DNA from: a virus | IMG/VR virus record: IMGVR_UViG_3300044492_000058 | Coordinates: 1-35,223 of that record | Direction: 5' to 3' (one strand) | DNA: 35,223 nucleotides | Shown: in pieces, positions 1 to 35,223 of the stretch | How positions within the stretch are numbered: position 1 is the stretch's first letter | Layout: each line of letters starts with the position of its first letter | The notes under the pieces: generated by a model | Seen by the model: the letters and a program-made list of their open reading frames with translations, nothing else | Database searches by the model: none | Told to the model about the DNA's origin: nothing | Program-made: the position numbers and the translations under genes

Positions 1-198
1 CCTAACTAGTCGCGGACTAGCAGAAGGAATAAGCGCCAATTTTTGTTCCGTAGATAGGGACGAAAAGGGTATTGCAGTCTGATTTGGCCCTAGATAATCC
101 TGCAATTGCTTAAGTAGTGCAACATCGGACTCCAAGATGGTGCGACGCTCGCGCTTGCCCATAGTGGCACCATTTGTGCCACCGTTAGTGTGAGACAT
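1..198 (-). CDS. Unknown leftward phage gene, 3' end beyond the left edge
   Basis: An open frame runs from ATG at 198 leftward through position 1 without a stop, giving 66 codons of a protein truncated by the window. A second ATG at 204 is possible, but the AAAGGA ribosome-binding sequence (205-211) is spaced correctly (6 bases) only for 198. The visible part has a Gly/Thr/Asn-rich start, a basic KRERR patch at about residues 15-19 and a helical stretch rich in Leu, Gln and Asp. I do not recognise the family. It is divergent from the rightward early genes, and the gap between them carries operator-like palindromes, so it may start a leftward operon (inference). Confidence 0.6.
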   Translation of the reverse strand, partial: MSHTNGGTNGATMGKRERRTILESDVALLKQLQDYLGPNQTAIPFSSLSTEQKLALIPSASPRLVR

Positions 199-307
199 AT
201 TCATTCCTTTCACAGATCAAACCGCCTAATCGTTGGCGAACCATTAACCTAGCAATTCGCCACCAAATTTACAAGCTACTAAAATTTCCTTCCGCATACG
301 CACCATT

Positions 308-431
308 CACGCCAGGAGTGTCATTCTCTTATCAGTTTGATCTACCACCGATCTATTACTAATCACGATATAACGCTAGCGATCCGTTACCAAATAAGCT
401 ATTGCGCTAGTGGATTATTCCTCCTGGCGTG
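308..431. repeat. 11-bp inverted repeat pair flanking ~100 bases
   Basis: CACGCCAGGAG at 308-318 is exactly inverted as CTCCTGGCGTG at 421-431. Both arms contain the genome-wide octamer GCCAGGAG/CTCCTGGC, and each is followed closely by TGTCATT. The arms are about 100 bases apart, so they look more like paired protein sites or a large stem than a simple terminator. Confidence 0.6.
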
Positions 432-465
432 TCATTGCCTGATCCGACTAGTCGCATTTCGGTCC

Positions 466-517
466 TAGTCTCAGTTCTGAGAACTGAGAATCGTCTCATG
501 GGTTGAGACTAGTCTCA
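466..517. promoter_or_regulatory. Cluster of GTCTCA/TGAGAC palindromes, possible operators
   Basis: Three dyads lie side by side: two 9-base arms CTCAGTTCT / AGAACTGAG around a central G at 470-488, GTCTCA / TGAGAC at 493-509, and the perfect 14-bp palindrome TGAGACTAGTCTCA at 504-517. They share the half-site (A/C)GTCTCA. Several near-identical dyads in a divergent intergenic region are typical of a phage repressor/Cro operator. The protein that would bind is not identified in the window. Confidence 0.45.
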
Positions 518-615
518 TCACAACCCTAGGTAGAGTGGGCTTACAACCCCAAAATGAGAACAAACGTGAACAAACCTTGGGACGATAGATGACACCAGAA
601 AACCCCTAGAACCGC

Positions 616-833
616 CCTAGCGCCATCCTAGGCGCCTTAGCGTGCATCTTAGCCCTAGCTGTCCCAAGCTGGCCCTAGGGTTGACAGGCTAGGGATCGGT
701 GGGCAAGCTGGCGTTGCCAGCTTGGGCCAAGGGCCAGTGCCCGCGATCTAGAGCCATCCCTAGGGCCATCGGCTGGCAACCCCGCACAATGGGCCATCCC
801 AAGGGCCAACCCGCCTAGCGCCATCCTAGGCGC
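616..833. repeat. GC-rich, CTAG-rich stretch with a 20-bp direct repeat
   Basis: A 20-base sequence beginning CCTAGCGCCATCC occurs identically at 616-635 and 814-833, and each copy is itself partly palindromic. Between them are a perfect hairpin with CAAGCTGGC / GCCAGCTTG arms (704-724) and many copies of CCCTAGGG, GGGCCA and GCCATCCC. The stretch has no gene and is clearly richer in G+C than its neighbours. A replication origin, a packaging site or a regulatory RNA are all possible. Nothing visible decides between them. Confidence 0.5.
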
Positions 834-837
834 TAGT

Positions 838-887
838 GATCACGCGTTCGTGATCGACAAAGTGTTTTATGGTGCCAGAAAACACTT
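838..887. repeat. Two adjacent perfect hairpins
   Basis: GATCACG (838-844) pairs with CGTGATC (849-855) over a 4-base loop. AAGTGTTTT (860-868) pairs with AAAACACTT (879-887) over a 10-base loop. They lie immediately upstream of the proposed early promoter and could be protein-binding dyads or terminators of upstream transcription. There is no U-tract after the second hairpin. Confidence 0.45.
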
Positions 888-914
888 GTAAGCCCGCCAC
901 TAGCCGGCTATATC
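886..914 (+). promoter_or_regulatory. Possible sigma-70-like early promoter
   Basis: TTGTAA (886-891) and TATATC (909-914) are separated by exactly 17 bases. Each box matches four of six consensus positions. Transcription from here would start at about 921 and give a leader of about 215 bases that includes the strong hairpins at 1049-1114 before the first early gene. The match is weak, so this is only a candidate. Confidence 0.3.
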
Positions 915-1048
915 TTAGTTCAAGAAAAGCGAGACGAAAAGAAAAGGCCGAGCTAAACGCTCATTAGGACAGACACGAGGGTTCAAGTCCCCTCCCAATG
1001 GTCGCCGTTTGGTTGCGATCTTAGAAAAGAACTAAAAGCTTATGTTTA

Positions 1049-1114
1049 CCAGACCAGCTACCCGGCAAGCCGCAAGGTTTGCCGGGTAGCTGGTCTGGCC
1101 AGCATACGCTGGCC
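1049..1114 (+). promoter_or_regulatory. Leader with 20-bp perfect hairpin plus a second hairpin
   Basis: Bases 1049-1068 are the exact reverse complement of 1079-1098 (20 bp, 10-base loop). A second stem, GGCCAGC / GCTGGCC with loop ATAC, follows at 1097-1114 and shares two bases with the first, so the two may compete or stack. The structure ends 21 bases before the first early start codon, so it probably belongs to the leader RNA of the early operon. It could act in RNA stability, RNase III processing or attenuation (inference). Confidence 0.5.
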
Positions 1115-1135
1115 CAACCTAATGGAGTATATACA

Positions 1136-1369
1136 ATGGCACGCTATGACATTACCACAGTTGCTAGCCTACGTTGCGCGGTTAAAATGGCGAAAGCCAT
1201 TTACGTTCTGCCAAGATTTGGCACTAGTGAGCTATGGCTGAAAATCACTAAGGCGGAAGCAAGCAAGCTAATTGCTTGCTATGCTGATAGTGACACTCCG
1301 GAACACTGCGAAATGTTCGCTGGCACATTCGGCACAATGACCAATGGCGGAACACTTTACCTTGGATAG
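1136..1369 (+). CDS. Small conserved phage early protein, unknown function
   Basis: The 77-residue product begins MARYDITT and has the segment YVLPRFGTSELWLKITK at about residues 24-40, a pattern seen in small phage proteins of unknown role. The ATG at 1136 is chosen because GGAG lies nine bases upstream in a leader ending GTATATACA, the same arrangement found before the gene at 4403. A longer frame to 1079 would run through the leader hairpin and lacks a ribosome-binding site. It is the first gene of the rightward early series and is followed directly by hairpin cassette 1. Confidence 0.65.
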   Translation: MARYDITTVASLRCAVKMAKAIYVLPRFGTSELWLKITKAEASKLIACYADSDTPEHCEMFAGTFGTMTNGGTLYLG

Positions 1370-1431
1370 CTTGCTTTTCTGGTAGCATCTAGCTTGCTAG
1401 ATGCGGCCACAAGCGCAAGCTTGGCACTACC
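1369..1431 (+). repeat. Intergenic hairpin cassette 1
   Basis: This copy of the recurring early-region cassette has the left flank GCTTGCTTTT directly at the stop codon, a hairpin with arms GCATCTAGC (1385-1393) and GCTAGATGC (1396-1404), and the right flank AAGCGCAAGCTTGGCACTA. The flanks match the other copies, whereas the stem sequence does not. The flanking GCTTGC and GCAAGC can also pair with each other, closing an outer helix. Confidence 0.7.
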
Positions 1432-1454
1432 TAATCAAATGACAGGATAATGAA

Positions 1455-1673
1455 ATGGTAAAGATTATTGCTAGTGAAAGCTTCCCTAAGCAATGTGCAA
1501 CGGTAGCGTTTAGCGTTGTTCTACGGGATTTTGGGCCAAACAAACCGCATCGGTTCGTTACCCATTGCCGGAACGACGATGACGGTTCTCATTATTGGGG
1601 ACATTATTTTAACGATGAAAGTGAAGCGCGCGAGGATTTCACGTTGCGCGTCGCACGCTATAGGAAAGGATAA
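1455..1673 (+). CDS. Small phage early protein, unknown function
   Basis: The product is 72 residues. Its central part (PHRFVTHCRNDDDGSHYWGHYF, given here only as a pattern of aromatic and His residues around 31-52) resembles small phage proteins described only as hypothetical. Translation starts at ATG 1455 after an AGGA sequence. It follows cassette 1 and is separated by only four bases from the next gene, so the two are likely co-translated. No catalytic motif is seen. Confidence 0.6.
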   Translation: MVKIIASESFPKQCATVAFSVVLRDFGPNKPHRFVTHCRNDDDGSHYWGHYFNDESEAREDFTLRVARYRKG

Positions 1674-1677
1674 TACA

Positions 1678-1902
1678 ATGACAATTTCATTTACTGGGCC
1701 AGAGCAAGTTAACACATATACAATGCTGGTGATTAAATCCGCGATGAAGTTTTACCTTAACTCAGGTGGTATGAAAGTAAACCGGGCTTATACGCCAACG
1801 AATATGTTGCGTGCGGCTGGCGGATTTACTGGCAAGATTTACAAGCGCAATCAAATGCCGCAAGCCATTGCCGATTTGGAAAACTTGCTAGCCACTAATT
1901 AG
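1678..1902 (+). CDS. Small phage early protein, unknown function
   Basis: The product is 74 residues starting MTISFTGPEQ at ATG 1678, just after AAAGGATAATACA. The frame is open further upstream, but that part overlaps the preceding gene and has no ribosome-binding site. The sequence is mildly basic with a Gly-rich middle (about residues 29-50) and a helical C-terminus. I do not recognise it. It is followed immediately by hairpin cassette 2. Confidence 0.6.
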   Translation: MTISFTGPEQVNTYTMLVIKSAMKFYLNSGGMKVNRAYTPTNMLRAAGGFTGKIYKRNQMPQAIADLENLLATN

Positions 1903-1971
1903 CTTGCTTTTCCCTAGGCTACTCCTGGCCCACGCCAGGAGTTAGCCTAGGCAAGCGCAAGCTTGGCACTA
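1902..1971 (+). repeat. Intergenic hairpin cassette 2
   Basis: The left flank GCTTGCTTTT is followed by a 17-bp stem with one bulged T. CCTAGGCTA (1913-1921) pairs with TAGCCTAGG (1943-1951), and CTCCTGGC (1922-1929) pairs with GCCAGGAG (1934-1941). The right flank GCAAGCGCAAGCTTGGCACTA then follows. The inner part of the stem is built from the dispersed octamer. Confidence 0.7.
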
Positions 1972-1995
1972 CCTAAACAATGAAAGGCTAACACA

Positions 1996-2178
1996 ATGTC
2001 ACGCAAAGATTTCAATTTGATCGCGCAAGCTTTCTATCAGACTAAGCCACTAGCTGATTGCGACACTAATCGTTCGCAGCAATGGTGGGATGATGTGCGG
2101 AATGTAGCTTATGCATTGCGCGAAACTAATCCGCGTTTTGATGTGTCACGTTTCCTAGCAGCTTGCGGAAAGGAATAA
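1996..2178 (+). CDS. Small conserved phage protein (NPRFDxxRFLxACG type)
   Basis: The 60-residue product ends with NPRFDVSRFLAACGKE, a C-terminal pattern common in small phage and prophage proteins of unknown role. A run with two Trp (QQWWDDV, about residues 29-35) precedes it. The start at 1996 follows GAAAGG with good spacing. The stop is five bases before the next start. The function is not known, and I rely only on this recurring pattern. Confidence 0.65.
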   Translation: MSRKDFNLIAQAFYQTKPLADCDTNRSQQWWDDVRNVAYALRETNPRFDVSRFLAACGKE

Positions 2179-2183
2179 CGCCA

Positions 2184-2447
2184 ATGCTAAATGATCATGA
2201 TATGCGAACGTTTCGCCAGACTGCTAAGGCGGTAATTATGCACAATCAGCATTTTGCCGATATTGAGCTAGACAGCTTATTGTTCCTTATGGAGTGCGAC
2301 GCGCAGAAGCTTATGCAACATGCGCGCGACACTGGCCACAACGGCTACCTGTCAACCCGTGGCTATGTGCTTACCGCATATACAAACCATGCTGACAAGC
2401 TTTGCGTATACGCAAGCGTGTCAGCTAGCTTGTTTGATAAGGATTAG
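2184..2447 (+). CDS. Small phage early protein, unknown function
   Basis: The product is 87 residues starting MLNDHDMRTF. AAAGGA lies about 11 bases upstream, overlapping the end of the previous gene. A TTG further upstream at 2163 would overlap that gene more and is not preferred. The protein looks mixed alpha/beta with several His and Cys residues but no clear metal-binding pattern. It is followed by hairpin cassette 3. Confidence 0.6.
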   Translation: MLNDHDMRTFRQTAKAVIMHNQHFADIELDSLLFLMECDAQKLMQHARDTGHNGYLSTRGYVLTAYTNHADKLCVYASVSASLFDKD

Positions 2448-2503
2448 CTTGCTTTTCTGATAGTAGCCTAGGCCACTAGGCTACCGTCACAAGCGCAAGC
2501 TTG
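2447..2503 (+). repeat. Intergenic hairpin cassette 3
   Basis: The left flank GCTTGCTTTT begins in the stop codon of the preceding gene. The stem pairs GTAGCCTAG (2463-2471) with CTAGGCTAC (2476-2484), and the right flank is CAAGCGCAAGCTTG. The stem sequence differs from the other cassettes while the flanks are kept. Confidence 0.7.
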
Positions 2504-2534
2504 AATACGTCAATATATACAAAGGAATAGACCA

Positions 2535-3140
2535 ATGGATAATGACATTAAAGCTTTGACGGATGCAATGCCAACCCTTCCGGCTAGATCGCAGGAATTC
2601 GCGCGTTCACTACTGGCACAAGCTGCGGATCGCGGATTAAGCGAAAAGCAAATGTTTTGGGTACGCAAACTAGTAGCCGATGCAAACAAGCCCAAGGAAA
2701 ACACTAGCGTTAACCTAGGGGATTTTTCTGGCGTAATTGAATTGTTTAAGAACGCCAGTGAACGCCTAAAACATCCCAAGGTTAGGCTACAATTGGCCGA
2801 TGGTTCGCCAGTAGCACTTTCCGTTGCTGGCACTAATGCACGCTTTCCTGGCACAGTGAATGTGACCGATGGCAAGCCATTTGGTTCCGCCATTTGGTAT
2901 GGCCGGGTTGACACTAGTGGCAAGTGGGATATATCCGGCAAGGTTGATATGGCAACGGCTACTGCCCTTACCGCCTTGCTGGCGAATTTCGCTGCTAATC
3001 CTGCCAAGGTTGCCAGCGCCTATGGCAAAGCCACAGGTAGCTGTTGCTTCTGTGCTCGCGAGCTTACAGACCAGCGCAGTGTATCAGTAGGCTATGGCCC
3101 AATTTGTGCCGATAAATTTTCATTGCCTTGGGGGAACTAA
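2535..3140 (+). CDS. DUF6011-like protein with C-terminal zinc-binding motif
   Basis: At 201 residues this is the largest protein of the first early block. Its C-terminal part (about 168-200) contains CCFCARELTDQRSVSVGYGP followed by IC: a CxxC...C arrangement typical of the DUF6011 family, which probably binds zinc. The N-terminal half is helical, and the middle (about 75-125) looks like a beta-rich domain. The family is widespread in phages and actinobacterial genomes, but its biochemical role is unknown. The start at 2535 follows AAAGGAATAGACCA. A degenerate hairpin cassette follows. Confidence 0.75.
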   Translation: MDNDIKALTDAMPTLPARSQEFARSLLAQAADRGLSEKQMFWVRKLVADANKPKENTSVNLGDFSGVIELFKNASERLKHPKVRLQLADGSPVALSVAGTNARFPGTVNVTDGKPFGSAIWYGRVDTSGKWDISGKVDMATATALTALLANFAANPAKVASAYGKATGSCCFCARELTDQRSVSVGYGPICADKFSLPWGN

Positions 3141-3200
3141 TAGCTTGCTCTTATGACAGCTACCTAGCTAGCTAGGTAGCTATCACCAGCGCACGCTGGC
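3140..3200 (+). repeat. Diverged hairpin cassette 4 (24-bp palindrome)
   Basis: AGCTTGCTCTT resembles the left flank of the other cassettes. It is followed by a perfect 24-bp palindrome at 3158-3181, made largely of repeated CTAG, and by a small stem CCAGCG / CGCTGG. The usual right flank is missing, so this copy is either degenerate or a variant. Confidence 0.55.
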
Positions 3201-3246
3201 CTAGCATCCTGCTAGCGTTTACCTAACCGATGAAAGGCTATTCCGA

Positions 3247-3498
3247 ATGTTCAACGATCTAGAAATGTATCTGTATCGCAATCATACCTTTGTGGTTGGC
3301 GGTAGCGGCCGAGTGTTCATACACGCTGGCCAGACCATAGACGCGCCACTGGTAGCCGAAGCGGCTAGCATCGATGCGGCTATGCTGGCAGTAGATGCCA
3401 TCAAAGCTGGCCAGGATGGAATGCCAGCTTTCAGCCTGCTAGTGGCCCTTGGCCTACTGGCACAGGCTGGCAAGGGCCAGGATGCGGCCCACCATTAG
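3247..3498 (+). CDS. Small phage early protein, unknown function
   Basis: The product is 83 residues. An N-terminal beta-like part (YRNHTFVVGGSGRVFIHAG) is followed by an Ala-rich helical C-terminal half (about 33-78). There is no signal peptide, since the hydrophobic Ala/Leu stretch is internal and amphipathic. ATG 3247 follows GAAAGG. No family is recognised. Confidence 0.55.
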   Translation: MFNDLEMYLYRNHTFVVGGSGRVFIHAGQTIDAPLVAEAASIDAAMLAVDAIKAGQDGMPAFSLLVALGLLAQAGKGQDAAHH

Positions 3499-3513
3499 GA
3501 CCACATCAACGCC

Positions 3514-3542
3514 AACCCGCCTAGGAGCGTCCTAGGCGGGTT
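3514..3542 (+). terminator. 13-bp perfect hairpin after the 3247 gene
   Basis: AACCCGCCTAGGA (3514-3526) pairs perfectly with 3530-3542 over a GCG loop. Only TTT follows, so the U-tract of a classical intrinsic terminator is very short. It may be a weak terminator or an RNA-stabilising stem. The rest of 3499-3664 has no gene but more CCTAGG-type palindromes. Confidence 0.4.
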
Positions 3543-3664
3543 TGGAGGGTTGGCCGCGCCTACCCTACCAGCCCCTAGGCCAGACGCCGTGTGGGACCAT
3601 CCTAGGCGGCCCATCGTTCGCCTAGGCTACCAGTAGATCACCATAAACAAGGAAACCTAACCAA

Positions 3665-3871
3665 ATGGCTTATGTGTCTCCCAATTTCGCCACTAAGAAA
3701 GCCCTTAAGGATGCTTTGGCCAGTGGCCAGACCATAGAAGTTTTCCAACCCGGCTTAGGTAGCGTGCCAACTAATGGCCGCATTGCACTAGAGGGGCCGC
3801 ATTACCCGAAGCCGCACAAGTGGTATGCGGAAGCAATGATGGAGAACGGAAAGCTAGTCAAAGTGAAGTAG
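3665..3871 (+). CDS. Small conserved phage protein (EGPHYPKPHKWYA type)
   Basis: The 68-residue product starts MAYVSPNFATKKALK and carries EGPHYPKPHKWYAEA at about residues 43-57 and a Lys/Val-rich end. Small phage proteins with this YVSPNF...PHYPKPHxWYA pattern are common and have no known function. ATG 3665 follows AAGGAAACC. Hairpin cassette 5 begins at its stop codon. Confidence 0.7.
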   Translation: MAYVSPNFATKKALKDALASGQTIEVFQPGLGSVPTNGRIALEGPHYPKPHKWYAEAMMENGKLVKVK

Positions 3872-3938
3872 CTTGCTTTTACCTATGGTTCTCCTGGCGT
3901 ACGCCAGGAGCTACCATAGGCAAGCGCAAGCTTGGGAC
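3871..3938 (+). repeat. Intergenic hairpin cassette 5
   Basis: The left flank GCTTGCTTTT precedes a long stem. CCTATGGT (3882-3889) pairs with ACCATAGG (3913-3920), around an inner perfect 20-bp palindrome (3891-3910) built from CTCCTGGC and GCCAGGAG. The right flank GCAAGCGCAAGCTTGGGACTA follows. It is the clearest example of a cassette whose stem incorporates the dispersed octamer in both orientations. Confidence 0.7.
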
Positions 3939-3959
3939 TAAACAACTAGGGAATATACA

Positions 3960-4166
3960 ATGGCACAAGTTACACAAGATACCTTGCGGCTGGAAATTCT
4001 AACGGAAGCGCGCGACCAATATCGGAAAGCGCGTAATATGCGCCATGCTACCAGCGCAGAATGTTCATTGCTTTCGCTTAAGATTGCAGAGTGTGAAGCA
4101 ATGATGGAAGAAATGCTACATCCCGCGCCTACTAGACGGGATTATTCAATCGATTGGAGCGCGTAA
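3960..4166 (+). CDS. Small helical early protein, unknown function
   Basis: The product is 68 residues, strongly helical, rich in Ala, Glu, Arg and Met, with a probable short coiled coil over residues 8-50. The leader is AGGGAATATACA before ATG 3960, close to the leader of the genes at 1136 and 4403. Its stop overlaps the next start by one base (TAATG), so translation is probably coupled. Confidence 0.6.
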   Translation: MAQVTQDTLRLEILTEARDQYRKARNMRHATSAECSLLSLKIAECEAMMEEMLHPAPTRRDYSIDWSA

Positions 4167-4324
4167 TGACAGGCACTGCTAAGGAAAGAACGGAAGGTAA
4201 GCGAATCCGCAAAGATCGCGCGATTAAGAAATTGCGTGGCCAATTTGAAGGCGTACGGCAGCAAATGATCCGCGATGAAGTTAATGCAAAGCGTAAACAA
4301 CTAATGGACAAGATGAAAAGTTAA
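4166..4324 (+). CDS. Small, very basic helical protein, unknown function
   Basis: This 52-residue gene starts at ATG 4166 inside the TAATG junction, with GGAG nine bases upstream, and stops at 4324. The product is dominated by Lys and Arg (segments KRIRKDRAIKK and AKRKQLMDKMK), so it could bind nucleic acid (inference). Hairpin cassette 6 starts directly at the stop codon, as it does for the other early genes, which supports the gene being real. Confidence 0.6.
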   Translation: MTGTAKERTEGKRIRKDRAIKKLRGQFEGVRQQMIRDEVNAKRKQLMDKMKS

Positions 4325-4388
4325 CTTGCTTTTACCATACTACCCTAGCTTGCTAGGGTAGCGTGGCAAGCGCAAGCTTGGCACTACA
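4322..4388 (+). repeat. Intergenic hairpin cassette 6
   Basis: ACTTGCTTTT, the perfect stem CTACCCTAGC (4340-4349) / GCTAGGGTAG (4352-4361), and then GGCAAGCGCAAGCTTGGCACTA. The flanks match cassettes 1, 2 and 5 and the stem is again unique. Confidence 0.7.
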
Positions 4389-4402
4389 ATGGAGTATATA
4401 CA

Positions 4403-4606
4403 ATGGAATTGATTGACGGAATAAAGCCACCACGCAAAATTACCCGGCAGGATGCTATTGCCAGAGTAATTGCGCTAGAGGATATGATCCACAATCTAGT
4501 CAAAGATTGTGACGTATCCGGACTAATTGATGCAGCTAATGCATTGGATAAGCTAATAGATAAACCACTAGATGCTGTATATACAGCTATTTGCGAGGGT
4601 AACTAA
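4403..4606 (+). CDS. Small early protein, related to the 4688 product
   Basis: The product is 67 residues and mostly helical. It contains IALEDMIHNLV (about residues 28-38), matching RLEDMMHKLV in the product of the gene at 4688, which suggests a shared origin. The leader GGAGTATATACA before ATG 4403 is nearly identical to that of the gene at 1136. The function is unknown. Confidence 0.6.
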   Translation: MELIDGIKPPRKITRQDAIARVIALEDMIHNLVKDCDVSGLIDAANALDKLIDKPLDAVYTAICEGN

Positions 4607-4624
4607 ACTAACAGATTGTTTTGA

Positions 4625-4674
4625 CCATTACAGCATGGCAACATGCTGTAGTGGCCAGCACAAGCTGGAAAGTG
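4625..4674 (+). repeat. Intergenic hairpin (diverged cassette)
   Basis: CCATTACAGCATG (4625-4637) pairs with 4642-4654 over a GCAA tetraloop (13 bp with one G-T pair). A short stem CCAGC / GCTGG follows. The conserved flanks of the other cassettes are absent. GCAA is a stable GNRA-type loop, which favours an RNA function. Confidence 0.5.
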
Positions 4675-4687
4675 GAAAGGAAACACA

Positions 4688-4888
4688 ATGTATATTGAAT
4701 CCCCAATTGAGCGTATCTTGCGACTAGAAGACATGATGCACAAACTCGTTGCTGATAAGCCCGATAAATTCACGCTTGCGTTGCAGCTTGCCGAGAAAAA
4801 CGGTAACGATACGTTTTTCTTTGAAAACCGTGAAATTGTGGTTGCTTATGGAAAGTATCTATTGCGTTACCTAAATGAAAGGTTGTAG
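4688..4888 (+). CDS. Small early protein, paralogue of 5316 and partly of 4403
   Basis: The product is 66 residues. Its N-terminal part shares LEDMMHKLV with the 4403 product. Its C-terminal part (NDTFFFENREIVVAYGKYLL, about residues 38-57) aligns with NETFVFEGNTFVIAYAVYLI of the 5316 product, so it looks like a small duplicated family. ATG 4688 follows GGAAAGGAAACACA, a good ribosome-binding site. The function is unknown. Confidence 0.6.
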   Translation: MYIESPIERILRLEDMMHKLVADKPDKFTLALQLAEKNGNDTFFFENREIVVAYGKYLLRYLNERL

Positions 4889-4892
4889 TAAA

Positions 4893-5252
4893 ATGCAACA
4901 ATGGTATGGCGTAAGTTATGGCAATGGCAACGATGGCGTAAGCCATTTTTCCCCCAATATCCTAGTATATACAGACGACCCTTGGACACTAGCTAGGGCT
5001 GCAATGATTTTTGAATTTAAGGATAGAGTATGGGCCAACGAAAACACTGATTTGGACCATAATGGCGACGAAATGGTATCGGCAACGATATATGAAGGGC
5101 CAGATGGTGAAACTGAATTCGGCGCAGCTTATATGATTGTAGAAGTGTTCCCCGTTAATGAAAGTGAGTATAATTGCACTAAATACGATAGTATATACGA
5201 AGCATTTGACGATGAAACTGTCAAACTAATTCAAGAGGGTATCGATACTTAA
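4893..5252 (+). CDS. Acidic early protein, unknown function
   Basis: The product is 119 residues, starts MQQWYGVSYG and is clearly acidic, with many Asp and Glu. The ATG at 4893 is preferred over an upstream in-frame codon at 4875 because GAAAGG sits about 11 bases before it and the longer version would overlap the previous gene. Small acidic early phage proteins are sometimes DNA mimics that inhibit host enzymes. That is only an idea here, since no family is recognised. A perfect inverted repeat follows the gene. Confidence 0.6.
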   Translation: MQQWYGVSYGNGNDGVSHFSPNILVYTDDPWTLARAAMIFEFKDRVWANENTDLDHNGDEMVSATIYEGPDGETEFGAAYMIVEVFPVNESEYNCTKYDSIYEAFDDETVKLIQEGIDT

Positions 5253-5260
5253 TCCAATCG

Positions 5261-5287
5261 ACTCCTGGCGGTCAATCCGCCAGGAGT
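5261..5287 (+). repeat. 11-bp perfect hairpin after the 4893 gene
   Basis: ACTCCTGGCGG (5261-5271) pairs with CCGCCAGGAGT (5277-5287) over TCAAT. Both arms are the dispersed octamer in opposite orientation. There is no U-tract after the stem, so intrinsic termination is unlikely. Confidence 0.6.
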
Positions 5288-5315
5288 ACAGTTCTTCTAT
5301 CGAAAGGAAAATAAA

Positions 5316-5486
5316 ATGTTGACAATATCTTGGGATCGCCCGATGCTAAATCGGTTTTCTAGCAAAGTAGAACGGCTACTAAAACAAGGTTGTGAACGGA
5401 ACGAAACGTTTGTTTTTGAGGGTAATACATTTGTTATTGCCTATGCAGTATATCTGATCGAATACCTAGAAGAAAGGATAAAATAA
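5316..5486 (+). CDS. Small early protein, paralogue of the 4688 product
   Basis: This 56-residue gene runs from ATG 5316 (after GAAAGGAAAATAAA) to a TAA that shares one base with the next ATG at 5486. Its C-terminal half aligns with that of the 4688 product (NETFVFEGNTF versus NDTFFFENREI, then IAYAVYLIEYLEER versus VAYGKYLLRYLNER). That alignment is the main reason to call it a real gene. The function is unknown. Confidence 0.6.
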   Translation: MLTISWDRPMLNRFSSKVERLLKQGCERNETFVFEGNTFVIAYAVYLIEYLEERIK

Positions 5487-5752
5487 TGCGTTTCTCACTA
5501 GAAATAAAGCAAGATATCTACAAAGTAGCCCGATTTCATTACTTAGATAAGCATATGTGCCAAGCTTGGAATCGTAATCGTTCTGAACGAGAATTACGAT
5601 TGTTGACAGGTTGGGTCTGGCAGTCTAAAATCGATAATCAATATCAAATGGGACTGAAAACAATAACTGCGGCCATGCGGGATGCATACTATACACTAAT
5701 AGAACAACGTTCCGCTCCTGGCGTGGTCAATCGGATTAGGAGAGTTGCGTAA
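5486..5752 (+). CDS. Small phage protein, unknown function
   Basis: The product is 88 residues, basic and helical, with many Arg and Trp residues (LTGWVWQSK near the middle). It overlaps its neighbours by one base on both sides (TAATG), which places it in the operon that leads to the Tas-like gene. The ribosome-binding sequence is AAAGGATAAA. No domain is recognised. A dispersed octamer copy (5715-5722) lies inside its coding sequence. Confidence 0.6.
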   Translation: MRFSLEIKQDIYKVARFHYLDKHMCQAWNRNRSERELRLLTGWVWQSKIDNQYQMGLKTITAAMRDAYYTLIEQRSAPGVVNRIRRVA

Positions 5753-6177
5753 TGAAACCGCAAACACCAGAACAAATCATAGCATATGGTGAAGTTGCCA
5801 CATCATTACGCGAATGGTGTAAAACTAACGGTAAAAGGGCACAGGATATTAACGCCATTGTCGGGAAACCAGCTAATTATTCTGCCGGATTTCAATGGTT
5901 GAACGGTAAGGGTGCGCCATCTCAGTATAATCGGGTATTACTTGCCAAAGCTACCGGAATTCCGGAAGAAAAACTAGCCAAAAGAAAGAGTTTCGATCAA
6001 GTAACAATTGAAAAACCACCTACCACAAAATTTGTCAGTAAAACTTCAGATATTTTGAGTTTTACTGTCACTGATACTGGCGAAGCAAGGATAAAACTAG
6101 ACGTTACACTGCCAATGCAAAGTGCAGTGCCATTGTTTAGGTTAATACTTGATGCTGGTGTCGTTATGGGGAGTTAA
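5752..6177 (+). CDS. Putative HTH-type DNA-binding regulator
   Basis: The product is 141 residues. Residues 15-75 look like a helix-turn-helix domain: a helix with LREWCKTNGKRAQDINAIVG, then WLNGKGAPSQYNRVLLAKATGIPEEKL, reminiscent of Cro/C1-type domains. The C-terminal part (about 95-141) is a small beta/alpha segment, perhaps for dimerisation. It precedes an Arc-type gene and the Tas-like gene in one operon with spacings of a few bases, so it may regulate that operon. HTH recognition is by pattern only, and the family is not certain. Confidence 0.5.
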   Translation: MKPQTPEQIIAYGEVATSLREWCKTNGKRAQDINAIVGKPANYSAGFQWLNGKGAPSQYNRVLLAKATGIPEEKLAKRKSFDQVTIEKPPTTKFVSKTSDILSFTVTDTGEARIKLDVTLPMQSAVPLFRLILDAGVVMGS

Positions 6178-6179
6178 TC

Positions 6180-6365
6180 ATGGGTAGACAAGTAACAACT
6201 AAAGATTTTCCACGTATTCACGTACGACTAACGCCAGAATTGTATGAATTTCTTAGTAAAGAAGCTGCTAAAGAATTCCGTACTATAAATAACGAAATAA
6301 CACTGCGGTTAACGCAATCAATGCTCCTGGCGAAGAAGGATGTAACCTATAATGAGCGAAACTGA
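6180..6365 (+). CDS. Arc-type ribbon-helix-helix DNA-binding protein
   Basis: The 61-residue product matches the Arc/MetJ fold. A short strand FPRIHVRLT (about 10-18) is followed by the helix PELYEFLSKEAAKE and by TINNEITLRLTQSMLLA (about 35-51), the usual place of the second helix. Such dimers bind operator DNA. The start at 6180 is two bases after the previous stop. Its 3' end overlaps the Tas-like gene by 14 bases, so the two are probably translationally coupled and co-regulated. It may be the operon's own repressor (inference). Confidence 0.75.
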   Translation: MGRQVTTKDFPRIHVRLTPELYEFLSKEAAKEFRTINNEITLRLTQSMLLAKKDVTYNERN

Positions 6366-7200
6366 AACAACTGATTTTGATGCTGCGGAAATTCTTGGTA
6401 GTATTGAGCGTTTAACTAAGGATTTGCGTAACGCATCTGTAACGTTATCTAATCGTGAAGTAAGATTTCTAGTAGATAGTTACTATGCAATGCAGCGTGA
6501 TCGTATTCGCGCTAGTCACCAGACTAGAACACTTGAAAAGAACGAAGAACCGCATGTAGTATTGAATTGGCTTACTGGACAGAGAAGTACACTAGAGAAA
6601 CAAGTTGCCAGAGCATTAGATGCATATAGTGCAAGTAATCCGGCAAGTGCATGGGCCAGGAGCATTACAGGTATTGGTCCGATCATTTCGGCAGGATTAG
6701 TAACTCATATTGACATAACAAAAGCGCCAACTGTTGGGCATATTTGGCGTTATGCTGGCCAAGATCCAACTATGGTATGGAATAAGAAAGAAAAACGCCC
6801 GTGGAATGGTTCATTGAAACGACTTTGTTGGATTATTGGCGAAAGTTTCGTTAAAGTATCTACTAACGATAACGATATTTATGGTAAAGTATACGTTGCT
6901 CGTAAGCAACAAGAAATTATTAAGAATGAAGCACTAGAATTCAAGTCACAAGCAGAACATGCATTAGCAACCAAGAATTTTAGTGCCGATACTGAGGCAA
7001 AGAAGCACTATTTAACTGGCAAATTACCGCCAGCCCATATACATGCTAGAGCGAAACGATATGCAGTAAAATTGTTCTTGTCACACCTGCATCATGTGAT
7101 GTATGAGTTGCACTTTAACGAGCCGCCGCCGAAGCCCTATGTTATTGACCACATGGGCCATACCCATTTCCTTGCGCCACCGAACTGGCCTAGGAAATAG
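6352..7200 (+). CDS. TasA-like Nop-domain protein of a TIGR-Tas system
   Basis: The 282-residue protein has a helical N-terminal region (about 1-100) and a part resembling the C-terminal domain of IS110 transposases and Nop proteins: SITGIGPIISAGLV (104-117, a helix-hairpin-helix GIGP), WRYAGQDP (132-139), NGSLKRLCWIIGESF (152-166) and a His-rich helix HARAKRYAVKLFLSHLHHVM (231-250). It ends GHTHFLAPPNWP. The DEDD/RuvC domain that IS110 transposases carry at the N-terminus is missing, and there is no HNH motif, so it is not a transposase, TasR or TasH. Twelve bases after its stop a 36-base-period dual-spacer array begins. Nop-domain protein plus such an array defines TIGR-Tas. By analogy it binds tigRNA and target DNA, and without a nuclease it would only bind or would recruit a partner. 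Confidence 0.82.
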   Translation: MSETETTDFDAAEILGSIERLTKDLRNASVTLSNREVRFLVDSYYAMQRDRIRASHQTRTLEKNEEPHVVLNWLTGQRSTLEKQVARALDAYSASNPASAWARSITGIGPIISAGLVTHIDITKAPTVGHIWRYAGQDPTMVWNKKEKRPWNGSLKRLCWIIGESFVKVSTNDNDIYGKVYVARKQQEIIKNEALEFKSQAEHALATKNFSADTEAKKHYLTGKLPPAHIHARAKRYAVKLFLSHLHHVMYELHFNEPPPKPYVIDHMGHTHFLAPPNWPRK

Positions 7201-7212
7201 TCAAGCTTCAAG

Positions 7213-8756
7213 AGTGTGCCACTAATATCGGAACGAGTTATTCCTGATCAGAGTACCAACAAGAGCGAACGAGTTACTTCTAGTGACAGTAACATCTCAG
7301 AAGAACGAGTTAGCAAACCAGATAGTAACATGAATGAATAACGAACCAGCGCGCTGGATAGTAACATACTTCTGAAGTGAGTCAGGTATAGTAATAGTAA
7401 CATGGCGTCGAAACGAGTTATTGCTGATCAGAGTGCCAACAAGAGCGAACGAATTAATCCCAGTGAGTGTGCCAAGGTAGACTAATGAGTCACCTGTTCA
7501 GATAGTAACATTTTAACCGAACGAGTTAAACGGAAGAAGTGTACCATCAATCGAGAACGAGTTATCAAGAAAGAATAGTACCATCAGACCAGAACGAGTC
7601 ATCTAAGTGGATAGTAACAAAGGGTTTGAACGAGTTAGCAGATCGGACAGTAACATTGTAATAGAACGAGTTAGGTTCTCAGATAGTACCATTTGACATG
7701 AACGAACCACGCTATCAGTGATAGTATCATGATTGTCGAGTGAGTCATTCCCCGTAACAGTAACACATTGCCGAAACGAGCCACAAACTAGAGAGTGTGC
7801 TAAGTAAATGGAGCGAGTTATTGGTTCATGAGTGTACCCGCGAAACCGAACGAGCCATTTGGAGCCAGAGTTCCATTCGAGTAACAGCGAAAGTTACTTG
7901 GCGATAGTAACATAGGAGCGGAACGAATCAGTGATGATATAGTGTACCATCATAAGTGAATGAGTCACAAAGCATGAATAGTACCATTTCACACGAACGA
8001 GTTAATGTTCCGGAGTGTACCATCGATCAAGTAACGAGTCATGACATTATAGTGTACCAGAAAGCGTAAACGAGTTACCTCTTACGATAGTAACATGCTA
8101 GATGAACGAATAAATTAAGGAGGAAACGAGAGAGTTATTATTCCAAGTGTACCACTGTGCAGAACGAAAGTTAAGTTCGCGAATAGTACCAGACCGTTGG
8201 AACGAGTTAGAAAATGCCGAGAGTACCATCGCTAACGAACGAGTCAAATCACCTTAGTGTGCCAACAAAATGTGAATGAGTTACGGAAGCAAACAGTAAC
8301 ATTTCCGATGAACGAGTTATGCACTGGAATAGTAACAAGAAAGGATAACGAACCAATTAGTCGGAGTGTGCCAATTGTAGGAGTGAACCACCTATCTCGG
8401 ATTAGTAACAAAGATAGGAGAGTGAACCAATCCGGTTGATAGTAACAAAATTGGTCAGTGAACCCTCAAAATCGATAGTATCATTGTAGGGAAGTGTAAC
8501 CAATTGGTTGGTTAGTAACAGCAACCCCGAGTGAGCTATGACCGGCTAGTGTACCACTGGTGTTTAAGCGAATCGTCATATGAGATAGTAACAAATGAAA
8601 CGAGTGAACCACCCGTCTTGATAGTAACAACGTACGGTAGTGAATCATTTAGTCGCGATAGTAACACAATGGTAGAATGAACCACCCTGCATGATAGTAA
8701 CAATCTGGTTTAGTGAACCATCGTGTATGACAGTAACAATTTCCCGGAGTGTTTCT
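7213..8756 (+). repeat. TIGR array, 42 units of ~36 bases with two 9-base spacers each
   Basis: The unit is motif 1 (consensus ATAGTAACA, variants AGTGTACCA, AGTGTGCCA, AGAGTACCA), a 9-base spacer A, motif 2 (AACGAGTTA or AGTGAACCA, nearly always with central GA) and a 9-base spacer B. Clean units start at 7250, 7286, 7322, 7358, 7394, 7430 and 7466. I count 42 motif-1 copies from 7213 to 8730, most exactly 36 bases apart and some 37-38. The last unit has a degenerate motif 2. Spacers share no common sequence. Published TIGR arrays are processed to 36-nt tigRNAs with two 9-nt spacers, which fits exactly. The array starts just after the Tas-like gene on the same strand, so it is probably co-transcribed. 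The conserved GA in motif 2 would suit a kink-turn, as in box C/D RNA (inference). Confidence 0.88.
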
Positions 8757-8775
8757 CCGGGCGGATCATTCCGCC
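8743..8775. terminator. Twin hairpins closing the TIGR array
   Basis: CCCGGAG (8743-8749) pairs with CTCCGGG (8755-8761), and overlapping it GGCGGA (8760-8765) pairs with TCCGCC (8770-8775). They lie between the end of the rightward array and the end of the leftward late operon, where a bidirectional barrier would be expected. Neither strand has a U-tract after the stems, so intrinsic termination is unproven. They could instead set the 3' end of the array transcript. Confidence 0.45.
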
Positions 8776-8780
8776 AGGAG

Positions 8781-8984
8781 TTAATTTTCAAAGCCTAGTC
8801 TAGACATAATACTCCATTTGACTGCACTATTTTGTGCGTGCATATCCATTTGGTGACTAGGATGTTTTGGTTCGTAACCATTATGCAAAGCATAATTAAC
8901 CAACAAATCTATTTGTTCTCTAGTAAAATTGAGTCGAACAATCCGTGTCGGATTGGCTAAGATATTGTCTTCTCGGCGGCCCAT
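8781..8984 (-). CDS. Small phage protein, unknown function
   Basis: The product is 67 residues starting MGRREDNILANPTRIVRLNF, with a helix FTREQIDLLVNYALHNG at about residues 20-36. It is the last gene of the leftward late operon. Its ATG shares a base with the preceding stop (TAATG). No family is recognised. A short beta strand followed by a helix could suggest a DNA-binding ribbon-helix fold, but this is weak. Confidence 0.5.
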   Translation of the reverse strand: MGRREDNILANPTRIVRLNFTREQIDLLVNYALHNGYEPKHPSHQMDMHAQNSAVKWSIMSRLGFEN

Positions 8985-9106
8985 TACTTATTCCCCTTTG
9001 GCTTCGGAGGTAGTTGCACAGTAGTCGTTGGTTTGTATATCTGTGACGAATACGAAATAATTCTTATGACACCAGACCGAATTTTGGCGCAAGTACTACA
9101 AGGCAT
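8984..9106 (-). CDS. Short ORF after the small membrane genes
   Basis: A 40-residue frame starts at ATG 9106, three bases beyond the stop of the membrane gene at 9109-9291, and ends at the TAATG junction with the next gene. It begins MPCSTCAKIRSG and ends in a Pro/Lys-rich tail. The frame is open further upstream, but there it overlaps the membrane gene. Its place in the lysis-like region and the Cys near the start recall small Rz1-type lipoproteins. However, there is no hydrophobic signal before the Cys, so I do not call it that. Confidence 0.35.
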   Translation of the reverse strand: MPCSTCAKIRSGVIRIISYSSQIYKPTTTVQLPPKPKGNK

Positions 9107-9108
9107 TT

Positions 9109-9291
9109 TTAGAGCACTCTTACCCCACCAATTGGTAACAGATACGCAATCAAAATGACTATAAATAGAACTAACAGAATTATGTAGGCGATTTGCTGAA
9201 ACGGTTGGGGTAATGGCATGTATTGTAACACGGCAAAGATCGCACCAAAGATCAGTATAAGTATTAACAAAGTGAGTAGTAACGAGATCAT
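9109..9291 (-). CDS. Small two-helix membrane protein, possible holin
   Basis: The 60-residue product is almost entirely hydrophobic. It has a first membrane helix at about residues 3-22, a short loop MPLPQPFQQ (25-33) and a second helix at about 34-52. This size and topology fit small class II holin-like phage proteins and similar membrane proteins near phage lysis genes. It has a strong ribosome-binding site, AGGAGG, in the stop region of the upstream gene. No endolysin gene is next to it in this window, so the lysis role is inferred. Confidence 0.55.
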   Translation of the reverse strand: MISLLLTLLILILIFGAIFAVLQYMPLPQPFQQIAYIILLVLFIVILIAYLLPIGGVRVL

Positions 9292-9300
9292 GGTAGCCTC

Positions 9301-9525
9301 CTATTTGTTTTGTAAACAAGTCTCTAATAATCGGTTGACTAATTCAACAGTATGTCTGGCTCTGGCATCAACAAACCAATAGAGCAAACCAAGAAACAAT
9401 GCATTGATAAGTAACAAAGCTAGAAAGTTAGGTGTTAATGCTTCGACAACCGCACTGCCAAGTTTTACTCCCGCGCCAATGATAGTGTTACCATTACCGT
9501 TAACATGCGGTTGTTTGTCGCTCAT
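9301..9525 (-). CDS. Small single-span membrane protein, possible holin/antiholin partner
   Basis: The 74-residue product has a polar Gly/Asn-rich N-terminus (VNGNGNTIIGAGVKLG, about 8-23), one membrane helix (about 33-51, FLALLLINALFLGLLYWF) and a helical charged C-terminus. It starts at ATG 9525 directly after the stop of the collagen-like fibre gene and is followed nine bases later by the two-helix membrane gene. Two small membrane genes after the fibres suggest a lysis cassette, without proof. Confidence 0.5.
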   Translation of the reverse strand: MSDKQPHVNGNGNTIIGAGVKLGSAVVEALTPNFLALLLINALFLGLLYWFVDARARHTVELVNRLLETCLQNK

Positions 9526-10920
9526 TTATTCTGTTGTTCGATCAATAATTAAGCCGCAATCAGCAAGTGCAGTGATAAGTGAAGCAAGCGCATTACTTCC
9601 ATTGCGTGAGCCGGAAACTATTGGTTTGGTGGTAAAAGCAACTGGTAGTTTACTATCAACATATTGTTTCGTTGCGGCTTGTAAAGCAGTTGTTGGATCG
9701 GCTGGTAATACTACTGGAACAGTTGAGGTAAATGCAGTAGTTGACCATGAAGCACGAGTCGCACCAAGAACGGATATTCCAACAACACCAGCACCAAGTC
9801 TGCCAAAACCACTGGTGGCGTCTGTTGAAAATGTATAACTAGGATTTGCCGCAGTACCATCAACATTTCTAAACAAAACAGTTGAAGTCATTACTGTTGA
9901 TTGGATTGCTAATCGTTGCCCACCAGCAACGGCAAAACATACCGCACCAGCAGAACCAAAAACACCTGTTGTTAAATTACCCGCAAAATTAAGTGTGGGT
10001 GCCGCCGCCGTACTCAGAGGCATTGTTAGCGCACCAGACATAGTATCGCCAGCTTTAAGTAAACGTAAATTATCAGCCGTATCAACATAAGATTGTGTTA
10101 CACCACCAGCCGGAATGGCGGCAATGGAATTATCTACATATCGTTTGTTTGCCGCATCATCAATAGTAGTAGGATCGCCAAGGTTTCTAATACGATTATT
10201 TGCCATCGTTAATGATTTGCGAAATTCTATTGTCGCGGTAGAGAAGAAACAAATATCTTGCTCTCCTGTTCCACCAACACCAGTAAATCCGCACATCCAC
10301 AAGTTACCGGCATAGTATAACAGTCCGAATGCAGGACTCGATCCATCATGGAAACGAATAGTTGGAGTTATACTACCATTTAGCAGAAGATTTTGACCAA
10401 CATTAGATGCATTAGCTGGCGCGGTAATTTGTAACTGTCCAGTTATAGTATCGCCAGTTTTTAATACACGCAACGAATCCTGCGTATCAACATACGATTT
10501 CGTTACGTCACCAATTGCGGATAATACATCACCAGACATGGTAACGGTAGTGCCATCAATCCGCACACCACCCCGAATAGTAGTAGATGCTGTCGGTAAA
10601 GTATAAGTTAAGCCGGGATCACCTTGATCACCTTTGTCACCTTTATCTCCTTTGTCACCTTTCGGACCCGGAACAGTTGAATCTGCACCGGGTATTCCTT
10701 CATCACCTTTATTTCCCTTATCTCCTTGATCACCTTTATCACCTTTATCACCTTTATCTCCTGGCGGGCCAGGAGCCATTACATTCGATACATCAATAAA
10801 ATTTGTTTCTGGTGGTGTAACTACAATAGAAGTTACTTGTTGAGTAGGAAGAATTACTTCAACAACAAACGAGGTTGCTTCAATTACTTCCACTTCAACA
10901 ACAATTGGCATGTCGTTCAT
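9526..10920 (-). CDS. Tail fibre with collagen-like repeats
   Basis: The product is 464 residues. A short beta-rich N-terminus (1-48) is followed by two runs of Gly-X-Y triplets (about 50-77 and 84-104, mostly GDK, GDQ, GNK) that should form a collagen-like triple helix. The rest (about 105-464) contains segments such as DTITGQLQI and DTMSGALTM, and the phrases ATKQYVDSKL and ANKRYVDN, a pattern of trimeric phage fibre shafts also seen in the 15452 and 13911 products. It overlaps the upstream gene by ATGA. It probably contacts the host surface, and no enzymatic domain is seen. Confidence 0.8.
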   Translation of the reverse strand: MNDMPIVVEVEVIEATSFVVEVILPTQQVTSIVVTPPETNFIDVSNVMAPGPPGDKGDKGDKGDQGDKGNKGDEGIPGADSTVPGPKGDKGDKGDKGDQGDPGLTYTLPTASTTIRGGVRIDGTTVTMSGDVLSAIGDVTKSYVDTQDSLRVLKTGDTITGQLQITAPANASNVGQNLLLNGSITPTIRFHDGSSPAFGLLYYAGNLWMCGFTGVGGTGEQDICFFSTATIEFRKSLTMANNRIRNLGDPTTIDDAANKRYVDNSIAAIPAGGVTQSYVDTADNLRLLKAGDTMSGALTMPLSTAAAPTLNFAGNLTTGVFGSAGAVCFAVAGGQRLAIQSTVMTSTVLFRNVDGTAANPSYTFSTDATSGFGRLGAGVVGISVLGATRASWSTTAFTSTVPVVLPADPTTALQAATKQYVDSKLPVAFTTKPIVSGSRNGSNALASLITALADCGLIIDRTTE

Positions 10921-11255
10921 GTAGTAATGTCCGCAGTAACTGTAACTGGACCGGCAATGATTGTCGATACATCACCACTAGGATAGGTTAGTTGCATATC
11001 CCACAGACCTTTACTTGGCACCATCGTTGCCCATTGTTCTGTTAGTAAATCCATTGTAATAACATTGGGCAACTCGATAGTACAAACCAAGTCAGTTACT
11101 TTAACTCCACCAGCTTTATCCCGTACTTGTGCTTGCACAACTAGATCAGTGAGATCGGCTGGTGTTGACTTAGTATCATCCGTCCATAGCTGAAACCTCC
11201 AATGATAAGTATCACCACGATATAGTGTTAGTGGTAGTTGCGCGGGAGTTGCCAT
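10917..11255 (-). CDS. Conserved small virion-associated protein (LYRGDTYHWRF type)
   Basis: The product is 112 residues and beta-rich. The features LTLYRGDTYHWRFQLW near the N-terminus and GLWDMQLTYPSGDVSTI followed by GPVTVTADIT at the C-terminus recur in small phage proteins encoded beside tail fibres. They look like an immunoglobulin-like domain that may sit on fibres or baseplate. It starts at a TAATG junction and overlaps the collagen-like fibre by ATGA. The exact role is unknown. Confidence 0.6.
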   Translation of the reverse strand: MATPAQLPLTLYRGDTYHWRFQLWTDDTKSTPADLTDLVVQAQVRDKAGGVKVTDLVCTIELPNVITMDLLTEQWATMVPSKGLWDMQLTYPSGDVSTIIAGPVTVTADITT

Positions 11256-11590
11256 TATTTCTTGTTCATTTCAACATTACCACCATAAATAGTAGATGGA
11301 CCAACTACAGTTGCGGTCTGGCCAGGAGCAAGTTGTGCTGTTACTGGCGGAGGATTAGTTGGCGTTTGTGATGGTGGCTTAACATCATGTCCGCCCAATT
11401 CTCGTTTCGAGAACCGATCCATTGTCTTCCACTTATCTGCCAAGGCTTTTAGGGTTGGTGTGCGTTCATTCTTATTTAGTTGTTTCTGTAGTGCTAGTCT
11501 GCATGAATGATCCATCTGTTCAAGTATTACTGGATCAAGTGCTGCACCAAGCGCAGGATGCACTAATTGCGGTCTGTTATCGTCACTCAT
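11255..11590 (-). CDS. Unknown small protein in the fibre cluster
   Basis: The product is 111 residues. A helical N-terminal half (about 15-60, including SCRLALQKQLNKNERTPTLK) is followed by a Pro/Thr/Gln-rich stretch and a short glycine-containing end. ATG 11590 has a strong AGGAGAAGATA leader. Position between fibres suggests a virion or assembly role, but nothing in the sequence identifies one. Confidence 0.55.
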   Translation of the reverse strand: MSDDNRPQLVHPALGAALDPVILEQMDHSCRLALQKQLNKNERTPTLKALADKWKTMDRFSKRELGGHDVKPPSQTPTNPPPVTAQLAPGQTATVVGPSTIYGGNVEMNKK

Positions 11591-11599
11591 TATCTTCTC

Positions 11600-12664
11600 C
11601 TAGTTAACAAAGCCAAATGAAGCTGAATCAACAACGCCAGCAGCATTACCCGGAATGATACTTAGTTGCCCACTACTAAATAACATTCCACCAAGGTTAA
11701 CAAAGTATCTTGGTCCAGTAGCTGTGCCAGTATAAGTCATTTCGTAAACGTTCAACTGAGCATTATTGGTTGCCAAATAATATCCACCAGGGAATGCTGG
11801 ATTTCCAGTAATCGTTACTTTAACACGCACCATAGTTACTACGCCAGTATAAACAGCAGCAACATGGTGAGCACCAGCCCCACCATAAATCGAATATGTG
11901 GTAGCTTCACCACGCCACGGATGTAAGTAACCCATCGTGCCAACTTGTATATGATGAGAAGAACAAGGGCCAAAAGCTAGTGCATCATACAATACTAGAC
12001 CGGCACGATCAAGAAACAATCCAACGCCGTAAGGTTGATACGGTTGTGGTGTTGCTGGTCCAGTTGCTTCAAATGATACGCCTTGTATATACAAGACCGC
12101 AGCAGCAACAACTGCTACTGCCCATTGATTAACGCCTTTGATAATATAAGCGCGCGGATTCAATGGATCGCCTTGAATAATCAAGTTACCATTGATGGTT
12201 TGCCAATGATACGCTGGCGGATAGGTGCCAGGAGCAAGTTGAATAATACAATTGCGACCAGCAATATCGACATAAGTATAGATGTAGTTAATCGCAGCGT
12301 TAATAGTTTTCCAAGGATTATCTACTTCACCACTACCAGTGGCATCGTTACCGTTGATGGCATCAACATAAAATGCCGTATCCACTTCAAGTTTACGTCG
12401 TTGCAAACTCTTAATGGCATTCCAGAGTTGCATCAAATCATTGGAAGCCGGTTCTACTCCAGAACCAATAATACAATTGGCTATTTGGCCATACAACCAA
12501 TTGTCTTTATCATCCGACCACTGGAACATTGTATTGAATTGTTCAACAGTTGGCGGCGCTTGACCAATAAATGCCCAACCTGCATCACTTTGAGCGAAGG
12601 TAGGATCATCGGTTAATCCTTGTCTTGCCCATTCTTCTCCGAAACGATCCCACCAAGATGGCAT
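11600..12664 (-). CDS. Tailspike-like protein with predicted beta-helix
   Basis: The product is 354 residues. The N-terminal part (1-95) is helical and Trp-rich (MPSWWDRFGEEWARQG), probably a virion-attachment domain. From about residue 95, DTAFYVDAINGNDATGSG followed by NPWKTINAAINYI is the typical start of a right-handed beta-helix (pectate-lyase-like) domain, continuing as repeated short strands to the end. Such proteins bind or cut surface polysaccharide. Catalytic residues cannot be assigned by eye. The AGGAG leader supports the ATG at 12664. Confidence 0.65.
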   Translation of the reverse strand: MPSWWDRFGEEWARQGLTDDPTFAQSDAGWAFIGQAPPTVEQFNTMFQWSDDKDNWLYGQIANCIIGSGVEPASNDLMQLWNAIKSLQRRKLEVDTAFYVDAINGNDATGSGEVDNPWKTINAAINYIYTYVDIAGRNCIIQLAPGTYPPAYHWQTINGNLIIQGDPLNPRAYIIKGVNQWAVAVVAAAVLYIQGVSFEATGPATPQPYQPYGVGLFLDRAGLVLYDALAFGPCSSHHIQVGTMGYLHPWRGEATTYSIYGGAGAHHVAAVYTGVVTMVRVKVTITGNPAFPGGYYLATNNAQLNVYEMTYTGTATGPRYFVNLGGMLFSSGQLSIIPGNAAGVVDSASFGFVN

Positions 12665-12692
12665 TAGTATATGCTCCTATTGTTAGAAGTAG

Positions 12693-12866
12693 TCATGCAG
12701 TTTCTCCTGGCGGATCAGGTTCGTTACCCGCTTCTAACCATTGTTTATACTCTTGATAGTCGCGATTACCTTCATCAAACGGAATGAAAGCATTGTCTGC
12801 TACTCGTTTCACTACTTGCATTGTCATGCCAGGAAGTGTCGTTACTAGTTGATATTCTTTTACCAT
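12693..12866 (-). CDS. Small tail-fibre-associated protein
   Basis: The product is 57 residues starting MVKEYQLVTT at ATG 12866. GAGG lies five bases upstream, overlapping the stop of the previous gene. The frame extends upstream to 12929, but that part overlaps the fibre gene without a ribosome-binding site. The C-terminal pattern NRDYQEYKQWLEAGNEPDPPG is a frequent ending in phage tail-fibre assembly and fibre-tip proteins. It may be a chaperone or adaptor for the neighbouring fibre (inference). Confidence 0.6.
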   Translation of the reverse strand: MVKEYQLVTTLPGMTMQVVKRVADNAFIPFDEGNRDYQEYKQWLEAGNEPDPPGETA

Positions 12867-12873
12867 TGCTACC

Positions 12874-13908
12874 TCACAAATCTGCTGATGCGGCGAAACT
12901 ACCAGCCCATTGATAGCCGCCGTTTGCAACTACAGAAGCATAGACTGTAAATCCATATGGCGTTGGGTTAGATAATGCCTGACCAGTAACATTAACGACC
13001 GTCGTTCCTGATGTTGTCATTGTAGGATTGGCTCGCTTATTAACAAGAAATGGTTGAACATAACCATTGCCGATACTAACAACAGAGTTGCCACCAAGGA
13101 AGAAGATGCCAATTTCATAAAATCTTTGGCAATTAGCAAGATCAACTTGTGGATCAGGTTTCTCTAACGGTGTCGCAACATTACCGATTTCTAGTTGCAC
13201 TCCCCACAACCCCAAAGTATAACTCTGCACACCAATACCAGCAAAGTTATCAGCAGAACTTAACCAAAGCTGCAAACCAAGGAAATTATTACCTCCTGTG
13301 CCGAAAGTTTTACCAGCAGCACTTGGAATATTCCAAGTGGTAACATAACGTGCCCATCCACTTGCCAGTGTAATAGATTGTGCAGGAGTAATATGAATTT
13401 GGGCGGAACCACCAGAGCCAAAATCTAGATAAACATTAATACCAAGCTTTGATGTTGCGGGGCCAGAAATAACTCTAGCCCAAAAACTTAATGTAACTGT
13501 TTTGCCAGTCACCCTCCGTAAATCTTCAATATGATGTTCAAGTAATGTTGCATTGCCAGCAGCAGACCCACCTACACCAGCACAAGTAATAATATAACTA
13601 ACTGCTTCATCACCAATACTAGAACGATCAAAGTCTCCTGCTGCTGTCTGAGCAACAGAAATTGTTCCGCCAACACCAGCAATATTCCAACGATCTAAGC
13701 TAAATCCATAAGGCCCAGTAAATGGTCCACCACCACGTTGCGCTATATTAAACAATCCATTATGTATTAGGTTTCTACCAACATTGTTAGCAGCAGCACC
13801 AGTAATAGCCGATGATGCATCCCACTTTACACCATCCCATTGATATGCTGCACCGTTACCACCAGTAACGACTTGGCCAACAGTTGGGGAGTTAGGAAAA
13901 TCAAACAT
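12874..13908 (-). CDS. Tail fibre / receptor-binding-like protein
   Basis: The product is 344 residues. The N-terminus FPNSPTVGQVVTGGNGAAYQ followed by WDGVKW is a common short anchor motif of phage fibre proteins. From about residue 43 it carries the domain starting NVGRNLIHNGLFNIAQRG, with a carbohydrate-binding-module-like beta fold and the segment VQLEIGNVATPLEKPD near its end, then a C-terminal knob ending GSFAASADL. This whole domain is repeated in the 13911 gene, so the two are paralogues. Confidence 0.7.
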   Translation of the reverse strand: MFDFPNSPTVGQVVTGGNGAAYQWDGVKWDASSAITGAAANNVGRNLIHNGLFNIAQRGGGPFTGPYGFSLDRWNIAGVGGTISVAQTAAGDFDRSSIGDEAVSYIITCAGVGGSAAGNATLLEHHIEDLRRVTGKTVTLSFWARVISGPATSKLGINVYLDFGSGGSAQIHITPAQSITLASGWARYVTTWNIPSAAGKTFGTGGNNFLGLQLWLSSADNFAGIGVQSYTLGLWGVQLEIGNVATPLEKPDPQVDLANCQRFYEIGIFFLGGNSVVSIGNGYVQPFLVNKRANPTMTTSGTTVVNVTGQALSNPTPYGFTVYASVVANGGYQWAGSFAASADL

Positions 13909-13910
13909 TA

Positions 13911-15275
13911 TTATAAATCCGCTGATGCAGAGAATACTGCATTAATATATGAAGAAGCGTTTGATGTCGTTACGGTCCCATTAGTGATAACTATAATGTT
14001 CCCCTGACGATTTACACAAATAAGACCAAACCCTGTTACGTTAACATTTCCAGAGGAGTCAATAACTGTTAATGTAGGATTACTACGCATTCCATAAGGC
14101 AATGCACAACTGGTTTGCGTTCCATGACCAGCCACACCATTTGACCATGATTGATATATATCAGCTTGTTGATAGAAACGTTTACAATTAGCAAGATCAA
14201 CTTGTGGATCTGGTTTCTCTAATGGTGTAGTTACATTACCAATTTCTAGTTGCACGCCCCATACTGATATAGTTCCAGACTGTTCGCCTACACTACCAGA
14301 TTGAACTGAGTAGGCGAAACTGGAAGACAACCAAAAATGAAGATCAGTTTTATCATTAGAAGTTCCAACTGTTTTGCCTACTATGCTTGGAACCACAAAC
14401 GTCAAACTGTATCGCTTGAATGTAGTTGTTAGTGCAACAGCTTGGCCAACACCAACTACAGCGCTTGATCCACCAGTTCCAAACTGTTGATCTATACTAA
14501 CTCCCAATTTCATTCCAGCACTACCTGTAGCCCAAAAACTAACAGTAACAGTCTTACCAGCAAGTTTACGCACATCTTCTATGGCTTGACTGAACCCTTT
14601 ATAGTCACCAGGTAAACGCTGATTAGGCGCTCCCATTACCATTGATGATTGAAAGCAGTAACGACAACTTTCATCGCCAATGGCAGTTCGTTCTGCATCT
14701 GTAGTTGCTCTAATCGTTGTCGATAATGTTCCACCAACAAACCATTGCCACCAACGATCAGATGTATATCCACCTACAGTAAAAGCACCAGACCCACGTT
14801 GTTGTATATTAAACATCGAGTTATGTATTAGGTTTCTACCAACATTATTATACGATGGTTGCAGTGCAGTATTGATTGCGCCAGTAGTCACCACATTTGG
14901 ATTGTTAGCAATTACCCACTGCGAACTAGTTCCGTCATCATAACCAACGTATAATTGGGTTTTGTTACTGTCAAACCACATCTTGCCGTTAGCAATAGTT
15001 GGTGGCGTATCAGCAACAGTTAGACTAGCACCACCACTACCACCACTACCAACTTTACTATCGACATAGTTTTTCGTTGCTGCATGAGTAGGCAATTCAG
15101 GGTCAAGATACAATGCTAGAAAACCTAGCATTGTATCACCGGAACGATTGACTTTGGTAGCTACATCAGTTTGTAATGCCCCTATTTCATCGTGTGCGGC
15201 AACGAAATTATCCCGCACACTTTTAGTAGTTGGATCACCATAAATAGGGACTTTTACATCAATCGCAGAAGTCAT
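13911..15275 (-). CDS. Tail fibre, paralogue of its neighbours
   Basis: The product is 454 residues. The N-terminal module (1-40, IDVKVPIYGDPTTKSVRDNF) also begins the 15452 and 27183 products, so it is likely a common attachment module. The central part has shaft-like phrases (GDTMLGFLALY, AATKNYVDSKV). The C-terminal domain NVGRNLIHNSMFNIQQRG to FSASADL is shared with the 12874 product. The fibre is thus a mosaic of modules from two neighbours. ATG 15275 has GGAG eight bases upstream. Confidence 0.75.
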   Translation of the reverse strand: MTSAIDVKVPIYGDPTTKSVRDNFVAAHDEIGALQTDVATKVNRSGDTMLGFLALYLDPELPTHAATKNYVDSKVGSGGSGGASLTVADTPPTIANGKMWFDSNKTQLYVGYDDGTSSQWVIANNPNVVTTGAINTALQPSYNNVGRNLIHNSMFNIQQRGSGAFTVGGYTSDRWWQWFVGGTLSTTIRATTDAERTAIGDESCRYCFQSSMVMGAPNQRLPGDYKGFSQAIEDVRKLAGKTVTVSFWATGSAGMKLGVSIDQQFGTGGSSAVVGVGQAVALTTTFKRYSLTFVVPSIVGKTVGTSNDKTDLHFWLSSSFAYSVQSGSVGEQSGTISVWGVQLEIGNVTTPLEKPDPQVDLANCKRFYQQADIYQSWSNGVAGHGTQTSCALPYGMRSNPTLTVIDSSGNVNVTGFGLICVNRQGNIIVITNGTVTTSNASSYINAVFSASADL

Positions 15276-15278
15276 AGA

Positions 15279-15455
15279 CTATGCTCCTGGCGGGGTATTC
15301 ATCGAATGCAAAGCTTCACCACTACCGTTAGGCTTTACTTGTTCACGCAACTGATTAGATATACCATGTATTAGTTGCGCGGATACTTCATAGGGTTGCT
15401 TGGCCAGGAGTGCAAGGATATTCTGCCAAGCTTCCTGAGGTAGATCAACGTTCAT
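15279..15455 (-). CDS. Small protein between two fibre genes
   Basis: This 58-residue gene starts at an ATGA overlap with the end of the S74 fibre gene (ATG 15455) and stops at 15279, four bases before the next fibre start. The product, beginning MNVDLPQEAW, is helical, with NILALLAKQPYEVSAQLIH at about residues 12-30 and a short polar tail. Gene-size small frames of this kind next to fibres often encode assembly helpers. No family is recognised. Confidence 0.6.
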   Translation of the reverse strand: MNVDLPQEAWQNILALLAKQPYEVSAQLIHGISNQLREQVKPNGSGEALHSMNTPPGA

Positions 15456-17569
15456 TGTCTAGTCTCCAGTTGTTCGATACGAGTAGTTAGTTGTTTGATA
15501 GAACCAAGTAGTAATGCAATCATTACATTTTGATCCAATCCCCAGACACGTCCTAGATGATCATCGAAATCATCACCTGCATTAACTCCTTCGGGAAATA
15601 CTTCACGCAAACGTTGAGCAATGATACCAATTCGCGAGCGTAAATTTAGTGGACTCTTAGTACTTTTGACACGAGCTTCCTTTAATTTCCACGGATCATC
15701 CATCTCTAACCAATCATATTCAAATAGCGGAATTTTATTAACTGTAGCAAGCGCATCGAATGTACTGGGTTGAATATCTAACTTCAATCGTTCATCACTG
15801 GCATTGGCAATTGCATATGCGGCACCACCATTGTCGATACTAATAGTGACAAGGCTTCCAACCAAATTAGACCAACCCATCAGAAATGTATTGGAAGAAT
15901 TGTAAGCGCCAGAATTATAACTAATGCCGATATTATTAGTCAAACAAACAATGCGTGAACCATTTACATATACACTGCCGCCATGAAAATGCGAATTTCT
16001 ATCTCCACCCAGAACAAGTGATGGACCATTAGGCGTTACCCATTGCATGTCCCCATTGTTAACATTCCAGTCCCAATACCAACTAGGGGATAGTTGCAAA
16101 ATGCGACCACTGCCACCACTACCCATTTTCATTTGCCAGCTAATGCCACCAACACTACCAGCAGCAGATATGTCTCCACTAAATGTTCCAGTCCAGAATG
16201 TTGGGCTAGAGTTATAGTTGACACTTTGATCAGGCGTATATGCACTAGCTGGTTTGAAGTAAGTATTGACCCAAGTATAAGTAGCAAAAATATCATTACA
16301 CCAACCACGACTAGCGACTGTATTGACGAACCCACCATCAATGTAATAGTTGAGCGCACTAGCAGCACCATCCCAACCAAAGCCAATCCAGTTACCGGAG
16401 AAACTACGATAAACGTGACCAATAGTTACTGACCCACCACCAGCCTGCCAAGTATTGCCACCAGAGTCAATATGGAATAATTGAGCGCCAGAAGGATGGT
16501 CATAACTTAATATACCATTTGATGCATTAAACAATAGACGCCAATTGTCAACTGTAAACCGAATGTAACGATAAGTTGCGTCAGCATACAAGGCATATGT
16601 GTAATTGGTTGCAATAGCCCCTGGAAGTATGGCATTGCCACGGACATCACCAGCAGCATTTATATTAGCACTACTATTAACTTCTCCAACCAAGCTAATA
16701 GTAGGCGCATCCAGTGTCAAACTTGATACGTTATAGCCAGTGCGTGATACAGTAAGAAAGTTATCGCCTGCATTGAATGCATCGTTAACTAACTGCATGT
16801 AGAACGAACCAGTTGGTCCTACAAACATATCGAAATATTTGCTATCTGCTGCTGCGCCTGACGAATACAATGATACTCTAGCATCACTAACAGCATTAAT
16901 TTTTAATTGATTAACTAGTGTCAACGCACCAGTCATTGTATCGCCAGCAAGTTTAACATAACTTGCAGCAGCGATCTGTGCATCGACATATTGTTTCGGA
17001 GCAGCATGTAATGCAATGGTTGGATTGCCAGGGAGTGTTAGTGGTATAGTTAATACTGCATCAGTTGCGGTCCACGATTGAACAACAATATTGTTTCTTA
17101 CGATACCAAATGTATTGTTGGTTGGATTGTATCTTAGAAAGTCATTGCCAGGAGAGAACTTGATAAAGTTATAGGTGGCATCACTGCCAATACGAAAGCG
17201 ATCAGTAGCAGAATTGGGACCGATATGCACGCTAGCAAACAACGGATCATGTGACCAAGTATTACCGCCAACAGTATAACCGCGCGCATAATACATGCCA
17301 TCGGTTGGAGCATCTGGCACTGTGCCACTGCCACCAAAAACTATGTCGTCAACGTAACGTTTAGTTGCAACCTCCATAGGATTTAATGGATCAGTTTGCA
17401 TAGTAATAGGGCCATTCATTAACCCGCCAGCCGTTGGCAGGAATGGCGCTAATGCAGTCCTAGACTGTAAATCTGTTATTTCATCGTAAGCATGAAGAAA
17501 ATTATCTCTAACACTTTGCGTTGTTGGATTACCATAGACCGGCTTGGTACTATCAATCAAACTAGTCAT
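15452..17569 (-). CDS. Long tail fibre with C-terminal S74 intramolecular chaperone
   Basis: The product is 705 residues. The N-terminal module (1-38, IDSTKPVYGNPTTQSVRDNF) is shared with the 13911 and 27183 products. The central shaft has DTMTGALTL and AAPKQYVDAQI type repeats. The last 116 residues are a peptidase S74/intramolecular chaperone domain, beginning ASDERLKLDI at about residue 590, with SRIGIIAQRLREVFPEG and a final coiled coil. In this family the C-terminal part trimerises the fibre and then cuts itself off at the Ser of the SDERLK motif. The start overlaps the previous gene by ATGA. Confidence 0.85.
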   Translation of the reverse strand: MTSLIDSTKPVYGNPTTQSVRDNFLHAYDEITDLQSRTALAPFLPTAGGLMNGPITMQTDPLNPMEVATKRYVDDIVFGGSGTVPDAPTDGMYYARGYTVGGNTWSHDPLFASVHIGPNSATDRFRIGSDATYNFIKFSPGNDFLRYNPTNNTFGIVRNNIVVQSWTATDAVLTIPLTLPGNPTIALHAAPKQYVDAQIAAASYVKLAGDTMTGALTLVNQLKINAVSDARVSLYSSGAAADSKYFDMFVGPTGSFYMQLVNDAFNAGDNFLTVSRTGYNVSSLTLDAPTISLVGEVNSSANINAAGDVRGNAILPGAIATNYTYALYADATYRYIRFTVDNWRLLFNASNGILSYDHPSGAQLFHIDSGGNTWQAGGGSVTIGHVYRSFSGNWIGFGWDGAASALNYYIDGGFVNTVASRGWCNDIFATYTWVNTYFKPASAYTPDQSVNYNSSPTFWTGTFSGDISAAGSVGGISWQMKMGSGGSGRILQLSPSWYWDWNVNNGDMQWVTPNGPSLVLGGDRNSHFHGGSVYVNGSRIVCLTNNIGISYNSGAYNSSNTFLMGWSNLVGSLVTISIDNGGAAYAIANASDERLKLDIQPSTFDALATVNKIPLFEYDWLEMDDPWKLKEARVKSTKSPLNLRSRIGIIAQRLREVFPEGVNAGDDFDDHLGRVWGLDQNVMIALLLGSIKQLTTRIEQLETRQ

Positions 17570-18393
17570 GGTATAGTTCCTTTAACATCCCATACGCTAT
17601 GCCCACCATCCCAAATACTTTCCCCTCGATCCCAAATACTCATTACAGTAACGATTGGTGGAATGTTTGACCCTGGACTCCTGGCGAGGATGCCGATATC
17701 AAAACCGTAATAGATTTGTTGATTAAGAAAACCAAATGTATGAGTATTGTCAACAAAGTATGGCCAGAGTTTAACACCAGCCGCTTTGGCTAGATGGTCT
17801 AACAGAATAGAATAACGTGGATCATTTGGTAGTATAAAATCATCGATGTAGATACGCGCATTAGCATTACCATAGTCAAGTACTCTAGTGCCAACGACTC
17901 CCAACGAAAGATTAACTGCTTGCATTATTTCTTCGGCAGTACCATGCCCGTTGTTTAGGGCAATCTTCATTCCTATTGCAACACGATAGTCAATATCACC
18001 TAAGAAACTACTTGCCGCATAAGGTTCACGCTTGCGGCGCATTCTAGCTTGGCCAAAACCCCGGCCAGATGGTTGCGACCAGAAACCAAAGAATGGTAGA
18101 TATACACTGTTGGTTACTTCACGAGTAATACCAACAATCGAACCGATACCGTCTAGTTGTTTTCCTTCCGCAGTATATAACCAACGTTTTGTGTATAGAT
18201 CGTTTAATGCATTGTCTAGTTCATTGAGTGGATTATAGAACGCGCGAACAAAGTTCTCAGTATTTACTTTACCAATATGCTGTGCCAGGAAATGTGACCA
18301 TGCAATCTCCGCATGATCATGCGGAAATTGCAATTTATCTGCCATCCCTTCACTTGGCAGTAGTGCATCAAACAAGCCAGTATCATCTGGCAT
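17566..18393 (-). CDS. Baseplate protein, DUF2612 family
   Basis: The product is 275 residues and fits the DUF2612 family of phage proteins encoded directly after baseplate J in phages of this type. Characteristic stretches are LDNALNDLYTKRWLYTAEGKQLDGIG (given here as the pattern around residues 55-80) and DYRVAIGMKIALNNGHGTAEEI. It takes the genomic place of P2 gpI and is probably a wedge component linking J to the fibres. It overlaps J by 11 bases. Confidence 0.75.
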   Translation of the reverse strand: MPDDTGLFDALLPSEGMADKLQFPHDHAEIAWSHFLAQHIGKVNTENFVRAFYNPLNELDNALNDLYTKRWLYTAEGKQLDGIGSIVGITREVTNSVYLPFFGFWSQPSGRGFGQARMRRKREPYAASSFLGDIDYRVAIGMKIALNNGHGTAEEIMQAVNLSLGVVGTRVLDYGNANARIYIDDFILPNDPRYSILLDHLAKAAGVKLWPYFVDNTHTFGFLNQQIYYGFDIGILARSPGSNIPPIVTVMSIWDRGESIWDGGHSVWDVKGTIP

Positions 18394-19873
18394 TGCGTAA
18401 ATTCCTCGCGTCCAGTATTGTTACCATTACTTTCGTTACATCAAACTGTGATAATTCTCTAGCTGAAATCGGAATGTTACTAGAAGTATAGTCTTCCGGT
18501 GCAGGAATGGCATTAACATCAGCGGCTCTGGCAACTTTGATATCTAGACTACCAATACCCGAAACGTTAGAGTATATTGGACCAAAGAACCGTTGCACGA
18601 TAACATCTTTACCAATACCAAAATTATTACCTGTTTCGGTAACAATCAATTGGATTTGTGGCACACCACCATCCGGAAATTGTTCTTCATTATACAACGT
18701 TACAGTTACATCAACCCAAATATACACTGGAACTGGCCGATTGAAGAATATATCATGTTGGTAATTAACACTGTCAGTAACCAACACCATGATATCACCA
18801 AACGTATCGATCCCTGCCGCTTTAGTTAAGTATATCTGATCAGCAATGTCTTGCGGATCACCACCATATGCAATGACTTCTATCGAATGTGGTGGTCTGC
18901 CATCCGCATCTACTACATCATTTTCGTTCTCGTAAACTTGCACTGCAAGTATACCAGTAACGTTCTGTTCTAGTGTCGCTCTGATAGATTCTAGAGTAGC
19001 TGCACCAAGTATAAATACACCTTTATCATAACGAAGTCTTAGTTCATCATCGGTTTCTAGATTACGCCCAAGATGGCCAGGGACATAGTTATTTACACTA
19101 GTCCATCCATCCATAGTAGTAACGATCTGATTAACCGTATTCTCTGGCACTTCCGATGGGCCATAGTCTTCTGCGGTAAAGTTACCAATAGAACCAATTA
19201 TCTTCAGTTCAATATTGGTAGAGATTTGCAATGCAAACGAAATAGACTCAATACCATATATGCGGATTTCATTAGCGTCAATCGAAATGATAAATGAACC
19301 CGCCAGGAGTTGCGTAAACAACGATTGTGCGATAGTTAATGCACTATCACCAGCAACTGCAACGTAACGATAAATCGACTGATCAACTCTAATCCAGTAT
19401 TCTTCACCAACTACTGCGGTCATTACTGCAACAGTAGCATCGATCGCAGTTTGTCGTGATATCGTAGTTGTTTCATTAAGCAAGAAGTTATCTTGCGTCA
19501 ATGAACTACGAACTATACTACCTGCTGGAATAATAGTTGTTTCTACTCCGTAGCAAGCGCACCAGACAGTGGACCTTTGAGCAAACAGCCTTCTAACACC
19601 AGCAAAAGACACAGAATGATCAAGGTTAACGCCAGTGGCAGAAATAGGATACATCGCGTGATAAACCGATTCCGCCAATTCCCATAATGTAGCTTCACGT
19701 TCCGCAAATACATTAATAAACTGTCCGGTTATTGAATCCGGTCGCGTTTCAAACGTCAATCCAGTAGTTGACTGTAACGTATCGATTATCTGTTGCCTAA
19801 TCTCTGGCAATCGCATCCGCGAGAAACCAGTTGGCAATACACCATATTCCGTTTGGTTAACAAGATCACTCAC
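18383..19873 (-). CDS. Baseplate J-like wedge protein
   Basis: The product is 496 residues and fits the baseplate J family (P2 gpJ, T4 gp6). The N-terminal helix pair has SRMRLPEIRQQIIDTLQ, then EREATLWELAESVYHAMYP and GVNLDHSVSFAGVRR, typical of the family. It continues into a long beta-rich body with LETDDELRLRY. Translation starts at GTG 19873, overlapping the gp25-like gene by eight bases. It forms the baseplate periphery together with the gp25-like and DUF2612 proteins. Confidence 0.88.
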   Translation of the reverse strand: MSDLVNQTEYGVLPTGFSRMRLPEIRQQIIDTLQSTTGLTFETRPDSITGQFINVFAEREATLWELAESVYHAMYPISATGVNLDHSVSFAGVRRLFAQRSTVWCACYGVETTIIPAGSIVRSSLTQDNFLLNETTTISRQTAIDATVAVMTAVVGEEYWIRVDQSIYRYVAVAGDSALTIAQSLFTQLLAGSFIISIDANEIRIYGIESISFALQISTNIELKIIGSIGNFTAEDYGPSEVPENTVNQIVTTMDGWTSVNNYVPGHLGRNLETDDELRLRYDKGVFILGAATLESIRATLEQNVTGILAVQVYENENDVVDADGRPPHSIEVIAYGGDPQDIADQIYLTKAAGIDTFGDIMVLVTDSVNYQHDIFFNRPVPVYIWVDVTVTLYNEEQFPDGGVPQIQLIVTETGNNFGIGKDVIVQRFFGPIYSNVSGIGSLDIKVARAADVNAIPAPEDYTSSNIPISARELSQFDVTKVMVTILDARNLRNAR

Positions 19874-20303
19874 GGCGGAATATCTCCAGTTTCACGCTTT
19901 CTTTGATTGGCCCCAAATTAGTAGTGCAGGCAAATTCCACAAATAGATAACGCTTTTGACGATCCCAACTAAGACCAAGATGGTCAATACGAATAACGTC
20001 AGGCACAGACGATATATGACTACGCAAAATCGTTTCGACACTAGCCATGCGTGGGTTTTTAACAAGGATTTCTTCAAGGTATGGCACTCCATACGTTACA
20101 TCTAAGAACCATTCCCCAAGAAATGATAGCAAGTTCATCTTAATTTGTTGCGCTACTTTATCCGCATTGTTGATTGGCCATATAGTATACTTAGTAACAT
20201 TACTGTATCCAGACACACTTAATGGTGTCGGTTTCGCAACAATTGGTATTTCATAAAATACCATGTCATGATCTAGTCTATTCAATGCTAAATCATAACT
20301 CAT
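19866..20303 (-). CDS. gp25-like baseplate wedge protein
   Basis: The product is 145 residues. The core WPINNADKVAQQIKMNLL...EWFLDVTYGVPYLEEIL (about residues 42-81) is the family signature of gpW/gp25 and its relatives, proteins related to T6SS TssE that connect the baseplate to the sheath. The position between spike and J is the usual one. The start is in an ATGA overlap with the spike gene. Confidence 0.85.
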   Translation of the reverse strand: MSYDLALNRLDHDMVFYEIPIVAKPTPLSVSGYSNVTKYTIWPINNADKVAQQIKMNLLSFLGEWFLDVTYGVPYLEEILVKNPRMASVETILRSHISSVPDVIRIDHLGLSWDRQKRYLFVEFACTTNLGPIKESVKLEIFRRE

Positions 20304-20923
20304 ACTGGCTGACTCGTAGTGCCAGAACCCGGTTGTACTCCTGGGTGGCGATGCGTTTGTAGTGTAAATTTGTTAGATGGTGTATCGATCGCAATACTGT
20401 TAGCTTTGATAGTCATATTACCACCATTATCAATGATAATAGATGCTTTATCGTTACCTAAAACAACTGATCCATCTTTCTTTAATACCAACGAACACTT
20501 GTCAAATTTTAATACTACGTCTTCAGCATGTCCAACAGTTCCAGTATGACCGCCACCGGGTATAGCAATACTATCGCTAATATCAAATTGACGAGGATCA
20601 TCCGGCATTGTTCTTTTACCATCTAACCACCCCTCCAATGATCGTTGCTGAACAATGTTAACTAATGGATCACCAGCTTGCAACGGCATTGTTAGTGAAG
20701 CTTTACCACCACATGCGGATGGCCAAGCTATCGGAATTTCTACTACTTTAGGCGATTCTAGTGCTTCACCATTATCCAATCGTTTCGGTAGATCAGGTTT
20801 AATTACTGCTCTATTCTTCGTTGCATCATAGGACATAATACTAGCAGGCATACTAGTATTAACCATCTCTGATACAGTAGATTCGATAATCAATCGAATA
20901 CCTTCACGTGGATCAGAAAGCAT
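20300..20923 (-). CDS. Baseplate spike (Gp138-like / gpV type)
   Basis: The product is 207 residues. The N-terminal part has the OB-fold features of phage Gp138 N-terminal-like spikes (MPASIMSYDATKNRAVIKPD and GDPLVNIVQQRSLEGWL). It is followed by a beta-prism of short repeats (CSLVLKKDGSVVLGN, ASIIIDNGGNMTIKAN) and the tip THRHPGVQPGSG, whose HxH binds iron in related spike tips. It punctures the outer membrane on sheath contraction. A strong GGAGGAAAAATA leader precedes the ATG at 20923. Confidence 0.85.
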   Translation of the reverse strand: MLSDPREGIRLIIESTVSEMVNTSMPASIMSYDATKNRAVIKPDLPKRLDNGEALESPKVVEIPIAWPSACGGKASLTMPLQAGDPLVNIVQQRSLEGWLDGKRTMPDDPRQFDISDSIAIPGGGHTGTVGHAEDVVLKFDKCSLVLKKDGSVVLGNDKASIIIDNGGNMTIKANSIAIDTPSNKFTLQTHRHPGVQPGSGTTSQPV

Positions 20924-21894
20924 TATTTTTCCTCCACTTCATCTTCATCGATTGGCTTACCACGCGAATGTGTACCTCCTTTAGACTTAGACTTTTCTTC
21001 GGTTAGTGGCGCGGCAGGATCAATTAGTTTCATTTCAGTTTGCCAGTCGCCATCGTGACTATCGCCCTTATGCTTTAGTTCTTGGATACGAAATATACCA
21101 TTAACTGCCCGCGACTCTAGTTTAACTCGATCACCAGGATTTACCTCTGGCATTAGTAGTGAATTTACACTCCAGCCATCGTAATGTTTCGCTGGTGTGC
21201 TAACAGTTTTCTTCTTCTTATCAGCGCCTTTTACTTCAGTTGTGCCTTCATTAGCTTTCCGTTCATGTTCCGGAAAACCAATTAAGCCAGAGTCAGCCGA
21301 TAATACTATACCTTGCCTAGTAGTTACCATACCTTTCTTGATTACTTGCAAATTGCCGTTTTGTATTGACCATTCCAGTTCAGAACCCTTCGTTACTTTA
21401 TCAAGTAGTGTTCTTGCAGAACCAAAATAAGACAATCCGTTCTGCCAAATTCTTTCGGGTATGTCTTTCGGCAAGGTTAATGGAGTACCCATTTGTTTCG
21501 ATACATCATTAAGCACTTGCGTAGATTTAACCCCTTTATCATAGCCAACCGATATTGTTGTGTCACGAATTTCTGCCGCACCATCTCCAAGTTCAAGTTC
21601 CGTAATAACATCCGGCAATTCGTATTTGGTCCATGAAAAGGTAACACCACCTTGGAAGATAAGTAATGCGCCCGCTTCATCTTTGTAACCAGCATATAAT
21701 AAGCATCGTGTATCCGGTTTCTCTAGTTCTGCTCTAGTTTCTTTCCGCAAGTTATAGATACGAATACTACTCTTGTTAGGGTCTTTCTTTGCCGTCTTAG
21801 TAATTTCAAACTGGATACGCAATTCGGTTATTTCTAGCCCTTGACTGCTACCTTTCTTGCCGACCAATAATTTATATACACGGTCAAACAGCAC
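20923..21894 (-). CDS. Baseplate hub protein (gp27/gpD-like)
   Basis: About 323 residues from GTG 21894 or 336 from TTG 21933. I prefer GTG because the longer form overlaps the preceding gene by 50 bases, but neither has a good ribosome-binding site. The N-terminal third (LEITELRIQFEITKTAKKDPNKSSIRIYN as a pattern) is typical of hub proteins. The middle has SYFGSARTLLDKVTKGSELEWSI, and the C-terminal part GDRVKLESRAVNGIFRIQELKHKGD is an OB-like domain. A Lys/Glu-rich tail ends the protein. It seats the spike at the tail end. Confidence 0.75.
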   Translation of the reverse strand: MLFDRVYKLLVGKKGSSQGLEITELRIQFEITKTAKKDPNKSSIRIYNLRKETRAELEKPDTRCLLYAGYKDEAGALLIFQGGVTFSWTKYELPDVITELELGDGAAEIRDTTISVGYDKGVKSTQVLNDVSKQMGTPLTLPKDIPERIWQNGLSYFGSARTLLDKVTKGSELEWSIQNGNLQVIKKGMVTTRQGIVLSADSGLIGFPEHERKANEGTTEVKGADKKKKTVSTPAKHYDGWSVNSLLMPEVNPGDRVKLESRAVNGIFRIQELKHKGDSHDGDWQTEMKLIDPAAPLTEEKSKSKGGTHSRGKPIDEDEVEEK

Positions 21895-22252
21895 TGGCAG
21901 TAAATCCGTAATCCGGCAGTAAACCCAAATCAAACAAGTCTTGTTGTGTCTGATAAACTAATTGATATCTACCCGAACTAAATCCATCTCGCGGAACTGG
22001 ACCACTTCTATAGTGTGAACTGCCGACCCACAATTCTCCTGGCGGCATGTCGGAATAACGAAACTGATAAGTTAATGGATAGTTTGCCGAAACTGAAATT
22101 CCATTGATCAACGTTTCATAAGCCGAATTTCTAATGCCCATCGTCCAGTATTGACCAGATTCATTCCAATCCAAAATGATATAATATAGAATATCATCAA
22201 GCGTTGCCTCAATGGCTTGACTGTTTGCATCAATAACTTCAAGGACATACAC
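21884..22252 (-). CDS. Baseplate plug-like small protein
   Basis: The product is 122 residues and beta-rich: ATLDDILYYIILDWNESGQYWTMGI (about residues 16-40 as a pattern) and LINGISVSANYPLTYQF match the small phage plug proteins (DUF6983-like) found between Dit-like and hub genes. Translation probably starts at GTG 22252, four bases after the previous stop, with no strong ribosome-binding site. It is likely part of the central baseplate. Confidence 0.6.
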   Translation of the reverse strand: MYVLEVIDANSQAIEATLDDILYYIILDWNESGQYWTMGIRNSAYETLINGISVSANYPLTYQFRYSDMPPGELWVGSSHYRSGPVPRDGFSSGRYQLVYQTQQDLFDLGLLPDYGFTASAV

Positions 22253-22255
22253 TAG

Positions 22256-22888
22256 TTAATATCCCTTTAATGGACCAGCACCACTTAACCCAGTTTTAGC
22301 TTTTGCCGCATCATTAAGTCTAGCTGCGACGGTAGGATTACTTGGATCAGCCGCATTACCACTTGATCCGCCTTTTGCTTGAGTTTTACCAGTTTTACCT
22401 TTTGCGCCAGAAGCACTCGGATCAGTACTTGCTTTATCTGGTGGTAAATCTGCTTGCTTTAACGCAACCTTTCTAATCTTGCGTAACGTTGCGTTGATAT
22501 TCAACCATTGCCCGCCAGTAGCAGGACTATTATTCCGCTCTAGTGTAAGCGCAGTAAATGCCATGTCTTCATATTTACCAAGTCCTGTTTGTATAGTTAT
22601 TACTTTACGTTCTTTATGCATCGTTCTTAGTTGATCAATCGCATCGATCATTTTAGAGTAACACAACGAACCAAACTCAATGCCAAATGCACTACCTGAT
22701 GCTATCGATCCCGAGATAGTTAATTCTTCGTTACCAGCAGTGATGTGATCCGAAATATCTTCGTTACCATCTTCTACTGGATATTCAGTAACTTTACTTG
22801 GTAGTGATAGGCTCTCTGACACCAATACATCAAGCGACAAGTAACCTAACTTGCTTTGACCAATCGCAAAGAACATGGAAAAATTCAT
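22256..22888 (-). CDS. Dit-like baseplate/tail protein
   Basis: The product is 210 residues. The N-terminal domain (about 15-145) has the pattern VTEYPVEDGNEDISDHITAG, then a central GSLCYSKMIDAIDQLRTM, and TIQTGLGKYEDMAFTALTLER, as in Dit-like phage tail proteins. The last 60 residues are low-complexity Gly/Ala/Lys-rich and probably disordered. It starts at a TAATG junction with the tape measure gene. Confidence 0.7.
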   Translation of the reverse strand: MNFSMFFAIGQSKLGYLSLDVLVSESLSLPSKVTEYPVEDGNEDISDHITAGNEELTISGSIASGSAFGIEFGSLCYSKMIDAIDQLRTMHKERKVITIQTGLGKYEDMAFTALTLERNNSPATGGQWLNINATLRKIRKVALKQADLPPDKASTDPSASGAKGKTGKTQAKGGSSGNAADPSNPTVAARLNDAAKAKTGLSGAGPLKGY

Positions 22889-24954
22889 TAGTTTTGCGTC
22901 GCCGCTTCTACTCTAGGCGCAGTAGTCTGCATATCCCTAGTAAAAGAACTAAACAAATCAGTAGTCATAGCAGTAATGCGACTACCCAATACTTTAGCAA
23001 TTTGTTCTGCATCAAGAGTTGTTTCGATCCTAATACCTCCAATGTTTTGATTAAATGTTGGCGCAACAGTAGTACTAACTGGAGTAGGCGCAACGGGCGG
23101 TCCCATTGCTCCTGGCGTGACTGATGTTGTCGGTTGGTTCAAGTAATTCTCAATATCTGATTGCCACTTCGGTTTCTGTTGTTCTGGCAATACTTCAGTT
23201 GGTGGTAGTAAACTACCAACTCCAGTAACAATCTCCTTTGGATTAAGCATTTCAGCAACGAAACCAGCAATACCACCACTCAAACCTTTGCGGAAACGAT
23301 CTATAAAACCTTCGCCTAATGCTGGCTCATTAACGAGTTTATCAGCGGCAATATCAAACAAAGTAAAGCCAAGACTAGCTAAACCACCTTTAACTAAATT
23401 CTTGGTGAAACCACCAATCCGCGACATAAACCCTGGACCAACTTCTGCTGGCGTAATCTTAATCGGTTCGCCGGTCCACGGATTTCTTTCTGGAGTTACA
23501 CTAACACTCGGTTTGCCAGGAGTGCCGGGTAATACTTCCGGAACAACACCGGGTTTACCAGTAGTTTTACCACCAGTTCCCGGTAATGCTTCACCTTTTG
23601 CTGCACTAGCAGTTTCTTTAACGGCTGGTGTTAGTAGTTTGAATGCGCCTCTAACCCCTCGAATTAACGGCAATAATAAGAATAGTGCAATACCAATTGA
23701 GCCAATAGCCGCAACGATAAGCAATACTTCAGCTTCAGTGCTTTCACGTAATATCTTGAAGTCTTTCTTGAAGGCTTCAAAATCAAGAGTAAATATATCT
23801 TTAAGAGTACGAAAACCAGCAAAGATATCTAAATTCTTGAAGTTTTCCTTTAAGTCTTTAAATGGTCCTACCCACGTTCCAATTAAAGAACGTCTTCCTT
23901 GCATCCAACCAACTAAATCTTCAATCGCAACTGCAACAGCAGCAACTGCCGCCGCCATACCTAACCAAGGTAATACTGCCGCCCAACTTGTATAGACAAA
24001 TCTAAGCAAAGATGCAGTAGCAAACGCCAGCATTTGAAGTAGTTTTGGACCAAATACAAGCGCCAAAGTAATGCCAAGTAATCTTATGGCGTTTTCTAGT
24101 CCACCGACTGCATCAACTAACCACTTAAGACCATTGCGTAATGTTGACCAAACGTTCCAAACGACTCGGCCCATAAACACCGAGGCATCGGTCATTTTGT
24201 ATATACGCGCCGTAACTTCAGACAAATCATTGTAGATTTTAACAAAAGCTTTATCTAGCTTTTGTGGAACTTTACTCCATTCTTCATCGAGTTGTTTGTT
24301 AGCTTTACTAAAAGCAGCAACAACTGCTTCGGCAGTTACCTTACCAGCTTTGGCAAGCCGGCGCATCATATCTTCCCGAGTTTCGTTTTGATGTTGTTCT
24401 TTAGCGAAGTAATCCGCTAATACATCAAATGTCTTGGATGATATATCTTGTAATCTACCGATACCAACTGATCGAAACGAACCACGTTGGAAAGAACGAT
24501 TAAATAAATCCAGCGCCTCTGTCATGCCTTCAGCAGAGATGCGACTTACTTGTAACGTTTTGTAAATGTTTTCAGTAGCAGCAACAATATCATTAGCGGG
24601 AACAGTGGTTTCCCGCATTTCGTTCTGAAATTCTTTATAAGTGGCTAATACATCCCGATAAGACAAACCAAGTCGTTGTGCAGTCTCAAAGACTTTCTCC
24701 TGGGCGGCGGCCATGTCATCGAACGGTCTGGCAATGACCTTTAATTGCGCCGATAACTTATTTATTTCTTTCCCTGCCGTAACGAGTCCGTCAGCGAATT
24801 CTATAATTTTATCAACTGAAAATGCAATACCAATGAATTTGGCAGCATTGATTGCAAGTGACTTGAGCCGCGCAATGCCAGCTTCATACTGTTGAAAACC
24901 CGAGGTATCTACCTCAGTTCCCAGTAGCGTAATGAGTTCGCGGACAACTGCCAA
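22888..24954 (-). CDS. Tail tape measure protein
   Basis: The product is 688 residues, started by TTG at 24954 with AAAGGA upstream. Long helical N-terminal coiled regions (about 20-270) are followed by hydrophobic segments (about 285-345 and 405-430). A Pro/Gly-rich part (about 445-500) and a C-terminal helix-forming end follow. These are the usual features of tape measure proteins, which set tail length and reach the host membrane. It is the longest gene of the tail module apart from the S74 fibre, and it follows a frameshift-type chaperone, as expected. It is short for the family, suggesting a short tail. Confidence 0.85.
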   Translation of the reverse strand: MAVVRELITLLGTEVDTSGFQQYEAGIARLKSLAINAAKFIGIAFSVDKIIEFADGLVTAGKEINKLSAQLKVIARPFDDMAAAQEKVFETAQRLGLSYRDVLATYKEFQNEMRETTVPANDIVAATENIYKTLQVSRISAEGMTEALDLFNRSFQRGSFRSVGIGRLQDISSKTFDVLADYFAKEQHQNETREDMMRRLAKAGKVTAEAVVAAFSKANKQLDEEWSKVPQKLDKAFVKIYNDLSEVTARIYKMTDASVFMGRVVWNVWSTLRNGLKWLVDAVGGLENAIRLLGITLALVFGPKLLQMLAFATASLLRFVYTSWAAVLPWLGMAAAVAAVAVAIEDLVGWMQGRRSLIGTWVGPFKDLKENFKNLDIFAGFRTLKDIFTLDFEAFKKDFKILRESTEAEVLLIVAAIGSIGIALFLLLPLIRGVRGAFKLLTPAVKETASAAKGEALPGTGGKTTGKPGVVPEVLPGTPGKPSVSVTPERNPWTGEPIKITPAEVGPGFMSRIGGFTKNLVKGGLASLGFTLFDIAADKLVNEPALGEGFIDRFRKGLSGGIAGFVAEMLNPKEIVTGVGSLLPPTEVLPEQQKPKWQSDIENYLNQPTTSVTPGAMGPPVAPTPVSTTVAPTFNQNIGGIRIETTLDAEQIAKVLGSRITAMTTDLFSSFTRDMQTTAPRVEAATQN

Positions 24955-24959
24955 ATTAA

Positions 24960-25148
24960 CTAATTCCTTTGAGCGTCTGCCATAGACTTTTGCTCGTAAG
25001 CCGCCTTCATATCCATTAGCGAATTAAGCTTAGTCAAGTCGATTATGTCAATCAGTCCAGTTTTTACATCGGCTAATGAAACTAAGCCTTCCATTACTGG
25101 TCGCCAAATTATCAGTTCTTCTGCGAAATCTTCTCGCAAAACCCCTAA
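24960..25148 (-). CDS. Probable frameshift extension of the tail chaperone
   Basis: In the -1 frame relative to the chaperone, the sequence is open from before its stop codon to a TAG at 24960-24962, adding 62 residues (ALGVLREDFAEELIIWRPVM... in character helical and acidic). The only internal ATG, at 25094, has no ribosome-binding site. Lambda gpG/gpGT-type chaperones are extended in this way just before the tape measure gene. I could not find a canonical X-XXY-YYZ slippery heptamer. GCTTTTTA near 25182 and CAAAACC near 25172 are the weak candidates. Confidence 0.5.
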   Translation of the reverse strand, partial: LGVLREDFAEELIIWRPVMEGLVSLADVKTGLIDIIDLTKLNSLMDMKAAYEQKSMADAQRN

Positions 25149-25597
25149 AGCTGTGCCGTAGGTGACGTTGCCTCGCCAATAAGGGTTTTGCCTCGCGTAA
25201 AAAGCTCTTTGTAGTTTACCTCCAATACTTTGTAGATAACAGCTACCACATCGTAGACACTATCAGTGGCGCGGTTTAATAAACCTTCGTCAATGCGTTC
25301 TGGTGGATCATCATCAATCATTACAGAAACAAAATCAGGATTTAGCACTTTCTTAGCCAAGTCAACTAGTGAGTCGCCATCTAGACTTTTCGATAGCCTA
25401 TCAATTGCTACCGATTCACCATCGATACCATTACTATTACCACTTCTTGCGTCCATTATTGCAGCAAATGGCGAAAGAAATCGTTTCTGCACTTCACCAA
25501 GTATTCGTAACGAAAGAAACGCATCGTAACGTCTTATAAAGAATTTGTTGCCGTTATCTAGTACAAATTCTACCCGTTTCTGATCAGCCGCAGGCAT
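25145..25597 (-). CDS. Tail assembly chaperone
   Basis: The product is 150 residues. The N-terminal beta part EFVLDNGNKFFIRRYDAFLSLRILGE is followed by helices, a profile typical of phage tail assembly chaperones encoded between the tail tube and tape measure genes. It keeps the tape measure protein soluble while the tube polymerises. A -1 frame continues beyond its stop (24960-25148) and would give the longer GT-type form. The start is ATG 25597, with a weak leader. Confidence 0.75.
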   Translation of the reverse strand: MPAADQKRVEFVLDNGNKFFIRRYDAFLSLRILGEVQKRFLSPFAAIMDARSGNSNGIDGESVAIDRLSKSLDGDSLVDLAKKVLNPDFVSVMIDDDPPERIDEGLLNRATDSVYDVVAVIYKVLEVNYKELFTRGKTLIGEATSPTAQL

Positions 25598-25602
25598 AAC
25601 AA

Positions 25603-26046
25603 TTAACCTGTTGCCGCATTACCACCTACTAGGTATACGCCAGGAGCACCAGTATGAATTGCCCATGCGCGAGTCGTTACTTCCTTGCCAAATTCAATAT
25701 CAGCAGGCTTAACGATCCACGCTTCCGATGCGGCAAACAAAGTATCACCACAAAGATCCTGTACTAGTATAGGACCAATACGCCCACCACAAGTAAGAGC
25801 ATCAACAGCAAACATTGTAGAAAGAAAATCATTAGCAGGAGATGTTTGCTGTAGTGTAACTGTGACTGTACAACGTCGGTCAGCGTTAACTGCTCTGGCA
25901 AGTTCTCCATCCGCACCAACTTGCGTAGTAATACCATCATTCTGCATAGTAATGTTGATGAATGTACCGTCAGCAAACCCCGTGATATTAAATCCGTTGT
26001 AAATCACCACGACCCTTGCTGCATTATAAGTACGAATACCCGGCAT
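25603..26046 (-). CDS. Tail tube protein, DUF3277 family
   Basis: The product is 147 residues. VVVIYNGFNITGFADGTFINITMQNDG followed by VGADGELARAVNADRRCTVTVTLQQTSPAND is the signature of the DUF3277 family of tail tube proteins. It has a very strong leader (TAAGGAGGAATAATAC) before ATG 26046, in line with a product needed in many copies. The inner tube formed by it is surrounded by the sheath encoded just upstream. Confidence 0.85.
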   Translation of the reverse strand: MPGIRTYNAARVVVIYNGFNITGFADGTFINITMQNDGITTQVGADGELARAVNADRRCTVTVTLQQTSPANDFLSTMFAVDALTCGGRIGPILVQDLCGDTLFAASEAWIVKPADIEFGKEVTTRAWAIHTGAPGVYLVGGNAATG

Positions 26047-26059
26047 GTATTATTCCTCC

Positions 26060-27166
26060 TTATGCTGCGGTTGCTGCACTAACAGCAAGATTTTCGTAAG
26101 TCAGCGTCCCTTGCACTTGCACAACATGAATAGCGCCAGCAAGTCTGGCAGTAAAGTATACATCGCGCAAGATTCGGTTCGCTTTGTCATTGGCCGAAAT
26201 CGTCATTGATAGTGGAACGGAAATTGTATAACTCGGCACATAGTTACCTTCGATATCAACTTCCGGAGGCGCAATACCACCACGATTTACGCCACGATCC
26301 AAAGCTTGCTGTAGTCTACTACGAATAATCGCAATACCCGGATCAGTATAAGGAATACGGTTATCGATCATCTGTTGAAAGATCGTAACTTTTATTTCCT
26401 CACACAACCAATCGCGGAACCTTATTACATCAATCCATTCGCCACCAGAAGTCTTACCATTCTGAGTAATGGAAACGTTACGGAACGGTTCAAAAGTATT
26501 ACCGTTCTTAGCATAGATGTTATTGAAAGTAGTTTCATTCAAGAAAGTAGAAGTAACAGCTTGTAGGCGTTGATTAGCCCAAGTCTCCTGGCCGGGATAT
26601 TTGGTGAACATTTTCGATGCAATAGCGACATCAGGAAATTCAACTAGGCTAGGATTCCACCACCAAGCAGTACGGAAATAATTACCTTCCATCAATTTAT
26701 GTGCTATCGAAGTAGTATCGGTTGGTGGTGCAGAAATATCTACACTATCATGCAGTGTAGTAACGAAAATCTTTTCATGGGCTTCTACCCAATCAGCAAT
26801 ATCGAGTACTTGCGTGCTATCATGCTTAACGTTACAAAGACCATACCAATCATTATTTTCATTAGACAATGCGGCCAAATCTACGCCAACATCGCCCGAA
26901 TTGGCATCGAAACCAATAAACAAGCGTGGCGGATGTGGTATCTGACTAAAGAACGTAGATGCCGCCTGATACATTGGATCATCAGTATTGACGATACCAA
27001 AAGTGTCCAGTAGTTCATCTGGATCAGTAATGATATATACATTAGCTGTGCTACCACCAGGCTTAGTAAATGTGCCAAATAGCAACAAATCACTAAAGGT
27101 TGCCGAGGTAATACCAGCAGTTCGTAGTGCAATAGATACTTGGACGATACGATCAATGTTAGCCAT
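26060..27166 (-). CDS. Tail sheath protein, DUF3383 family
   Basis: The product is 368 residues, within the family's usual size. The N-terminus IDRIVQVSIALRTAGITSATFSDLLLFG and the part MYQAASTFFSQIPHPPRLFIGF are typical of DUF3383 sheath proteins. The C-terminal end (TARLAGAIHVVQVQGTLTY) forms the handshake strands of the contractile sheath. This gene shows that the phage is a myovirus. A strong AAGGAGAAAGAATAA leader precedes the start. Confidence 0.88.
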   Translation of the reverse strand: MANIDRIVQVSIALRTAGITSATFSDLLLFGTFTKPGGSTANVYIITDPDELLDTFGIVNTDDPMYQAASTFFSQIPHPPRLFIGFDANSGDVGVDLAALSNENNDWYGLCNVKHDSTQVLDIADWVEAHEKIFVTTLHDSVDISAPPTDTTSIAHKLMEGNYFRTAWWWNPSLVEFPDVAIASKMFTKYPGQETWANQRLQAVTSTFLNETTFNNIYAKNGNTFEPFRNVSITQNGKTSGGEWIDVIRFRDWLCEEIKVTIFQQMIDNRIPYTDPGIAIIRSRLQQALDRGVNRGGIAPPEVDIEGNYVPSYTISVPLSMTISANDKANRILRDVYFTARLAGAIHVVQVQGTLTYENLAVSAATAA

Positions 27167-27182
27167 TTATTCTTTCTCCTTG

Positions 27183-28280
27183 TTACGGAACAACCATTAG
27201 AGCATTTGTTACTGGATCGCGCCATAACGCACCAGAAACGGCAGGAGCTACAGTAGGCAAGAAAGCCATTTTAACTATACCTGTTGCTTTTTCGATTACA
27301 ATAGGTCTATCAAGTATTATGCCAGAAGCATCGTGGCGAACTATAGCAAACTGGTTATTACCAAAACGAATATTCCAATCTGATTTACCATCGATTGACG
27401 AAAGTATTTGCGCTTCCGATGCTGCACTGATAAAGAAGTAAAGCACTGGATATGCATTAGTTTTGGTCAGTGTTAGATTATCATTAAGGAAAGTTGGACC
27501 AGTTATTGTACCGCCAACTAGCTTAAAGTAACGAGCATCTGCATCAGCTTGTGTTAGACCGCCACCACCTGTTTCTATAGCGGTCCAAACTGCATTGTTT
27601 CTTCCGTAAGTAATTCCATCAGATGGTGCCTCTGGAATACCACCACTTGATCCACCAGCGCCAATATTTACTATGCCGTTATTATTCCATAATGTATTAG
27701 GGTCTACTTGCGGGACAGTCGGCATCCCCGATATAGAGAACATTGGAGTAGAAACAAAGAATTGGTTTGCTCCAAAAAATCCATATTGGTTCGCATTAAA
27801 AACAATTTCGTTACCACCACTACCGCGAACTATATTACCAGTATAGCCGGGAGCATTAAACAACAAATCATTATTAGCAATTTCCATAGCCCAAGGGCGA
27901 GATGATAACATTCCCGTATCATTATCAATCGAACCAATTGCTAGACCACCCCATGGTCCAGCAAACATTGTTCCGCCACCATAAGCACCATACAATTTAA
28001 GCATTGGCGGAGTTGGTAGATCAGGACTAGTGGAAACGATTTCTATATTTTGCTGAGAGGTATCACCAAGATTACTCTCAACACGTAACGTTCCAGTTAA
28101 CGTTCCACCAGTAATTGGAAGAAAGTCACCAGTTTCTCCTGGCGTGACAGGTGGAGGAATAGCCGCAATCTGGTTCTGTAGCGATTCAATTTCATTCTTT
28201 ATTACCGTGAAATTATTACGCACATCAACAGTATATGCTTTACCAGTTGTCGGTTTAGTAACATCGATTTGACTACTCAT
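27183..28280 (-). CDS. Fibre-like virion protein between neck and sheath genes
   Basis: The product is 365 residues from ATG 28280, preceded by GGAG ten bases upstream. The open frame extends to 28313, but that part overlaps the previous gene. The first 35 residues (IDVTKPTTGKAYTVDVRNNF) match the N-terminal module of the two fibres at 15452 and 13911. Further fibre-type phrases are GGTLTGTLRV and ADARYFKLVGGTITGPTFL. It is glycine- and asparagine-rich with beta-type repeats. Its place, between tail terminator and sheath, is unusual for a fibre; it might be a neck whisker or a displaced fibre (inference). Confidence 0.65.
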   Translation of the reverse strand: MSSQIDVTKPTTGKAYTVDVRNNFTVIKNEIESLQNQIAAIPPPVTPGETGDFLPITGGTLTGTLRVESNLGDTSQQNIEIVSTSPDLPTPPMLKLYGAYGGGTMFAGPWGGLAIGSIDNDTGMLSSRPWAMEIANNDLLFNAPGYTGNIVRGSGGNEIVFNANQYGFFGANQFFVSTPMFSISGMPTVPQVDPNTLWNNNGIVNIGAGGSSGGIPEAPSDGITYGRNNAVWTAIETGGGGLTQADADARYFKLVGGTITGPTFLNDNLTLTKTNAYPVLYFFISAASEAQILSSIDGKSDWNIRFGNNQFAIVRHDASGIILDRPIVIEKATGIVKMAFLPTVAPAVSGALWRDPVTNALMVVP

Positions 28281-28287
28281 TAAGCAA

Positions 28288-28905
28288 TCACTCCCACAAA
28301 GTAGTCCTGCCATCCCATGAAGTAGTCAAATCATCCCAAATAGTTATTTGAAGATGCGGCAAATCTTGGTCTATATACGGAACAGTTATTGTTTCTTCGC
28401 AAGTTACATTAGTTAGTGATCCACTATAATCGCCTTCGATAACTACAGTGGCAATAAAGCCTACGTCTTCATCGAAGTTTTCGGTATAGTAGAAATCAAA
28501 GTGGTAAATCGCCCGATCTTCATATTGCGAGTTATTCAACAGTGCCGGAATTCGTTGCAGCATCAATCGATTACCGATCGATACATCTAGTCTTTGCTGT
28601 TGTTCTAGACTTGCTTCAGTTGCTAGTAGTTGTGATAGTTTATTTGCCAAACGCAATGAATCATGTGCAGCATATACCTGCAAATCCACCACAGCTTTAC
28701 GCCAGGAGGACATTGTTCTGAAGCCACGATAATCTACTTTATTACTATACCACTCATGATCAGGTAGATCATCGGCAGTATAGTTTAGTGTAATATACGG
28801 CTTATTAACTCTAACAGCATTTTGGAACGACCAGATGATTTGAATGCTCTCCTGGCCAACAGTATTGATGGCGTGATCGATCAAATCATATAGCTTAGGT
28901 ATCAT
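28288..28905 (-). CDS. Neck/tail terminator-like protein
   Basis: The product is 205 residues. DLIDHAINTVGQESIQIIWSFQNAVRVNKPYITLNY (as a pattern) and RKAVVDLQVYA resemble the phage neck terminator (LIC_12616-type) family, which closes the tail tube before head joining. It starts at an ATGA overlap, and its order before the sheath gene is as expected. The C-terminal 40 residues, ending DDLTTSWDGRTTLWE, carry W-D repeats like those at the end of the DUF2612 product. Confidence 0.65.
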   Translation of the reverse strand: MIPKLYDLIDHAINTVGQESIQIIWSFQNAVRVNKPYITLNYTADDLPDHEWYSNKVDYRGFRTMSSWRKAVVDLQVYAAHDSLRLANKLSQLLATEASLEQQQRLDVSIGNRLMLQRIPALLNNSQYEDRAIYHFDFYYTENFDEDVGFIATVVIEGDYSGSLTNVTCEETITVPYIDQDLPHLQITIWDDLTTSWDGRTTLWE

Positions 28906-29315
28906 GGTGCCACTTCTGCCACAAATCCTTCAATTGTCTCGCAAGCGAGATATTTCCAGTGGGAGACACTTGTACTTCTAGAACGACTAAGCATAGTATA
29001 GTCATATTCAGCGAAAATCAGATATTGTGAGTCATCATAGAAAATTATGTCGCCAGCGTAAGCATTACGCATTCCTTCAATTTCTTGTTGCACGCAATTT
29101 AGTCGAGTATCAGTATAAACAGTAATATAACGAGAAGCTCGCCTACCATAAGGCGATTCGTCAATTTTCATCTTATCGCCAACATTTGGCATTTGGATGG
29201 TAGCTTGCACAGTAACGATTGTGCCAGCTTGATCGTCTATATGGTAAATACCATTGGAAAAATAGCCAATATTCCGCTTCAGTACTTGAAATGGTTTGCG
29301 GAACGATGTTGCCAC
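28902..29315 (-). CDS. Head-tail connector region protein, unknown
   Basis: The product is 137 residues, started by GTG at 29315 inside a TAGTG junction. It is beta-rich with many aromatic residues (RNIGYFSNGIYHIDD, YGRRASRYITVYTD). The place between the gp10-like and terminator genes suggests a neck protein. The sequence itself shows no motif I can name. Confidence 0.55.
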   Translation of the reverse strand: MATSFRKPFQVLKRNIGYFSNGIYHIDDQAGTIVTVQATIQMPNVGDKMKIDESPYGRRASRYITVYTDTRLNCVQQEIEGMRNAYAGDIIFYDDSQYLIFAEYDYTMLSRSRSTSVSHWKYLACETIEGFVAEVAP

Positions 29316-29857
29316 TACTTCATGCCTGCTAGTCTTGACGCCAATCTAGCTGCGCCTTCACTATACTTACTTGGTTTAGCAGTAACACTGGCACTATTCT
29401 TGGTGTCACCAACTATTTCGTAACGAATAGCTTGCACTAGTCTACCTTTATCAATCAATGGTGAACTAGAACCTTTCATAGCAATGGTACTTGGTGCATT
29501 GGGTATTGCCCAATCTTTCGCGGTTCGCACACTTAGTTGCATTTGTGCTTGATACCATTCCCCCAAGTTTTTCAATACACTAGTGGAATCTAGTTTACCA
29601 TCGATCATCCGACCGACCAAATGACCAGTAAATTGCTGCACTTTATCGCGGTTCTCATCAGCAGTAATAGTCATAAATGGTCTAGCTGGTATCCTTGCGG
29701 TGCCGAATTCATTATAAGTAGCATAATCAACAATAGAAGTACCATCGGCAGTTTGACTGCCCATGATACCTACTTTAACCCCTTTGCCCTTCAATTCCTT
29801 GAAGTTCAAAGCAATGCGTTTATAGCCTAAGTCTTTATCTATTACTTTTACTGTCAT
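29315..29857 (-). CDS. Tail completion / HK97 gp10-like neck protein
   Basis: The product is 180 residues. VKVGIMGSQTADGTSIVDYATYNEFGTARIPARPFMTITAD (as a pattern, about 27-67) is the typical YAxYNEFGT...IPARPFM motif of head-tail joining proteins (HK97 gp10/Mu gpG-like). A helical middle and a C-terminal part with PLIDKGRLVQAIRYEIVG, also characteristic, follow. It overlaps the DUF4054 gene by ATGA. Confidence 0.8.
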   Translation of the reverse strand: MTVKVIDKDLGYKRIALNFKELKGKGVKVGIMGSQTADGTSIVDYATYNEFGTARIPARPFMTITADENRDKVQQFTGHLVGRMIDGKLDSTSVLKNLGEWYQAQMQLSVRTAKDWAIPNAPSTIAMKGSSSPLIDKGRLVQAIRYEIVGDTKNSASVTAKPSKYSEGAARLASRLAGMK

Positions 29858-30354
29858 ATTGCTCTAGCTCTTACTACCAATTCATTACTTACTGTAACTC
29901 CATTACGCATCGGATCACCGAAACGAGTGGTAATCGCGCCTCTAGCACAAGTCATCCATAGTTTATTCCAAGCATCCCACGGATCAGAAGCTGGTCGTTT
30001 TGATGAAGAACTAGATTCACCACCAGATGCTGATGTTCCATAGTTTACTTGAATATCGCCTTCTTTCTCCGAAACAATTGGACCAGCTACTGGAATACTT
30101 GCTTGTCCAGAACTAGTCTCACTGCGTAATGATACTAAATATGCTGCATACATAGCTTGGGCAAAATTCTGTCTACCTTCCGGTAAACACCACGGTCTAG
30201 CTTCTTCAGCTAACCAAATCAATTGCTCTATTATTTCTGGATCGACATAACTAGGCGAGTCAGGATCAAAGTATTGCGGAAAGAAAACAGTCATAAACGC
30301 CACCACAACGTCATAATGTGGTGGCGTTTCACTGATCTGTGCGCGTTCCGACAT
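29854..30354 (-). CDS. DUF4054 head-completion adaptor
   Basis: The product is 166 residues. It shows the DUF4054 pattern: VVAFMTVFFPQYFDP, then IIEQLIWLAEEARPWC, AMYAAYLVSLRSE and GPIVSEKEGDIQVNYG. Such proteins are the first adaptor ring under the portal. A serine-rich stretch, GGESSSSSKRP, lies near residue 110. The start is next to the stop of the previous gene. Confidence 0.75.
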   Translation of the reverse strand: MSERAQISETPPHYDVVVAFMTVFFPQYFDPDSPSYVDPEIIEQLIWLAEEARPWCLPEGRQNFAQAMYAAYLVSLRSETSSGQASIPVAGPIVSEKEGDIQVNYGTSASGGESSSSSKRPASDPWDAWNKLWMTCARGAITTRFGDPMRNGVTVSNELVVRARAI

Positions 30355-30557
30355 TAGCGGGTTTTTACTCTAACAGAACGACCAGCAGAAGATGCCTGCT
30401 GTACTGGTGGCAGATTTGTTGCCATAGTAGGCGTAATATGGGCAACAGTAGTTAGCCGATTAACCAAAATATTGTTATTACCAGGATTCAACAAATAAGC
30501 CTGTTGCGGACTAGTAATAACGCCTTTTACTGTAGGTTTATTGAAGCGTTCTACCAT
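30354..30557 (-). CDS. Small connector-region protein, unknown
   Basis: The product is 67 residues starting MVERFNKPTV at ATG 30557; TAAGGA lies nine bases upstream and overlaps the previous stop. A longer frame to 30764 exists but overlaps the whole upstream gene in another frame and has no leader, so it is rejected. The protein is beta-type with a basic C-terminus (RSVRVKTR). The role is unknown; it may be a minor capsid component. Confidence 0.55.
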   Translation of the reverse strand: MVERFNKPTVKGVITSPQQAYLLNPGNNNILVNRLTTVAHITPTMATNLPPVQQASSAGRSVRVKTR

Positions 30558-30567
30558 GCGCCGTTCC

Positions 30568-30834
30568 TTATGACTTATTGGGGTTTGACTGATTTGGATT
30601 GGGCGGATTGGTTCGCTGCTGATTGGGCTGTTGCTGATTTGGTTGTTCTGTCTTGGCACCAATACGTGTTCCGGCTGGTTCACTGGTGTTTTCCAAGAAA
30701 CCATCCGTAATAGCTTGTGCAATTGTTGCGTTAGCCAACGCTTCATCGGAAATTTCCGTTGCAACTCCTGGCGGGATGGGCGTCATATCATGAGTATTGA
30801 TAAGACGTTCAGTTTTATTAACAACTGTAGGCAT
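30568..30834 (-). CDS. Small protein with disordered Pro/Asn/Gln tail
   Basis: The product is 88 residues. An N-terminal folded part (about 1-60, PTVVNKTERLINTHDMTPIPPGV) is followed by a low-complexity tail of Pro, Asn and Gln (about 62-88). The start is two bases after the previous stop. It sits between the capsid genes and the connectors. The function is not recognised. Confidence 0.6.
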   Translation of the reverse strand: MPTVVNKTERLINTHDMTPIPPGVATEISDEALANATIAQAITDGFLENTSEPAGTRIGAKTEQPNQQQPNQQRTNPPNPNQSNPNKS

Positions 30835-30836
30835 GG

Positions 30837-30998
30837 TTACTTACCCTTTCTACTAGGCAATTGTTTCGTGCCGCGTTTCTTATCGGCACTACTCCATTCT
30901 TTAGCTACTTTCTGTGAAATACCAGCTTTCTTAGCAAAGCCTTTACTATGCGCTGCTGCACGCATAAACTTAGCTTGGGCTTTGCTTTTACTTGGCAT
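30837..30998 (-). CDS. Small basic protein after the capsid gene
   Basis: This 53-residue gene begins at ATG 30998 within the TAATG junction of the major capsid gene and ends at 30837. The product, MPSKSKAQAKFMRAAAHSKG and so on, is strongly basic. It resembles small phage and bacterial proteins with the PxKSKAQxRFM...AKKAGI...VAKEW pattern. It may bind DNA or capsid (inference). The tight coupling on both sides supports the gene. Confidence 0.65.
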   Translation of the reverse strand: MPSKSKAQAKFMRAAAHSKGFAKKAGISQKVAKEWSSADKKRGTKQLPSRKGK

Positions 30999-31975
30999 TA
31001 AGTAGTAAGGGCAGAAAGTAGTGCAAGCGGATAGAAAATGTTAACGCCACCAGAACGAGCAATACAATCAGTAACGATTTCTAGATTGCGTGCTTCCGGA
31101 GGAAGTTGCGAAAACGGCATAACATACATATGCGCGATGTTTTCCGCACTGCGCTCGTAAAGTAGACCCAAATCCTTAGTTCCGCTAGATGCAGCGTTAG
31201 TAAGTTCCCAAATATTCTCTACTGTAATATTCGGATACTGCGAACGAAACCACATCATCGGCGTAACCATACTACCCGCCGCAGTAATGAATTTAGTCGA
31301 TGCGGCAGTAAACGCTTTTGGTGCCAATTCAAGATGAGTTGGCGCGTGCGTTCCTTTTACTTGGTTCTGATAACCTGTTACCCAAGCAATAAGATTAGTA
31401 AGGATTTGATCACCAGTAAGAGTTGTCCAATCACCAACTACCGGCAATACTTGTACAGGAATGTTAGGATGTGTAAACAATCCATACAAACCATACATAG
31501 TATCGCCATTTAGCTTAATGGACATAACTTTAAGGTCCATTGCTCTCCTGGCGGCGGCAGCTTTTCTGCTATCTAGCCCAATACCTTGAGCGCGACTAGC
31601 GCGCAACTCATTGATATTATAACCGTAACTATCACCAAGAGTCCTAACACCAACAGATCGCGACACCGTTCTGACATCTGCACGCGGTAGGTCATCTGCA
31701 TAGTTTGATACAACTTTCGCCATACCAACCATATCGTATGCATATTGAGTAACGTTTTCAGCCCATTCCGGAATACTAGTATCATCCGGAACTAGCGCAT
31801 CGGCATTCGTTGCAGGAAGCTGCCGATCGTAAGTAGTAGAGCGCACATAATCTAGCTGACGTGCCAGAAAAATTGTATCGGCATCCTCACGAAAATTATT
31901 CTTAACAATGGGCGCATTGGCCAACATTGCTACATCTGATTCATCGTAATGAATGTGTTCCAGTGGCCCAGGCAT
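30998..31975 (-). CDS. Major capsid protein, DUF2184 family
   Basis: The product is 325 residues. The N-terminal part IFLARQLDYVRSTTYDRQLPATNADALVP is the family signature of DUF2184 capsid proteins, an HK97-fold group. The YAYDMVGMAKVVSNYADDLPRADV part and the C-terminal SGGVNIFYPLALL are also conserved. The gene sits after the decoration protein and scaffold-protease genes, as is usual. The start is ATG 31975, about 25 bases after the previous gene. Confidence 0.88.
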   Translation of the reverse strand: MPGPLEHIHYDESDVAMLANAPIVKNNFREDADTIFLARQLDYVRSTTYDRQLPATNADALVPDDTSIPEWAENVTQYAYDMVGMAKVVSNYADDLPRADVRTVSRSVGVRTLGDSYGYNINELRASRAQGIGLDSRKAAAARRAMDLKVMSIKLNGDTMYGLYGLFTHPNIPVQVLPVVGDWTTLTGDQILTNLIAWVTGYQNQVKGTHAPTHLELAPKAFTAASTKFITAAGSMVTPMMWFRSQYPNITVENIWELTNAASSGTKDLGLLYERSAENIAHMYVMPFSQLPPEARNLEIVTDCIARSGGVNIFYPLALLSALTT

Positions 31976-32000
31976 AGTTTGTTTCCCCTAACTAATGATG

Positions 32001-32489
32001 TTAAACGTTGGGATTGTGAAGTTCTACAACAGCAGCAAGTGTAGTAGTTACACCATCCGCGTTCAACAAACTAATGGCTTGCGAACGAAATACTGCATTC
32101 GTTACTGCAACGCCAGTAGTATTAAACTTGCCTGTAGTAGCATCGGCTTTACAAGCTACACCATCATTAATACCAGTGCCAGAATCCACAGCGGCCCAGC
32201 AACGACCGCGTGTTAGTACCGATACCGCAGTCTTATCCGGATACTGGCCAAGATAACCATAGATATGATCATGTAGTGCAACACCAACGCCAAGTGTAGC
32301 ACTTGCACCATTCTTAATAGTCATTGCACCAGCGCCAGTACGTTGTACTGCAACACCAATAGTAACGCCAAGCGCCGGATCGCTAGCAGCGAAAGTATCG
32401 ACGTTATCGTCCATACTATCTTCTTTCATGCCAACAAAGGCCGGAGCCATATAGTTAGCATAAACATTGTTACTAATCGAGAATGACAT
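32001..32489 (-). CDS. Capsid decoration / cement protein, DUF2190-like
   Basis: The product is 162 residues and beta-rich, with GVAVQRTGAGAMTIKNG, GVALHDHIYGYLGQYP and VLTRGRCWAAVDSGTGI. This matches the Gp24-like structural cement proteins near DUF2190. It would bind on top of the capsid and stabilise it. It starts one base after the stop of the protease/scaffold gene, with a good AAAAGGAGGC leader. Confidence 0.75.
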   Translation of the reverse strand: MSFSISNNVYANYMAPAFVGMKEDSMDDNVDTFAASDPALGVTIGVAVQRTGAGAMTIKNGASATLGVGVALHDHIYGYLGQYPDKTAVSVLTRGRCWAAVDSGTGINDGVACKADATTGKFNTTGVAVTNAVFRSQAISLLNADGVTTTLAAVVELHNPNV

Positions 32490-33554
32490 TTATGCAGCCT
32501 CCTTTTCACCACGGATGCGAGCAATCATTCTCGCCCTAGCATCAATTGAGGAAGTACCAGAATTACTGGTATCTTGTTTCGTTACAGTCTTAGTCTTTTG
32601 ATCAGCAGTCTTAGTATTCTTGTTATCTGCATTAGCAATAGTAATGTCAAATGCAGAATCTACATAATCATCGGAACGATCAGTAAAGTCCAGATCATTA
32701 CCAAGCTTCTTAATGATCAATTCTTTAATAGAACGATCACTAGCGTTACTATCAAACTTAATTGACAGTTGTTCCGCTTTGTCTTCAAGCTTAACGCGAC
32801 TCCTGGCGGAGGAATTCGCCAGTTTTACTGCATTCTCTTGTTCTTGCTTTGCGGTAACAAGTGCAGCCTTAGCAACATCGACTTGTGCATCAGCCTTATC
32901 AGCACGAGTCTTCAACGAAACAATTTCTTCAAGCATTTCCTTGAACTTTACTACCACTTCATTAGCGGCAGCATATTCTAGTCCGTTATCAAAACGGACT
33001 TTCCCTAGTGTAACTTCTGCCATGTCATCCTCCGTAGGAAAAGAACTGCGATCTTCACTATCTAGTCTAATTCTCGCGTTACCAGCACGACCTTTATGTA
33101 CAACAGCCAAATGATTGTATTTTATTCCACGTTGGATACAATCATAAGGTTGACCGTTATACTCGCCAGGAGTTTCGTCAATCTTGCAGACATAGCCTAG
33201 CGAAAGATCACGTTTGTTACCGATTTTCTTTACATTGTGAATAACTATATCAGCAACTACATTGTTTTCATTCAGTTTTTCCCCGGAAGACATTACATTA
33301 CCAACAATAATCCCATCTAGATTACTGTCAATGGTGAGAATTCCATTATGACCATCAGTAATAGGAATAGCACGCAACGAATTCAAGCTATCTGCGCTGA
33401 ATACTTCATCTTCTGGCCGATATTCTCTTACTACTTTACCTTTACTATCATGATACTTGAATATACCGGCGCGCGTAATAACTGGCTTGTCGATGATCCA
33501 GCCTTCCGCTGTAACATCGGCTTTTAGCTCAATTACATCATAACGAACTGGCAT
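32490..33554 (-). CDS. Prohead protease-scaffold, DUF2213 family
   Basis: The product is 354 residues. The N-terminal DUF2213 domain (about 1-165) has AIPITDGHN (62-70), DLSLGY (116-121) and NHLAVVHKGRAG (147-158). Ser118 and the His residues 69 and 148 are likely active-site members of an assemblin-like protease (inference from the fold family). Residues 195-265 form a long charged coiled coil, the scaffold part. It overlaps the head morphogenesis gene by one base. Confidence 0.82.
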   Translation of the reverse strand: MPVRYDVIELKADVTAEGWIIDKPVITRAGIFKYHDSKGKVVREYRPEDEVFSADSLNSLRAIPITDGHNGILTIDSNLDGIIVGNVMSSGEKLNENNVVADIVIHNVKKIGNKRDLSLGYVCKIDETPGEYNGQPYDCIQRGIKYNHLAVVHKGRAGNARIRLDSEDRSSFPTEDDMAEVTLGKVRFDNGLEYAAANEVVVKFKEMLEEIVSLKTRADKADAQVDVAKAALVTAKQEQENAVKLANSSARSRVKLEDKAEQLSIKFDSNASDRSIKELIIKKLGNDLDFTDRSDDYVDSAFDITIANADNKNTKTADQKTKTVTKQDTSNSGTSSIDARARMIARIRGEKEAA

Positions 33555-34408
33555 TATTCTACTTCTTCCAGTAATGACGCCTCAAACGCTACAAACTCTG
33601 GCAATACTGGTTCTGCCCAGCAACGACATTGATAATCTTCACCTGGGTGATTATCATCCGTTTCGCTAGGCGGATTATCCCAACTAAAGTATTGCCCATC
33701 TACTTCTTCGTGAGATTCTCTTACCCGTTCATCACCAACTGTTCGCCAAATGTAACCTTCTACGCCAATATCTTGTTGACGTTCTTTAGTTAGTTCGCCA
33801 TTAAGCTTGGCAACCTGATCACGCGCTATTAAGGTTGCGCGACTATCACTCACTTCTGTTCGTTCCGACATTATATCAAAAACTTGTTTCGTTAGGTCTT
33901 TTAGGTTAGTTCCCTGTATTAGTGCTTCCCTAGTTTGGGCAGCAATTTGGTTACTGGTCTTAAACGGGATATCCTTAATCAGCAACGAATTGTTGCGTGA
34001 CCAGTTACCAAGTAACGACCGATACTTTTCGGAATTTTCCTTAGTTGGATCAACTCCATACTGCGACCGCATCAATCGTTTCCATTGAGCTTTATTGTAT
34101 TCATTTACTTGTGGTCCTACTCGTTGCATTTCTTTAATAGCTTGATTAGTATGCGTAGTCATTTTGTCAGCGATACGTCGCATAGTCTTATCTAGTCTAT
34201 CCTGCCAGCCAGTATATGCATCTTGTCTAACTTCACCAGTTGGCAAATTCGTTGCAGTAGCTTCCTCGGCCATAAGTGGTACTTGTGGCGACATATACCT
34301 CTTAAGTAACAATTTATACTGATTATTCATTTTCAACAAAATACGCCGATAGGCCCACTCCTGGCCGACAGGGTATTTCATTGGAATAATCGGTTTACGC
34401 GGTCGCAT
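33554..34408 (-). CDS. Head morphogenesis protein, Mu gpF / SPP1 gp7-like
   Basis: The product is 284 residues. The core (about 160-265) shows the phage Mu F-like signature: SRATLIARDQVAKLNGE, then WRTVGDERVRESHEEVDG (221-238, with Asp226, Arg230 and His233) and a final PGEDYQCRCW (255-264). It acts in head assembly or DNA ejection. It overlaps the portal gene by 14 bases. Confidence 0.85.
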   Translation of the reverse strand: MRPRKPIIPMKYPVGQEWAYRRILLKMNNQYKLLLKRYMSPQVPLMAEEATATNLPTGEVRQDAYTGWQDRLDKTMRRIADKMTTHTNQAIKEMQRVGPQVNEYNKAQWKRLMRSQYGVDPTKENSEKYRSLLGNWSRNNSLLIKDIPFKTSNQIAAQTREALIQGTNLKDLTKQVFDIMSERTEVSDSRATLIARDQVAKLNGELTKERQQDIGVEGYIWRTVGDERVRESHEEVDGQYFSWDNPPSETDDNHPGEDYQCRCWAEPVLPEFVAFEASLLEEVE

Positions 34409-35223
34409 TAGTTGATTCTTCTTCTGGAACGTCTAGTTGTGTAGTATCTACACCTTCCGCATAATCAATTCCGCCAGCATCCGCCGGAATTTCGTCAGGA
34501 AACTCATATTCAACGTATTTGTTAACGATTATCTTGCGAATTTCATCTGGACTAATGATGCCATTGGTTAACAATGTCATCAACATGGTTACTTCAGTAT
34601 TATTGGCTTCTTGATTCGTTTTGTTAGTAGTTGCTACCTCGATTTCACTTGGCACCCATAGTGGATTAAATACAATATGCCAAGTATCGGGTAGTTTATC
34701 AGTATAGCTACGCTGTATATACAAAAGTGAGATAATTTTCTCTAAACAAGGCTTGGCAATTACTTGTTGGATGTGTGATACCATGCCGTAATAAGATTCA
34801 AGATCACCAGCGCCAGTAGCATTAAGGCCGGTTGTTGACTTTCCGAAAAGAATAACAACAGGGATATTACTACTAGCCGATAGTGCGGTTTGATACTCTT
34901 GAATAACCGATTGTACACCATCTAAACCTAGGTTTTCGATAGTATAACTATCTTTGGCATCAACTACCACTGAATTTAGGTTGCCACGCACCAAATCTAC
35001 TAGATTTATTCGTTTCGATACCTGATCATCAGCTTGCTCGGCAAATAGATCGCCCAAGCCTTCCATTTGATAAATACCTTGTTGTTTCCTTTCTAGTAGT
35101 CTAATAGTCCATTGTAGTGCTTGATCGTAACGACTTAGATCATCTATGCAACCTTCTAGTGCCGATCGACCAATCCAAGCTAAACCTTGTCTAACAGATT
35201 GTTTCAGTGGCAACGGTTCGCCA
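34395..35223 (-). CDS. Portal protein, DUF1073-like, N-terminus beyond the window
   Basis: 276 codons are visible, and the frame is open through the right edge. The TTG at 35213 is an internal Leu in all likelihood. DUF1073-type portal features are GIYQMEGLGDLFAEQ and IPVVILFGKSTTGLNATGAGD, followed by LESYYGMVSHIQQ. The C-terminal part has the LWVPSEIEVATTNKTNQEAN wing-type helix and an acidic tail. The family is about 450-500 residues, so roughly the N-terminal 40% is missing. The portal forms the dodecameric DNA gate of the head. Confidence 0.85.
   Translation of the reverse strand, partial: GEPLPLKQSVRQGLAWIGRSALEGCIDDLSRYDQALQWTIRLLERKQQGIYQMEGLGDLFAEQADDQVSKRINLVDLVRGNLNSVVVDAKDSYTIENLGLDGVQSVIQEYQTALSASSNIPVVILFGKSTTGLNATGAGDLESYYGMVSHIQQVIAKPCLEKIISLLYIQRSYTDKLPDTWHIVFNPLWVPSEIEVATTNKTNQEANNTEVTMLMTLLTNGIISPDEIRKIIVNKYVEYEFPDEIPADAGGIDYAEGVDTTQLDVPEEESTNATA

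What the first reader, a model, noticed from the sequence alone, without database searches (positions are those of the whole stretch)
308..34365. Octamer GCCAGGAG/CTCCTGGC about 30-fold over-represented
I located 34 exact copies (15 as GCCAGGAG, 19 as CTCCTGGC on the + strand), e.g. at 311, 421, 5715, 6324, 8773, 11321, 12704, 15284, 17678, 19302, 22036, 25639, 28136, 30765, 31545, 33165 and 34358. About one is expected by chance. They occur in different reading frames (encoding PGE, GQE, ARR and others) and in non-coding hairpins, so codon usage does not explain them. Spacing is mostly 0.3-2.7 kb. The TIGR array has none, but one lies just past its end. A Chi-like recombination signal, a uptake- or packaging-type signal, a modification site (it contains CCAGG) or a mobile micro-repeat are possible.
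Basis: seen in the sequence. Interest (0 to 1): 0.72.

Follow-up and report, generated by a model that had tools for sequence, protein, structure and literature searches.

The report
Phage-wide octamer recognition signal
A group of bacteriophages carries the same eight-letter DNA word about once per thousand bases, kept exactly even where the encoded protein would allow other spellings, much like the DNA 'watermarks' that some bacteria use to recognise their own DNA; what reads it is not known.

Summary
The window (an IMG/VR myophage fragment, 35,223 bp) has 35 copies of GCCAGGAG/CTCCTGGC (16 + 19) against 0.4-1.0 expected. Nearly all close relatives share it: 49 of 51 loci with at least 53% capsid identity carry it (0.44-1.26/kb), none of 29 loci at 41-49% does.
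It is kept at the DNA level. Where two phages have identical residues, the octamer is identical in 365 of 453 cells (60-75% identity bin) against 20% for other 8-mers; towards relative G008, which lost the signal, 0 of 27. Sites arise by substitution, spread more evenly than chance, repel each other within about 200 bp in either orientation, are twofold denser in non-coding DNA, and about a fifth form close inverted pairs.
This matches the published anatomy of bacterial DNA uptake sequences, and a distant relative phage carries 28 copies of the Haemophilus uptake signal. Best reading: an uptake-type signal of an unidentified host. Close rival: a signal read by a phage protein, because the group looks virulent and none of about 1,125 sampled bacterial genomes has it. 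Chi, HIP1-type, stoperator and mobile-repeat readings fit worse.

The parts
311..318 (+). octamer, non-coding
421..428 (-). octamer, non-coding
1922..1941 (.). inverted pair (1922- / 1934+) at the tip of a long intergenic hairpin
3891..3910 (.). inverted pair (3891- / 3903+) at the tip of a long intergenic hairpin
5262..5286 (.). inverted pair (5262- / 5279+), intergenic hairpin
5715..5722 (-). octamer, non-coding
6324..6331 (-). octamer, non-coding, just before the Tas-like gene 6352-7200
6655..6662 (+). octamer inside the Tas-like gene
8773..8780 (+). octamer just past the TIGR array
10758..10775 (.). inverted pair (10758- / 10768+) inside ORF 9526-10920
11321..11328 (+). octamer in ORF 11255-11590
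12227..12234 (+). octamer in ORF 11600-12664
12704..12711 (-). octamer, non-coding
15284..15291 (-). octamer, non-coding
15403..15410 (+). octamer, non-coding
17147..17154 (+). octamer in ORF 15452-17569 (Peptidase_S74 domain, fibre-like)
17678..17685 (-). octamer in ORF 17566-18393
19302..19309 (+). octamer in the Baseplate_J gene
22036..22043 (-). octamer in ORF 21884-22252
23109..23116 (-). octamer in the tape-measure gene
23515..23522 (+). octamer in the tape-measure gene
25639..25646 (+). octamer in ORF 25603-26046
26585..26592 (-). octamer in the tail-sheath gene
28136..28143 (-). octamer in ORF 27183-28313
28701..28708 (+). octamer in ORF 28288-28905
28849..28856 (-). octamer in ORF 28288-28905
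30765..30772 (-). octamer, non-coding
31545..31552 (-). octamer in the major capsid gene
32800..32807 (-). octamer in ORF 32490-33554
33165..33172 (+). octamer in ORF 32490-33554
34358..34365 (-). octamer in the Mu-F-like head gene

Best explanation
GCCAGGAG (extended S-GCCAGGAG-H-A) is a dispersed recognition signal in DNA, kept letter for letter in a clade of about 52-kb contractile-tailed phages. That much is shown by comparison. In this view the unidentified, naturally competent host prefers to take up DNA that bears the word; phage DNA released by lysis and recombined in competent cells, or selected for such uptake, keeps about one site per kilobase, in either orientation and spread evenly, so that almost every fragment carries one. 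Steps shown: over-representation, DNA-level conservation, even orientation-free spacing, clade-wide distribution, complete loss in G008. Steps inferred: competence of the host, binding by its uptake machinery, and benefit or drive through uptake. I put 'functional DNA-level signal' at about 0.93 and 'uptake-type, host-read' at the confidence given here.
For: Published traits of uptake sequences (even spacing, many copies inside ORFs, excess in non-coding DNA, a minority in inverted pairs, no orientation bias; PMC1939737 passages) all occur here: merged-site spacing CV 0.70 against 0.915 simulated (z -6); 465 of 680 sites in ORFs of at least 90 aa, 0.89/kb coding against 1.92/kb non-coding; 73 convergent pairs within 40 bp against 7 expected; strand labels no more regular than shuffled ones. 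Density about 1,000/Mb compares with about 750/Mb at which Hin-USS saturates in Pasteurellaceae and their phages (PMC6776037 passages). Positive control from the same extended capsid group: G823 (capsid 44% identical) carries 28 AAGTGCGGT in 45.8 kb, 0.45 expected, 14 on each strand, spacing CV 0.58. Mismatch tolerance is graded: third, fourth, fifth and seventh bases (CAG and A) show in sum no excess of changed forms, the sixth is relaxed 4.7-fold; on the other strand the strict bases include CTG, the strict core of Neisseria DUS (PMC3630211 passages) - a resemblance, not a test. G008, 76% capsid identity but GC 51% instead of about 42%, shares 0 of 112 aligned sites, as a host change would give.
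Against: No host with the signal was found: 24 mixed genomes plus 369 (class of a Gammaproteobacteria bin), 399 (order of a Rhodocyclaceae bin), 198 (phylum of a Salegentibacter) and 142 (class of a Rhodopila bin) reach at most about 0.34/kb, in a genome whose reversed-word control is also high. The phages look virulent: no tyrosine integrase in 14 signal-bearing records, no resolvase and no rve domain in 15, while USS-bearing G823 has an integrase; own DnaE-type polymerase, ThyX and VapE-like helicase. Big, likely lytic Pasteurellaceae phages are reported USS-poor. Close inverted pairs here lack a T-run (2.9 T in the next 10 bases, 2.9 expected), so the terminator role of many DUS pairs is not seen. 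Two finished scans of viral contigs found dense octamers only in this phage clade, whereas USS occur in phages of many clusters; but a like scan with the USS found only 4 stretches with 2-3 USS each, so such scans miss signals without close pairs.
Confidence: 0.4

Rival explanations
1. Phage-encoded reader: the octamer is the phages' own genome-wide address, bound by a phage DNA-binding protein for replication, packaging, DNA organisation, or telling own DNA from host DNA.
For: Signal limited to one phage clade in everything seen; no host found; virulent-looking gene set. G008, which lost the signal, also lacks the clade's replication set: VapE-like helicase, primase-like protein and RecU-like protein (all three also in G001) and, in the near-complete records, DnaE and several unknowns; it has Prim-Pol and a family A polymerase instead. 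One unknown (L188:4651-5619), in all seven near-complete signal-bearing records and not in G008, is modelled with a winged-helix domain (residues about 110-205; MarR-like and other winged-helix chains at VIA Z 6-7.5, best Foldseek E 0.08).
Against: Host change and module swap are confounded in a single record, G008. The winged-helix model is weak (mean pLDDT 66, Z under 8) and binding is untested. The small-terminase-like protein (L188:10732-11076) is modelled, at low confidence, as a helical hairpin only. Genes found in one record only carry 0.92 sites/kb, as many as core genes at 0.90, so their donors may carry the word too.
Confidence: 0.33
2. Chi-like site: the word protects phage DNA ends from the host's RecBCD/AddAB nuclease and starts recombination.
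For: G-rich asymmetric octamer; phages without recombinases, T5 among the virulent ones, over-represent Chi (PMC3784561 passages).
Against: Chi acts in one orientation, but spacing is not strand-specific and opposite-strand sites also repel (27 against 58 expected at 40-200 bp). Density about 1/kb and 37-85-fold excess here against 0.2/kb and about 2-5-fold for Chi. Excess of close inverted pairs unexplained.
Confidence: 0.1
3. Modification-linked word of HIP1 type, tied to a DNA methyltransferase (CCAGG inside).
For: HIP1 is a highly iterated octamer that goes with orphan methyltransferases (PMC4390886, abstract start and passages).
Against: The word is not a palindrome; the conserved unit is eight bases with a strict CAG.A, not CCAGG; I saw methyltransferase-like genes, by eye, only in G020.
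Confidence: 0.07
4. Stoperator-type repressor sites dispersed over the genome.
For: Known precedent of a phage-encoded repressor with many asymmetric sites (PMC9283540, search listing and abstract start only).
Against: Two thirds of the sites lie inside genes, in both orientations and all frames; no integration genes found. That stoperators are mostly intergenic and oriented with transcription is recalled.
Confidence: 0.05
5. Chance, codon usage or a mobile micro-repeat.
For: None beyond GC-rich genomes having a modest background count.
Confidence: 0.01

Closest known systems
DNA uptake sequences (USS of Pasteurellaceae, DUS of Neisseriaceae)
   Same: About one asymmetric short word per kilobase, even spacing, either orientation, many copies in genes but denser between them, a minority in inverted pairs, strict core with tolerant positions; found in phages of such hosts.
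   Different: The word is not one of the dialects I know (recalled); host and competence unknown; phages look virulent; pairs without T-runs.
Chi sites in phages
   Same: Octamer over-represented in phages.
   Different: No strand-specific spacing, five times denser, inverted pairs.
HIP1 of cyanobacteria
   Same: Highly iterated octamer (listing).
   Different: HIP1 is a palindrome and a host-genome feature linked to methyltransferases.
Mycobacteriophage stoperators
   Same: Asymmetric sites dispersed over a phage genome (listing).
   Different: Here sites lie mostly inside genes, both ways round, and no integration genes were found.

Membership tests
DNA uptake sequence (DUS/USS) | Strongly over-represented short word, most exceptional of its length | tested here: met
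   First-ranked octamer in the window and in the 16 signal-bearing records tabulated
DNA uptake sequence (DUS/USS) | Even spacing, no orientation bias, non-coding excess, some inverted pairs | tested here: met
DNA uptake sequence (DUS/USS) | Over-represented in the genome of a host lineage | tested here: inconclusive
   None near 1/kb in about 1,125 sampled genomes; host lineage unknown
DNA uptake sequence (DUS/USS) | Enhances uptake by competent cells through a receptor | not testable with these tools
   Needs the host and an uptake assay
Chi site | Acts in one orientation, so placement should be strand-dependent | tested here: not met
   Per-strand spacing CV 0.868 against 0.83 with shuffled strand labels
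Chi site | Attenuates RecBCD/AddAB | not testable with these tools
   Biochemistry
HIP1 | Palindromic octamer | tested here: not met
   GCCAGGAG is not its own reverse complement
Stoperator | Bound by a phage immunity repressor | not testable with these tools
   No binding data
Mobile micro-repeat | Sites gained or lost with an insertion or deletion | tested here: not met
   254 of 260 (75-90% bin) and 817 of 844 (60-75% bin) sites align without a gap nearby, shared or not

The most novel reading that the evidence does not exclude
The clade watermarks its own genome: a phage-encoded protein (for instance the conserved winged-helix candidate) reads one GCCAGGAG per kilobase to mark DNA as phage for packaging, replication or protection, a self-label unlike any phage signal I know.
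Probability: 0.25. Interest if true: 0.85.

Novelty: new variant of a known kind. Interest (0 to 1): 0.68.

Why it matters
If host-read, it would point to an uptake-sequence dialect outside those I know, and give a sequence tag for finding both the host of these phages and its competence system. If phage-read, it would be a new class of genome-wide phage address. Either way the word is a ready marker for the clade and a direct test object: bind, take up, or mutate.

Tried and rejected
Codon or composition effect: rejected. Insertion of a mobile repeat: rejected. Terminators: T content after 63 close pairs is background. Strand-specific function (primase start sites, Chi): spacing analysis against it. 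Host by sampling: negative. G008 as carrier of another signal: only modest excesses such as CAACCGC 40 against 10.6. USS control scan of viral contigs: only 4 stretches with 2-3 USS each, so inverted-pair scans are a poor detector of uptake signals. An unrelated GC-rich phage (G030) has 17 copies against 6.6 expected and other words as high: taken as composition. Near-miss words: GCCAGAAG conserved in 68 of 160 cells, GCCAGTAG in 56 of 236, no better than frequent control words at 0.40-0.52, so only the exact octamer is clearly constrained. Literature: no paper of the held library has both 'GCCAGGAG' and 'uptake sequence'; the searches listed nothing on a phage-wide octamer of this kind. The low-confidence models gave no fold claim beyond a possible winged helix; other folds are not excluded.
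Full report
WHAT WAS CHECKED. GCCAGGAG occurs 35 times on both strands (16 + 19). Expected: 0.47 (dinucleotide shuffles), 0.41 and 0.95 (second- and third-order Markov). It is the top octamer. The commonest flank is C before it (24 of 35).

DISTRIBUTION. Thirteen plus 21 loci related by capsid or sheath protein were fetched, and all 33 distinct loci L009-L041 were counted. I gave 21 of their records to a whole-record count: 17 belong to the near group, of which 16 carry the word at 0.49-1.27 per kb with the reversed word at 0-1 copies, and one (G008) does not; the four with only 31-35% sheath identity have 0, 0, 1 and 0. A wider capsid search kept the best 80 of 361 relatives: 49 of 51 loci with at least 53% capsid identity are enriched (0.44-1.26/kb); the exceptions are G008 (L018) and the 5.1-kb L336 (1 copy); all 29 loci at 41-49% identity show none beyond expectation. 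Two finished scans of viral contigs for close inverted pairs gave 24 and 27 stretches. I examined 37 loci from them (the others were already known): the 29 rich in the word, of 36-47% GC, all share genes with this phage group, and the eight that share none are background (seven GC-rich, one of 40% GC with 2 copies). Records found by their inverted pairs (G018-G029, G031) were selected for the word and are not independent evidence of its density.

KEPT AT THE DNA LEVEL. Sixteen signal-bearing records (632,619 bp, 680 sites) were compared gene by gene. Cells are pairs of records and not independent. With 60-75% protein identity, 407 of 817 gap-free sites are exactly shared against 7.3% of random 8-mers; mismatches are bimodal (0, or 3-5), with few at 1-2. 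Restricting to stretches where all residues agree, the octamer is identical in 130 of 142, 365 of 453, 187 of 295 and 75 of 92 cells in the four identity bins below 90%, against 27, 20, 17.5 and 18% for other 8-mers; towards G008 it is 0 of 27 against 9%. All six frame and strand combinations occur (108, 96, 89, 75, 70, 27). So the choice among synonymous codons is constrained to keep the word. Sites that differ between relatives do so by substitution, not insertion.

ANATOMY. Sites closer than 40 bp facing each other (CTCCTGGC...GCCAGGAG): 73 against 7 expected; same-strand sites within 200 bp: 13 against 72; opposite-strand sites 40-200 bp apart: 27 against 58; spacing after merging pairs is more even than random (CV 0.70 against 0.915, z -6.1) and gaps over 2.5 times the mean are rarer (3.7 against 6.9%). 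Given the positions, strand labels are no more regular than shuffled ones by CV; only the very shortest same-strand gaps are rarer (1.9 against 3.0%). Density is 1.92/kb outside and 0.89/kb inside ORFs of at least 90 aa. Genes found in one record only have 0.92/kb, core genes 0.90, genes in 4-8 records 0.53. Mismatch spectrum: sixth base relaxed (331 against 70.5 expected, not so in G008), third base 10 against 27.4, seventh 20 against 29.6, fourth and fifth at expectation, first, second and eighth about twofold, of which the first is also high in G008.

WHAT IT WORKS LIKE. The published summary of uptake sequences names even spacing, 35-65% of copies in ORFs, about 10% as inverted repeats, excess in non-coding DNA and no orientation bias (PMC1939737, passages). 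All have a counterpart here, with 465 of 680 in ORFs and about 146 of 680 in close facing pairs. Phages of Pasteurellaceae carry the host's USS, which saturates at about 750 per Mb, and this marks their hosts (PMC6776037, passages). The capsid search also brought in a phage of that kind: G823, 28 Hin-USS in 45.8 kb, 0.45 expected; that its host is a Pasteurellaceae is my inference. The octamer phages match it in density and strand balance. Against this stand the virulent-looking gene set and the missing host. Sampling covered 1,132 genome rows (about 1,125 distinct) and reached at most about 0.34/kb; group names there are inferred from the record titles, and the hairpin scan of genomes was cut short. 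A host from an unsampled lineage stays possible.

WHO READS IT. Proteins shared by all seven near-complete signal-bearing records but not by G008 include a VapE-like helicase and a RecU-like protein (both also in G001), a DnaE polymerase and unknowns; a primase-like protein (six of seven, and G001) and an exonuclease-like protein (six of seven) are close behind. I judged the primase-like protein by eye to be of the archaeo-eukaryotic type; no call shows this. One unknown has a modelled winged helix. Because G008 also differs in GC content (51 against about 42%), the loss can mean a new host or a new replication module; the window itself lacks the replication region, so its own copy cannot be checked.

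VERDICT. A functional, clade-wide DNA recognition signal is well supported; an uptake-type role is the best fit in anatomy, a phage-encoded reader nearly as likely. Novelty: new variant of a known kind.

Noticed in passing
window 1368-1421, 1897-1971, 2444-2503, 3140-3199, 3866-3940, 4321-4380: Family of long intergenic hairpins with a common base (AGCTTGCTTTT ... AAGCGCAAGCT) and differing tips; the four I folded as RNA have z -4 to -7; two tips hold octamer pairs.
   Followed up: partly
G823 (L386-L388): Distantly related phage with 28 copies of the Haemophilus uptake signal, even spacing and an integrase.
   Followed up: partly
window 6352-7200 and 7228-8757: Transposase-like (phrog_4285) gene next to a 36-37-nt repeat array (TIGR-like); an 87% identical gene lies in G001 (35557-36405).
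   Followed up: no
window, mostly 1-5 kb: Other enriched words: GTATATACAA 6 copies against 0.11 expected, perhaps promoter-like; CCTAGG-rich palindromes at 613, 811, 3517 and 3587.
   Followed up: no
G020 26713-28104 (L172:6713-8104): Two adjacent similar genes that look like adenine methylases (by eye), found in no other record compared, with five octamers in 1.4 kb.
   Followed up: no
G008 (L195-L197): Close relative with 51% GC, Prim-Pol and family A polymerase, ParB-like protein, and no octamer signal.
   Followed up: partly

Follow-up and report, generated by a model that had tools for sequence, protein, structure and literature searches.

The window analysed here is the whole stretch of 35,223 nt of the IMG/VR virus record IMGVR_UViG_3300044492_000058. 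Its early region contains eight RNA-like elements, seven of them between early genes of the same strand and the eighth in front of the first gene. Each consists, in this order, of a 12-nt flank F, a variable hairpin A and a 14-nt segment B, and is therefore called an F-A-B element. All six cassette places named in an earlier sequence-only reading are present, and two further copies were added at 1037–1112 and 4613–4668 (Table 1). In the following, gene-following copies are referred to by the first position of A.

Table 1. Positions of the F-A-B elements in the window.
Element	Position	Strand	F	A	B	Remarks
0	1037..1112	+	1037-1048	1049-1098	1099-1112	leader before first early gene
1	1368..1423	+	1368-1379	1380-1409	1410-1423	F overlaps stop TAG 1367-1369
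2	1901..1965	+	1901-1912	1913-1951	1952-1965	F overlaps stop TAG 1900-1902
3	2446..2503	+	2446-2457	2458-2489	2490-2503	F overlaps stop TAG 2445-2447
4	3142..3199	+	3142-3153	3154-3185	3186-3199	diverged copy of the earlier reading
5	3870..3934	+	3870-3881	3882-3920	3921-3934	F overlaps stop TAG 3869-3871
6	4323..4380	+	4323-4334	4335-4366	4367-4380	F overlaps stop TAA 4322-4324
7	4613..4668	+	4613-4624	4625-4654	4655-4668	absent from the earlier reading

As had been claimed, F lies at the stop codon of the preceding gene or close to it, with the exception of the leader copy at 1037, which has no preceding gene. The stop codon overlaps F in five of the seven gene-following copies (1380, 1913, 2458, 3882 and 4335) and lies 1 nt before F in copy 3154 and 6 nt before it in copy 4625. 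Among the elements with a stop codon found close by, the spacing from stop codon to A ranges from 5 to 23 nt. In all eight window elements A is followed by B without a spacer. Hairpin A has no conserved letters. Contrary to the earlier reading, its stems are neither perfectly complementary nor entirely different from each other: most contain 1x1 or 1x2 interruptions or a bulge, and CTAG-CTTG-CTAG as well as CTCCTGGC each occur twice. The ACTA tail is absent from copy 2458, and the diverged copy listed at 3140 (element 4) carries CCAGC-GCAC-GCTGG in B instead of CAAGC-GCAA-GCTTG. B of element 7 reads CCAGC-ACAA-GCTGG, F and B being altered jointly. Element 0 has the loops GCAA in A and AUAC in B.

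A blind scan for a hairpin of at least 8 pairs, directly followed by a 5-bp tetraloop hairpin, returned eight matches on the + strand of the window, namely the seven gene-following cassettes (1380, 1913, 2458, 3154, 3882, 4335, 4625) and an unrelated one at 815; the - strand gave one match, and 200 dinucleotide shuffles of positions 1–7200 gave a mean of 0.015. The cassette at 1037–1112 was skipped, its B helix being able to continue into A; first spotted by eye, it was recovered with the corrected scan. The observation that the T-run stands on the wrong side for termination proved correct. No window cassette qualifies as an intrinsic terminator, i.e. a G+C-rich hairpin followed by a T-run, and none is among the five terminator-like sites between 880 and 7300, which are no more numerous than in shuffles (mean 7.1).

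The outer GCTTGC/GCAAGC helix that had been proposed corresponds to pairing between F and B and is supported by folding and by pair counts. The 3′ flank is, however, also a hairpin of its own, which had been missed, so that the element has two exclusive folds. In the first, F pairs with B to give one long rod extending A; in the second, B folds back to form a small tetraloop hairpin next to A. Both states carry compensatory changes. The rod comprises 21–27 pairs in the five standard-sequence copies of the window, versus 12–17 in A alone. This range holds for six of the seven gene-following elements, while copy 4625 reaches 18 and the leader element 32. In element 4 the rod has two broken pairs and B is intact. 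In the related locus L005, the element at 2563 occupies the junction of window copy 3154 and keeps A and a B-like hairpin with almost no rod.

The folding energies favour the rod over the alternative fold in 13 of the 14 window-lineage elements. Of 21 elements, 18 have a positive gain by rod formation and 15 lie within the best 5 % of F shuffles; B lies within the best 5 % of its own shuffles in 19 of 21. Zero gain was obtained for W4625, G9e5 and G10e2 as cut out, the latter two regaining the rod in longer stretches, and shuffle support is weak for K0500, G9e2 and G9e3 (F) and for G9e1 and G9e3 (B). Energy does not fix the strand, the reverse strand being more stable in 9 of 15 elements and equal in one; only the tetraloops CUUG and GCAA favour the + strand. 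The possibility that the B hairpin is the sole structure and the outer helix a false lead was rejected, as folding and counts show both to be kept. By reasoning, a pseudoknot with B formed and F on its loop was discounted in the window: the loop has only four letters and a linker is missing, so that there is little space for it.

Covariation was counted for both states. For the rod, ten distinct F+B sequences gave 91 % paired cells with seven cells changed on both sides; none of 500 shuffles scored as high and slid versions were paired to 17–51 %. The B helix was paired in 100 % of the cells with four double changes, a score reached by none of 500 shuffles. Across phage families, again with ten distinct rows, the UUG:CAG rod core is paired to 83 % (four double-change cells, 2 of 500 shuffles as high) and the CCAG:CUGG core to 100 % (four double-change cells, 0 of 500), the shuffles overstating the significance in all these counts because the rows are related. 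Three letters change jointly at one position (U/A/U, G/C/G and A/U/A) and at a second (U/G/C versus G/C/G), and such three-way compensatory changes are present in distant relatives. A loss of significant pairs in further genomes had been named as evidence against an RNA structure; the opposite was found.

The same F-A-B family occurs in two close relatives, and G009, a phage with 80 % capsid identity, shows its design in different sequences. A strict detector built on this common design gave 19 matches on the + strands of 12 sources, one of which (L111, 5350) is not beside a leader, compared to one match on the - strands and none in 60 block shuffles. Several elements in L110, L111 and L112 were called by eye, the strict detector finding none in L110 or L112. 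The covariance model R1 recovered one element outside the window lineage, in G009. No elements were found in L103 and L104, the fetched regions of G010 and G011, and none above shuffle level in relatives collected via phrog_4285, DUF6011 and one early protein (L006, L007, L011–L023, L026, L027). The pattern AATGGAGTATATACAATG retrieved L046–L056 and an already known contig, with elements in the latter only. An exact pattern scan of genome contigs for host or prophage copies, covering a single sequence form, yielded 17 stretches, all lacking a hairpin A between their flanks. A DNA comparison of window positions 1–8000 with the phage database gave no match. The contigs L111–L117 have no protein match to the window early genes and are connected to the window through G009 and G010. 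No Rfam family covers F-A-B; miRNA, sRNA and snoRNA matches were set aside as weak matches to hairpins.

Many other early junctions in G009, G010 and linked contigs are occupied by twister or hammerhead ribozymes. In L110, L111, L112, L116 and L102, Rfam revealed seven Twister-P5 above the gathering score and, below it, seven twister-P1 and two Hammerhead_3; one miRNA-family match was taken as chance. A motif script identified ten type III hammerheads in 13 loci, of which L113 and L114 repeat L111, and none in 100 shuffles. By our own tally, 15 of the 32 leaders in L110, L111, L112 and L116 have an Rfam ribozyme directly upstream, or 19 of 32 including the script hammerheads. Twister and F-A-B substitute for each other at orthologous junctions: the gene downstream of a twister-P5 in L111 has orthologs downstream of F-A-B in L112 and L116 (56 % and 54 % identity), and that upstream of a twister-P5 in G010 has one upstream of F-A-B in G009 (49 % over 39 aa). 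The script found no hammerhead CUGANGA and GAAA blocks with three stems in the window, L005 or L004, and the twister covariance model matched neither the window nor the F-A-B elements of the relatives. Since ribozymes stand in the same places in sister phages, F-A-B probably marks the points where one long early message, presumably a single transcript spanning the elements, is split into gene messages.

We consider the chance about even that F-A-B is a cis-acting intercistronic mRNA-processing element of the early transcript, cut in its rod state probably by a host double-strand RNase. This agrees with an earlier suggestion that the elements serve the processing or stability of a polycistronic early RNA; the context supports it, since twister and hammerhead ribozymes occur at equivalent junctions of relatives. 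The element lies between the stop codon of the upstream gene and the ribosome-binding leader of the downstream one, and A would leave a stable structure right behind that stop codon. F would zip onto B and lengthen A into the rod, B otherwise closing on itself. The rod, in contrast to the short A alone, may be long enough for RNase III or a similar enzyme; window elements reach the helix length that such a nuclease requires. While terminating on the upstream gene, a ribosome would sit on F and keep the A+B fold in place, so that cutting would follow the end of upstream translation. For rpsO, ribosomes are known to hinder an RNase E site close to the stop codon (PMC3014915). A more far-reaching proposal, that F-A-B constitutes a new class of intercistronic RNA that senses the terminating ribosome via F and switches between two folds, one of them cut by itself or by a host RNase, is put forward tentatively and is on balance unlikely.

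Comparable phage elements have been described. The RNase III sites of T7 are irregular hairpins of about 60 nt. An account of the T7 early transcript (PMC4858673) places these sites, R1.1 and others, between the genes of the polycistronic mRNA. F-A-B resembles them as an irregular hairpin between genes of an early phage mRNA but differs by its second exclusive fold (B), its placement at stop codons and its replacement by ribozymes in relatives; cleavage by RNase III is predicted. Hammerhead clusters in phages and prophages are described as several copies, each flanking one or few genes, and are proposed to cut long transcripts into gene-length mRNAs (PMC3088659). F-A-B shares this arrangement without sharing the CUGANGA and GAAA blocks or an Rfam match. 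Twister-P5 and twister-P1 occupy the same junctions in sister phages, yet their models do not match F-A-B and no twister occurs in the window.

Alternatively, A and B could act as an uncut shield, protecting the 3′ end of the upstream cistron and keeping the next leader free of upstream pairing in a REP-like or insulator-like manner, with or without an RNase E cut in the U-rich flank. The stable hairpin directly after the stop codon and B immediately ahead of the leader fit this explanation, as do the hammerhead junctions, which also have a hairpin between stop codon and ribozyme. The flanks hold UUUU or AUUU, a form of site preferred by RNase E. However, a shield leaves the F-B complementarity and the three-way covariation unexplained, and we regard it as a minor possibility.

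Somewhat more doubtful is an undescribed self-cleaving ribozyme class, with one of the two folds active, that would take the place of twister and hammerhead at part of the junctions. Such ribozymes are indeed its neighbours and its orthologous replacements, no Rfam family fits, and pistol, hatchet and twister-sister are reported to have been discovered by looking near known ribozymes and their genes (PMC10085705, PMC4604425). Pistol, however, is described with 10 highly conserved nucleotides (PMC4604425). In F-A-B a comparable conserved unpaired set was not found: each invariant core letter pairs in at least one of the two folds, the A (or C) that follows UUG is the sole nearly conserved unpaired core letter, and hairpin A has no conserved sequence.

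A DNA element carrying small genes as cassettes, also raised in the sequence-only reading, appears very unlikely, whether as a recombination site such as attC or as a palindromic mobile repeat. Integron attC sites share the location at stop codons, the conserved paired ends and the variable paired middle. Moreover, elements 1 and 7, each together with the next gene, are absent from L005, and the 30-nt A hairpin at window 1380–1409 is identical to L005 1156–1185 despite different preceding genes. Yet the F-A-B ends differ from the attC R boxes and show covariation rather than copying, which is not expected of a recombinase site; ribozymes occupy the same places in relatives; and gene flux is seen at plain junctions too, a small gene at about 4166–4324 having no counterpart in L005. 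No tyrosine recombinase was found in G000, G001 and G002 (PF00589 Phage_integrase in 0 of 3 records, which may be fragments, versus 14 of 14 control genomes).

Highly improbable, finally, is an antitermination RNA of the put type, binding RNA polymerase during its own synthesis: HK022 put is described as an early phage RNA of about 70 nt with two adjacent stem-loops (PMC9378689) and element 0 lies in the leader as put does, but HK022 has two put sites with an effect reaching 10 kb (PMC9378689), compared to seven further F-A-B copies between genes with two exclusive folds, put activity is abolished by mutations at specific letters whereas the stems of A drift freely, and the early genes contain no more terminator-like sites than expected by chance.

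In some phages, self-cutting ribozymes stand at many early gene boundaries. F-A-B occupies such places without a known catalytic core and with two folds. Ribozyme and F-A-B beside the same gene are natural swaps for testing what cutting at the boundary does, and they suggest a search method, namely to inspect what replaces ribozymes at orthologous junctions. F-A-B also offers itself as a candidate new ribozyme or processing activity. If the switch between the two folds holds true, the element would be a translation-gated equivalent of the twister and hammerhead ribozymes, constitutive in action, that occupy the same junctions in sister phages.

The family comprises eight members in the window: all six cassettes which the sequence-only reading had listed at 1369-4388 as an intergenic RNA-like family with compensatory stems are present, and two further copies extend it (see table). 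By a blind scan eight plus-strand matches were obtained, covering seven of the eight elements, at a shuffle expectation of 0.015. The elements consist of a flank F, a variable hairpin A and a segment B (F-A-B). F overlaps the stop codon in five of the seven copies that follow a gene, and in all five A starts exactly 10 nt past the stop codon, approximately the stretch covered by a terminating ribosome.

The window spans an entire IMG/VR virus record (35,223 bases), with rightward early genes and leftward late genes (tail fibre, tape measure, capsid, protease, portal). Rfam search of the window returned zero matches, and no DNA-level match to positions 1-8000 was found among 50,697 phage records. 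The phrog_4285 'transposase' protein matches IS116/IS110/IS902 weakly and is conserved in the contigs L004-L007. Directly behind its gene, about 1.5 kb without evident genes separates early from late genes and is packed with alternating imperfect motifs (GATAGTAACA, AACGAGTTA, AGTGTACCA, AGTGAACCA) at a spacing of about 36 nt with unrelated short spacers.

Coordinates and layout of the features
Feature	Position	Description
F-A-B layout	window	F 12 nt, A 30-50 nt, B 14 nt; A abuts B, zero spacer
Added elements	window 1037-1112; 4613-4668	F-A-B
Early genes	window ~1,140 to 7,200	rightward
phrog_4285 gene	window 6352-7200	'transposase'
Motif-rich stretch	window 7203-8757	no evident genes
Identical A hairpins	L005 1156-1185; window 1380-1409	letter-for-letter equal
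Variant core family	L112 about 6325-6365; L116 4031-4085	GUGA, CCAC, GUGG
Twister-like letters	L116 reverse strand 3080; L112 4991 and 5623	AATGTAGCC ... ATACAGAG
Small reading frame	L005 4489-4680	apparent signal peptide encoded by CTCCTGGCG hairpin

RNA folding yields mostly a single rod continuing A, in which the F parts AGCUUGC, a 1x1 mismatch and UUU face AAG, C and GCAAGCU of B. Once F is kept single-stranded, B folds on its own as CAAGC-GCAA-GCUUG. Of 14 window-lineage elements, 13 are more stable as the rod, by about 2 to 7 kcal/mol; the exception is the element with A starting at 4625 (W4625), where B is favoured by 1.5 kcal/mol. Both folds are preserved through sequence change. Compensatory changes in the rod (C-G to U-A, G-C to A-U, U-A to G-C or A-U) include double changes in seven cells, a value reached in none of 500 shuffles. 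The second pair of B occurs as A-U, C-G or U-A, and all B pairs are intact across 10 distinct rows. As the second letter of B pairs with F in the rod and with the thirteenth letter of B in the hairpin, three letters must change jointly; this is seen in W4625 and in K0500, another element of the lineage, and the elements W3154 and W1049 show repair in B only. The double duty of the B letters could explain why the flanks are near-constant while A, which needs just two matching changes, drifts.

The same family was found in 3300025930_000054 (L004), a nearly identical phage, and in 3300018481_000036 (L005), whose phrog_4285 protein is 88% identical. At orthologous junctions the sequence of A differs yet remains paired. 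One L005 hairpin identical to a window hairpin follows the gene that in the window precedes element 2. Where the window has element 4, L005 carries a longer A plus a B-like hairpin but no clear rod, which counts against a strict two-state rule.

The 9-mer CTCCTGGCG occurs 24 times in the window on both strands (0.12 expected; first 310, last 33164). It builds stems of some A hairpins, of hairpins in relatives and of an intergenic hairpin at 5261, which the CTCCTGGCG hairpin of a small L005 reading frame resembles. Its complement CGCCAGGAG occupies the ribosome-binding-site position before some late start codons.

The capsid scan yielded 13 loci. In 3300006358_000038 (G009, capsid identity 80%) our covariance model R1 matched one element (E 1.4e-4), and reading together with a strict detector of the F-A-B design gave five of the same design in other letters. 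Additional forms were picked by eye in 3300014969_000023 (G010, 76%), and a scan for the ribosome-binding leader common to both contributed seven further contigs. Across the distant contigs the core reads UUGA, hairpin A, CCAG, CUGG, with pairings UUG:CAG (rod) and CCAG:CUGG (B); the core-to-A gap has the same length on either side in the strict detector's matches. One family, in L112 and L116, has all three parts altered jointly. Counts over 10 distinct core rows argue for both folds, as support and not as probabilities, the rows being related.

In the same contigs Rfam gave seven Twister-P5 above the gathering score and seven twister-P1 and two Hammerhead_3 below it. The G009 hammerhead (111-base query) scored 32.2 bits, below the gathering score of 48.5; that of G010 had no Rfam match. 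Across 13 loci, including L113 and L114, which repeat L111, a structural script found 10 type III hammerheads, against none in 100 shuffles, and zero in the window, L005 and L004. The early regions of L110, L111, L112, L116 and L102 carry twisters or hammerheads at many gene junctions, with several classes per phage. In the first four of these, an Rfam ribozyme lies directly upstream of 15 of the 32 leaders examined, or 19 counting script hammerheads; judged by eye, several others follow F-A-B-like or twister-like structures. Typically a hairpin follows the stop codon, then comes the ribozyme or B, then the leader and the start codon. Twister-like letters at three sites are not among the Rfam matches.

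Protein comparison of flanking genes revealed exchanges, with the F-A-B of L112 7177, L116 4694 and G010 assigned by eye on fold, not by the strict detector: the L111 gene behind a twister-P5 is orthologous to the L112/L116 gene behind F-A-B, the G010 gene preceding a twister-P5 matches the G009 gene preceding F-A-B, and one junction keeps F-A-B in G009, G010 and L111. Exchanges between hammerhead and twister were seen as well.

Possibly F-A-B is itself a new ribozyme class, others having been found by looking near known ribozymes (PMC10085705, PMC4604425), but conserved unpaired letters are almost absent from its core. Rfam 15 holds no family covering F-A-B, and no description was found in a literature search on RNase III hairpins between cistrons, bistable RNase III RNAs, put, conserved phage hairpins, attC, hammerhead, R1.1 and phage twisters, covering few subscription journals. 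Phage intercistronic processing is already known as a kind; as far as this search reaches, an element with two folds that is linked to the stop codon and swappable with ribozymes is a new form of it.

Since the paired length of the rod is up to about twice that of A alone, the rod might be a substrate for a double-strand RNase where A+B would not; the T7 early transcript receives five RNase III cuts (PMC4858673). With F beginning at or near the stop codon, a ribosome that terminates there could keep the element open, similar to a case described for RNase E and rpsO (PMC3014915). Mainly because of the exchanges, there is reason to think that F-A-B performs the job of the ribozymes, cistron separation, a role also proposed for hammerhead clusters in prophages (PMC3088659).

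What the first reader, a model, noticed from the sequence alone, without database searches (positions are those of the whole stretch)
6352..8756. Complete TIGR-Tas locus: Nop-type protein gene followed by a 42-unit dual-spacer array
Directly seen: a 36-base period made of two different conserved 9-mers, each followed by a 9-base variable spacer, repeated 42 times without an ORF, 12 bases after a gene for an IS110/Nop-like protein. Established knowledge: TIGR arrays in phages give 36-nt tigRNAs with two short spacers that guide Tas proteins to DNA. The exact match of period, spacer length and neighbour protein makes a chance or simple-repeat explanation unlikely. About 80 spacers is a large guide set for a phage.
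Basis: partly seen in the sequence, partly recalled or inferred. Interest (0 to 1): 0.95.

Follow-up and report, generated by a model that had tools for sequence, protein, structure and literature searches.

The report
Phage TIGR-TasA dual-spacer guide array
This phage carries a genuine TIGR-TasA system, a nuclease-free RNA-guided DNA-binding protein with a 42-unit dual-spacer guide array; the family was described in 2025, but comparison with a sibling phage shows how such arrays change, by gain, loss or swap of whole guide units.

Summary
Gene 6352-7200 encodes a 282-aa Tas protein (NCBIfam NF052498 199.9 bits, cut-off 100; best structural matches TasH Z 20 and TasR Z 19). The model has no nuclease domain, so it is a TasA. 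The array (7200-8751) has 42 units.

Base-pair covariation settles how units are read. AACGAGTTA/AGTGAACCA is the edge repeat: the 3' half of each copy pairs with the 5' half of the NEXT copy (33/33 in the window; 96.5% over about 70 loci, about 90% at every other offset). ATAGTAACA is the loop repeat and pairs within itself. The inferred guide runs mid-edge to mid-edge, about 36 nt, as published for TIGR.

New here: a sibling phage with an identical Tas protein shares 30 of 41 modules almost unchanged (spacers 1.3% diverged, fourfold sites 13%). The others are inserted, lost or swapped whole and internally, without half-module hybrids.

Guide pairs match no Tas-phage DNA, nor their own genome, above shuffled controls, and four host-genome patterns gave nothing; targets and role stay unknown. 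Best guess: multiplexed RNA-guided DNA binding against rival elements. New member of a known kind.

The parts
6352..7200 (+). tasA gene, 282 aa, solo Nop-domain TIGR-associated protein without nuclease domain
   Evidence: NCBIfam NF052498 199.9 bits vs cut-off 100; phmmer to TasR 9mty 7.6e-16 and TasH 21kl 2.3e-10; AF2 model pLDDT 88.5, all helical; residues ~31-281 align to TasH 65-309 (Z 20) and TasR 111-322 (Z 19.3)
7200..8751 (+). TIGR dual-repeat array, 42 units of ~36 nt, co-oriented with tasA; [quoted passage not shown]
   Evidence: motif-chain segmentation; module list; null none
7230..7240 (+). example of the EDGE repeat (core AACGAGTTA, 7232-7240); variants AGTGAACCA, AATGAGTCA, AACGAACCA recur every ~36 nt
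   Evidence: 3' half of copy i pairs with 5' half of copy i+1: 33/33 for both positions in the window; 96.5% vs ~90% at other offsets over ~70 loci
7320..7330 (+). example of the LOOP repeat (core ATAGTAACA, 7322-7330); variants AGTGTACCA, AGAGTACCA, ACAGTAACA
   Evidence: pairs within itself, positions 3-8, G-C 16 and T-A 15 of 42; z 9 over pooled loci, none to the next copy
7706..7779 (+). two whole guide modules present here and absent from the sibling phage L001, junctions at mid-edge
   Evidence: module alignment
7345..7452 (+). three modules replaced by two unrelated ones in L001; 7417-7452 is a near copy of module 7237-7272 (one spacer base different)
8110..8133 (+). degenerate 24-nt fragment inside the array, conserved identically in L001
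8753..8780 (+). hairpin after the array (CTCCGGGCGG-ATCATT-CCGCCAGGAG), probable transcription end, weak T tail
   Evidence: fold -20.6 kcal/mol, z -3.0; not listed by the terminator scan
6180..6365 (+). small Arc-like ribbon-helix-helix gene overlapping the tas start by 14 nt, so probably co-transcribed
   Evidence: Pfam Arc 19.2 bits, cut-off 20.4
5752..6177 (+). upstream gene on the same strand, weak match to phage repressors
   Evidence: phrog_4, E 9e-4

Best explanation
A phage-borne TIGR-TasA system. The tasA operon is transcribed through the array into one long precursor. A host RNase, helped by TasA, cuts in the middle of each edge repeat to give 42 guide RNAs of about 36 nt (half edge - spacer A - loop - spacer B - half edge), whose two ends pair. 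A TasA dimer holds one guide and binds 18-bp DNA sites of the form 5'-A-rc(B)-3', each spacer pairing with a different strand, without cutting. Most likely it serves as a multiplexed, nuclease-free DNA-binding roadblock or repressor against other mobile elements (this last step about 50% likely). Shown here: protein family and fold, array anatomy, end pairing by covariation, strong conservation of guides, whole-module turnover. Inferred from published TasR/TasH/TasA work: processing, DNA binding, target geometry. Inferred only: the biological role.
For: Protein. Array anatomy. Covariation of successive half-edges and within the loop. Array on the same strand next to tas in at least 80 of 86 relatives. 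Purifying selection: tas has 31 synonymous and 0 nonsynonymous codon changes against L001, and spacers of conserved modules are 1.3% diverged while fourfold sites are 13%. A and B spacers are kept or lost together, as expected if both halves of a target must match. Published TIGR features.
Against: No target found: nothing with 0-1 mismatch for the tested window guides in own or cousin genomes; no excess over shuffled pairs for 1267 modules in 812 kb of Tas-phage DNA; no hit for four guides of prophage arrays in five host genomes; viral-collection matches for five guides at chance level. No RNA data. The role against mobile elements is therefore a guess.
Confidence: 0.93

Rival explanations
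1. Same TIGR-TasA machinery, but the guides regulate genes of the host (or phage timing) as RNA-guided repressors, not rival elements.
For: Nuclease-free effector; next to Arc-like and repressor-like genes; guides under purifying selection as for constant targets.
Against: No self target in the phage; no exact host site for the four prophage guides tested, though the host of the window phage is unknown.
Confidence: 0.3
2. TasA bends target DNA to assist phage recombination or integration (proposed for TasA by Faure et al., PMC12045711).
For: TasR bends DNA by about 180 degrees; fold close to IS110 recombinases, Z 14.
Against: 42 different guides are hard to square with one integration site; no self target.
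Confidence: 0.08
3. An IS110-type transposase gene next to an unrelated satellite repeat.
For: PHROG family is labelled transposase; weak Pfam Transposase_20 match.
Against: No DEDD catalytic domain in the model; IS110 model 17.8 bits vs cut-off 140, TIGR-Tas model 199.9 vs 100; gene and array occur together in at least 80 loci.
Confidence: 0.01
4. CRISPR array.
For: Interspaced repeats with variable spacers.
Against: Two alternating 9-nt repeats and 9-nt spacers, Nop-domain neighbour, no common adaptation or effector gene nearby.
Confidence: 0.005

Closest known systems
TIGR-Tas, dual-repeat TasA type (Faure et al. 2025, PMC12045711)
   Same: Solo Nop protein, alternating ~9-nt repeats, ~9-nt spacers, 36-nt unit, truncated edges at both ends, box C/D-like pair in both repeats plus one extra pair in the edge repeat
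   Different: 42 units, whereas 5 to 15 is the usual number given; repeat motif is A-R...YYA rather than the UG...CCA of TasR arrays
TasH of Salicola phage CGphi29 (PDB 21kl, 9w04) and TasR (PDB 9mty)
   Same: Nop domain fold, Z 19-20 over 194-229 residues
   Different: They carry an N-terminal HNH or RuvC nuclease; here the aligned part begins at residue ~31, so that domain is missing
IS110-family bridge-RNA recombinases (IS621, ISCro4)
   Same: Related RNA-binding fold, Z 14
   Different: No DEDD catalytic domain, no bridge RNA, long guide array instead

Membership tests
TIGR-Tas (dual-repeat) | Tas protein with Nop domain | tested here: met
   NF052498 199.9 bits, cut-off 100; TasH Z 20, TasR Z 19.3
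TIGR-Tas (dual-repeat) | Two alternating 8-12-nt repeats with ~9-nt spacers, ~36-nt unit, next to tas | tested here: met
TIGR-Tas (dual-repeat) | Edge repeat: box C of one copy pairs with box D of the next, plus one additional covarying pair; loop repeat pairs within itself | tested here: met
TIGR-Tas (dual-repeat) | Array begins and ends with truncated edge repeats | tested here: met
   AATAGTCA at the tas stop; AGTG at 8748-8751
TIGR-Tas (dual-repeat) | Rho-independent terminator after the array | tested here: inconclusive
   Stable hairpin but poor T tail; not called by the scan
TIGR-Tas (dual-repeat) | Processing to 36-nt tigRNAs | not testable with these tools
   Only indirect support from end-to-end covariation
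TIGR-Tas (dual-repeat) | Tandem-spacer guided DNA binding | not testable with these tools
   No target found
TasA subtype | No fused nuclease domain | tested here: met
   All-helical 282-aa model; only ~30 residues precede the coiled coil
TasR / TasH subtype | N-terminal RuvC or HNH domain | tested here: not met
IS110 transposase | N-terminal DEDD catalytic domain; family model score | tested here: not met
   transpos_IS110 17.8 bits vs cut-off 140; no such domain in the model
CRISPR-Cas | Single repeat type with longer spacers | tested here: not met
   two alternating 9-nt repeats

The most novel reading that the evidence does not exclude
TIGR arrays gain guides by insertion of complete units with the length and ends of the mature guide RNA, anywhere in the array. 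This could mean copying from a processed tigRNA (RNA-templated or tigRNA-guided insertion) or a Tas-directed exchange at mid-edge, i.e. a way of acquiring guides unlike CRISPR adaptation. The evidence does not separate this from ordinary recombination followed by selection that keeps spacer pairs together.
Probability: 0.1. Interest if true: 0.88.

Novelty: new member of a known kind. Interest (0 to 1): 0.56.

Why it matters
The discoverers of TIGR-Tas name the origin, maintenance and expansion of arrays, and the natural targets, as open. The window and L001 are sibling phages with the same Tas protein and long arrays of which 30 modules are shared and 11 differ, which makes array change directly readable. 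The covariation test gives a sequence-only way to tell edge from loop repeat and to predict guide ends. The finding that A and B spacers are conserved or replaced together supports tandem targeting by TasA, the Tas type whose function is least understood.

Tried and rejected
Edge/loop assignment from array ends alone (the ATAGTAACA repeat looked like the first and last complete copy) was wrong; covariation reversed it. First structure prediction with 4 sequences failed (pLDDT 37.5); repeated with 47. Guide-pair matches, both pairings and both geometries, in own and cousin genomes: nothing beyond chance. The same for 1267 modules in 812 kb. Four guide patterns from prophage arrays (Halomonas, Acidobacteriaceae and Propionivibrio loci) in five host genomes: none. 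Five conserved window guides in the viral collection: 1-5 matches each; the five matches for module 7634-7669 are one homologous family (a site in a gene resembling a metallophosphatase by eye), so one event, in line with the 1-2 independent matches of the other guides; kept only as a weak lead. Conserved partner gene next to tas: none common across loci. No Tas match in plasmids, only CGphi29 in phage records, nothing in PADLOC, no Rfam family.

Full report
OBSERVATION. Segmentation with two position-weight matrices finds an alternation of two motifs from 7193 to 8738, with 42 copies of the ATAGTAACA type (X) and about as many of the AACGAGTTA type (Y), spaced about 18 nt. Shuffled sequence gives no such chain and the opposite strand has none. 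The variable stretches are 9 nt, sometimes 8 or 10; the base just before each repeat is G in about 60% of copies, so part of the ninth base may belong to the repeat. The gene 6352-7200 ends inside the first, truncated repeat.

PROTEIN. Sequence search against solved structures gives TasR (9mty, 7.6e-16) and TasH (21kl, 2.3e-10). NCBIfam has a TIGR-Tas model, which scores 199.9 bits against a cut-off of 100, while the IS110 model scores 17.8 against 140. With 47 relatives AlphaFold2 gives pLDDT 88.5, pTM 0.83, an all-helical chain. VIA-align 2 places residues ~31-281 on TasH 65-309 (Z 20, 214-229 residues, rmsd 3.3-3.7) and on TasR 111-322 (Z 19.3, 194 residues, rmsd 2.2); IS621 and ISCro4 follow at Z 14; other helical proteins stay at or below 8.1. 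TasH and TasR have their nuclease before the aligned part; here only about 30 residues precede it. The protein is a TasA.

ARRAY ARCHITECTURE BY COVARIATION. In the window, positions 7 and 8 of a Y repeat pair with positions 4 and 3 of the next Y repeat in 33 of 33 cases each (shuffles 26.0 and 26.7; p at the floor of 2000 shuffles). The same holds in 47 of 47 in the relative L002. Within one Y copy there is no such signal. X repeats pair within themselves (positions 3-8: G-C 16, T-A 15 of 42) and not with the next copy. Over about 70 non-redundant arrays the Y next-copy pairs stand at 1307 and 1308 of 1355 (within-locus shuffles 1226 and 1236, z about 17), and X within-copy at 1336 of 1485 (1282, z 9). 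By offset, only +1 stands out for Y (96.5-96.6% against 88.6-91.2% at the others from -3 to +3). This is the published TIGR layout: the box C/D pair in both repeats, and one additional covarying pair in the edge repeat, formed between two different edge repeats on one mature RNA. So Y is the edge repeat, X the loop repeat, and the mature guide runs from mid-Y to mid-Y. Small-RNA data were not available; processing is inferred.

RELATIVES. 246 viral contigs encode relatives; the best 80 and five bacterial loci (Halomonas, Acidobacteriaceae, a Solibacteraceae MAG, a Gemmatimonadetes MAG, Propionivibrio) were fetched. At least 80 carry an array on the tas strand; median size about 18 units, maximum about 57; the window's 42 is among the eight largest. 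No other gene is common to the neighbourhoods.

ARRAY CHANGE. L001 (IMGVR_UViG_3300025930_000054) encodes an identical Tas protein with 32 base differences, 31 synonymous codons and no amino-acid change; fourfold sites differ at 15 of 115, flanks 5-7%. Of 41 module entries in each array, 30 correspond with 0-3 edits and the rest show no clear homology. Differences come as whole modules: two present only here (7706-7779), one only in L001 (3695-3730), one-for-one swaps (8206-8242; 8316-8351), three for two (7345-7452). No half-module is shared (A-only 0, B-only 0); one module (7309-7344) has a weakly similar A spacer in L001 and may be a diverged or mixed case. Changes lie throughout the array, not at one end. 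In conserved modules spacers differ at 7 of 534 bases and repeats at 9 of 522, well under the fourfold rate; modules were counted as conserved by similarity, but the split is bimodal, so the bias is small. Sixteen other related pairs show the same pattern with few hybrids. Near-identical modules occur within 14 of 73 arrays, usually not adjacent (25 pairs, 8 in cross-array control), e.g. 7237-7272 and 7417-7452; so copying contributes, but most modules have no relative in their array. Simplest reading: recombination plus selection that keeps spacer A and spacer B together because a target needs both. A dedicated acquisition route is not excluded.

TARGETS. The expected site, derived from the published cleavage geometry, is 5'-A-(0-2)-rc(B)-3'. 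No own-phage or cousin site for window guides with 0-1 mismatch, no excess over shuffled pairs among Tas phages, none for the four guides tested in host genomes of prophage arrays, and chance-level matches in the viral collection. With 18-nt sites, exact matches in very large collections are expected by chance, so the test has little power beyond related genomes.

CONTEXT. The contig is a tailed phage with contractile-tail genes on the minus strand (portal, major head, sheath, tape measure, baseplate, fibres). tasA sits in the plus-strand region of small genes, overlapping an Arc-like gene.

VERDICT. A genuine TIGR-TasA locus, a new member of a known kind, with unusually many guides and a sibling that exposes array evolution.

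Noticed in passing
window, e.g. 3891-3910, 5262-5286, 6324-6332, 8772-8780 and further sites (24 in all): The 9-mer CTCCTGGCG occurs 24 times in 35 kb (0.1 expected, about 275-fold over a Markov expectation), 30 times in relative G2 and 12 in G1, but 0-1 times in G3/G4; both strands, inside genes and as inverted pairs in hairpins. It resembles a DNA-uptake or other genome-wide signal.
   Followed up: partly
window 1368-1438, 1897-1980, 2444-2503, 3140-3199, 3866-3949, 4321-4395: Repeated intergenic cassettes (AGCTTGCTTTT ... CAAGCGCAAGCTTGG around a hairpin) separate the small early genes; 68-97% alike.
   Followed up: no
L105 1151-1168 and homologous places in L102, L103, L104, L106: Exact gap-free site for guide module 7634-7669 in a gene resembling a metallophosphatase, in one phage family; one independent event, not above chance.
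   Followed up: partly
window 9526-10920: Tail-region protein with a collagen-like triple-helix stretch (Pfam Collagen).
   Followed up: no
window 8110-8133: 24-nt degenerate array fragment without a loop repeat, identical in the sibling phage, so retained although it cannot encode a normal guide.
   Followed up: no
L100 9789-9896: Two guides two units apart with identical spacer B and one-base-different spacer A (GAAATAACG/GAAGTAACG), as if to cover two variants of one target.
   Followed up: partly

What the first reader, a model, noticed from the sequence alone, without database searches (positions are those of the whole stretch)
6352..7200. Tas protein without a nuclease domain (TasA type)
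The protein keeps the GIGP helix-hairpin-helix and following helices of the IS110 C-terminal/Nop region but has neither a DEDD/RuvC nor an HNH domain. An RNA-guided binder without cleavage could act as a repressor, a superinfection-control factor, a guide for modification, or a recruiter of a separate nuclease. Its conserved-looking C-terminal GHTHFLAPPNWP end is not an obvious part of the Nop fold.
Basis: partly seen in the sequence, partly recalled or inferred. Interest (0 to 1): 0.8.

Follow-up and report, generated by a model that had tools for sequence, protein, structure and literature searches.

The report
Phage nuclease-less TIGR-TasA RNA-guided system
A soil phage carries a compact RNA-guided DNA-binding protein with no cutting domain, next to a store of about forty paired guides; this kind of system was first described in 2025, but the sequence suggests that the guide RNAs are kept in working order by evolution and swapped as whole pairs.

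Summary
Window 6352-7200 encodes a 282-aa Tas protein made of a Nop-type domain alone. Its model matches TasH (Z 20.0) and TasR (Z 19.1) from residue 30-35 onward; their N-terminal nuclease domains and the IS110 serine are absent. This is TasA, already named in Faure et al. 2025 (PMC12045711): a new member of a known kind. One detail of the reading fails: the GHTHFLAPPNWP end is shared with TasR and TasH. Action without cleavage remains inference.

The tas stop codon runs into a TIGR array of 41 recognised units. New here: neighbouring edge repeats covary as a two-base-pair clamp between edge i and edge i+1 more than within one edge (window 34 of 37 Watson-Crick at each pair, 0 of 2000 shuffles), as expected of mature tigRNA ends. 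Against a near relative (TasA 31 synonymous, 0 nonsynonymous codon changes), guides are mostly unchanged or replaced as whole A+B pairs, in place and in order.

No target was found: none in the phage's own contig, none above chance in 2.03 Mb of related DNA. Most likely it is a tigRNA-guided DNA binder that blocks transcription or replication of other elements; target and outcome are unshown.

The parts
6352..7200 (+). tasA, 282 aa, Nop-type Tas protein without nuclease domain
6670..6681 (+). GIGP helix-hairpin-helix motif (residues 107-110)
   Evidence: G107, G109, P110 invariant in 52 TasA
7156..7191 (+). C-terminal GHTHFLAPPNWP (residues 269-280), shared with TasR and TasH
   Evidence: alignment; conservation
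7198..7203 (+). tas stop codon TAG running into the first, 5'-truncated edge repeat (AGTCA)
   Evidence: first loop 12 nt after the stop, as in 13 of 56 non-redundant loci
7200..8751 (+). TIGR array: 41 recognised loop repeats alternating with edge repeats, spacers mostly 9-10 nt
8105..8182 (+). irregular stretch of the array (over-long edges, one loop repeat missing), same layout in L002
8755..8780 (+). hairpin closing the array, terminator-like; perfect in L002, one mismatch here
   Evidence: z -2.8; L002 z -4.7; L003 z -5.5
6180..6365 (+). 61-aa Arc/RHH-like protein overlapping the tasA start; found only with tasA in this phage group
5752..6177 (+). 141-aa protein, weak match to a phage repressor family; also present in three Tas-less relatives, so probably outside the cassette

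Best explanation
A TIGR-TasA system carried by a tailed (contractile) phage. Shown or strongly supported: tasA encodes a solo Nop-type Tas protein, and the array that starts at its stop codon obeys the pairing rules of tigRNA. Inferred from the published TasA, TasR and TasH work: the transcript is cut in the edge repeats into ~36-nt tigRNAs, a TasA dimer holds one tigRNA by its edge and loop repeats, and spacers A and B pair with opposite strands of an 18-bp target, opening and bending it. Inferred here: with no nuclease in the protein or in its cassette, the effect is occupancy. The bound complex blocks transcription or replication of the target, which is probably another mobile element or a host locus and not the phage itself. 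The guide set is inherited and kept under purifying selection; now and then single units are replaced as whole A+B pairs.
For: Family: NF052498 above cut-off; TasR/TasH by sequence and fold. Array next to the gene: 85 of 87 TasA loci have a same-strand array within 4-4.5 kb; no chain in 5 shuffles of 40 kb or in 239 kb of Tas-less phage DNA. RNA structure: edge i position 7 with edge i+1 position 2, and 6 with 3: window 34/37 Watson-Crick each (shuffled means 19.5, 19.2; 0 of 2000 reach); same-edge pairing is weaker, 27/39 and 26/39. In 56 non-redundant arrays both pairs are standard in 924 of 956. Selection: TasA window against L002 has 31 synonymous and 0 nonsynonymous codon changes (dS 0.20, dN 0); of 32 retained units 25 have identical guides (two of these are parse artefacts, one is cut short), where 1.0-4.8 are expected at 10-17.5% neutral change. 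Pair turnover: 0 units sharing only one spacer, 26 retained units collinear and interspersed. Cassette: the RHH gene and tasA are absent from the six relatives of 52-56 kb examined, while the two genes before them occur in three. No own target: no properly parsed unit at <=2 mismatches in the 35-kb contig.
Against: No target was found anywhere, so DNA binding by this TasA and its effect are unshown; shuffled pairs did as well as real pairs. Recombination can move arrays apart from tas (L096 has the array of L086 but a TasA nearer L091), so guide conservation is not proof of selection in every pair; the RHH gene next to tasA also has a low dS of 0.05. Loop pairing 2-7 is imperfect in the window (30 of 41 Watson-Crick). 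Conserved histidines (H245, H247, H270, H272) leave room for a chemical role.
Confidence: 0.55

Rival explanations
1. TasA is the aiming part of a split nuclease: it recruits a separately encoded enzyme, such as an HNH protein, to the target.
For: An HNH_3 gene directly precedes tasA in L101, L102 and L107 (gap 33, overlap 15, gap 0 nt); in L100 an HNH-like gene lies 437 nt upstream with an array between. The gene order HNH then Nop matches the TasH fusion.
Against: This cluster occurs in 4 of 61 loci examined and no member is near tasA in the window or L003. The L107 protein did not match TasH by sequence. They may be ordinary free-standing homing endonucleases.
Confidence: 0.08
2. A partition or DNA-bending aid: TasA with the small Arc/RHH-like protein helps maintain or integrate phage DNA, as proposed for TasA-ParB operons and for help to integrases in PMC12045711.
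For: The RHH gene overlaps tasA and travels with it; its best PHROG is labelled 'partition protein ATPase'; a strong DNA bend is seen in TasR.
Against: RHH is found with tasA in only 3 of 87 loci. No site in the phage's own contig matches the guides. Forty diverse guides are more than one partition or attachment site would need.
Confidence: 0.12
3. Self-regulation: the guides silence the phage's own genes in its life cycle.
For: The gene lies beside repressor-like genes.
Against: No properly parsed unit of the window (about 41) and none of the 48 of L003 has a target with <=2 mismatches in its own sequence. The contigs cover only part of a genome of about 52 kb.
Confidence: 0.06
4. A hidden catalytic activity, for example RNA processing by the conserved histidines near the C-terminus, makes TasA an enzyme.
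For: H245, H247, H270 and H272 are kept in 47-51 of 52 TasA; the enzyme that matures tigRNA is unknown.
Against: The C-terminal HxH reads HTG in TasH and HVD in TasR. The authors find Tas needed but not catalytic for processing.
Confidence: 0.07
5. A decayed or truncated IS110 transposase.
For: Weak Pfam Transposase_20 match, below its cut-off; PHROG 4285 labels the family 'transposase'.
Against: 0 nonsynonymous against 31 synonymous codon changes; full-length conserved family; array with maintained pairing; no serine.
Confidence: 0.01

Closest known systems
TIGR-TasA (Faure et al. 2025, PMC12045711; e.g. Flavonifractor plautii FpTasA)
   Same: Solo Nop domain, dual-repeat array with 9-nt spacers and 36-nt period, array beside the gene, found in phages.
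   Different: Edge and loop repeats vary inside this one array; about 41 units against the 5 to 15 said to be usual; the tas stop codon merges with the first half-edge.
TIGR-TasR (9mty)
   Same: Nop part and C-terminus aligned, Z 19.1; edge clamp as described for its structure.
   Different: No N-terminal RuvC (TasR residues before 112 unmatched).
TIGR-TasH (9w04, 21kl)
   Same: Best fold match, Z 20.0 over 227 residues.
   Different: No N-terminal HNH (TasH residues before 64 unmatched).
IS110-family transposases (IS621, ISCro4)
   Same: Nop/Tnp-like part, Z about 14.
   Different: No DEDD domain, no serine, an array in place of a bridge RNA.
Archaeal Nop5 of box C/D RNPs (1nt2)
   Same: Weak fold match, Z 7.4; two guide segments held between two box-like motifs.
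   Different: Phage system; partners such as fibrillarin or L7Ae were not searched for specifically.

Membership tests
TIGR-Tas | Nop-domain Tas protein | tested here: met
   NF052498 199.9 bits, cut-off 100; Z 19-20 to TasR/TasH
TIGR-Tas | Adjacent array of two alternating 8-12 nt repeats with ~9-nt spacers | tested here: met
TIGR-Tas | Box C/D-like pairing in edge and loop repeats | tested here: met
   edge clamp standard in 924 of 956 neighbours; loop 2-7 covariation z 11, though 30 of 41 Watson-Crick in the window
TIGR-Tas | Array ends with truncated edge and terminator | tested here: met
   half-edge 8748-8751, hairpin 8755-8780; the consensus terminator scan did not list it
TIGR-Tas | Processing into 36-nt tigRNA bound by Tas | not testable with these tools
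   needs RNA sequencing
TIGR-Tas | tigRNA-directed DNA binding with spacers A and B on opposite strands | tested here: inconclusive
   no target found; weak purine anticorrelation of A and B in the expected direction, r -0.097, p 0.010, one of 11 tests
TasA subtype | No nuclease domain | tested here: met
TasR | N-terminal RuvC | tested here: not met
   only about 30 residues before the Nop part
TasH | N-terminal HNH | tested here: not met
   only about 30 residues before the Nop part; no HNH match
IS110 transposase | DEDD domain and catalytic serine (residue roles recalled) | tested here: not met
   no N-terminal domain; serine in 0 of 52 at the aligned column

The most novel reading that the evidence does not exclude
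Phage TIGR-TasA arrays are stable, inherited guide libraries: each A+B pair is a unit of selection kept almost unchanged while silent sites of tasA drift, and new pairs arrive by whole-unit replacement anywhere in the array, unlike the end-on growth of CRISPR. TasA uses them as a non-cutting, multi-target repressor of rival elements or host loci, in the manner proposed for type IV and V-M CRISPR.
Probability: 0.35. Interest if true: 0.75.

Novelty: new member of a known kind. Interest (0 to 1): 0.5.

Why it matters
The role of nuclease-less TasA, the commonest Tas effector, is named as open by its discoverers, as are the origin and upkeep of the arrays (PMC12045711). Variation inside single arrays gives a comparative test that a given array is working. 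Arrays of related phages suggest that guides are conserved and turn over as pairs. That makes function and array evolution testable from sequence, and marks the conserved guides as the ones worth chasing for targets.

Tried and rejected
Targets. The order spacer A + reverse complement of B was deduced from the cut geometry in PMC12045711 (3' overhangs fit only this order). Four orders were tried in the window and in L002-L005, two orders in 0.96 Mb, then 941 distinct units (A of 9-10 nt, B of 8-10 nt; others dropped) in 2.03 Mb with arrays masked. Expected order, gap 0: 0 units at <=1 mismatch, against 4.8 per shuffle; 67 at 2 mismatches, against 48.8. The reverse order gave 7 at one mismatch, gap 0, against 2.2. 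With many cells I read this as noise. In one search one 14-letter query reached 2 mismatches in the window, but it comes from the misparsed irregular stretch and carries no weight. Two conserved guides against all IMG/VR gave 1 and 3 hits; of the three, two are the same phage and the third is unrelated to it: chance. One Halomonas-prophage guide in four genomes gave nothing better than 2 mismatches.

Codon periodicity of guide drift was not seen: differences a multiple of 3 apart 71 of 266, expected share 0.296. Conserved partner gene: none across loci apart from clade-specific genes. PADLOC: no match. Rfam: no match. Promoter scan: fewer sites than in shuffles, not used. hhalign to IS110 failed because my script picked wrong reading frames; repeated with MAFFT. 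My first array parsers were too loose or misread long edges; figures use the later one. It still misreads the edge at 7886, which by eye accounts for both non-standard pairs in the window; L002 with the same layout gives 37 of 37 standard.

Results against the reading: 2 of the 25 identical units lie in the irregular stretch and are parse artefacts, and the unit at 8167 is cut short; 22 clean ones remain. The retained class was capped at 4 or 6 differences, which lowers its divergence; the next class starts at 8. Pairs L091/L096 and L092/L096 show guides more diverged than tas dS.

Full report
What is there. The window is a 35,223-base virus record from IMG/VR. Its right part codes for a contractile-tailed phage: portal, head protease, major head protein, tail sheath, tape measure, baseplate and tail fibres. 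The ORF at 6352-7200 encodes 282 aa. Pfam sees only a sub-threshold IS110 match, PHROGs files it under 'transposase', and NCBIfam NF052498 'TIGR-Tas system RNA-guided endonuclease' takes it well above cut-off. That last name does not fit a protein without a nuclease domain.

No nuclease. A model from 52 TasA sequences (pLDDT 86.8, pTM 0.82) matches TasH (Z 20.0, 227 residues), TasR (Z 19.1, 193 residues), ISCro4 and IS621 (Z about 14) and, weakly, Nop5 (Z 7.4). In the Tas and IS110 rows the match starts at model residue 30-35, and at residue 64 of TasH, 112 of TasR and 125 of IS621, after their nuclease domains. The first 30 residues are mostly of low confidence and too short for one. The serine column of IS110 proteins from the genome that holds L074 (KBS 96) holds E, D, K, N and others, never S, in 52 TasA.

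The array. Edge repeats (AACGAGTTA to AGTGAACCA) and loop repeats (ATAGTAACA to AGTGTACCA) alternate with mostly 9-nt spacers from the tas stop codon to a hairpin at 8755-8780. 41 loop repeats were recognised. In 13 of 56 non-redundant loci the first loop repeat starts exactly 12 nt after the stop, so the stop codon and the first half-edge merge; in 28 of 56 it starts within 14 nt. Of 87 TasA loci, 85 have a same-strand array within 4-4.5 kb (71 downstream, 32 upstream, none on the other strand). L094 ends at the tas gene; L104 gave no chain.

A clamp between neighbouring edges. Repeats in this array vary, which allows a test. Among pairs of repeat positions in 298 units of 9 arrays, the two strongest links are position 6 of one edge with position 3 of the next, and 7 with 2 (z 32 and 28 against within-array shuffles). 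In the window each is Watson-Crick in 34 of 37 neighbours (shuffled means 19.5 and 19.2; 0 of 2000 reach), against 27 and 26 of 39 within the same edge. In 56 non-redundant arrays both pairs are standard in 924 of 956 neighbours (16 near-duplicate loci dropped). The two halves meet only in a tigRNA cut in mid-edge, as the TasR structure shows. The paper reports covariation across TasR arrays. Finding it link by link inside single TasA arrays indicates that these guide RNAs are maintained.

Guides are conserved or replaced as pairs. L002 has the same TasA with 31 synonymous and 0 nonsynonymous codon changes (dS 0.20). Its array has 25 units with identical guides, 7 with 1-3 changes, 8 replaced and 3 private units on each side (two of the 25 are parse artefacts and one is cut short). 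At 10-17.5% neutral change, 1.0-4.8 identical units of 32 are expected. Genes on both sides have dS 0.05 (RHH), 0.11, 0.14, 0.23 and 0.51; one downstream gene could not be computed. Retained units are interspersed, 26 of 28 matches are collinear, and no unit shares only one spacer. In 30 of 30 array pairs with tas dS of 0.1 or more and at least 3 retained units, retained guides diverged less than tas silent sites (39 pairs in all, many of them not independent). The cut-off of 4 differences favours this, and L096 shows that arrays and tas can recombine. L003, with 88% identical TasA, shares no unit at <=4 differences with the window.

Context. Six relatives of 52-56 kb lack Tas. Two genes just before the RHH gene occur in three of them, while RHH and tasA occur only in G002, so RHH-tasA-array looks like an inserted cassette. 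RHH is found in 3 of 87 TasA loci. No partner is general. In three loci an HNH_3 gene sits directly before tasA, and in a fourth an HNH-like gene lies a little further upstream.

Targets. None found; see Tried and rejected. The discoverers also report difficulty in finding targets.

Mechanism. By the published TasA/TasR/TasH work (sections 4-10, 24, 35, 44 and legends of PMC12045711 read; passages; TasH structures seen only as database rows), TasA should bind 36-nt tigRNA and pair both strands of a short site. Lacking a nuclease in the protein or cassette, occupancy is the simplest outcome: blocking transcription or replication of rival elements or host genes. That step is inference.

Novelty. 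The TasA class is published. Searches of the held library for 'TIGR-Tas', for TIGR terms and for 'tigRNA' listed the discovery paper, one review on TIGR-Tas and passing mentions; only the discovery paper was read, the others were seen as listings. Its main text holds no passage on 'turnover', 'orthologous', 'closely related' or 'spacer content'. Array turnover and guide conservation therefore seem unreported as far as those searches go; supplements and subscription papers were not seen.

Noticed in passing
L101:3043-3552, L102:9453-10016, L107:9489-10001; L100:2636-3130: HNH_3 genes directly before or overlapping tasA, inside the TIGR locus; L100 has a more distant HNH-like gene with an array between. 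Possible split TasH, or homing endonucleases.
   Followed up: partly
L096: Array identical to L086 (26 of 26 units) but TasA closer to L091: tas and array can be exchanged separately.
   Followed up: no
window 8105-8182: Stretch with over-long edges and a missing loop repeat, kept in L002 too.
   Followed up: no
L003 about 6611-6640: Inverted repeat ATCTTTAGCAACAATATTGTTACAAAGAT between tasA and the array, absent in the window.
   Followed up: no
window 3142-3197, 4325-4376, 4612-4667: Three long near-perfect palindromes in the small-gene region, unexplained.
   Followed up: no
941 units of the family: Ninth spacer base is G in about 90% of units (67-77% in window plus L003), so guides are effectively 8 nt plus G in most TasA arrays.
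   Followed up: partly
792 de-duplicated units: Purine content of spacers A and B anticorrelates within units (r -0.097, p 0.010; G with G r -0.113, p 0.002), as expected if they read opposite strands of strand-biased DNA; 11 tests made.
   Followed up: partly
PHROG 4285, NCBIfam NF052498: Databases name this protein 'transposase' and 'endonuclease', neither of which fits a TasA.
   Followed up: no
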